Shown here: in pieces, positions 1 to 64,000 of the stretch
How the letters are laid out: every line of letters starts with the position of its first letter
How positions within the stretch are numbered: the stretch's first letter is position 1
Program-made: the position numbers and the translations under genes
Source of the DNA: Branchiostoma floridae
Taxonomy: Eukaryota > Chordata > Leptocardii > Amphioxiformes > Branchiostomatidae
Length of the DNA: 64,000 bases
Direction: 5' to 3'
NCBI RefSeq assembly: GCF_000003815.2
Contig: NC_049993.1
Span: 11,597,703 to 11,661,702, forward strand
The notes under the pieces: model-generated
The model's input: only the letters and a program-made list of their open reading frames with translations
Told to the model about the DNA's origin: nothing
The model's database searches: none

Positions 1-3000
1 ACTTTCTCCCCAATGTCAAAGACACATCAGAGACCACACAAAGAATCAAAGGGAATGTTGTCATGTATCAGGTATGCCAATTGCTGGAAAATGAGCATAA
101 TCACCAGCTTAGGTTTGGACCAAAATAACATCATGCACAACAACATTTCATAAACAGCTTCTGTAGAATCAGGATGATCGTTTCTCTCTCTTTCAGACTT
201 TGACAATCCTTTCACTAAGCTAATCCAAAAAGGACATTTATTAAGTTGCTGTGGTCACATGACAAATCACACACAATGCATTCCATGATGATCATCCCTT
301 AAACGGCCAACAGTTTGAAGAAAAGCAGCTTTCGAAGAAGCTTAGTTTGAACAAATACTTTTCACATAACTCTGATTAGGATATACATGTAACAACATTG
401 TCAAGTACTTTCAAGTTGTAGAAAATTTTTGTCATTAGCGTTACTGATGCCATTGAAGATATGTAACAGTATCGATAACTTTATCATCTTCTTGATAGAT
501 GCTTAAGATGTGCAAATAAGGAATTCCACATGGTTCTACTATTGCCTCGGCCAATTGTGTGGAAAGTAGCATTGAATTGAATATCCGTTAATCCCGGGTA
601 AGGGATGTAATGGACAAAACCTACAAATACACATAGTTGGAATTGTGGAGTTGGTGGGAATGTGTGTCATGTCCTGTGTGTACGTTAGATGTCAGGACAT
701 CGGAATGTCTCCCCTGTTGCTGTAACAGTGGCAGGAATCTGAGAGGTTATCAGGCTATAGGGATTTGGACATGTCGTGCTGTCATACCAACTAATGACTC
801 ATTCAAGTCTACATCTGCATTACACACTGTGTGAGCATGGAATTTTTATGTACTATTTGGGAAGTTTGCAAGAGAAATCTGCTGTGCTTATCATCAGTGA
901 TAAACCTTTTTTTTTTTTCAAAGTCTCTATGCAGTATGCAATTAATTTTCTAATCAGAGAGATGTTAATTCACTCAGTTAAAGGTTACCGAAGTGAGTCT
1001 ATTTGGGTATCTGCCACTAAACGCTTTTGGTAGGTCAATGACATATAGTAATTGGCACATTCCATTTCCATTTGAAATGTCTCTTTCATGTCTTTTAAGT
1101 CTTTCAAGTTTCAACAGTCTAAGTGCAACTTAAGGGAACGTATGACACTGACACTTCTAATAAATGTATGTTTCATAGGAGTTTCATTGTGTTGTGATTT
1201 TAAGGCATGCTTTGCTTGAAACAGCTATCAGATTGACTTCAATGAGATAATGTGATTATCATACTTTTTCGATGAAGTAATGAATCTACAAATGATTGAA
1301 GAAGGTGTATACAAAACCGATCCCAACATCGAAAGATCTAGTAATTAATTTCTAAGAGATTTCAAACAAAATGCCGGTTTGTCACCTCAGAAAATATGTA
1401 GATCACTGAGCACACAAACGATTAATCATCGTTATGTAATCAGCTGTTTTCTCCAACCCTCGAACAACATATCTTTTATCTTAGCTCTGTGAACTTTCTT
1501 TAAGATTGCCTCCACGATTCCTTTTAGTAAGCCCAATTCAGATATTATGCAATAATCATACTTCTCCGGTATATCTTATATTATACATGATGGGAAAGTT
1601 AAGTTGTTAGACGACCGACCGATCGCACATGCAAATTTTTTGTCTGGGACGAAAGACTAGAAAGGGGTATTTTCGAACGCTTCCCACGGACTACACTACT
1701 GTTTAGTAATGCCAGAACCGTCTTTGGACATCACGAATAAAACAAATGGCTACCAGATCGTTCAGTATTCAGACAAGACAGACATGGGTCTTTTAAACGT
1801 CATACATGCATGTTGTCTGCGGACTGAGACTGAATGACAAAGACATGGCTCCCAGTGCCTTCTTCTTCAACCAAGAAAAACCACGTCATCGCCAAAAATC
1901 CTGAGGCAATGAGTTCATATCATGAGCGTGGATCGATTTCTTATTTTGTTGACAGCCGATGACGTGAAAATGGTACCAACATGACACTGTTTTTGCTTCA
2001 AATTTGACCAAAAAGTACCTGAAAATCGGCCAGAATCATCTCCCTGTCCGCCGCCATTGTTGTTTATGATGCAAGTGATCATACCATAGACTATATGGGG
2101 AAAATAAATAAAATAAATAGCAGTGTTGGTAAATTAGTAAGTCCAAAAGAACAAGAAGATTCAATGAAATGAATCAAATACTTTTATAATGCTAGTTGAT
2201 ACTTATAATGAAAAAAAGAAGGGGGAAATATCAATATCAAAATAGTTAGAGAAAAAATATCACCCCTTTTCGGGGTGTTCCATCGAAGTTTGGCAACACG
2301 CATGTACAAAATACGTGTGAGATATACTGGTTTTACGACAACATATTTTACGACTGTCCCATGTTATCTACCTCGTTTTGCGGCTTGTATAGCGTCGTCT
2401 ATTTTTAGAAGGTACGCGATGACGTTATCTGTTGCTGTTCACCTGCGCCGTGGGCACGCTTGCTTATAGATGGAGCTTTTTTCTGGCCTAATGGTCATTT
2501 GATCGCTTTGAATGGCTTTATGATCCGCGCCCAAAAAGCTGTACGGATAAGACAAGAGGCGATATTACCGGGGCAACACTCTTTTGGCAGCACGACTGAA
2601 ATTTTGTACGGGAAGGCGGGAACGGGATACTTCTGAGACCGCCCCACGCGGACCGGGGTCTCGGCCAATCCGGCACCCGACAGCGGGACGTGCCCGGGTC
2701 TGCCCGCTCCATTTGAATACCATGGACGGAGGAGGCGACACGTATTTAAAGGGACACGCAGGTGACTTCAGGTGTCGACGTTCAGCTTGGCTACGGGAAG
2801 GTCGCGCTACCACCAAACGTCGCTTTCTTCGGGAAAGACTTTCGGGGCTGCCGGGAAAAGACTGGTGTCAGCTAGTCCCGACCACAGACGATATCCAGGC
2901 AGAGATAAGTGCGTTCTCTCTACTAGACATTTAAGGCTCTTAAGGTACACGCAAGACAGTCGTCCAGTGGTCAGAGAACAGTACCGTAGTTTCAATGTAG

Positions 3001-4154
3001 CGTACACTATAAGCTATTACAAGAAGAGCTGACCGGATTGACAAACACGATCAGAGGCAAGGCACAGACAGAACCCACTACTACGGATGTCAGAAAACGT
3101 CTGAGAGTTACAAGCACTGCGGGTGAAGATAGTTCAACATTGTCAACACCTTATCTACGTCAACTCTCTACTCAAAACTTAGTAGTGCCTGGGAATCGAA
3201 CTCATAACCTTCAGCAAAACATAAAACATCAGAAGAGTCCTTGAGCGACCGCAGAACAACGATTGTCAAATTATGGCGCCAACCGAGTACTAGAGTCATA
3301 GAACCTGTCTGATGACAAGTTGCGGTGACCCCTGTCAAGCACATTCAAGAACATCAATACGACTGTCGAGAGACGTCGTGCTGTATCTGTTTTACAAAAT
3401 ATTTCATTGAGCTGATCTTTTGAGTAGGATCGTAGCAGTGCGGGTACAAGGAAGGCAGCGGAGACGAAAGTTCAGGCAGTGCCCTGTGCGTGTATTGAGA
3501 GGTCGCGGAGTTACAGGTCAAGCTGGGGGCAATTATCTGTTGCATTGACTGTGTCCGCTCTCCCACTGCGAGACTCGGCGTACAGGTGGACGCCAGGCAT
3601 CGGCCTCACAAGTACAAAACCTGACGACAAAACCGCCGGCCAGTTTTCGTCAGGATCGAAATATTGTCGCGTTGTCAAGGAAACGAACTGTTATCGTATT
3701 TTGAGTCTCCGAACTGATAGGACAACGCGGTAAGAAGACTAGGAACTTTCACACCAAAGGTAAACAAGAGGTTATATTCATCCACGTTTTCACCGAGTGG
3801 AGAAGTCTAATATGAATGGAAGACGTCAATTGGCCAATAAGCCTGCACGTTGTTTGATGACGTAATGTTTTTATGGCATGACAAACATTTAAGAAGTAAC
3901 GTGCCGTAACAGACAAGACGAGACGCTCACAAATCGTCTTGTAGTAAAGCGTACTGTTTAGAAGGTGACGCGAGACAAAAAAGGAACGACTCGAGTGGAC
4001 TGCGTCCAATAGCGGAGAGGGGAAGTAGCGGAAGTCCACACGTGACTGTATTTTTGTGAGAAGCATTGTCACTCGGACGACAGGCAAGACGCCGGGTGTA
4101 GGAGAAAAGCGAGAGGACCCCGCCGGGAGAGGTACGGGGTCTCCTCGCCGGGGG
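1..4154. other. No gene recognised; upstream flank of the INK4 gene
   Basis: Only short open frames occur here and none matches a family I recognise. The stretch from about 2.5 to 4.15 kb is richer in G+C and CpG than the AT-rich DNA before it. It probably holds the INK4 promoter and 5' UTR. A CCAAT pentamer near 4011 and GGAAGT-type ETS cores near 4020-4040 sit just upstream of the coding start. No transcription start can be fixed from sequence alone. Confidence 0.5.
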
Positions 4155-7100
4155 ATGGCTCACAACGGGGCCGCCAGGGAAGACGGGACCAGCTTTCCTG
4201 AGGGAGCAGCCGGCGGCCAGGCAGCACAAGAACAGGCGGCCGGCTTCCACGCCATCAACGTGCACGACGGCAACGACCTGACAACGGCCGCGGCCAGAGG
4301 CGACCTGGAAGAGGTACGGCGACTCTTAGCAGCAGGAGTCGACGTCAACGCACGGAACCAGCACGGGATGACAGCGATACAGGTAGCTCTTAATTATTTT
4401 TCTTTCTTTTAATACTTTTTCTTCGCTCCTAAATGCTGAGGCTGGACGTATTGATTTGATGGTTACGTGAATTCTGTGTGATTTAGAGCAGACGCGTCCC
4501 GAGGACTTGGCAGGGGTTGGGACGCCATACAGAACGCGACGCGCGTGGCGGGCAGCAGGAATCATAACTCACCGCATTTGGTTTACACTTCAGCCCGCGT
4601 CAAACTAACGCTGCCCACACTAGACCAGGGGCCTGTCTGTTAAACAACACGTCCCACTAACGCCTGTTGTGTACCGCCGCGAAATATCACAGCGTAAATA
4701 TCCCTACTCCTCACTTCAAGTCCTTAAACAAGCCTCACTTCTACCAGTGGCACTGACTGACAAACATGCACGAGAACGATTACACGTAACATGGATCACC
4801 GAATGAATGATTGAAAGAGATAAAGGTATTATTATGCTAGGCAACGGTAACACGTTATTATATATACAGTTTTATTTCATTTATCACGAGCAAAATTATA
4901 ATTACGGTGATGTAAACAAATAAATTTCGAATAATTCTCTCACAGGACTCGGTCCGCTGCTCATTGCGATTTGAATGTTTCATGTCACTGGCAGAACGGT
5001 GCCTTACTGTTATTCTCATTCTTCAGCAGTCTTTCTGATGTCTTTTGACAGTCTGTTCATTCATTCATCACAACTGCTGTGTACGTACGCGGACTATTCA
5101 AGCTGAAATCACGAGTCAAACTCGCGCGCATACAAAATCTGACGACACAAAAAACTGTTACAACTGCATTATATTTGACAATTTGTATTCGGTTCGCTAC
5201 GGTCTATAAAGCCAACGTCTGTGAGGTGTTTTCGTCTGTTTTCAATCAATAATAGCGTTTCGCGGGTTGTTGCCTGAAAAACGTCGTCTGTTTTGACCAC
5301 AAAAATGGCGGCTCTGAGCTTGGACGGTGGTAATACTCGTCGCCTCTGCAGTCCCGAGTTCAAACCGTTCGTCCCGAGTTCGAACCACTTGTGATCCATT
5401 CTTTGTCCCAAAAGCCTTGAAGATCTGACTCTTTGAAATTAACACGACAGTCTCCTTAAACGCGTTTTGTTAGATAAAAACATTGATGTTGTCATGTAAG
5501 CAACCGGTGGATTTGTATTTGTGAACCGCATGTGTTTCCATTGAAACTACTGCACATGCGTCCGTACCTGTTGATTCAGGTGTGCTACTGCACTAAAGAA
5601 TCGGTATATCCGTCTGTGGTATTTGTAATCAAAAATTGGGAAGCGTTTTTGTGGATTGCTTGAGCGGTGGCTAGGCGAACACGCTGCCCTATTTTTCTGT
5701 AGAAACAATTTCGCCCAGTTGGCTCCCGCCCAGCGTCCCCTGTTGCTGGCAGGGCGCCAAGAAATGATTCAGCCCGATCGAACGATGCGACCGCGTCCCC
5801 TCAGAACCGCCATGGACGCACTGCAATGTAAATAACGCCTCACCGCCTATCTTTATATCCTATTGGTACATCCGTCTGTAATATCGACTTTTCTACCGTA
5901 TACAAAAACTAACGCTTTCTCTGTTAAGATCTATAGCACACACGTGACGCGCCCTCGTCGACAATTAAGGTTACGTCGGTTGTTAGAGAAGTGACCCCCG
6001 TTTATTTTCGCGGTTTGTGTTCGTTATTGTTATCCATGTAAACAAACCACACCGACACGTGATACGGCTGATTATTTTATCCATATCGGAGGTCGAATGC
6101 GGCAACTCTGGCGTACAAACGACTATACGTCATGTCAACAAATATGGATAAACATAAGTGAATGGTATTTGTATCGGTCAATGCTACAACTAGTCAGTGC
6201 TAAAACCAGATTTGATAAGAAAGAAATTTTAGAAACCGCCAAGTTTCATTCCTATTAAGCCAATACTTAATTCACTAGTGCTTTCAAGGTCATACTTGAA
6301 AGACGTGCCCTTCAATGATCAACTTTGCGCGGACAGCGTCGTTTTGTTTTTGTAGATTTGTCGTGACAAAACAGTGATACGATATTGACTATTGGCCGTC
6401 CCATACCAATAGGTCGTAAACAGTATGTAGTATTGCTGTGCACAGGATATGTACTTTTACGTTTTAAGCTTTGGCACTGGTTGCCGCGTTCCTTACCCAA
6501 GAGGAGGGTAGCTACTCTTGCCATTGTACTCGAACAAACGGCAAATACAACGCAGGGGACCACCAGCTCTGTCTGTAGTATTTACCGACTTAAACAACTG
6601 CTTAAAGACTGAATATCACCCTTTGTAATCATTAACGCGAATCTAGATGATTGACAGTTGAAAATGATGTGGTCTGACAACTGGTAGCCCGGCGTCAACA
6701 GGGTTCTGATCGCCGTGTGTTTGTTGTATCCCGTAAGCTTGCTTGAACGGGTTGTTATAATAATAGTTTATTGCAAATTCTTCCCCGAGGACTACTTGTA
6801 GCTAACATGAAAGGGGACAAACTTGTTGGGTTCAACTTCTTTTCCTGAGACAGTGGAAGACGAAGTGGAAACTTTTTCTATGATGTGTGGGTTCTAGATC
6901 TGTGATACAAATATTGGTGTACTAGCATAGTCGGGCACCACAGGGAACCCTACAAACACTTGAGTGACGTTGAAGTGCTCGACCTGTCGCCCAGACCATA
7001 TCGCTGTCGGTGTAACAGCTCCTCCAAAAGGCGCACAACATTTACTGAAGTCTGAACTCTGTTAGACCTACCTGCAACGGAATCCTACGTGACAGACTGC

Positions 7101-9082
7101 ATGAGCTCTTCGCTGGCAAACATATTCTCCCGAGTGTAAGGACTATTTTCTGGAGTTTGTAACTTTCGTTCAACACAAGTAAACTGCTTGCCTGGAATTT
7201 TATTTTTGTTAGGACTCTTGTCACATTTCATAAAATATATGTGTTTGTTCTTGTTTTACCTCAATGTACAGTCTTTCCTCTGTTGCAAATATTTTTTTTC
7301 TCAAAAAGAGTTTTCTAACAAATTCAAGTTGTTTTAAAAGACTTCAAAATAGTTTTAATCGGTTAATACAATACACAACGTAATTAAGCTCTTGGGAAAA
7401 TGTGCATATTCAGAGAATGGTAAAACCTTGTTAATTTCATGCCAGAATCAAACACCTGATATGATATACTATTAGTTGAAAGATAGGACCTTGGTGGGGG
7501 CAATTCCAATTAGATGATAACACTGTGACTACACACCTTACTGTACCCTGCCTCGAGGGAAAGCGTGATACGTTCAAGTCATTCAATTTGTACATGATAT
7601 ATGCCTCAATGATATATGCCCTGAAACACTATATGTAGATATAGATACAGACACACAGAACTGGCCTAAAAGTGTGAAGAAACAATCTCTCTTCAGAGAA
7701 GAAAGTACAATCAATAGTGCATACAATGTCTTACCAAGGAGTTCTTACTGGTGGATACTGAAATTAAATGGTGTTAAAGGGCGTCCAAAAAGTGGAAACA
7801 AAAGGAGGAATGAAACAGGAATTTTATCCAACTGTACAAGTAATCGGTCCATTTCATGTTTCTTTTTTTGTAGCACGCCTGAAATATTGTAAAACTTGAA
7901 ATTACAGGAGAAACATTTGACCATCCCCCCATAGTCTCATTCCTAGTAAACTACAAACTCACCGTTTTAAATATGCATATTTCGTTTTTTTTAAATACCA
8001 TATTTTCGCCAATCTGGGTTTTCACTTTTCTAGTTTGTATCAAACGTACATAACTATCGTTTAATAAGCTAAATCGTTAAATGTTTAATGTTCCCTGACT
8101 TTTGAAGAAAAAACACTGTCAAGGCCCGCATGTAATTTTTCTCTCACATCGTTAACGGCATGTTGGTGTGTGTACATGTATGTTAAGATTAGGAGCAAGT
8201 TGAGCAACACATACTCTCGTCCCCAGTATCTATCTGACCACTCCGAGTCCTCCCGACTTTCCCACAACCAAACCGGAAGTCGCGCCGACCCCGCCTTCCC
8301 CTCTCCTTCCGCGAAGCATGCCGGATGTTCCGTTCTGTTACAAACAGGTGTTCCGAGAAAAAAGGAGAGAAGAGAACAGTTTTCTTTTGTCAGGAATAGT
8401 TGTCGATTCGTTTATCCTACATTGCGTTCCTTTTCATAACAAGAAAGTCAGGAATACAATACACATTATTACAAAAACTATAACATACAGAATTTCCTAG
8501 TACTTGTAGTAGTAACGTTAGTAGTACAACTGTCATACTAAATTTAGTAATTGCCGTTCAAAACAGTAACTTTTGTCCACCATTTAGTACGTTAATAGGA
8601 AAGTATCTCCTGGACTGTTATGTACTGTTTTCCAATGTGTATTGTTTGGCCTTAAGTTGATAAGTTCGGTGTCCGATAAACTGACGATATTTAACAAACG
8701 AGTCCTTCAAAATGACACATAGAACAAATACAAAAGGCGTGTTTCATTTTTTACCGGCACTTATAGTATAGAAGTAATGCTAGTGCTGTTTTGGGTGACG
8801 CAAACGTACCCTTATTTTTATAACTAACTTAGTAAGGCTGTCGTTTGGTGCTTACTTGTAAATATCTATAATCAAAGTGATGATATACTCATGTTAGGTC
8901 CAACATTACTACATCTACATGTATGCTATAATTAGCTGGAATGGAATTACGGGTACATGTTTGGTCTCACAAAATGACTTTTGAAATACGGTTTCACAGG
9001 ACAGATACGAAGACGACATTCCCACGAAGTCGAAGCCCTACCCATCCAAATACAACTGGCATTGGGTAAAATGTTCTGAAAG

Positions 9083-9158
<76 letters not shown>

Positions 9159-12100
9159 TGATCTATCACTGTTTTGTTGTAAGACAAGAAAGGTATACTA
9201 GCCCGTGGTATCATTATGGCAGAATATAGCTTGGTTGTGGCATATACAGTGTACTTAACATTTACATGTGTACTATGTAGTACGTTTTCCTATAATACTC
9301 AATGCATCGACTGCTTGTAGTAAGGGATCGTAGGCAATAGACTGGAAAGTAAAGATGGGGCTAAACACATAATATGACATGACTCAACTGCTAACGGTTT
9401 CAAAGTCAACAGTTATTCACCTGCCTAGCGGAAAGGATAAAGACANNNNNNNNNNNNNNNNNNNNNNNNNNNNNNNNNNNNNNNNNNNNNNNNNNNNNNN
9501 NNNNNNNNNNNNNNNNNNNNNNNNNNNNNNNNNNNNNNNNNNNNNGCTTAACAAAAAAAAAACGGTTGTTGCTTTTGGCTTCAGTAGTAAATAAACTGTT
9601 AGGCAAATGTTCTGAAAGCTATAAATGCCCTATATCTTGTGTATACGTAACGAGCTTATAACCTAAGACTGTACTTGGACATTCACCGTTAACCCATGCG
9701 GTTGTTGCTTTTGGCTCACAGTAGTAAATAAACGGTTAACATGATTTCACAGCATGTATTCGTCGCTTGTTGCCAGATACTAGTGAGTGTTGTTCTTTTA
9801 TCCTTTCCGTTAGGCAGGAAATATAACTGTTGACTTTGAAACCGTTAGAAGTTGAGTCAAGTCATATTATGTGTTTAGCCCCATCTTTACTTTCCAGTCT
9901 ATTGCCTACGATCCCTTACTACAAGCAGTCGATGCATTGAGTATTATAGGAAAACGTACTACATAGTACACATGTAAATGTTAAGTACACTGTATATGCC
10001 ACAACCAAGCTATATTCTGCCATAATGATACCACGGGCTAGTATACCTTTCTTGTCTTACAACAAAACAGTGATAGATCAGTGCTTGATTCTAATCCGAT
10101 TTTGCACTCCCTCCCAAAGGACACAGCTAAACTGCTCTTTGAATTTGTTATCTCAAAAGCTAGGGATTTGTGGTTGACAACACAAATGTCAAACATTACA
10201 ATTCCACTATGGCTCCAAATCGGGTAGTAGTGACTTTGTATGTACACGATCATGAGGAGAGCCTATTATGATAATACATTGTACCCACACAAATATACAC
10301 ATTGCACCGTTGCATGTGGGGTGATTTTGTTTGGTTTGAGTTTGGGAAAACCACAGAAAATGCAGTGTTCGTTCTTCAATACAGATTGAATCTACACAAT
10401 GCAGTTTGTAGAAAATTTCGTTTGTCCATTCTGAGAAGATGTCAGCTCATTTCTGAAATGTTTTTACATCCAAACTTTGTTATATCTAAACTAACATGCT
10501 TCTAACAATCATCATTGAATTTACTTAATTTTGCATTCTTACTTGTTATTTTGCATCGTTACATACAGTACTACTTGACGTGTAATGAAATATGTTGACC
10601 CTAGAGTTAGCATGTCAAAATGGTAATCATACATGCTATTAACTTTTTGTTAAATAAATAGAACAAGATATAGGAAAAAAAATAAATACAATATATGCAT
10701 GCAGAGTTCCTATATTCCTATTCCAAAAAGATATCATATAAACAAAAAATGTTTTAGAGACAATCGTTCACAAAACGTTTTGTTAGCACTCCTGTTTTCA
10801 ATACTAGTGACAGTGAGCTCGAGGTTTGACTGGTGGATTTAATTAAGGTCGTGGTTGGACGTTATTGGTATCGGCACACAAATGTCTACTCACAGGCAAG
10901 TACTTTATTTGACAAAGTAGAATATAGAACCAAAACGTAACTAGATTAAAGGTCAAAATGTGGACATTGGCGAGTAGTCAAGTCGTCTTTTGAAAATGTC
11001 TCAGTTTTGTGGCCAGCTTACTCAATTATTTGCAGCAACTTTCGTTACATCCGTTACAAATCCGATATTTAATAAGAGCAGTTGTTCATGTTAGCCTTAG
11101 TCTAAGAGGCATTGTTTACATCACTATCATTGTCTGAGTGTGAAACGTTACAATATGCATGGATAACATGAGAACAGTTGATGAGCTATCAGTTATATGC
11201 CTGTACCGTATGTGCACAACTGCACAATACTGTATAGCAGGACGTCCAATGTTCGATAAAAGTTACAAGCAACCGACAGTAATATCATGTTATAACAAAG
11301 GTAGAGGTATACAGTTTTTATGTATTATCTATCGACATGAATGTACCATCGTCCAAAGTAAAGGAGAAAATAGGAAATATTTAGACATATTAACAAGTCA
11401 GAGCTGTTGGCTAGTTAAACTTAGCATGTCCACCTGCCAAAAGCTATGGTATCTATCAAAGTGCATAACTACGTTGGCAAATTGTATCTAAGAGCACTGA
11501 AAGTTAAACGTTTGAAAGGCTTCAAAATGCATTTATTTCTCTTGCAGTTAGACAGTAGATATTTTGACAATTTGACGTTTGATTTGTCATCTAATAAAAA
11601 CAGTTTTGTAAATGCCGCTGTGTTGTAGGAACAATCGAACGTGCATGGTGTAATACAACACTGTTACTGAAACATGTTTGAGTTAGATATCAAAATGAAC
11701 ACGACAATCAAACAGTTGATCTAGTTACTATAGAATACTTGGACAAGGTGATGTTTACACAATGCACTAACAAAGATACGGTGGCCAGTTTTGATAACAA
11801 TGTGTGGTGCTTCTATATGTGGTGTATACTTTGCTGTAGACTGTAAACTTTTGTTCTGCTGCATGATCGTTAAGGATTTCTTCTGTAGAGCAGAATCAAG
11901 CTGATTTTACAGGACTACGCATCCGTGTGTCTGGTCTCGTAAACGACCACAACCTAATGCTAACTCAAACAGGTGGTACAGGGCAACTACACTGCATCCG
12001 ACACATGTATAGATGCTATCTTCTTGTGCTTACCTTGGTGGCAATTTCTAGTTTCTTTTTCAAGTTTCAGATGGCACAAAAGTTTACATTTTTTTGACCG

Positions 12101-13447
12101 GAAGGTCTGGAAACGTTTGGGTCTTATAACGTTTTTCTGTAAATTTATTACCAATGTTTATACACCTGTAGTGTGTACAGTACTAGTAGCCATGATTGAG
12201 GTTAGAACTTAGACAGCGACTTGTTCCGATCCACACATTCACACCGATGTTCAGGATTAAGAATTATAACACCAGCGCGACGTTTCCTCGCGCGTCTAGA
12301 CAGAACCGTTAGATCTAACGGTGCATGTTAGAGACAGTTTGCATTCAAATCTTTCCCAAATCCTTATTCAGTTAGATCTACAGTGTGTTTATTCTTTCGA
12401 GTTTGACTGCCAAATAAACATTCGTCCTAGGCATTATGTTATAGATGTGTTGTTCCAGCTCTACCTATGTAGACAGATATCACAGGTCAAGCGAAACATC
12501 GGCAATCATACAAGATTCACGGGTAAAGAAAAACCATAACTACAGAGATGTTGACGACACTTTTACAGACGTTAAACGTAGGCTGTACACTACGTGACAC
12601 ATTGAAGAACAATGATGTATGTAACAAGGAAAAAAACGTGAAATATGGAAAAGCTTCGGAATTAGAAAAAAAGCTTGTGATCTGCAGGGAAGCAGTACGG
12701 GCGATCTTTGTCGCGTGCTCGTTCGGAACTCTCGAGTCTATCGTGCGTCTAGTTCAGGTTTCCGATTTCACTGATTTCGCTCCAACTTGCTAGTAAAACA
12801 GGGAAGTTGGAACTTTTACATGCTAAGTATATTTTTTCCACATGCGGTGTTTTCGTGTGTGAGGCATCCCCAATTTCAGCCACTTCCAAACTCAAGAATT
12901 TTCTGTTGATCATCCTACACCCGATAATCATATAATGTGTGTTTTTGGAGTGTGTGTGTGCCAGATACTTGTTTGTTGCCAATGCTTCTCGATGATTCCT
13001 TACTTGAGTGCTTACATTGTTCTTTATTTCCCTGGCTGTAATATTTTTATTTGTCATTTGCAGGTGATGGAGTTTGGGCATCACATAATCGCAAAGGAGC
13101 TTCTTGAGAACGGGGCAGACCCGAACGTTCGCGACGTAGAGACCGGTCTGTCACCTGTCCACGACGCCGCGCGCGACGGCTGGGAAGACACCTTGAAGCT
13201 CCTGTTCGAGTACCACGCGGACTTAGACGTCAAGGACCTGCAAGACATGACTCCGGCACACCTTGCTGCCGAGAAAGGTCACGTCAGAATCTTAGAATTC
13301 TTACGTGCCAAAAGTACGGACCTGTGGGCAAAAAACAGGCGAGGACAGACGCCGCGAGACCTCGCGAGAATCCACGGGAAGACGGACGTGACCGCCTGGT
13401 TCCGAGGCAGCTTTCCCGAGCAGCACGCCGAGCAACAAGGGCAATGA
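4155..13447 (+). CDS. CDKN2: INK4-family cyclin-dependent kinase inhibitor (CDKN2-like), two coding exons, 203 aa
   Basis: Coding exons are 4155-4382 and 13064-13447. Exon 1 ends in a full CAG codon before GTAGCT; exon 2 follows TTTGCAG. The junction reads AIQ|VMEFG, the same place and phase as the intron in vertebrate p15, p18 and p19. The protein has an Ala/Gly-rich N-terminus (about residues 1-37), then five ankyrin repeats (about 38-195). INK4 signatures visible are [34 protein letters not shown] and [16 protein letters not shown]. Five repeats match p18/p19 rather than the four of p15/p16. Family members bind CDK4/6 and block cyclin D-dependent phosphorylation of RB. An in-frame ATG at 4056 would add 33 residues; I chose 4155 because the extension has no family likeness. 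The neighbour is MTAP, convergent. I cannot assign orthology to one vertebrate paralogue; the gene is probably pro-orthologous to all. Confidence 0.93.
9084..9157. repeat. (TA)n microsatellite, about 37 units
   Basis: An uninterrupted TA dinucleotide run that ends exactly where the left arm of the adjacent inverted repeat starts. Confidence 0.97.
9157..10082. repeat. Inverted repeat (about 285-bp arms) enclosing an assembly gap
   Basis: The left arm (9157 to about 9441) begins ACTGATCTATCACTG. The right arm (about 9798-10082) is its near-exact reverse complement and ends CAGTGATAGATCAGT. Between the arms lie 100 N and about 250 bp containing a 39-bp direct repeat (9563-9601 and 9699-9737, core CGGTTGTTGCTTTTGGCT). 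The word AAATGTTCTGAAAGCTATA occurs both left of the TA run (9069-9087) and inside (9605-9623). This could be a foldback transposon or a mis-joined inverted segment around the gap. Confidence 0.85.
9446..9545. other. Assembly gap of 100 N
   Basis: A run of exactly 100 N, a conventional placeholder, so its true length is unknown. It interrupts the centre of an inverted repeat, a structure that commonly breaks assemblies. Confidence 0.99.
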
Positions 13448-16400
13448 CGTCACGGGAACGTTAGAACTCTTGTGAGTTTCTCATTTACATATTTTTCCAA
13501 TTTCTCGCCAACCGAGGGAAGCTGCACGGCCGCTATGTCGGGCTCTAGTTGGACCTGACACAGAACGGTCTAACCTAAGGGAGGCCATGCCCTCCCCAAT
13601 TACAAACACAAAATGTCGTTCACGGCTCAGCGGCTTTCAGTTGAACGTAAATTACCTGTGATTAGAAAGATCTCCAACAGTCGGCAATATCGTATATTTT
13701 AGATATTTGTTGAGTCACATGTTTGGTGTCCCCTCTACAGACGACAGTTTCACTTTACAGCTTAAAACTGTTTTTAGAAGAACTGACCTGCATTTTATCA
13801 TCATTGTACTACATCAGAAAAGATGACTATGAGGCTCTTAACATACAGGGCCCTACAATCACCTTGTGTGTTCAACTAGCCGTCAGTAGATTTCAGACAG
13901 AAAACAATAGAACGGCCAGTACATAATTCTGACAAAAAGATAATTATGTAAGAGAAAACAATGACTGCTGCTTTCAATGATACTGCCAAACTAGCATTCG
14001 GAATTATTGTACAATCGGAGACTAACACATGTTTAACTGAAGTGTATAGCCTACAGTCGATATACCGACGACGCTGTTTAGTTTACATCCTATTCCGCGT
14101 GTGTAGAAACAGGCTTGGAAACTCGACATTGAAGGGAAATGCGTCAGGAAAAAAAGTCGATAAGAGTTGAAAAACTTGGTCTGGATCGTTTTCCCTTCAA
14201 ATCACTGGGTCCTAGAGACGGTATCGGGGAACGGTGGTTCTCGTTTGGTGTAGGTCACAGCGTGTCAGGTTTCCGACCGACGCTACCCTCTTGTAGGGCA
14301 TTAGATAATAGACACGGAGTGGCAAACTCTTGAGTTGACGCCGGAGTCATATTTGAAGCTGTCACAGACAGTTGAGAGGCAGGGCAAGGGCACTTCTGGT
14401 CTCAATATGGATTAAGGGCCGTTGATTGCTCCTAGCAGTGTGGGATATGTCAACAATCTAATCAGCGTTGTCGCACAGGGCTAGACAAGAGTTCGTTACT
14501 CGTACAGCTGATTCGTACCCACCCTCCACAGTAGCACGCGTATCAGTGTGAGAAATCGGGCTGAACGCTTATCAACAAGAGAAGCCACACGCCTTATTTG
14601 GACATGGTTACCAGTGTCTTGATTAGCGTTGTTTAAGACTGAACAAACGAGCAGTCACAAAGAAAAGGAAACAAGTTTGTCGTTCGAGTCACAGGCAAAC
14701 AAAGAACTAGCAGCTTGTGGAAGTATTGGCGGGTTGAACAGACGCGAAAGTTGTATCAACAGGAGAGAACACGTTAGTGCAGGACGCTGAAGTGTTGTTT
14801 TGGGAAAGTCGACCACATCTGTTAGAAGGGCAGACAGGTAGGGGGCTGTGAGTGACAAGGGGGAGGGGAGGGTCGCGCGCCCGACACGTGTCCGGCCACT
14901 CACACCCGCTGGTAGCTGTAAACCGAGCCAGGGCGGCCAGACGGACGGCTCGCCGGCCCACGCGTCCTGTGGGGCGCCCTGGCCGAAGTTCGTGGCTTCC
15001 CTTAGCAACCGTCTCATCCCTCCTGCTGACGTTTGTTCGCTTTCTCAGAAGTTTGTCGTTCAAACACCAGCCACGCTGTACGAAACCAGAGCTCAAAAGA
15101 TGGGCCTTACCCCACAGCCTGTAACGAAAGAGCAGGGGGGTCTTAAGAGGTTCAAAGGACCGTAAAAAGGTCAATCATGTGGCGACAAAGTAAACTTTCT
15201 CAAGTCTTGTCGGCGTGGCGTGTGGCAGACGTGTGTGCGGGTAGGCCGGGTCAGGTTACTCTACAGACTTCTCCACAAACGTGTTTATCGGCAGGAATGA
15301 CCCTGCTGCCCCTGTGTTTGTAAATCCTACCCCACTCCGACTCCGCCAACCTTTTTGTCTGAATTAAGAACAGAAAAACAGAAGTCAGGAGGGCGGGGTT
15401 AGTGCACTACTATAGTCCGTCTGGAGTTGTGAGGTGGGCCCCCTAGATCGAGACCCTACCCTAGCCACCACTAGGCCTTCCTACTGGGGGTACGGGGATC
15501 GTAGAAGTCGGCAAAAAATCAGAAAATTGGCCAGGGGGTCAGTCTACGCTTATGTTCATGTATCCCCTCCGACCGACCAACTCCTCTGGTAGCAAAACTC
15601 CCCTGGCAAATCCCCCCCCCCCCCTATACTAGCCAGCGTAGTCGGTCAGGTAGAGACTAACTCTACCCATTAACTGTTACCCTTTCATGAAATGAAGGTC
15701 TGTTTTCAAACAGCTTTCGCGATTGGCCCCCGATAACGACCGTTGTTTACCCGCGCTCCAGTGACGTCGACCTTCCCAGCCTGTTTCTCGTGTTACACGC
15801 GGAAAGTACCAGTTTCCGCCGCACAGGTCAAGTTCACCGGCACAGGGTGTCGCAAACGGCCAGTATCAGCAACGTCAACTTCAAGGACACTTGTAGTGTT
15901 CTAAACATCCTTTATACTTGACAGTTAACGGCCAAATTTTGAAAAAGTGGTTCGGCTGTGGCATCAGTCAAAGTCAGATCCTTAGTGAATAGATTTCTTG
16001 TATAATATTTCACCTCTGCTGGCAGATCGTAGGCTATATTATAGAATCATATGTTTAGAATATGACAGTTTACAGTAAAAGTCACAATTTCTTGACAAAT
16101 GTAGCCGAGATACTGTAAACAAAGGTCTTCTCAATTGATGCAAAGACGTATTTTACAAAGAAATCTCAATCCTACCGACAGTTCACTGAATTTGAGATGG
16201 TAAGTAAGAGGGTGCTAGTAGCATGGGCACGGATATCGTATGGTACACCAACCGGAACAATATTTTCCCAACCGCCCACAAAGCACCGCGTATTAAGTTA
16301 TCATCCGGCATTGAAAGGTTTCGGACCTCGAAAAATCGAATTAGGCACGCTCTAATAAAAGGACTGACACCATGAGTTATGGGGCAGCCGTCTCGGTTTG

Positions 16401-18183
16401 AGGTAAAATGGCTGGTCTATGAGCCTTAATTGAAAGTTGATGGACTACAAAGTGCGAACTGGGACGCCGTATTTGTTTACCTAGTCTCTTAACAATTACC
16501 AACGTGTTCTACCGGGGCATTTATATTCGTTACGGTCGGCTATACCTACATGGCCGGGGCTTTCAGGATTCTTGGATAGGAAGGCAGACTTGCTTTTTTT
16601 CTTGATCTGTGATTTTTTTTTGGTCACCAGTAGTGAAATAGAAGGATACGATTACAAAATCTAGTCAAGTCTGAAGAAATTATGATATAACAGTGGCAAC
16701 CGGATACATGAGCGACAATTTGGGATACTGTATGGTAGAAGCCTCAAAATTGACGGAACAGAAACTAGATAAGTACGTCCATAAAAACTCCCTGCGTTTC
16801 AAGTGAACCATTGTATTGTTTGACCGAAGACATTATGTACTAGTAATGTCTTTGGTTTGACAAAGGGTTTTTATGTCAGACTAATTAAGCAGAAAATGGA
16901 ATTTATACCGTGTCTAATTCTTTCGTTTTCGCCATGGTAAACCATGAAGACTGGTTGGCAGGTGCTTTCAGTCTCACTGCCATATGGTTCCAAGCACTCC
17001 CCTCCCCAACCCAAAAATACTCACCGTTTAGCCATAGAAAAGCACAAAACCAAAACAACATCTGTTAAGTTTGGAAAAAGCACAACACGACTCAAGTCAA
17101 CCGTGACCAAGAAAAAATCACATCTCAAGTCTGAAAGTGGCACAAGTTCCTTATTGCGACAACACTAGGTCTCCCTTTTTCGTACCACCCTCGTCAATGA
17201 ACTGTCTGTTTATATACCACTGTGTGGTTTGATTGTTATATAGACAAACGGAATAGAATATTACTTGTCTGTAGAAAGTACAAAACCTGAACAACCTTCC
17301 TGATCTACATATGTATACATGTTCTAAGTAAACTCACACTGGAAAATCTCTTGTTTTGTAAGAATACACTTGAAAGACGAATCCATTCTCTCTCGTAGTG
17401 GAGGGGCGAAATTTGCTGTGTTTGGGACGGACCATTATTTGCTGGGGGAGAAAATCATGGTTTGATGGCACAAAATCAACACTCAAATTTATCAGTGCCC
17501 TAGAATCTTAAGGCGGCGTTATCTATAGCTAAATGTTCCTCTCTGGCAATTAAGAGAGCAATCCTCTTCAAAACCAACCCCAACAGATAATGGTTTGGCC
17601 GGTGATAGAAGCTGAACAATGATGAATATGTTAAACTTAAGGATACAGTAATTGTTACATGTATGTTAGTTGTTAATCAAACTACATCCATTCCATTCAT
17701 GGTAATCGCTGCTTTGTTCATAAATCATTGAAATTATGGCATTTTGGCAATATGTACAGTTTCTTGTTCTTTGTTGCACTTCTTATATCTTGTTTAAGTT
17801 CATCAGTCGTTTTGATGATGCCTTGATAATATGTATTACACCAAGCATGCTAGACAATTCCTTTATTTATAACTATGCTCTTCAAACTACAACTGTACAT
17901 ACCGTTCTCATTCACTATTACATGTACTTGTAATGTTCTGTACGATAGTTCAATAGAAAATGTACAAATGCGCCATGTTTCGTCATAATTCAAAGACGTA
18001 TATTAATAAATTATTGAATTAGAAAGTCTGAGTCTCTTGTAGTGCATTATTTTTAGTAATCGGATCACTCATGGTCTGAGAAAGTAAGCGGTAAAGTTTA
18101 AATGATAATCATCTGGTGTATTTTGCCATGAGATGTTGATTTCCAGGTTTTCATGAAATAGTATTAGCAGAGGTTACTCTAAG

Positions 18184-18324
18184 TACACCAAAACGAGTTA
18201 CTCAAGCAACTGGATATGATTTTGAATACTGTCTGTCACTTACGAAATTTAGTGGATACTGTCGGAAACGACTGGTCGTTCCCAAAATCATATCCAGTTG
18301 CTTGAGTAACTGATTTTTGGCGTA
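18184..18324. mobile_element. MITE-like element, TIR core AGTTACTCAAGCAACTGGAT (complete copy)
   Basis: The terminal inverted repeats are about 40 bp. The left end starts TACACCAAAAC and runs through AGTTACTCAAGCAACTGGAT; the right end is its reverse complement and ends TTTTTGGCGTA. TA stands at both outer edges, consistent with a TA target-site duplication as in Tc1/mariner-type elements. The short interior has no coding capacity. Related copies lie at 57916-58064 (complete) and at 28158-28192, 54947-54992 and 59190-59290 (partial). Confidence 0.75.
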
Positions 18325-20084
18325 TCTTATTACATGGATGCCAAACCTTCATCACCATTACTTTAGGTAGATTATACGTCATGATTATTCTGGAACCTTC
18401 ATTCCTATACAACGTAATCTAGCTATACATTGTCGTCACAAGGATGATGTAAACGTTTTGATATGTTTGGGAGATTGTTTTACAATGAACAAATCAAGAC
18501 GCAATACATACTAGAGAATTTTCTGCTGCAGTACCAAGTTCACATACCAGGGGGCACAAAATTGACATTGACCTTCGTCCAAATATCATCGTAATCCATC
18601 CAGAAGTTCTTGAATTATACTGACTATAAAAATCCGGAAACACAAACAGACAGACACACCCAACTATATGTCCATTTTTCGTGGGGATAAATATTGAAGC
18701 AGGGTTGGTGGGGAGTGTGGGCGAATAAGAAAGAGAGATGACCGCTTTCATCCTTTATCATGTCCTGTGTCTTTCCTGATTTAAACTATCAGATGGGTAC
18801 ATAAACGTTATCTTCCACACTGTCTTGAGTACGAGTCAGCGCATCTCACAGGTGAGAAATCCTGAGGAACACCCACCTGAGAGGACCTGGGCATGTCTGG
18901 ACAGGTAACACACCTGACACCTAAAATAGCTCACCTTTAGTCGCCAATGTTTGTGATAAGTCACCACCGAGACAGAAAACAACAGGACACAGATTGGAGG
19001 TCAGTAAAAAACAAACAAACAAAACAGCATATCATTTTTCTAACACATATGACAAGAAATCAATGCAAATAGCCCCGATACAAGTCTACCAAGTTACTGA
19101 CGTGATACAGTTTTCAAATACTTCGTCATACTGTTCAGTCTGTTGTGTTGTGTTGGATTTGAAAATATCCCCAAACAAATGGTACGTGTGAAACACTTAC
19201 CTTGACTGACATTTGCCATTAAAGGCGATGTAAATGTGCTTTTCATCCTTGTGCTAATTTGGCTCAATCAAAGCTCGTTTACCCTTTTCCAATTTGTGCG
19301 TTGACGTCATGACCTTTTCGTGATACGTGCTTAGAAGAAAGTGAATACTAGTAATGTCAGTACTAAAAACGAAAAAAACGTCAAGAAAGGGACAGAACAT
19401 GGTGACCATTTTTATGGGAAGATATTCTTTAAAAAATGATAGAATCCAGTAGAATAAATGTCTAGCATCATGTTGATTTGTCTTTCGTGAGTTTCGTCCT
19501 AGTTCAGTATGATGCAAAATTTCTACATAGAGTATGTCAAAAACGTTTTTCATAAAGCAAAAATCAGGAGCTGTCTTCTCATCCTAATATTTACACATAG
19601 CAAGACCAGACTTGTCAGTACCAGACATTATAGACATGATGACGATCACATTCCAAAAGGGGCATTGTCAGCTATTTGTGTCAGCCTTTCTGGCAATGTG
19701 GCAAACCTGGTAGTGCCGCACAAAAGAGCTGATGGACTTGTGTTGGGAAATATGGTCAAAGAGGGCATGTCCAGGCATGCCCTAATGACGCATGTGCCAA
19801 AAGGTTCGGGATGGCAATCACCGTAAAGTTGATTGTTCTCATGGATAACGTGCCACGCCCAGCCACTCCTACCTGTGTAGAAGCGCCCCCATTTGACTGA
19901 AGGACAAACTGCAGAATGACCATACAGGTAAGACACAGTACCATTCATACAGCCTTGGAAGCAGTAATTTCACTGGATGATATTTATAGGCCTGCTATTA
20001 AGTTACCTAGTCGTACAATTATGAAGTCTGTTCAGTAATTGGTATTCAGATACAACTATAAAGTCTCTGTCACTGAATACAGTA

Positions 20085-20745
20085 ATATTTACACACATAC
20101 CCCAGTGCAGTCCTTGGTACTGAATGGCATTCACATACACATTGGCACTGAATTGTATTCATACACAAATGTACAGTCCCTGGTACTGAACTGTATTCAC
20201 AAACACACATTTTACAGCCCATGGTACTGACACACAACTGTAACATTACAGTCTCTGGTACTGAATGGTATTCACACACAATTGTACAGTCCATGGCATT
20301 AAATTTAATTCACACACAGCTGTACAGTGCCCGGCACTGAATGACATTCACACACAACTGCACAATCCCTGGCACTGAACAGCATTCTCACACAACTGTA
20401 TAGCTGGTACTGAATGGTATTCACACACACTACTGTAACACTACAGTCCCTTGTGCTGAATAGTATTCACATGTGCACACACAACAGCAACATTTCAGAC
20501 CCTGGTACTGAATGGTATTCACACACACACAACTGCAACATTTCAGACCCTGGTACTGAATGGTATTCACACACACAACTGTAACATTTCAGTCCCTGGT
20601 ACTGAATGGTATTCACACACACAACTGTAACATTTCAGTCCCTGGTACTGAATGACATTCACACACAACTGTACAGTCCCTGGCAATGCATTCATTCATT
20701 CATGGTATTCACACACAACTGTAACATTACAGTCCCTGGTATAGT
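20085..20745. repeat. Degenerate minisatellite, unit about 45-60 bp
   Basis: About a dozen imperfect tandem units share the order CAGTCCCTGGTACTGAATGG, TATTCACACACA, ACTGTAACATT. Spacing varies because the CA-rich segment and the ACTGTAACATT segment are sometimes lost. The most regular units lie at about 20500-20650. It is non-coding; open frames here are by-products of the repeat. Confidence 0.9.
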
Positions 20746-21501
20746 AATATACTAAAACATCAGTTGACTTGACAAATTTTGTTGATTAACACTAACTAAT
20801 GAAAGACAAGCAATGACAATAACAAAAGGAAAGAAATGCAAGTTGCTATGCTTTTATCTTTTTAAGAGCAATACTTCAGAAACCACTTAAGCTTATGAAA
20901 AACCTTAATCTGTTAAATATATCCATGAACACATACTATACTATACCAACCATACTAACTGGAAGTTTGCACAATAAGAGAATATTATCTCTTGTAATCT
21001 TGTTGAACATGTAATATGAAAAGTATAATTTTGCTATTGCTTTCCTCAATATCCTTATCTTCTGTATGAGGATATAATTTTGCTAGAGTAGCTGATAACT
21101 AATAGCTTTACCTCCCTTATAAATGTGTACATGTAATATAACCACACAACAGACACCTTATAAAGTTGCATTTTCCCACTTTGACTGAAACATAAAGATA
21201 ACTTAAACTAATGACAACTTAAAATCAAAACACATTGTTAGCAATTTCCATTTCTGATTTGAAAGCAGTTTTGCTACATAAGAATATTGTGCAGAAATTT
21301 GATTTATTGACTCCCTGAATCACTGTGTATTGTAGAGCAGTGTTTGCCATTATTGCTTTGTTCAATCTAGCAGTTCATTGCCTCTGATAGTCATAGTAAC
21401 TATTTTGACACTGTGTCTAGTCTATCACCATATCTGGCTTTAATATTGCTGTTAGTTTAGGCATACTCTGTGGTGTTGTGTTGTCATAACAGTTTTGTTC
21501 C

Positions 21502-21620
21502 CCAGGACCCAGAGGTTCTGGTTTGAATCCTCTAACATGCTGCCAATATTGTGCCCTTGAGAAAGGCACATTAACATATCTTTACTCCCTTCACTCAGGT
21601 TCAGGTGTAAAAATGAGTAC
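21502..21620 (+). repeat. Dispersed repeat module (GAGGTTCTGG..GTGCCCTTG..AGGCAC type)
   Basis: The string CCCAGAGGTTCTGG, followed by a GGTTTGAATCC B-box-like stretch and GTGCCCTTGAGAAAGGCAC, recurs at 26990-27066 and, reversed, at 27985-28066. This is a multicopy, possibly tRNA-related retroelement segment. The boundaries are approximate. Confidence 0.55.
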
Positions 21621-21932
21621 CTGATTTTGGTTGAGAAGATAAAGGCAGCGGGAGGAGAAGATTGGACTCCACCTTCCAATACCATGCCCTAGATACAGTA
21701 GATAAACCATCAGAAGGGGAGACAACAATTTGGAAGTCAGTTGACATTGATAGAATTTAGACATATAACAACTCTGGTTCAGAGTTATGTAACAGACCTG
21801 AGCCTTTCTAATTTCCCATATTATATAAATATTGTGAAGTGAAGTGAGAATGCCTTGATGTCTTTGGTCAAGGCAGATAAGACCTTTTAAAGTGAGGTAC
21901 AATGAAGGCAGAGCCTGTTGCTGTTGACTAGG

Positions 21933-24900
21933 TTATCCTTCAGATGGTGGCAGCATGATAGAGCTGGAAACTGTCACCTGAAAAACACAGGAGAAAATGT
22001 TTAAGTGTATTGTAACCTATAGCAAAAACAACTGATTTCAACCTTACCTGCAACCAGCTATTATCCACTATTTGACAATTCATTCATAAGTAATTACATA
22101 AGTATATCAGATAAGTGATTTTTCGAATGATGGACTGAATAAATGTTGTTGGTGTAGCGAAACACTCTCAACAGCATATACGAATATCAATGCAAGCCAC
22201 ACAAGAAGTGCAATGTATAACTATAAAGATATATAGGTGTGCAATAAAAACATTTCCACATACAGGTGTGGGAATGTAGGGCTGTCCACAGATTAGATAG
22301 GCAAACAGGGAAGTATCACAAGCATCACACAGTGCAGTGGTACAATTCTGCAGCTCAAAGCAGTACCTTGCTGTGGCACCATGTACTGAAGTGTTAGTAC
22401 CCGTATCCTGCATGCAGGTTGGAGATATTACTGACGGAGGTTGGATTACTGAACTGGTGACAAAACCCTAGGAAGAGACCATATAAACTGCCAACGTTCT
22501 TACTTACTGTCACCGTAAAATTACTTTGGAATTTGAAGGGATTTTGTTACTTCATTAATTGTACTTGGTCTGATTACTAGAAGTTGATTCATTCAATAGA
22601 ATAGAGAATGTGCACATATGCAGAGCATGTCAAATACAAATCAATATCAAAATCAAATTCAACAATACTATATTGTATATGCAGAGCATGATTTACACTA
22701 AATTATGCTTCAATAACTACCACACACCATTTAAATTTATCAGTTTGTAGATCTTTATTATCAGTGATTAGGTATTAGGCTGAGTTTGTCATGAAGAAAC
22801 ATGACTGTAGATCCAATGACATCATTCATTCATCTTGATGATCAGTCAATGCCATATATGGTGATACAATTTAAATGAACTATTATTGGTACATGACTGT
22901 AAACCCCCCTTTTCCACTACACAGCTATCGATGAATGATCGTCAAACAAGCATAACTGGATCTGTAAGACTTTTGACGTTATAATTGGAATATAATGCAC
23001 AACACAACATATAACAGCATGATCTAAAAGACAACAAAACATAAAAACACTGGTTCTTTATCTATGAAATTTTTTGGATGACATATTGTTAGCTTAGGAG
23101 CTACCCACAATGGATACCCACATTAGATCTTACTGCCTGCAGACAACAAGAGAGTTTCAAACTTTGACAGTTGTAACCTTACCCTGTTCTCCTCCAGCAC
23201 AGCTGACCAGTCCCGCTGGGCAATCTTGGGAATGGCAGACTTAAAGATGCGGACTCCCTTCTCAGCATTGCCCTTAAACACCTTCAGCACAGCCTCAACA
23301 CTCACCTAGAACAGAGCAAACACATGTCACTCAAGCTTTCTGGATATTGAATACCAGGGCTCGAAATTCATTTGGGGAATAGGTGCACCCAACCTAGAAA
23401 ATTGGGTGCACCAAAATATTTTTGGGTGCACGGTGCACCATATCAGATAAAGTAGAATATCAGAATAACCTAATTCCAAACCTACTAAATTAGTACTAGT
23501 AATTTGAACGGAGCTCTTCAGAAATCGGAAGTACTATGACAGTCATTTTATTGTCTTTCTAACACATAGACGTCAAGAATATGGTGTTTACTTAGTATAC
23601 TGACATCTTAACATACATAAGCCTATAAAAATATTTGGGTGCACCCTGTGCGCCCACAGAAAAAAATTGGGTGCACAGCCCCAATTTTGGGTGCACCTGG
23701 GTGCACAAAACCCCAGTATTTCGAGCCCTGAATACGAACAAGGCCATAAGCCTTTTCATGAATACATCCACACAGGCACGCATACCACATCCACACACAC
23801 ACACACACACACACAGACACACACACCAAACAAAGACATGACAAAGACATTGCTAAAATACACATACATGGTGTCCTGGATCATCCCTCCAACAATCATA
23901 ATCTGTTGCCATGGCAACTGCAGCGTAGCACAGTCCCGCCTCCTTGGCCAGGGCGACCTCCGGCACCGTGGTCATGTTGATGACATCACCGCCCCACATG
24001 CGGAACATCTTGCTCTCCGCACGCGATGAAAAGCGAGGCCCCTCGATGGTGACCATGGTGCCGCTTTCATGGTGCCTGATTTCCAACTCCTTGCAAACAT
24101 CAATCAGTATCTGGATGGAGAAAAACAACATGGATAATAAAACATACCAAAAATCCCCGTGGAATATTGTGTGCATTTGGTTGGTCATGAGTTCAATCCT
24201 GGCTGAGTCATACCCAAGACATTAAAAATGGTTCGTACTGTTTTCTCTGCTTAGTACTCAGCATTCAGAAGAGAGTATGGAAGTTGAACACACACCACTA
24301 CCAGTGGACTAGTCCCCTGCTGTAGTGATTAAACAAAGTTGTGTGGCCCAGGAATACTGAAACAGAGAAGGGCGTTGCCCTATGCACCATCTGGTGCGGG
24401 AAGGACTTTAACTAACTAACTTAGTTCAAGTTTACAGAGGACCTACTTTTCTGGTGTGAGGACAGAAAGGTGTGTCCATCGGAAGGTGACACACACCCAG
24501 AGGACTGCCAGGGTTGCCGTCGTAAAATGTTGTGGCACGTTTCGTTGTCCGATCAATGAACTGGTCCAGGATGACCATGTCTCCTGGATGGATGTCTTCT
24601 CTGGGGTAAGATAAAGGGATAAATAAATAAATAAAAACAAAGGGAGTAGATAAATCTGCAATGTAGCTCCACACAACACCTAAGTTTGCATGTGAGGAAT
24701 AACACAATAAACTTCCAAAAAAACAATTCCTGAAACTGATAAAGTGAGAGACAAGTACAACATTAAATTAGATTAGACATCTAAGTGTACAATAAATTAT
24801 ACAAATCATTCATATAGTCAGATGTTTTCTGAAGCGTCTGATTCTGTTAGAGACCTTATTTGGTTGTTTGATTTAATTTGCATAATGCAGCTACTAAGAT

Positions 24901-27900
24901 GTCTAACCTTTATCAAACTTTACCCTGGAAACCAGCCTTTTAGCCAGGGCTGGCACAGAATCTGTTTGGCAGCTAAGGCAGGTTTTTTCGAGGACCTTAG
25001 ATAAGCACACCAGGGATTTGTCATGCAGGGAGTGTTTGCTGGCCTAACTAGTAGTATTAGCTGCCGAACAGATTCTCTGCCAGCCCTGGGTAAGTCTGGT
25101 TTCCAAGGTACATATAGTTCAGCTCAAATGAAAAAGTCCTCTCCTCAACTGTGAAACACATCACTGAACACAAAGCACGTACCTGAGCGACCCGCAGGCT
25201 GTAGAGACGATCAGGTGAGTACAGCCCTCAGCCTTCAGGGCGTGGACATTGGCTCGGAAGTTTATGTTGGTAGGCATGACAGTGTGGCCTCGCCCATGCC
25301 TGAAATCATGTTCAAAAACACGCTTCACAATGTATATACTATGGATGACAACTTTTAAGAGATTATAAGAATGGAATACTATCAATGCTGTAGACTAGGA
25401 GACTGCTGCCTACTCCTGTGTCAGGGACCCCAGCAGCAGTATAATCAAATACTAATACTGGATACTACTACTACTGTACTGCTCTTTACGAATTTTTTCC
25501 CCCTGTCAACAAAAAGTCACATAATATATCCATAGCTTTTTAAATTACATGTATCCTGTTATCTATAGTGTTAACCAACCTACCAACAATGCACAGCAAC
25601 AAATGCTGATATAAACATTACCTCCTTGGAGATATTCTTCAATTTCAGCAATTACAGCATTTCCCAAAGAGTTTATCTCACCTGGCCAGAAGGACACATT
25701 CCACACCTCCGACATCACCCAGGATCAGGGCATCAGACGGCTGTTACAAATATCAATGGTTTATTTCATTTGTGTGAAAAGCTATTCTGTTGCTACTGTA
25801 TATCTGCTGTTTGCATACTTTGGCACATTGATTTGCCAGAATTACAGCTTTTTTTAGGCTTATAGCAGTCAGTGGTAATAAAACATTTCATATACATTGT
25901 AATATGATTTAACCAAGGACGTTACATAACATCCTTGATTAACAACTATAGGTGTAGATTTATGGTAGATTCATGAACCATTTTCCATTCATTTAAGTTT
26001 GTCCTAGGCTTTTACATCTACACTACCAGGTATATACAACACTACACTTTGCTCTTTCCTCTTGAATCAGAGTCCCCTAAATCAAGGAGGTTATATATCT
26101 CTGATGATGTGTCCAAGAATGTGTCACTGTTCGCACTACCAGAGTGTATTCTAGAGTAACCTCCTTGCCTAAATTCATCAACTAACTCCTCTTGATCCAA
26201 GAACAAGAAGCCTGTCAGTTTTCAGATGTCATGAATAAATAGTGTCAGTCTTAGCACTGTGTGAAAAATGTTGGAAAGTATCTCATAATGTATATTGACC
26301 TCTGACCTTTCCATAGGGCGTGTCCACATGCTTCTCTCTCCTGTTGTCCAGGATATCTGGGTTGTCCAGTCCTGAACCTCCAATAATGCCGATCTGAAAA
26401 AAGTTGTAAAACTAAAAGTGTGCGTCGCCAAACTGACCATGCCAAATGGTCTTGCCTATTGGTGTAGTGGTTATCAGCGTTAGGCTTGTGAGCTGACGGC
26501 CTGGGTTCTGCACGGGTTCAAATCTTGGGACTGTTCATACTCGCCCCTTCTGTTTCAAAGTTAACAAATCTTAATGTCGTATCTTAATCTTCATTAGTGG
26601 CCATCGCAAAGGTCCAAATGTCTCAACTCTCACTTTTGGCGAAATATAGAAATTCAAATTCAAAACATTAAGATACCAGGGGTGTGAAAATCCATGGGAA
26701 ATCTCACAATAACGTTATAATAGAAATCTCGATCAATGCTGCTCGTGAAATCAAAAACAAAGGCCTGCAATTGGAAGCAATTAGCAAATGAATCTTATGA
26801 CATGTATGGGGTTTACGGAAAAGGCTGGCCTGTCTACCTGGGCTGTCTACCTGGGCTGTCTACCTGGGCTGGCTATCACGTCAGGCTACTTGGACCTACG
26901 AAAGCCCATTGGGACAAAAGCTGTTTTAGCAGTAGGGATTGTTTGTACTCAATAAAGAAGCTATGTGTGAAACTATTGTGCGTGTTACATAACCCAGAGG
27001 TTCTGGGTTCAAATCAGTTGATATGCCAGCGATCTTGTGCCCTTGGGAAGGGCTATAGTATTAACACGACTTATCGGCTGATTGGATTAGTCTTAATGTA
27101 AGAAAGGGGGCAGATGTTGTGGCCCCGGGTTCTTATTTGGAATTGCTGCCGAGAGTCTAAGACTGAAGGGAAGAACAACACGCAGAGACACAGGCCATTT
27201 TCCGCACACACACGGACTGCTTGCTGGGGAGCTACATCCTCGTGTCTGCACTCCACGCACGACTGACACAACTGATCTCTCTTTCTCCCCACCAGCAAGC
27301 TTGTCCTGTTTATTCATCCAAATTCACATATTCATACATATTATAGAGGTGACAATGTTTTTGAAGTCCCTTTGTTGTTCAAGATATCAAAGGCTGAGCG
27401 ACTGCCATCTATCTGTTAGTTCTGTCTATGGCTTTGGTGTGAAACAATTACACCTGGCACTAGAGGAGACGAACGTTCGTTTGCATACGACACTAATCAA
27501 AATGCAAATCTCCACACTTCACACTCTTGCTACAGCTCTGTGGCACTAATCAAAACAACAACCTAACTTTAGCCCTACCAAATAATACACAAAAAGTATA
27601 AAACACAGTGAAGTTCATTTTGCCCTACTTACATTAAGACTGGTGGCTAGTTGGTCAAAGGCGTCCAGGAGCCTTTCTTTAGTGGCTGTCATGGTCCAGG
27701 CTTCTGCGCCATACATAAGGATCGACAATTGAATTGTGAGGAGCTTAAAATAATCGTTGCTAGAGGGTCTGGAACTGCTGCCATTCGGTGCTAACTCAGG
27801 TGACCTCAATACGACAGCAATTACCCCAGGTGTGGCCATAGGACTTAAGGTTTTGAACCACTTACACTGGGAAGGAAGGACCCCTAGTCTTTTCCGTAAG

Positions 27901-28605
27901 TGTGGTGGGTTCTTTGCCCTATCTGAGGGAGGGCCCTTACCGAAGCTAGGTACTCTTTTCTCTACCCTAGTGAAGGGAGGAAAGTCGTGTTAAGAGCCCT
28001 TCCCAAGCGCACAAGATCAGTGGCATATCAACAGATTCGAACCCAGAACCTCTGGGTTATGTAGCATACACAACTCCTTCAAACACAGCTACTTCACATA
28101 CAGCTCCTTCACACACTGCCACTTCACATAGCTCATTCACATAATAACACACAGATCCACCAAAAAGTAGTTACTCAAGCAACTGGATATGGTTCACCGT
28201 GACAGATCCTTCAAACAACCCCTACTGCTAACATAGCTTTTGTCCCAATGGGCTTTCGTAGGTCCAAGTAGCCTGACGTGATAGCCAGCCCAGGTAGACA
28301 GCCCATGTAGACAGACCAGGTAGACAGCCCAGCCTTTTCCGTAAACCCGACATGTATGATAGCTCTATCCAAAGAGCGTTTTATCAACTGTTGATATGAA
28401 AATGCTCTTTGTTCTATCTATTATCAAAGGCCAAGGAGGCCTGTCTTGATATTTAAAATTATGTTGACAGGAAATTATCACGATGATGCTACGCTTGTAA
28501 TTAAAGAGTAGAGTAGAGTAGAGTTCTTCGGTTTGGTAGGAGCAAGGAGCTCCATATAGCCGCAGACGTTACCTTTATTTTCCTTGGCGCTGATTTGGCT
28601 TCCAT
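21933..28605 (-). CDS. MTAP: S-methyl-5'-thioadenosine phosphorylase, eight exons, 286 aa
   Basis: Exons in order are 28605-28573, 26393-26307, 25740-25682, 25299-25183, 24600-24447, 24110-23868, 23305-23183 and 21977-21933. All have GT/AG borders and the frame is kept throughout. MTAP phosphorolyses methylthioadenosine to adenine and methylthioribose-1-phosphate (methionine salvage, polyamine by-product clearance) in the cytosol. Visible are [10 protein letters not shown] (12-21; Ser18 where the human enzyme has Thr18), ARHGRGH (59-65), STACGSL (92-98), [17 protein letters not shown] (167-183), INMTTVPE (194-201) and MATDYDCW (217-224, with Asp220 and Asp222 that select the purine). Numbering matches human MTAP almost residue for residue (human 283 aa). 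Exon 1 is tiny (11 codons, ending KIK) as in vertebrates. The terminal exon (residues SIMLPP) is preferred to read-through of exon 7 because it restores the family's C-terminus. The gene is convergent with INK4 and divergent from the first CAPSL gene. Confidence 0.95.
23355..23730. mobile_element. Foldback element with CAGGGCTCGAAAT termini, copy 1 (MTAP intron 6)
   Basis: It starts CAGGGCTCGAAATT and ends ATTTCGAGCCCTG, and is flanked by a perfect 5-bp duplication AATAC (23350-23354 and 23731-23735). Both subterminal parts are crowded with GGGTGCAC/GTGCACCC words in opposite orientations, so the element folds back on itself. It has no coding capacity. A second element with the same ends is at 59327-59651. 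Confidence 0.85.
23793..23823. repeat. (CA)n microsatellite
   Basis: A CA dinucleotide run in MTAP intron 6, just right of the foldback element. Confidence 0.9.
24255..24413 (+). repeat. SINE/LINE-like tail module (MTAP intron 5)
   Basis: It contains two small hairpins in series, GGGCGTTGCCC and GCACCATCTGGTGC, followed by GGGAAGGACTTTAACTAACTAAC. The ending is short and simple, like the 3' end of a non-LTR element or SINE. Assignment rests on pattern only; only one copy is in the window. Confidence 0.35.
24921..25110. mobile_element. TA-flanked MITE, TIR CCCTGGAAACCAG (MTAP intron 4)
   Basis: The left end is TA-CCCTGGAAACCAG and the right end is CTGGTTTCCAAGG-TA. Subterminal stretches AGCCAGGGCTGGCACAGAAT and ATTCTCTGCCAGCCCTGG also pair, giving about 55 bp of imperfect inverted repeat at each end. 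TA on both sides suggests a TA target duplication. It has no coding capacity. Confidence 0.75.
26429..26560 (+). mobile_element. tRNA-derived SINE, copy 1 (MTAP intron 1)
   Basis: It opens AAACTGACCATGCCAAA, then has an A-box-like TTGGTGTAGTGG and, about 45 bp on, a B-box-like CGGGTTCAAATC. The same opening and boxes occur at 63687-63830, so this is a repeat family and not a functional tRNA gene. The right boundary is approximate. Confidence 0.7.
27651..27746 (-). pseudogene. Non-LTR retrotransposon reverse-transcriptase remnant
   Basis: About 30 codons on the minus strand read [20 protein letters not shown] followed by RLLDAFDQ. This matches the conserved C-terminal part of LINE-type reverse transcriptases, where an LYGxExWT motif is followed some ten residues later by RLxAFxx. 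The frame is not extended by related sequence on either side, so it is a fragment. Confidence 0.65.
28158..28192 (+). mobile_element. Partial MITE copy (one terminus only)
   Basis: Contains CACCAAAAAGTAG followed by TTACTCAAGCAACTGGATATG, matching the left end of the complete element at 18184-18324. The partner terminus is absent. Confidence 0.65.
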
Positions 28606-28993
28606 CTTTTATTCTCACAAGGCCAGGACCTTTGGGTAGCTTCAGTGAGTGCAGTTCTGCAACGACGATACTCTTGTTGGTATAAAAACGTTGTGAACTA
28701 AATATAGCAGCACGTGAGTACTCAAAACTAGTTGGGCAGAGGGCAGCAAATCACTAATTTAGACATGTTAAAGATAGATATCTAAGTTTAATTGTTACTT
28801 TGAGTCATTTTAGTGCAATATCCAGTCTGAAAAGTTAATTTTTCATGTGATACATGATTTAAGTATAATTCATATTTCAGATTTGAGTTTCACGCTTTGT
28901 TTTTACTTTGTTGAATGAATGTGGTTTTATCGCCTTCAAACCCGGAAGGTTAAAGGTTAAATGTTCTTGCTGTTCTCGCGAGACTTGCCTATG

Positions 28994-29007
28994 GTTGTCA
29001 TGACAAC
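28994..29007. promoter_or_regulatory. RFX X-box, perfect palindrome GTTGTCATGACAAC
   Basis: It fits the X-box consensus RYYNYY-N2-RRNRAC at every position and both half-sites are identical. It lies between the divergent MTAP and CAPSL start codons, 533 bp upstream of the CAPSL-1 ATG. RFX factors bind such sites in promoters of ciliary genes. Binding is inferred. Confidence 0.6.
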
Positions 29008-29246
29008 AAAATATTTGATACATTGCATCACGTGATCAAATGCTCTTGGAAACAACGCATGGGATCGCAATAATGACAATAAACTGTATTTATATGGTAA
29101 CAACTATAAACTGTCAGAAATACTACCCCTAAAAACGTAAATAATATTTATATTGCATCTAAGGACAATATATTCAGATTTTTTCACCTATTGAGGGAAA
29201 ATAGAAACATTATTTCTTCGTTCCGTTTGCTTGCGGTAACTTCTGC

Positions 29247-29258
29247 GCCGCCATTTTG
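29247..29258 (-). promoter_or_regulatory. YY1-type motif GCCGCCATTTTG
   Basis: A full match to the YY1 core on the reverse strand (CAAAATGGCGGC), 282 bp upstream of the CAPSL-1 ATG. Such motifs often sit at transcription starts of TATA-less promoters. Confidence 0.45.
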
Positions 29259-29521
29259 AAAGTAACGGGGATTGTTTTGCAGCGAAAGATCGATCAGGAA
29301 AAGCGGAAAAGACATTTCAGTGGTACACTTTGTACTCTTTTGTCATATCCATTTGTTTTTATAACGTGTAGAATCGTAATCTATATTCTGGACAATTACT
29401 GATTATATTGAGGGTTGCTAACTTTTTATTTTCAACTGGAAACTGAAGTAAAGTTCGGATAAATATATCATCATCTAAAAAAAGACGCAACATCTCTTTG
29501 TACAAATTTCAGATTTGGTGA

Positions 29522-34778
<5,257 letters not shown>

Positions 34779-35951
34779 AAACTTTTGTGCAAAAATGTCA
34801 AAGTGCAGCTGACAGGATGAAAACAGGTCTTTTACCCATGTACAAGATTCCAAAATAATTCCTTAGGACAGAATTGTGAGTAAAATTGTGAGTAAAATTG
34901 TACTGTATAACACATACAAATTGTTCTAATAATGTTATAGATTCTGAAATTTTGGCCAGTTGCATTGATCAGAATGCATAAAAGTCTAAGTCCCTGATTA
35001 ATTACTGTACATAAAGTGATATGTACAGTACTATATGTGTTAGTGGTAGTACTATAAGACTGTAGAGGGAATAATTTCAGTTCTCTCTGCTAGTGATTAT
35101 CATGTGCAAACTTCTCTTCAGACAAGGTAAACTGTCATGAGAGAGGCTATTTAGCTATTTTAAGTTGCTTATTTCTAGTTATGATTATAGTAGAATTTTA
35201 AATGTACATACATGTATTTTATCTTTGATGATTTCCATGGAAAGTTTTATCCTAGTTGACAAAGAATTTCTATGTTCTGTTTCCTATTTGTGAAGTGGAA
35301 CTGTTGAAATGGTACGTAAAAGATATCAGATATTGAGCCATTCCATTAGAAAATGGGGGGGGGGGGAAACATGTAAGGGTTCAAGATTAATCGCTGTGAG
35401 TTGGTATGACCAATGTAGTAAATGAAGCATGATGTTAAACACTTCTCTATAGTTTTAATGTATAAGGCAGTCTAAAACACTTGTGACATTTATTCACCTG
35501 TGACATTGCTATTTAGTACATAAGTCATACTGTAGATTACTGTGCTGATTTGTGAATCTTTGTTTGGTCTTTTTAGCTTGTGCTTGAATGAATGTAAAAA
35601 ATCCTTTACATGACAATTCAAGTTGTAATGAAATGAATGTGGGATCATGGCTTTGATACCATTATAAGCCAGTAGAAAACTATAGCTTGGCTACTTGCAT
35701 GTTTTATTGGATGAGGGACAAAATACATTTTTGTAACATACTTCAGAGAAAATTATCAATTGGAAAACAAAAGCCTCATTAGAAAAAGGGAAAGAAACAT
35801 ATGTTCAGGGATAGTAAGAAATTACCCTACCCCTTGGCAGATAAAACTTTAGAAGAAAACTTTTGACAGTAGTAGGCTGAAGACAATGTTATAAGTTTTG
35901 GTCTCACAGTATTCCGATTTGTATATCTGTAATATATGCTGTAGCTAAGTC

Positions 35952-35957
35952 AATAAA
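35952..35957 (+). promoter_or_regulatory. Candidate poly(A) signal AATAAA of CAPSL gene 1
   Basis: First AATAAA noticed after exon 4b, about 1.2 kb downstream of the stop and before the next promoter. Confidence 0.5.
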
Positions 35958-36249
35958 ACAATTTGTCTGCTCCCAAATTACCTAAATTGTCACAATTTGT
36001 GTAGTATTTAACATATTGATCAGCGTCAGGGGACGGTTTAATTAACATAAGTTGTCTAACATTTTAGAACACAGACAATACGTTGTCTTTAATTGTCTAT
36101 AATTTCCTTAAATATCGCAGCCTAGCTATATTCATGACATCCTTTTGTTTTAAGACCCCGTCGTCATAACACAAACACACCCAGCTAGTGTTTCCTGCAG
36201 ATGTTTTTCCCTTAAGAATAACGCTGTGGGCGTTACCTCATCCTGAACC

Positions 36250-36306
36250 TGACGTCATCAAGGCAGGTGACCAATGACAAGCCTTGGTGCTAGACCTCAT
36301 ATATCC
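36250..36306 (+). promoter_or_regulatory. Core promoter region of calcyphosine gene 2: CRE, CCAAT, TATA-like
   Basis: Within 57 bp are TGACGTCA (36250-36257), CCAAT (36271-36275) and CATATATCC (36298-36306), about 70 bp before the start codon at 36376. This is a plausible compact, TATA-type and CREB-responsive promoter, unlike genes 1 and 3, which have X-boxes. Confidence 0.5.
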
Positions 36307-36375
36307 TGCGGAACAGGTAGTCGTGTTGTGTTAGTCTTGTGTTCGGAACAGTATACGCCCCTGTTGTTTAGCAAG

Positions 36376-39850
<3,475 letters not shown>

Positions 39851-40932
39851 GGGGTTGACAGTTAGAATTGACCTTGAAAGTCCGTCGATATTCTAAACAG
39901 CTAGACTGCCTTCTAAAGCTACGCTTTAGCCTTCATCTGGTTGAAATGACCAACAGCAGTGTCACGTGTCACATGTCACGTGGTGATTGGTCATTTGGAC
40001 TTGCTGAAAGATAATGTGCGAACGGCCGAAAACTTGTGAGACTTTGTTTCATTTGAACATCGGAACGCAGTCTAGCTGTTTCCTATCGATAGAATTTTCT
40101 TGTTTTGACCATCTGTTCGTCATGGCCGTTATTTTTTCAAAAGTACTTGTTCATAGATCCAGTCCTTCATGCCCTTCATCATCATGTACTGCCAAACACA
40201 TCAAACAGCGCAATACATTAAACAGTACTGTAATGGAATTCCTAGAAACTAATGCGTACGGTAATGACAAGGTGCAACAACAACATACAGATAAGATAAT
40301 TATGGTTTCAGTACAGATAATGTCATTTGTAACGTGTTTGGAAAATGCAGTTTTTCCAGGAAATGTGTTCAGTTAAGTTTAGCTTCAGAAAAGGAACATT
40401 AATGTTGTGGGATAAATGAAGTAGATGCTCAACTGTAAGTGCAAAAAGGAACCATGAATATTCAAAGTGTTGTAATGTTATTTAGTTTATGATGTTGATA
40501 TACATGTATTGTTGTCACATGACCATGCAGGGCAATTTAAGTTTGTTTAAGTGAACAATTAAACAGTTGAAAGTGAACACAGTGATGTCGATACATTACA
40601 TACAAGCATCGAATCCGGGAGTTTTCTTTATATTAAAAGCCATATAAAACCGCGGTCACACTTAAACCCAGGAAATGCGGTATCTATAAAATAACACGTT
40701 TTCTTAACTCAATGCATTTGTTAATCAAATGCATGAGCAAAGCAGTCCAACTTCTGACGTCTTTTACATCGACATGTGTAGATTTCTTGCACTACTACTT
40801 CTTGAACACGTTTTATCTCCAGACTTCCAGGCGTGTGTTTTTTTCTTATTAGTTACGGCGGGTATTATGGGACGGAAAATTAGTCGACTTTTAGATGCAA
40901 GTAGAAGCCAGTACTGTATCAACTGAACAAAG

Positions 40933-41055
40933 AATAAAGCTATCGAGTCGCAAAAAACAATTTCATGAAATCTTTAAGACAATTTACCGGAAGATATGCT
41001 TTGATATGCGGATGATGTGATACCAATGCCTTGTCAAGGAATGTACCTAAATAAA
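40933..41055 (+). promoter_or_regulatory. Candidate poly(A) signals of calcyphosine gene 2
   Basis: AATAAA at 40933-40938 and again at 41050-41055, 1.1-1.2 kb after the stop codon. Confidence 0.4.
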
Positions 41056-42325
41056 GTTAACTCACTCTGAGTCTTATCAGTTTTAAAATATTGATTTTTG
41101 TGACTTTTTCATCAATCGATAGTTTTGATAAAACTGAAATACTAGTAGTCTTAAAGATTAAGTCCATGGAGCAAATCTGTCGAGCATACACCATATAAAA
41201 TTTGTACATTGTAGATAATTATACTTTTTCACTACGCTTCATCACAAGATATGATGATGACTACACTCGCAATCCGAAACTGAGTAACCTAATGAGAGAT
41301 TCTACTACACAGTTAACACATATAATCTCCAAGCAGATATAGAAAGGCAAAATAGTATTTAACCCTTGTCCTATTGAGGCTGTATACGGGTTGGACATAT
41401 ATAACGCCTGTATGTGTATGTCAGTCCAGTATCCCTATGGGCTTGGGACAATTCTCACTTAAATGCGGCATACCGCAGCAAAACGCATGGATTGGGGAAG
41501 TAGATCTGCAGCAGCAGCACAGAATAGGTAAAGTTTTACTGATCTGATTAATCATCCGGATCCAGCTTAGTTAGGGGGGTTAAATTGGCAAAAAGTTCTC
41601 AGCAGGACAAGAGTTAACTGGCCTCTGCTCCCTGAAACAGGGAGACTGAAAACTTATTATTTTGGCTGTGCTCATACTGCATGAACATGACTTAGTGTGC
41701 AAAGGTCTCTGTGAATACCTCTAACATAAACATCGCACTTGTACTTGTTAACTTTTAAAAAATCAGACATAAGGCTTATCTGTACTCTGACCTTATCTTT
41801 TTGAAATTTTGAATGATCATACAATGCAATGCAAGGGGACATTTGTGTGCAAATTAGAAGCAGAATTTCATACCCTTCAAAAATTCATTCAGCCAAACAC
41901 TATGTTAGTGTACATGATATTCGGTACCCCTCATTCCAGTCTATGTATGTTTATATTCTATGTCACCTTAAAGTTAAACAGATAATGGTTTGAAACAGTA
42001 GTTGTTGTACTCACTTATTCAGCCGACATATGGAGAGAGTCGTCACTATTGACGGTGTTAGTCTTCGCTTGGCTGCATCACAAATGCCGGAGCTTCTCAG
42101 TTCCTAGTAATACATGGTTATCTGAGCACAAACTTGGTTGAGTCACGGCTCTTCGTTTACACAGACACGGTCGGCTCATATTGCACAATGTCACATGTGT
42201 ACTAAATAACTACAGACTCCACATTCGGAGAACAAAACAAAGAACCAGAACAACAAGGTGCTCTGTTTAGGGCGGGACGGCCCACCTGTGTGTCACACCC
42301 GTGTTTATCCTTTGTTCACCACCTG

Positions 42326-42339
42326 GTTGCCATAGTGAC
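42326..42339 (+). promoter_or_regulatory. RFX X-box GTTGCCATAGTGAC upstream of CAPSL gene 3
   Basis: It matches RYYNYY-N2-RRNRAC throughout and lies 167 bp upstream of the start codon at 42506, the usual distance for RFX sites in ciliary gene promoters. Confidence 0.65.
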
Positions 42340-42472
42340 GGTACGTAAATCCGCCCAACCGGTTTTCTGGGATGGTTGGTTGGATGTCTGTTTAGCGTAC
42401 CCCTACACAAATACTAACAGTAGTGTCTTCACGTGACGGGTGGTCGGGCGCGTTTACTTACTCCATTCCTGA

Positions 42473-44816
<2,344 letters not shown>

Positions 44817-47800
44817 GGGCTCCACACGTACAGATGGAGCTGACCTTGAACCACGCCCAACAACAGACAATGTATCATAACATGGCCTTGGTTATACTCC
44901 AAATCTCCAAGCAGATGTTAGAGTTAAAGTCGTAGTGTTTTTTAAAGAAGAAGGGTGCTGCTTTAGCTACAAGGAAGTATCATAGGCGTAGTTAATAGTA
45001 CGTGGAATGAATCATGAATGTGAGTATCGCTCAATACATCTGTATACGTAGCTTGACACTTTTAATGACAGAAACGATCCGTAAAAACGATGTACAGAAG
45101 TGCTATTTTCGTGCTTGTAGACTGTAACAATGACTTGAACACTGTGAGCTATATGCAGACGTTTACTGACGTGTCTTTAAAGTCCTACAAACAAGCTGGT
45201 CCCTCTTTCAATATTGTTTAGCTGACATACGCATATCTTGATGTCATGACTTTGATATAAACGTGTGTGATGACGGTATACTCAGCTTTCCGAATGAATA
45301 CGTCATATTGAATCAAATTAATGCTCCTCTGACTTCTGATCAATTGATATATTTCGTTAAGCTTGGATTGCAATCACTTGTGTTACGGGATCAATGAACA
45401 TACAGTCATGTACTTTTAATCTGATGTAGCATGGCTAAAAATGCAATCGTAAGGAGAGGTTAAACAGAAGAGGCAGGTTTCAATGAGGCATTTGGTATCT
45501 GAGATGAGGTTGTGTCGGGCAGCCCCTTCTTTATAACACACAGGCTGAACATGAACTTCTGCACCGATCCCTCCTACTGAAGGAGAAAATGGCAGCCCAG
45601 GCCATGAGTTCAGCGACTAGCATAGCAAACTTTTGACAGTAACGTTACCATTTCAGGACAATACTAGAAAGCTAACATAATCATAATCTGCTATGTACAA
45701 AATGTATAGTGAAAATAACCCCAAAGAATAGGAATACTGCAGCTGAGAACTTTAGGTCGATCTGTGACTAAAACAGTGTCTGTCATGCTGCTAATACACT
45801 GCGCTGCGCGCCATTTTGAATGGGCGGGACGGCCGCCGCGCCGGGAAACGCGGGTAAACAGACATATGTACGGTTTTCAATTTACAATAAAACGCGTTGT
45901 AGAGGGTTATAGTTCACCAAGCTTCACAGACTTGTAGAACTTCTTACGTTCTTTCAGACCAGCTATTTTATTTGATCAGAAAATCCTTATATTTTTGTTA
46001 AAAATGTAGATGCCTTCGGTGTAAATTTTCACTTTGGTCTCCCTATCATGCAACATACCGATAGCGGCAACTCCCACAATCAACACCCATACTGAGGATC
46101 TGAGTTACGGTTCTCGACATTCTTTTGACACATGTTGAAGATCTGGAGGTAATGTCAACAAAAGTATACCATGTTACCCGTGTGCGCCTTTCCCAGGCTT
46201 CTGTCTGCCTGTAGACAGCGTAAATCTTGTCTGTTGTTCATTTTAAGTCTCCAAGTCGACTCGCACGGTACAAGGACGCCACTATTATTCAGCGGAATAA
46301 AGTACAACTGCAACTGATGTTGCCAACTTCGTAATATGGATGTTGATTGGTTGTAAATGAAATAAAACGACCAATCAGTGTATACTTACCTTCGGCGAAA
46401 TAACTATACTAAGTGCATGTATCACTCCGCTTGACGTTCAATCTGCGGCGTTTATTCTGTTGGCTGCTAGGGGTCGCTCTTGACACGTAGCGAAAAATCA
46501 GCCTGTAGTCATTGAGTTGTTTCTATTGTTGAGCGGAGAAGTAGGGGAAATATGCAATAATGGTAACTTTGAGGAAATTGTATATAACATCCATAGCTTC
46601 TACTTAGATTCTCATGTTAACGTTGTGTATCGCAACGTAAATTCTCCCCAAATCGTCATGTACATGTGTAATGAAAGTTGAGTTGATTCCAGAGGAAAGC
46701 GCCTCCTTATTTCCCACTTTATCCCATTTGATTCCTGTCTTATGGATGATTGATAAAAGTGACATACCCTTGCATGTCCTTGTTCAATTTCTCATTGCAT
46801 ATAGCTTCTCCTTGTTGCCGGTTTCTCAATTTCCAGCCAGTTAGGATGAGTAACACCCCTATGATGTGGAAGCCGTATATTTCTGTTCATATTTAGTAAT
46901 TTTTCAGTCACAAAACAGACGGGACAGGGTAAGGGGAGGGTCAGAGTCTATATTGAAAATTCTATGAACATCCATCTTTATGAATGACATACCTTCGTAA
47001 GAGGTAGAACGAAAATGTCTCTCCTATTTACTAATCTTACACAAGAAGAAATTGGTTCATATCACATGTTGGTGTTTGCTGATATGGATAAAATAGAAGT
47101 ATGAATTCTGGTACAGAAAATTGTTGAAAACTCAAGAACTGATATTGTTTACAGGTAATGTGAATTGTGACAGGACTTTCCTCACAAAATAGATGTGGGA
47201 CTTTTCGAGTAATGACTCGTTAAGGGGACTGTCTAATTTCTTACTATGAAATTTTTGCCATTGCAACATAAAAGTGCAACTTCCAAATATCTCAAACTTG
47301 AGAACAGTGCTCTTGGATTATTGATTAAGCAGTACATGTATAGCATTCAAGTTCTCTAAACAACACTGGTTACTGTCAAATGTGTACTTTGTGGTAATCA
47401 GCAGCAAATGCAAAGTCATGACAGGCATGGTAACAGTAAGTCATTCAAAAGTCCCTTTAACAAATATGTGTTCAAATCAAGCTTGGTATTAAAATGTGTA
47501 CGCTAATGTCATTGTCATCAAATTAGCAAGTGACATTAGCAAATTAGCCAGTTAGGAAAGTAATGTCAGTTGTACACAGCTAGACATCAGGCAAAAATAG
47601 TGGTCCCACAACTCAACCTGCCAATAACCTATCCAAAAGAATGTCTACAAGCATCATTACATAATAGAACTTACTGTATATTTATATATCACGTTAAATG
47701 TGTAACACTACAGCAAAGCTATGAAAGAGCAAGCCTACATACAGTCAGCAATACTGATTGCAATGTGACACATTAAAAATTTCCATATAACAAAATTAAA

Positions 47801-49968
47801 TTCTCCAGATACAAGGCTTGTATTCTTGTGATATTCTTATGACAGAGACTGGTTTTAATTGATTCCTTGACAGAAAAGGGGATGTCCTGACTCCTGATTA
47901 TGAGATTTGTAAGTCATTATTGTGTTAAGATAATCTCTAGAACCTATAGTAACTACATGTACAAATAGTCAATATATACAGAACAATTGGCATTCCAGCC
48001 GTACTGACATTTTGACATGGTAGGGAAAAGATCTACATTTTAACCTCAACCATGCCAAGGGCCAATTTTTGTATCCAACATTACATTGGTTACAACAGAG
48101 GTCAGCAGTGTGAGGGGTAAGGAATTTGTCTCCAAGAAATCTCAAAAACAAAACTGAAACATTTTTCTCCACAACCCAATCTATGAACCATAAAGCATAC
48201 AAATGACACAAAGTTTTTAACCTTAACCCCCCAAGGTAACCACTTGCTATACAGTACACACATGGAGAATTGTGTATGATGCGAGTGCTTAGCACAAATA
48301 CTGTACACAATATCTTCTGTATTACTTTCACATCAGAGAATTGATTAAGGCCTCCATTTTTCTGTACTTATTGTGGAAACAAAATGTTTCTTTCTGAACC
48401 TAACATAGATAATGCCATAACAGAGTATAATCATGTCCATCCAAAAACATCACAACTTTGCCTAAACATTTGTCAGTAAGTTCAACCATCACACACAATA
48501 GTTGGTGTCATTTAGCCTGCTTCATAGGGAAACTGACTTCCCCAAACTTTGCTTTCTAAAGAGTGAGGTTTCTTAGAATTTGATAAGAGTTTGTTTAAAA
48601 AAAGGTTGATTCATTTTGACCTTCCCCCTAAGTGCGGTAGAATTTGCACATTTCTTTAGGATTCCAGTTCACTTCAGATGTTTTATCAAACTGAAATGAG
48701 ATTTAATATAGGCATATTCTATGGGATACATTTTGCCGGATAATACAGTTGGAAGCAATCTTCAGCATATAAACAGGTTCCAAACAATATTTCTTATCAT
48801 GAGAAGTGATACAACAATATGTTTCAAAAGTATTTTAGATGGGAAGTCATACATATTCAACATGATGTTGAAATCTCAGCCCTACTTTTAGCGAGTACCC
48901 TTCTCAATTTTTATTATCTTATCCAATCGGAGGACAAATTGACAAATAATGTTCTTTGATCTTCTTGCTGTGAAATTCAATTTCAGCCAATCAGAGAAGC
49001 ACAGACAAATTCTACTGATTTTCTGAACATTAGATAGAATTTCTTCTCTATTTATTCAAGGTTTCAAATGTCAAACCAAGGGCATATAATGTCCTTGGTT
49101 AAACTATATCGTGGATAAAGTGTATCCCTCACATTGCATAAATATCTCCTACTGATTCATATTGGAATGACAAGTTAAGCAAGTTCACACTAGATTTTTC
49201 CATGCTTGATTTTGCCATCTAGCTAAAATCCCCTCAAAGCTAAACATCATCTGCAATTGGTGGCCTTTGAAATCCAACAATATTCCTGGACCATCTTTCT
49301 CCTAAAGGAAGAATGCATCTATATCAACCTAAGGTTGACATCCACATAGTGAAGAAACTAAGGTGTAGAATTTTTCTACTAAATAGTGAAAAACAATCAT
49401 GATATTCTATTTTCAAGTATGAACACAATAATAAAAGTTCAATCAGAATGATCTATCATAGAATCACATGTACACTATTTGACGAAGGAATGCTGATAGT
49501 GCTCCACAGAGCTTGGTTTAGATACATATTCAGGTTGACATTCTTTCATCCTGAAACAATATACAGTAGATCATAATTAACTCTTCTGCTGTTCTACCTA
49601 GCCATTGTGCACCATTCAAGGTAATCTATCATGTTTGCTGCATTTTTCATTGAGTCATAAAGCAATAATTTTACAAGCTCGGAGAGCAGACTTTAAGGGC
49701 TTTCAGTGGACACAGCATACTACTCATCCAATACTCCTGCATAAGTGGAATATATTTCCTTAAAGCTACTGATGTCTCTTCCTTTTACAAGGTTAACTAC
49801 CTCACATTTTTTGTGACTTCAATAAAATGTACAGAAACATACTCTAAAGGATAAGAAATGAGAAATTTGAGACTGAATCTATGGGGGCTTGCTAAAAGGG
49901 CTAGTCCATTTCTGTGTGGGGGTGGCATGAATGATGTACCCAGTATCCCTGGTGTGTTTGTCCCCGTG
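44817..49968. other. Intergenic region between convergent CAPSL gene 3 and PRKCSH; no gene recognised
   Basis: It must contain the 3' UTRs of both neighbours. AATAAA at 45886-45891 (+) and TTTATT at 49051-49056 (AATAAA on the minus strand) are candidate signals. A CpG-rich patch near 45800-45860 (GGGCGGGACGGCCGCCGCG) has no gene attached. A short palindrome AACCAAGGGCATATAATGTC..CTTGGTT lies at about 49074-49101. The open frames present show no family resemblance. Confidence 0.5.
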
Positions 49969-52900
49969 CTATAACTCTTCATGACTAAACTCTGGGTTGT
50001 TGGGGACCTCCTTAGTGCACATGGCCGGAGTCTCAAACTCAAACACATACTCGCACCTGTTGGGCTCCGACGCTGATAACAACTTGTTTTCTATACCACA
50101 CGTCATGCGGACCTGGAACAGACAAAGGTAGATGCTTTAATAACATTTCCATCAATTTTACTCCACAAAATTGTTCAAGATTGCATGGAAAGAATGATAA
50201 ATACAATGAACATATATGCTTGGGGTATTGGCACTTGCATATAAAATTTCAATAAATACTAGTAAACACCAGATGTTGAGCCAGACAGCCTTAGATCTAC
50301 AGTAGATAAAAAAAAACACAGAAATTTGAAAATGTGACACTGCCAAAAGCTTGTGGATGCTGACATTTTCTACATATTTCTGTATCTGACTCTATAAGTA
50401 TATAGCTGCCATAATCGCCCTTTGACGTAACACACCAGCTTTGCAGGCATGCGGTGCAGCAGCGTCTGGTTATATTACACCGAACATACCTAAACTGTCA
50501 TACCTAAATTCTGCACATCTATTTCCTAAGCTTGAAAGTAAATGTGTCTGTGCATACATGTGTAATTAAAGGACAGCATCAGAAAATTTTCAATTCTTTA
50601 TTTTCCAGTAGTTTACTCATTAAAAAGTTGATGTACGTCAATTTTTACATTGATCCGCCTAATATGACCCTGTAGACACGTTTGAACTTCGCGCTCTCCT
50701 CCTCTCCCCGCCGCGCTGGCCGATGACGTAATGGCCTCGTTCTGATCGTCTGAGATTGTATGACGTCACGGATCCAAAACTTCTAGCCAGCCATTTTTCT
50801 CGGTGAACCTCGGTCCTCTCAGCGGTGAATAATCACCCCGCCATTCTGGAGTTCAGTTTGTTGTTGTTGAAAATTACTTTCGTGGACCTGTAAGTCGCAT
50901 TGTGAGCTGTCTACGAAGCCATAGTCCCCGGGAGACTGAACATGAATAAGCTTGCCTGCGAGTAAACCGCGCGGCGACGGGACGAAATCAAAACAATGGC
51001 GGTGGGGGAGGTTCACGCACCGTGCTTTTCTGGACTTTTACAAGAGCGAGTTCGGGTCAGTTCTTACCTTCTCCTTTCCGGACAGCACAGCGATAATTAC
51101 ACGTAAGCTTCCACGAATTTTGGTTGAATTCACAATTGTCCAACTGGCAGGGACATTAAAAAAAACATTTTTCCTCTGACAACATACCCTTGATCGCTAC
51201 ATATCGAACGACCCCCTTTTCGCGCCGAAACAGATAGCACCGCAACTTGTACAGATCGTGCGAGTTACGCCTCGCCTCTCACTTTATTTTCTGTTTCTCG
51301 GGTAAATCATCTGGACTGGTCGGTTTTTCAATCATGTAGCTTTGGCGGAGATTGCTAGGGGTTCATTCAAAACAAATCACGGACTCTGAAACGAAGCCGA
51401 CATTTCGCGCCATTCACAATGCCGGCCTGTGTTGTATGTAAAAACAACAATGCTGTATGTATGTTTCGGCGCGGAAGGGGGATCGTTCGATATGTAGCGA
51501 TCAAGGGTATGTTGTCAGAGGAAAAATGTTTTTTTTAATGTCCCTGCCAGTTGGACAATTGTGAATTCAACCAAAATTCGTGGAAGCTTACGTGTAATTA
51601 TCGCTGTGCTGTCCGGAAAGGAGAAGGTAAGAACTGACCCGAACTCGCTCTTGTAAAAGTCCAGAAAGGCACGGTGCGTGAACCTCCCCCACCGCCATTG
51701 TTTTGATTTCGTCCCGTCGCCGCGCGGTTTACTCGCAGGCAAGCTTATTCATGTTCAGTCTCCCGGGACTATGGCTTCGTAGACAGCTCACAATGCGACT
51801 TACAGGTCCACGAAAGTAATTTTCAACAACAACAAACTGAACTCCAGAATGGCGGGGTGATTATTCACCGCTGAGAGGACCGAGGTTCACCGAGAAAAAT
51901 GGCTGGCTAGAAGTTTTGGATCCGTGACGTCATACAATCTCAGACGATCAGAACGCGGCCATTACGTCATCGGCCAGCGCGGCGGGGAGAGGAGGAGAGC
52001 GCGAAGTTCAAACGTGTCTACAGGGTCATATTAGGCGGATCAATGTAAAAATTGACGTACATCAACTTTTTAATGAGTAAACTACTGGAAAATAAAGAAT
52101 TGAAAATTTTCTGATGCTGTCCTTTAACAATAAGGAATAACAAATGTGGAAGAAACTGGTACATGTATTTAGTATTTCCTGTCCCCACCTCTGTAGACCT
52201 GTCCGGACCGTTCCAACAGTTCTGTCCCTTGGTGTACTTCATGGCGCTGTACTTGTTGTCCTCAGGGCCTGCCCAAGACTCCCAGCGGCTGGAGAAACAC
52301 AACACAAACTGTAAACTCACTCATTCAAAACATGAACACAACACAAACTGTAAACTCACTCGTTCAAAAAATGGCTTTGACCAGGAAGAATGAAGAGAGA
52401 GTGTGGGAAAACTACACTGTACTTTTGTCCAGGTCAAAACATTCTGAAAGCTTTGTCCTGCTGCACTTTTTCCTATTGTTTTTTTTTCCATCCTGATGAG
52501 ATATATCCAACCTCACCTCCTTAAAATCCATTGTAAATCTATACTTGGCAACCATAAAAAACTTAGAGTAAATACTAGCAAATTAAAACAGTTAAACCTT
52601 CCACAGTGAATGTTTTAAAGACGGTCATAACATTAGTCAGAGTTGGAGTTCCTCGAAAATCTGCAATTCAGCAATGTAAGAATATTTAAAGTGATTTTAA
52701 GAGATACATCAATTCAGCATCAGTAATTCTGAGGTATAAACATTTGTAAACTTTGGATATTAAGGTGTACAAGACAATCTTGAGAAGGCCACTATTGCAA
52801 TGTTTTTTGATGTGGCAGTATTATGGCACCCGGTGGAATGATGAGAGTTGATGTTACTCTTTAAAGTTAAATAATTTGACAACTAGGCTAGCAATGATGG

Positions 52901-55900
52901 GGAAAATGATACCATTTTTATTTTTATTTTCTAGCAGATGATATAATTTCAAACTCACCCTAATGTTGTCTCCGACCCGCCATGTTTGGGACTCTGTGAG
53001 CACTTGTCAAACGGACACAGCTTGTACTTGTACTCCTTAGTCTCCAGCTCAAAACACTGGCCATCCAGGGAGCTGTACTCCGCCTCTGCACCAAAGTCTG
53101 TGCCGAGCTGCTTCTCTAGTTGCCTGGTTGTTGAGAAATGTAGGCAAAAATATCAGAGATTTGTCTTGTCACAACTTGTCAGGCCTAATTTACACTACTA
53201 CATGTAGTTGCTTATTCTATCCAACCTGTCTTATGTGCTTAAACTTAAAGAGTTACATACACAAACTCTGAGAGGTATGCAAAATTGACTTCTATTACGG
53301 TCCAGTAAGAAGCTGCGTGTGGTTAGGAATTTTGCTAGAAGTCAGCGTAAAAATCCTAGACATACAAGGAAGCTAACTAGCTGACTAAAGTATGAACACT
53401 GTGCTACAAAAGCAATTGGTAACCTCCCAAATTGCAAGTAGTGTGATGGGCAAAATGTATGCTTTATGGTACGCTCAAATTTACCAACTGGAGGATGATG
53501 CAGTTCACCTATGCCTCAGTAGGGGCTCTACTAACCTGATCTGTGCATCAACATCACTGACTTTCTTGTTTGCTTCTGTGTACTCTGCCCTGGCCTGGTC
53601 TGCAGCTGTTGTCAACATGATGAAGATTATCATTGTTAAAACTGGAACACAGCTTTACACAAATGTACTCTCATTTCAAAGGTTCATTGTGCAAAGAAAA
53701 ATGGCAGAGATGGCACTTTCAGGATATGGACACTAGTTTTGGTGCTGCCGAATATTGTTTCAAGCTTTTACTTTCAAAGTAGTTAACATGTTGCCACCTG
53801 GAGTGAATTGGTTACAAATAATATTTCATACATACTATGTCAAGGAAATAGCATAATGACAATGTTCTTTTTCTCGAAATTGCTCTAGTACAACCCCATT
53901 TGCCAGCATATTTCTGGCAACTTTCTGGGTGGTGCAACATGTGAAGTTATCCAGCTGGGCCGCATCAGTTTGGGATTTGGGGCTTCTTTGCAATTAACAG
54001 AAGTGTGCAGCGATCTGTTGTACAATTAACTGGCTTGTACTGAAGCTTAAGATTTCGAACTTTTGTAACCTTCCCCATGCTGTACTTTGAATACCCAAGT
54101 CTGCTGCCAAGAACAATTGTACCAGACGTTGTTGTTTGTTTACAACAGACCTGCGATCAGCTGTTTTGTCTCCTCGTCATAATCTGGCATCGCATCCTCG
54201 TCTGGTTTGGATTCGTCCTTGACCAGGTCGATTTCAGGCTCATCATCATCATCATCATCTGGGTAGTCGTCATCAAGATCATCATCATCATCATCTACTT
54301 CATCATCATCATCATCATAGCCTAGAAAAGCACATATAGAGTAACTCACTCTATTACCACTACAGCATATAACAAAAAGGACCTTACTACCATCTTTTGA
54401 ACAATCTTTTCTTTTATCAAACAGCTCTTTAAAGAAACTGTGGTATTTAAACAATTGTACTAAAATGAAAAAAAGTAGAAGGTTTAAAACAAATCCAACA
54501 TTTGATGTACCAATTAGCTGAATTCATCACAACTACAAGTAAGCTTTTGTGGAAGGGTCAAAAAGACAATCTCAAAGAAAGAAGAAATTGCTGATGACTG
54601 AAGCTGCCAAACCCTCTAGGAATTAAATGCTAACACTTTGTATGCAATTGGCCCTCGGACATTAATTTGCAATAAAGATTATCATCAAAATATATAAACT
54701 TACGCTCTTCTTCTTCTTCCTCCTCCTCTCTGTCCTCCTCCTCCTCAGCAGGAGGGGCGGGTGGTTCTTCAGTTGGAGGCAGATCTGTGTCTCCTTTTGT
54801 AGGTTCCTCTACGGGAGGTTCCTTTGCCTTGTCCTGTTATTAAAACAATAATTAGAAAGTTTAGGACACACAAACCATACACGCAAAGCTATATCTAATC
54901 ATCATCATCCAATCATCTGTCTATTTTTCCAAAATGATGATGTCTTTTCCAAAATCATATCCAGTTGTTTGAGTAATTGCTATATGGTGTATCTTATATC
55001 TGGCCTTCATTGACGGATCATGTCTTTAGTCAAAAATATGCTTTATCCCAGCATTTGTAAAAGTGTGGACTACATTATGATTTGTGTGTAATACGACACA
55101 TTATTATGATTCAAGTGCTTTGTCTCTTGTTTTCCAGTCCTTAAATATGCCCTTTCCGTTGTTACTGTACTTTAATCAACCTAGTATTTTCCCCCAGTGC
55201 ACAACTCTAATAATTTCATGTAAAAATGCACCCCACTTACCTTTTCACCCTGGTAAAGGTCCTTGATTTTGGGCCAAGTCTCTGACAGAAAACTCTCCAA
55301 ATCTACCTCCGTCACATCACCAAGATGGTTCTAAATGTACCAAAAAATGACATATGAACAATTTTGATCTGTGTTCAATTTACATATAAACCAGTATACC
55401 AAGACAGGGCACATCATATCGGGTCTGAAAGTACACGTTCATGGTTCCAAGTACACATGCAAAGTGTTACGTATTATGGGTAACATGTCAAAGGTGAATG
55501 CCCCTGAGACATATATAAACTAAACATAGTCTAGACAAGGTATCAGACATGGCTGTGACAAGAACTGTTGACAAGATAGGGGCCTCCAGCTTTCATCTTG
55601 CACCTGTGAGTTGGAACCATAAATCCACTTTAAGAGCAATGAATCAAGTAGAAAAGTTTAAATGCTGACCTTGGCCTCCTCCTCTGTGACCTCTCCATCC
55701 ACATCATCATCAAACTCCAGGTGAGTCTGCAACTCCTCCAGTTTAACCCTACAGGACAGGAGAGTGGATATCAGTCATACAGACATTATTGTGTCAACAT
55801 GTAAGCTTTACATCAAGCCTGAGTATCATGACATACTTATCAACATAAAGCCATTGTCTTTCTGACTAAGGTGAAGATGTCTTTTCAAGTAGCTTGTATA

Positions 55901-58900
55901 TTTTGTATAGACACAACACACCAGTTATGCAGGCACCAAGCGAGACAGTGGCTAGCAATACACTAAACGACCTGTCATTCATAACCTTTGCACATCTAAC
56001 TGTGTAAAAGCACTGTTTAGTGGTATCTAGAGAGGATGTCTCTACCGTACTTGGTGTTAACGAGTTCAAATCTGTGCTAATTTCAGGAAAAATAAATGGT
56101 GCAAATAAGTGCAGTGTCAGCCAAGCACTACAGGTCACTCTTACTCTTCTGGACAAGTGTGTTGGGTTTCTGAGGCAAACTCATCAAATACGGTGCTTTC
56201 TAAAAGAAGCATTTCCTTCATTACCATTACATGGGATAGCTAAGTTGAAGGTAAGAAGACACACATAAATTACCATGTTAAACATTGGGAAAAACAACAA
56301 TGGCACTTTGATTGAGACTTGACAGTGGGGGAGGGGGGCACACTTACAAGCCATCTCCATCCAGGTCCAGCTCACTGAAGGCTGCAGTTCCTGCCTCCTT
56401 CTGCCTCTCCAGTTCTCGGGCAGCCTTCACCTCTGAATTACACATGGAACAATGTCACACTGGGAGAAACCTTAGCCATATGCAGAGTTTGTATCTGGTC
56501 ATGTATATGAATTAGTCAAGTCACACTGGGAGAAACCTTAGCCATGTCCAGAGTTTGTATCTGGTCATGTATATGAATTAGTCAAGTCATTGTCAACAGA
56601 AGATTGTGCTGTTTAGTAGAAAATAAGTCCAACCTTAAGTGTTGGAGGTCAAACGATAAATCGATAGATACATCCTACATAGATTTGATCGGTAAGAATA
56701 TATCATTCCTGGTTTACGTGTCTGTTTTTAAAAATGTATATGTATGAGTAAAACCAAGGATATTTTGTAGTTGAGTATAAAGAACAAACAGATCCAGACC
56801 TTCCCAGGCCTTCTTGTGCTTGTCTACTGCTTCCTTCTCAGGTGTTTCCGCAGCCTCCTTTGCAGCTGTAAAATCACATCAAATCAAATATACTAGTACT
56901 TTCAGGACAAACCCATCTAGATATGGTATTGACAATAACTCAGTCAAGCATTAAAGTCACCTAAAAGATAAAGTACATTAACATGTAGTACACAGCTTTG
57001 TTGTTTAGGTTGACCACTTTGCAGAAACCATTGTCATAATTTTAAACAGAAAAATCATCTGAAGTTTGCAGTGAACAAAACTTTCATCAATCTATCTACA
57101 CTATCTACATGTGCAGAAATCAATTCCTTGATATTTGTCAGATGATGCAAAGAACATGCAAAGACATAATATTATGTTACAATACAGACTGACCTTGAGC
57201 CTCTTGCTTCTTGGATTCCACCACTTGTTTCTCTTCTTTCAAGGCATTCAGCCTGGTCTGGGTACAAAAAGAAAGGATTTTGCACAACTTAAGTCCTATG
57301 CTTCACAGTGTAACTTAAAGTTTTGTTATGCGACTTGTCATGTGAAGACAATGCTTGGTACAAAATGTTGTTGTTCATACGTTTGGAATTACTGTCAACA
57401 ACACAGACAACGAGACGTGAAGAGATACAGCTGAATTTTAAAGACATTAAATGATGATGTCACTATCACACAGGTAATACTTATACCTGTACTTGTGCAA
57501 AGATTCTGGTGTCCATCTCTATTATAGCTACCTAGTCTTTTTCATCCTCTCAGCAAAGTTGTGAAGAAGATGAAAGCAACTCAACAGCTATAACAGTGAT
57601 GGATACCAGGCTAAAGTCCTGGTACCCACCTCTCTGTCCTGCCTAGTTTGTTTCCCATCAGCCACCAGGGTCTGCCTCATCTGGAAACCCTGGTTGATGA
57701 TCTCGGCCTGTTTTTTCCTCTGTTCAAGTTCAACAGCACCCATCTCCCTTGTAACAACAACAGCGGCATAGACAATGTTGGAGCACTCTAATCACTTTAA
57801 ACTAGATATGTATCAACAAATAATTGTAAATGCTCATAAGTTCGCAGTGATTTAAACTCGCAGTTACGTAAGGGGAAAATGGAGTGTTTGCCGTGGTTTT
57901 AAGTTTGTGCTAAGATATGCCCAAAAGTAGTTACTCAAGTAACTGGATATGATTTTGGTAGTATCCAACATCCACTAGCGTCTCTGTGACAAAAGATAGT
58001 GGATACTATCTGAAACGTCTGACAGTTTCCAAAAGCATATCCAGCTTTGCTGCTTTTTGGCGTACTACACACATACAGTATAGAAATGGAAACACTGGTG
58101 GCTTAAAGTTCATGATGAAGAGATCACTGTGATAACTGATGACATAAAAACACGGTGTCACCACAAAAATTTCATTTATTACATAGACTTCAGCAACCTA
58201 TTAACTCCATCAACTACAGAATCCACACATACCTGAATTTTTTTTTTCTTTTGTTAGTAAGTGAAAAAGTGTGTATGCCTAGCTTTGCTTTCTTTATATT
58301 TCCATGTAGAAAATCAGGTGACATACCTGCACTTGTCTTCACACAGCACCAGTCCACTGTACTCATCTGTACCGTCACAGCAGTCTGGCAATCAGATGAT
58401 AAATCTATACATCAGTCTTACGTTTATGAAGGTTAGACATCCAGATTAACAATATTCAAATACAATTCAATCTCTACGGCTGAATAAAAACAGAGATTTA
58501 CTTCCGGATATTCTTCAGTGTCACTTCTTCAGCGTCCTAGTGAAGCTGAAGAAGAGTGATGAATGTCACTCAAAACATCAGGAAGTAAATCTCTGTTTTT
58601 ATCCAGTTGTAGAGATTAAATCGTACTTGAATACATCAGTCTTGTAGAATTGAATTGATCAATATACACTATACAGTAAAACCTACAATAAATAATACTG
58701 ACAAAACCTGTCTATAATGGCCATTAAAGGGATGTGAAGAAAGTTGTTTCAGTACACATGTGGCCATTACCTACGAGATTCTCAATACAAGTGATCCCGA
58801 TGATGTCACAGTGACGCAGTGGTAGGCAAAAAGCAGATGTTTGGCAAAAGCTTCACTTACATATTAACCAGTAATTTGAGCTGCTAATCTAAATATCAAT

Positions 58901-60864
58901 TTTTAATCCAATCTACTGACGTCCTGGTAGGCACCAAATGCCCAATACTCCGGATATAAACAACAACAGCGATTGCTCGTATGGAAAAATAATCTAAGGA
59001 ACCATAAAAAGGTGACCACAATGAACAGGTGGACTATTAAAAATTTCCTTTGGACTGCTAAAAATTTGTCTTCCTCCCCTTTTTTTGTATTAATTCATAC
59101 ATGTCATAGTTAGGATAAACCTATTCTCCAACTAGATCTCTTTTGCACATTAATTCACAGCTATGATATTAAAAATCTCGCCAACAAGATTACTCCAGTG
59201 TCACTGACAAAAGACACTGAATGGTACATCTGAAACGTCTGGCCGCTTCCAAAATCATATCCAGTTGCTTGAGTAACTGCTCTTTGGCATAACAAACAGG
59301 TGGTCTCCATACTAGTCATCACTAGTCAGGGCTCGAAATACCACCTGCATATGCAGGTTAGTGCAGGTAAAATTGGAGCTGTGCAGGTATTTCTGATGTC
59401 TACCTGCACCTAACCTGCACTGGTCCATGTACTGGGTTTTATACATAAATGTCATATGATGTAGGTATATGTGGATTGTTATCAGCTGCATTGAATGTTA
59501 CCACCTATAAAGTATAAAAAATAGCAATGTTTCCTGAAAAATCATACTTCCTAAATCAGAGTGATGCAGGTAAAATTTGTCAGGTGTAGGTAATTTTCAA
59601 TCATGTTACCTGCAACAGAGCAGGTATGCAGAAAAAATATTTTGAGCCCTGCTAATATACATGTATATGTGTGACAAGTCCAGAAAGTTGACTGAATGGT
59701 AGTACTCACCACAAATGCCATCATTGACCCTGGAGGAAGGGATGGTTTTTGGAGTGAAGCCCTTGTTACTGCAGTAGTACATCATGTTGGGACAGGCAGC
59801 AGTACCTTTGTTAAAAAAAAGTTCCACAATCTCATACCTTTGCCAAATAGTGTTACACATGTCTGGCATGACAAAAAAAGATTCTCATTTTTATACCAAC
59901 AATATCAAAATAGGCCATAAGGACATTATTTGCCACCCAAAATAACACAAATTGTTCAAAGTCTCACATTTCCAAAGATGGCTATTTTAACATTTCCTCA
60001 TTAATTACATATATGAGGCCCAATTTGCATGATTAATGTATAAAAATGTTCATCTTCATTGAACTTTCAATAACTGGTTGATAAAAAAAAGCAAATAGCC
60101 TGTCACTAGATGTGTAATAGATAAATCAAATGTACAATCTTACCTGGTTCGTCGGTCCCATCCTTACAGTCACAGTAATCATCATTAACCTGATCAAAGG
60201 GGATGGTCGCTGAGCCGTCTAAACAAGTGAAGGGCTTCGACTCATCATAGAAGGGTTTATCTAAAGAAAACATGATGGAAAATGCCTAGATTAAAACATA
60301 TCAACATCACAGTTGTTCTGATCAATAACGTTGTGGATGTCAAGATCACTGTCAAAATAACTACGGTCCTTACACTACCTTTAGAATTGGTAACATCGAA
60401 CAAAATACACACGACAGGTTATTTAGGTCACACATAAATTATTACACACCGACACCTGGTTGGCACATACAGTTGTAACACTAGAATTTACGAGAACACC
60501 ATGTCACGAATACTGCAAATAAAATGGGGATAAAATGGTGACTGCGAAACGTTGATGCACAACCCTGAAGGATTAGTATTATCTTGTCGAACCACTCTCT
60601 GCAGTGAAGCAGAACAATGGTGACTTCCTTTGTGAGGAGCCTTTTTCAGCAAATACAAGTGGGGAGGGCGACACGTGGACAAGGCATGTTTCAACAGTAC
60701 TTACGCAGCAACGATACTCCCCTCGGCCGCAAAATTTCTACCGCAGCTGTGTTATAAAATGGACTAACTATGTGTAAAACTAGAAGTGCTAAGAACATTT
60801 CTCCGTATAGAAATGAGCGAAAATTGCACAAAATCCCTCGTACACACGGCATCGTTTCCGCCAT
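49969..60864 (-). CDS. PRKCSH: Glucosidase II beta subunit (80K-H), 16 exons, 568 aa
   Basis: Exons are 60864-60705, 60260-60144, 59805-59710, 58384-58327, 57747-57630, 57257-57194, 56865-56800, 56432-56348, 55748-55670, 55330-55241, 54833-54704, 54321-54151, 53599-53536, 53123-52959, 52288-52189 and 50112-49969. Domains in order are: signal peptide (hydrophobic [10 protein letters not shown]); two Cys-rich LDLa-like modules (about 54-144, with [18 protein letters not shown] and the motif CCDGTDEY); a charged coiled-coil; paired EF-hand loops ([24 protein letters not shown]); Glu- then Asp-rich acidic stretches; a C-terminal MRH lectin domain ([25 protein letters not shown]); and the ER-retrieval tetrapeptide HEEL. 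The subunit holds the catalytic alpha chain in the ER and recognises mannose on N-glycans during glucose trimming. The start at MAETMPC gives 22 residues before an alternative Met23 that would leave a textbook signal peptide. Human PRKCSH is 528 aa; most of the extra length appears to be in the acidic region and N-terminus. Confidence 0.95.
50566..52129. mobile_element. Long-arm inverted repeat bounded by TTAA (PRKCSH intron 15)
   Basis: Arms of about 667 bp (50566-51232 and 51462-52129) are almost identical reverse complements; I found very few differences, for example one base in ATGGCCTCGTTC versus ATGGCCGCGTTC. The spacer is about 229 bp. The outer ends read TTAA-AGGACAGCATCAG and CTGATGCTGTCCT-TTAA, which fits the TTAA target preference of piggyBac and Kolobok elements. 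The arms are GC/CpG-rich, unlike the surrounding intron. No intact transposase is present, so it is a non-autonomous foldback element or a recent inverted duplication. Confidence 0.85.
54241..54317 (-). repeat. Coding GAT trinucleotide runs (poly-Asp) in PRKCSH exon 12
   Basis: Three runs of GAT codons encode clusters of five or six Asp in the acidic region of glucosidase II beta. Such pure runs are prone to length change. Confidence 0.85.
54947..54992 (-). mobile_element. Partial copy of the AGTTACTCAAGCAACTGGAT MITE family
   Basis: CCAAAATCATATCCAGTTG, then TTTGAGTAATTG, matches the right terminus of the complete copy at 18184-18324. The other terminus is missing. Confidence 0.6.
56455..56586. 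repeat. 66-bp tandem duplication (PRKCSH intron 7)
   Basis: Two units, 56455-56520 and 56521-56586, start TCACACTGGGAGAAACCTTA and differ at only two or three positions (CATATGCAG versus CATGTCCAG). Confidence 0.95.
57916..58064. mobile_element. MITE copy, same family as 18184-18324 (PRKCSH intron 4)
   Basis: The left end is TATGCCCAAAAGTAGTTACT and the right end runs CCAGCTTTGC to TTTTTGGCGTA. The central part CTGAAACGTCTG is shared with the partial copy near 59230. TA occurs at both edges. Confidence 0.7.
58456..58630. mobile_element. Inverted-repeat element (PRKCSH intron 3)
   Basis: Ends of about 50 bp are imperfect reverse complements. The innermost shared word is AAAAACAGAGATTTACTTCC and the outer ends are TCAAATACAATTCAATCTCT and its partner. 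The interior has an additional CTTCTTCAGC/GCTGAAGAAG hairpin. Confidence 0.75.
59190..59290 (-). mobile_element. Partial MITE copy (right half), same family as 18184-18324
   Basis: Contains CTGAAACGTCTGG, then CCAAAATCATATCCAGTTGC and TTGAGTAACTGC. The internal CTGAAACGTCTG word is shared with 57916-58064. The left terminus is not recognisable. Confidence 0.6.
59327..59651. mobile_element. Foldback element with CAGGGCTCGAAAT termini, copy 2 (PRKCSH intron 3)
   Basis: It starts CAGGGCTCGAAATACC and ends ATTTTGAGCCCTG. Flanks are CTAGT and CTAAT, a 4/5 match to a 5-bp duplication. The subterminal parts are filled with TGCAGGTA/TACCTGCA words in both orientations, a different word from copy 1 (GGGTGCAC). 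Confidence 0.8.
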
Positions 60865-60867
60865 CTT
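60858..60867 (-). promoter_or_regulatory. YY1-type motif AAGATGGCGG over the PRKCSH start codon
   Basis: The minus strand reads CCCAAGATGGCGGAAAC, where the ATG is the chosen start. YY1 motifs overlapping the first ATG are common in housekeeping genes and support this start and a nearby transcription start. Confidence 0.5.
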
Positions 60868-61980
60868 GGGAAATTTTGGTCCCGTGCGCAGGCGCATGAT
60901 TTGTGATCTGCTGATTGGTCAACAGTTACTTTCCCTTTCCCAGGGTTCTCTTTGGCAGGTGCTTCGAGAAAATATTATGAACCACCTGCTACTTAAAGTA
61001 TTACAAGAAAAACAAACAAAAGGGGACAAACCTTGGTCCGATAAAAAGCTTCTGAAAATGTGTACTAAGAACTCGTCCGATAGGCTTAACTATGTCTTTG
61101 AAGACGGTGCAGACACCAGATACACCGTGTAAAGAGAAAGTAAAGTTTAACCCTAATCATATTCATTGTCATAGATTAATATCAATAAAAAAGTTTGGAC
61201 CAGTCTAAGTAGAAAAAAATGATTAGTACAGGCGTGTCTGAACGTTCACGATATCGGAGCATCACTTAGGCGACGTATCTTCGTTATTGATAAATTATTC
61301 ATAAAGATTATGTTGCCAAAAGCGTCCACATGTTATCATCTTTTTGCATATCAATAATTCATAGCTACGATTGCACCCTAACCGATTGAAATGTTCATAT
61401 TAGGAATAGCGCACCTCTCTGTAATATAATACTGCTTCCTGTTGCATTGAATGGCACCCTTGAAATTTTTCATGTTGAAATGACGTCAGGTTGATTTTTG
61501 CAAAGCAGTTAAATATTGTCCTATCATGATTGAATTCTCCATTAGCGATGGTAAGTTGATCTACGGTGAACATTAGGGTGTTTCCCTAATCATAGAGGGT
61601 GTGGATGGTAAACGCCCATACCCAGGAATAGTAAACACTTCACCATAAAGAAGGTCAAGCCATTGCTACAACAGCAACAGCAACTTCTTTTAAATTGTGT
61701 TGGAAAAGTAGTTTGAACTCACGAAATACCACAAGGTAAGGATTAATAGGTGTTTTGTACCTATTTGCTACCTGCATCTTTGATCGTAGAGGTCTATGAT
61801 AAGACGTACATTTATAAAATAGAGTGCAATATTAGCCCGGTTGGTTTAAGCATGTATGTTCAATGGGAAGCAAGGAACAAGCCTACAGACTTTGCCTGTA
61901 GTCCAATTTTTCCAGTTACTGTTTGTTATACATGTGTATCTATTATCATGATTTTTATATTTTTACAGAGAACAATTGCA
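60865..61980. other. Divergent intergenic region between PRKCSH and the IFI44-like gene
   Basis: Holds the PRKCSH promoter and the likely 5' UTR of the IFI44-like gene. A strong acceptor (TTTTTACAG, ending 61968) precedes AGAACAATTGCA and the ATG, so at least one upstream non-coding exon is expected; its donor was not located. The open frames across this region do not resemble a protein family. Confidence 0.55.
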
Positions 61981-63991
61981 ATGGCTTCCTACTTGCCTCG
62001 CGTAAACAAAAACAACACCAGTGTTCTTTTGTCAGGGGAACATGAGCAGAAGCTGAGGCAGTGGCTGAAGAAGCCTACGTCCGATTTTAAACTGCTTTTC
62101 AAAGCGACCGCGAACACCTACAACGCCCAGGAATTCCACCGTCTGTGTGACAACCAGGGGCCAACCATCATTGTCGCCTACAGCAACAGCGGCGACGTTT
62201 TTGGGGGGTTCGCCAGCGTGTCGTGGAGAAGCGCGGGAAGGCACGTCACCGCACCTGGGTCCTTCCTCTTCAACCTGAACAGTAAAGTGCGCTTCCCGCT
62301 TAAACAGCAAGGTGACGCTTCTGCTTTGTATGACGACGGGGCTTACGGACCGACGTTTGGAGGCTACGACTGGGTTTCCTTCACCGGGTCCGGGATGAAA
62401 TCCTCCTTGTTGGGCCCACCTCACTCCCGAGTTGAAGCCCAGGGGGCCAGGGGTAATATCGGGAACTCTTATTCCCCCCACGGGACCGACAGAGCGGTGT
62501 CGTATGAGGAGTTTGGGGGGCTAGAGGCGTACGGATATCTGACTGGCACCTTCTGCGCCGACCTGGACTACAAGGACATCGAAGTCTACACCATCAGAGG
62601 TGCGTTGTTGACGTTATCAGATGGGCTGATGTAAGGTAAAATCTTTCACTGAGAACAGCGATCCGGCTACACGACGAGAAAGGTAGTAGAAAAATCTTAC
62701 AACTAGTCTTATACGTTTCACTATATTTTTATTGCCGTTTTGACAGACAAGCCAGTCGTTATCAGTGGAAAGAGAGCGGATGCTAGTCCAAATGTGCCGA
62801 GGCTTAAAGAGACAGCCTGGAGGACCATGGAGTGGACTGTTAGGTACTTCTTTCTACAACGTCATCATTCGTATCTTACAGTTGTCATTGTTAAAAGTTC
62901 TGCCCTTTGAGTTAACATGTGCTGCACATGTTCATGTTTTAACCGGCAATAGACACATGTATAGCCATACAGCGGAAACATATTAAGTTCATCTAATAAG
63001 TCTAAAAGGTAGTATTTAAAGGAACTAAAAAATTGGCCATATCGTTACATACCAGTACACCATGAGCGGTCACTTTCGGTACAAAATATGTTGATGCAGG
63101 TTAGACGTTAAGTACAGAATGTTTTTGGTTATCTTCTCATACGTGCAGTACAAGAGATGACCTGGTGCGAGAAGTGAGTGAGTACCGTCCCCTGGACAGC
63201 ACTAAGGTTCCACAAGCACAGATCCTGCTGTTGGGCCCGGCAGGGGCAGGGAAGTCCAGCTACTTCAATACCATCAACTCCATCTTCAGGGGCCACGTGA
63301 CGTCACAAGCTGTCACTGGGATAGCGCCGCACAGCCTGACTAACAAGGTACACTTCGCACATGCGCAGTAAGCACTGCCAAATACGGGGTTGCGAAAATT
63401 GATTTCTATTGAACGATTGCAGTATCACTGGCAATAACTTACTCACAATAAGGGAATAGGCTATTCCAAATAAGCCATGGTTTATATGCTCAGAAAAGGT
63501 GTCTTTTAAAACAGTAAAAACGTCATAAGAGATTTGACACTAAGACGTGTTCAGAATTTCTAACCAGAAGCTCTCCCCAAGTTATCGAACCTGATTGATG
63601 AATGCAGTAGGTAGTGACAGTTCGTTGTTTAAAAAGGAAACTACTGATATTGTTTATGTAATAGTGGGGTTCAAGCGCCGCCACTGAAACTGACCATGCC
63701 AAAGGCTCTGAGCTTTTGGCGTAGTGGTTTCCGGCGCTGGGTTTGTGGTCTGGTGGCTGGGTTTGGCGCGGGTTTGAATCCTGAGAGCCAGGAGACTGTT
63801 TCTACTCCTTTCTTACATTTATGTATTGGATGATCTCTCTACAGTTCCGGCGGTACGAGGTCCGGTCCGGCAGGGACGGCGGTGCGCTGGGGTTCCGCCT
63901 GTGCGACACGATGGGTCTGGAGGACGGGCAGGGTCTGGGCGTGGCAGACATACCCTACCTGCTGGGCGGGAACGTACCTGACAGGTACCAG
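61981..63991 (+). CDS. IFI44L: IFI44-like protein: TLDc domain plus P-loop GTPase, 5' part only
   Basis: Exons are 61981-62599, 62747-62843, 63149-63347 and 63845-63991, then GTGAGA; the gene continues past the right edge, so 354 residues are visible. Residues 1-206 form a TLDc-type domain (CDNQGPTIIVAYSNSGDVFGGF, in pieces; ends DYKDIEVYTI). A linker follows, then the GTPase: P-loop GPAGAGKSS (268-276) and G3 box DTMG (326-329), with the family strings NSIFRGHVTSQA and GGNVPDRYQ. This order is that of vertebrate IFI44/IFI44L, interferon-induced proteins of uncertain mechanism. The switch to an immune role in this animal is inference. A SINE sits in intron 3. The gene symbol denotes the family, not orthology. 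Confidence 0.9.
63687..63830 (+). mobile_element. tRNA-derived SINE, copy 2 (IFI44-like intron 3)
   Basis: It opens AAACTGACCATGCCAAA like the copy at 26429, has A-box-like TTGGCGTAGTGG and B-box-like CGGGTTTGAATCC, and diverges between the boxes. The right end is approximate. Confidence 0.7.
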
Positions 63992-64000
63992 GTGAGAACG

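Follow-up and report, generated by a model that had tools for sequence, protein, structure and literature searches.

The INK4 gene of the amphioxus Branchiostoma floridae lies between FAF1 and MTAP, in the order FAF1 (-), INK4 (+), MTAP (-), and this order joins both human pairs, because FAF1 neighbours CDKN2C and MTAP neighbours CDKN2A. The order, orientation and spacing of the three genes were observed in the genome, as were the single-copy state of INK4 and MTAP and the presence of most tested relatives of the human INK4 regions on the same chromosome. The window, i.e., the whole stretch of 64,000 nucleotides that was analysed, is probably an undivided chordate INK4 neighbourhood predating the vertebrate genome duplications, which most likely persisted through a candidate FAF1-INK4 promoter and the absence of any breakpoint between INK4 and MTAP. 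Since the amphioxus INK4 sits between FAF1 and MTAP, the two human INK4 neighbourhoods would be halves of one older arrangement. The features of the window were as follows.

2019..2057, minus strand: FAF1 coding exon 1, 13 codons with a GT donor behind them; the rest of the gene lies beyond the left edge of the window
2058..4154: 2097 bases separating the start codons of FAF1 and INK4 (GC 0.471, CpG o/e 1.12); candidate bidirectional promoter
4155..4382, plus strand: INK4 exon 1, coding (gene model, own-genome search)
4383..13063, plus strand: phase 0 intron of INK4, splitting the QVM motif after its Q and containing a run of 100 Ns at 9446-9545
13064..13447, plus strand: INK4 exon 2, coding, with stop (gene model, own-genome search)
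13448..23122: interval from INK4 to MTAP, where the Pfam search gave no protein domain; CpG depletion from about 19.5 kb
14600..15250: GC-rich block (GC 0.547, CpG o/e 0.90; genome search); may belong to the 3' region of INK4 or act as a regulatory element
28605-28573, 26393-26307, 25740-25682, 25299-25183, 24600-24447, 24110-23868 and 23305-23123, minus strand: MTAP exons (gene model)
30363..44654, plus strand: three tandem EF-hand genes at about 30.4, 38.6 and 43.9 kb (EF-hand matches; the CAPS/CAPSL type is our own reading of the frames)
52186..60246, minus strand: PRKCSH-like (glucosidase II beta) exons (Pfam matches)

The two INK4 exons (4155-13447) encoded 203 amino acids without an internal stop, and were separated by a phase 0 intron with a GT donor and an AG acceptor. 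When compared with solved structures, the best natural match in a single stretch was p18INK4c (1ihb; 135.5 bits, residues 39-189), followed by p19INK4d (129.0 and 127.6 bits). The highest total scores belonged to multi-repeat ankyrins and designed repeat proteins, some of the latter totalling similar to or above the INK4 structures over the full length. A piece of 67 amino acids spanning the intron matched four p19INK4d entries in a single stretch (70.9-73.4 bits), while the best single stretches of other chains reached 18.2-26.7 bits in the five alignments listed; p18INK4c was absent from the best 60 matches listed for this piece. The INK4 match was therefore co-linear across the whole ankyrin domain, and exceeded the single stretches of generic ankyrins. 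A shortened second ankyrin repeat and the motifs QVM and HDAAR are marks of the INK4 family. The amphioxus protein showed a one-residue gap after QVM relative to other ankyrins, corresponding to the shortened second repeat, and both motifs were invariant between it and three human INK4s. It most likely binds CDK4/6 through its five ankyrin repeats, by analogy with other members of the family. A structure predicted without an alignment was too poor for use (mean pLDDT 48.9).

Identity between the amphioxus INK4 and the three human INK4s was 42.5-48.5%, and that among the human proteins themselves 37.8-45.6%; these levels fit a pre-duplication relative of the human genes. In the amphioxus genome the two exons scored 288 and 152 bits, while the next match scored 65 bits at 36% identity (104 matches; 150 of 248 candidates scored), indicating a single copy. 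It is scarcely credible that the locus arose through assembly error or from foreign, vertebrate DNA. The 100-N gap within INK4 intron 1 might suggest the former, but it is the only N run in the window, so that the stretches from FAF1 exon 1 to INK4 exon 1 and from INK4 exon 2 to MTAP are free of gaps. The INK4 gene itself spans the gap, since the flanking exons are each unique and join in frame, and the locus lies within a contig of 21.5 Mb. Vertebrate contamination is opposed by an identity of only 42-49% to the human INK4s.

Dual coding of the INK4a/ARF type was not supported, because the ARF frame of exon 2 stops at 13105-13107, 13 codons in; an ARF that closes soon after entering exon 2 may nevertheless exist. 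The same frame contained an open stretch of 113 codons, stopped on its 5' side, which was longer than in 99.2% of 10,000 synonymous shuffles (two alternative frames were viewed and one was shuffled).

FAF1, a third gene of the neighbourhood, was absent from the initial annotation. It stands head-to-head with INK4, their start codons being 2.1 kb apart, and was recognised by UBA, FAF1 and UBX domains in order on one strand (domain matches, rather than an exon-by-exon model). To the left of the window on the minus strand, a UBA_4 exon (C15:11596994-11596914, 1.2e-05) was accompanied by the FAF1-specific domain PF21021 (8.1e-24 and 2.2e-16) and then UBX (7.1e-12). A six-frame Pfam scan of positions 1-4154 returned no families, and the strict E2F consensus was not found in 2058-4154. 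Bidirectional promoters have divergent transcription starts about 1 kb or less apart within a shared CpG-rich region; the 2.1 kb separating the two start codons here exceed the span of a compact promoter of this kind. A FAF1-INK4 bidirectional promoter is nonetheless a candidate, and a better one for regulation than joint control of INK4 and MTAP.

On the other side, MTAP comprised seven exons (28605-23123) and six GT/AG introns, encoding 291 amino acids, of which the last 19 are uncertain because an eighth exon may exist. Human MTAP (1cb0) matched it over residues 7-274 (E=1e-118), and the equivalog model TIGR01694 scored 303.1 bits, above its cut-off of 274.85. Six loci of the PNP superfamily on C6 gave no tblastn match to MTAP at 1e-3 in the amphioxus genome. 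MTAP is single-copy and intact.

The initial annotation had described INK4 and MTAP as adjacent and convergent, with nothing recognisable between them. The gene models and searches confirmed the former, both genes being intact and single-copy, and the latter was borne out for protein domains: a six-frame scan of the interval 13448-23122 gave no Pfam family at E 0.01, and a coding gene between the two, sought by domain, was thus not found. A suspicion that the GC-rich block of 14.6-15.25 kb is a repeat was dropped, its sole match in the genome being itself. The window yielded no Rfam family at or above the gathering score. Beyond MTAP, the EF-hand trio reads as the calcyphosine (CAPS/CAPSL) type, while the PRKCSH-like exons matched PF12999 twice (once above the cut-off, at 3.2e-09, and once below, at 2.4e-07), as well as PF07915 (8.2e-06, at the cut-off) and PF13015 (0.0022, below the cut-off). 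These Pfam scans covered the window outside the introns of INK4 and MTAP, two of the minus frames at 28.6-43.6 kb, the minus frames of 43.6-52 kb and the plus frames of 47-61 kb; in the flanks they took in, among ten stretches, parts of two and the minus strands of two others.

It had also been proposed that the linkage was held by shared regulation, for example through enhancers at 13.4-21.9 kb serving both INK4 and MTAP. The adjacency and orientation of the pair, which are those of human 9p21, are consistent with this, as is the unique GC-rich block beginning 1.2 kb beyond the INK4 stop. Enhancers of the human 9p21.3 risk haplotype act on MTAP from 269 kb, according to a preprint (PMC12668014). 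However, CpG o/e was 1.10 in INK4 coding sequence and 0.52 in MTAP coding sequence, and the state flipped at about 19.5 kb, between the two genes, where tandem repeats at 20.1-20.7 kb add to the dip. Synonymous shuffles gave 50.1 CpGs for the MTAP coding sequence, which itself contained 32, and none of 2000 shuffles was as low. Across a window with an overall value of 0.67, the FAF1-INK4 gap (1.12) and INK4 intron (0.94) resembled INK4, while the MTAP introns (0.38) and FAF1 introns (0.44) were depleted; CALR exon pieces (0.65) and CAPSL exons (0.10-1.23) did not fit these two classes neatly. Shared regulation was demoted because INK4 is not CpG-depleted and MTAP is, CpG state being an indirect measure. 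Furthermore, human CDKN2C and CDKN2D are not known to have an adjoining MTAP, so the link is dispensable for some INK4 genes, and the human paralogues illustrate the loss of one neighbour or the other. Shared cis-regulation is therefore unlikely to have kept INK4 and MTAP together.

The comparison with human loci concerned one invertebrate genome, in which the triplet was read directly, and a human gene order given mostly as background and partly from papers. Human FAF1 adjoins CDKN2C on 1p32 head-to-head, as in amphioxus, whereas MTAP is next in amphioxus and is not known to be so on human 1p32. Human MTAP adjoins CDKN2A on 9p21 in convergent orientation, and INK4 is thus tail-to-tail with MTAP in both species; the human INK4 intron occupies the same Q|VM site. 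Amphioxus differs from 9p21.3 in possessing one five-repeat INK4 rather than CDKN2A plus CDKN2B, in lacking a human-type ARF frame, in having FAF1 on the other side of INK4, and in the position of the DMRT and ELAV relatives, which are not the next genes along but some 2 Mb distant. Relatives of all of a set of human 19p13 genes (CDKN2D, KRI1, PRKCSH, ELAVL3, CALR and CAPS) are on amphioxus C15, the chromosome of INK4; the 19p13 genes span several megabases, however, and MTAP and FAF1 are elsewhere in human. In published work, CDKN2C and FAF1 are in close proximity and mostly co-deleted (PMC3996928), and MTAP-ANRIL fusion transcripts are reported (PMC4941330), which fit MTAP running opposite to CDKN2A/B. 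Similarly, one study gives dmrt4-elavl2-caap1 and dmrt5-elavl4/faf1 as vertebrate syntenies (PMC7689362). Amphioxus DMRT, CAAP1-like and ELAV genes are likewise clustered on C15, but FAF1 keeps company with INK4 and MTAP, roughly 2 Mb away from the cluster.

Six of the seven families picked from human INK4 surroundings were located on C15, the exception being FOCAD, a human 9p21 gene, which was on C2. Among five pre-specified families, four were on C15 (KRI1, PLAA, SPATA6 and CAAP1; binomial P 1.5e-05). The match to CAAP1 was weak, with 29.2 bits and one stop; those to KRI1 and SPATA6 included in-frame stops, as expected when crossing introns, and PLAA lay 147 kb from the window. All four DMA-type DMRT matches were on C15, as was the one clear ELAV/Hu gene in the genome, and the DMRT, CAAP1-like and ELAV/Hu matches were within 260 kb of each other. 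KRI1 and ELAV were 2.2-2.4 Mb from the INK4 locus, which was itself flanked by CALR and PRKCSH relatives, with CAPS-like genes adjoining MTAP.

INK4-MTAP or FAF1-INK4 could have been joined independently in amphioxus and vertebrates inside one linkage group, where both genes are expected anyway. Yet both INK4 neighbours agree with the human ones, and each is oriented as in human; the chance of both specified neighbours in specified orientation is about 1e-06 under random gene order, assuming about 1000 genes on the chromosome and in a comparison framed after the order was seen. Such a coincidence is very improbable, even where amphioxus-vertebrate gene order is 'largely scrambled' within linkage groups, as one report describes it (PMC7269912). 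The claim that the linkage is older than vertebrates was supported and strengthened: a genome with one INK4 has MTAP convergent on one side and FAF1 on the opposite side, both oriented as in human. Its lone INK4 and its one clear ELAV/Hu gene also fit an invertebrate chordate.

The undivided chordate neighbourhood would have had FAF1 (-) head-to-head with INK4 (+), and INK4 tail-to-tail with MTAP (-). After the vertebrate genome had duplicated twice, genes would have been lost unequally from the copies, leaving FAF1-INK4 at 1p32 (CDKN2C) and INK4-MTAP at 9p21 (CDKN2A/B), while 19p13 (CDKN2D) would have retained wider neighbours. The short, CpG-rich candidate promoter shared by FAF1 and INK4 would be the most likely cause of their persistence; the INK4-MTAP adjacency probably survived without co-regulation, because no breakpoint fell between. 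Breakpoint-free inheritance, then unequal loss after duplication, suffices to account for the arrangement. A bolder proposal is that a functional triplet was held for >500 million years by a FAF1/INK4 promoter working in both directions and, on the 3' side, a boundary facing MTAP, both kept piecewise in the vertebrate paralogues, such that both collateral cancer deletions (FAF1 with CDKN2C, MTAP with CDKN2A) stem from one constrained ancestral locus; this is speculative, and we doubt it.

Conserved microsynteny as such is familiar, and none of the protein families is unusual. Earlier work reportedly dealt with the pufferfish INK4 locus, and the FAF1-INK4-MTAP arrangement may already be in print; neither INK4-MTAP nor FAF1-INK4 in amphioxus was among the literature matches listed, from a search that most subscription journals lay outside. 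The arrangement provides a concrete pre-duplication layout for a tumour-suppressor neighbourhood whose deletion is very common in human cancer; it would also explain why FAF1 and MTAP, two different partners in collateral loss, are found beside different INK4 genes. Amphioxus is, moreover, an animal with one INK4, in which the idea of shared regulation becomes testable.

The INK4 gene (the single amphioxus CDKN2-family ankyrin gene) and the MTAP gene described in the initial annotation were real, and the neighbourhood of INK4 was larger than first seen. The adjacent pair was confirmed, with INK4 in two exons on the forward strand, MTAP in seven on the reverse strand, and each present as a single copy in the genome. 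To the left, the flank of the window contained coding stretches of calreticulin, confirmed by Pfam (PF00262, best 1.3e-21), and of a UBX protein that Pfam named FAF1 (PF21021, 8.1e-24 and 2.2e-16; UBX, 7.1e-12; UBA_4, 1.2e-05). The features are as follows, where C15 denotes chromosome positions and other coordinates refer to the window:

C15:11596994-11596914 (-), FAF1 UBA exon (Pfam UBA_4)
2057-2019 (-), FAF1 first coding exon, inside the window, GT donor directly after it
4155-4382 (+), INK4 exon 1
13064-13447 (+), INK4 exon 2
28605-23123 (-), MTAP, seven exons with six GT/AG introns
30297-44654 (+), three tandem EF-hand genes directly right of MTAP, read as calcyphosine-like
right of MTAP, beyond the EF-hand genes (-), PRKCSH-like gene
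61750-64000 (+), TLDc-domain gene, from a domain match

Given the position and strand of its first coding exon, FAF1 is therefore head-to-head with INK4, with 2097 bases between the start codons. Amphioxus MTAP matched human MTAP (E = 1e-118) and exceeded the MTAP equivalog cut-off. That nothing recognisable separates INK4 from MTAP held for Pfam families, none of which was found in six frames of 13448-23122. On the far right, the TLDc-domain gene ran on into a GTPase-like stretch, IFI44-like with frames read by eye, and two near-identical tandem methyltransferase-like coding stretches (frames read) lay beyond the window at C15:11667931-11681783. Identical 77-aa open frames at 50946-51179 (+) and 51515-51748 (-), about 0.34 kb apart, formed an inverted repeat, perhaps a mobile element.

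The INK4 exon junction was in phase 0 and split the Q and V of the QVM motif; a 100-N gap within intron 1 was bridged by the gene itself. Against solved structures, the highest totals belonged to multi-repeat ankyrins and designed repeat proteins, while p18INK4c (135.5 bits) and then p19INK4d (129.0) led the natural proteins aligned in one stretch. A 67-residue piece spanning the intron aligned with p19INK4d in one stretch at 70.9-73.4 bits, whereas in the alignments printed for five other chains the best single stretches reached 18.2-26.7; p18INK4c was absent from the 60 rows listed for this piece. Identity to three human INK4 sequences was 42.5-48.5%, and these showed 37.8-45.6% identity to each other. 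A human-type overlapping ARF (the alternative-frame product of CDKN2A) was absent, because that frame of exon 2 stops after 13 codons, at 13105-13107. Directly after this stop, a 118-codon open frame in the ARF reading frame (13108-13461, +) overlapped exon 2; the 113 codons inside the coding exon, reaching its end, exceeded 99.2% of 10,000 synonymous shuffles, and are regarded as a curiosity.

Germline methylation leaves CpG depletion as its footprint. Observed/expected CpG was depleted in the introns of FAF1 (0.44) and MTAP (0.38) and in pieces of PRKCSH exons (0.41), but not in the FAF1-INK4 gap (1.12), INK4 coding sequence (1.10) or INK4 intron (0.94). MTAP coding sequence contained 32 CpGs where synonymous shuffles gave 50.1, none of the 2000 reaching so low a count; INK4 coding sequence contained 62, where shuffles gave 59.9. 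The shift towards the MTAP state occurred at ~19.5 kb, 3.6 kb past the MTAP stop, with tandem repeats at 20.1-20.7 kb deepening the dip. Four 500-base bins in 20001-22000, adjoining the tandem-repeat array at 20143-20683, had values of 0-0.1. CALR exon pieces (0.65) and EF-hand exons (0.10-1.23) did not sort cleanly by CpG state. Since INK4 is not depleted and MTAP is, their germline chromatin states appear to differ, insofar as CpG content reflects methylation, and the CpG-rich stretch of INK4 appears to be common to the FAF1 start instead of MTAP. This contrast argues against simple co-regulation of INK4 and MTAP, and makes shared regulation, proposed earlier as possibly holding the pair together, the less likely reading; a shared enhancer would nevertheless be compatible with it, and according to a preprint, enhancers at human 9p21.3 act on MTAP (PMC12668014).

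Linkage was also examined along C15, a contig of 21,514,203 bases in a genome of 513,431,437 bases and 431 contigs; the window occupies C15:11597703-11661702. C15 is inferred to be BFL15, one of the 19 B. floridae chromosomes. According to one study, BFL15 goes back to a single chordate linkage group, and gene order has become largely scrambled after the split of amphioxus from other lineages (PMC7269912). Families were picked by human map position; DMRT and ELAV/Hu were searched first, and five more were listed before searching. All four DMA-type DMRT matches were on C15 (1.18, 1.21, 13.58 and 13.59 Mb). Of 22 ELAV/Hu matches, the best 5 were exons at C15:13.82-13.84 Mb, and the remaining 17 were weaker RRM matches, all but one of these 17 (16) lying on other contigs. 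Four of the five pre-listed families were found by genome search on C15 (4.2% of the genome; binomial P 1.5e-05), the sole miss being FOCAD, placed on contig C2 and not on C15:

C15:7.89 Mb, SPATA6
C15:11.81 Mb, PLAA, 147 kb from the window
C15:13.79 Mb, CAAP1, a weak match (29.2 bits, cut-off 25, one stop)
C15:14.00 Mb, KRI1

A second cluster of relatives of the human INK4 surroundings spans ~430 kb (C15:13577555-14003914), 1.9 Mb from INK4, and comprises two DMA-type DMRT matches, the weak CAAP1 match, the ELAV/Hu gene and KRI1. Its DMRT, CAAP1 and ELAV members, within 260 kb, echo the vertebrate order dmrt4-elavl2-caap1 given in part of a published account (PMC7689362).

The amphioxus arrangement FAF1(-) INK4(+) MTAP(-) contains both human pairs around one INK4. 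We take human FAF1 to be head-to-head with CDKN2C at 1p32, matched by FAF1(-) INK4(+), and MTAP to be tail-to-tail with CDKN2A at 9p21, matched by INK4(+) MTAP(-). Excerpts from the literature place CDKN2C and FAF1 close together and mostly co-deleted in myeloma (PMC3996928, PMC5386330), and present a mouse deletion spanning Mtap to Dmrta1 as a model of 9p21.3 (PMC9701143). The proposed pre-vertebrate linkage of INK4 and MTAP stands for the one genome examined, and is extended by FAF1. The simplest history would be a single ancestral FAF1-INK4-MTAP triplet, which was then duplicated along with the genome, each duplicate afterwards being pruned differently.
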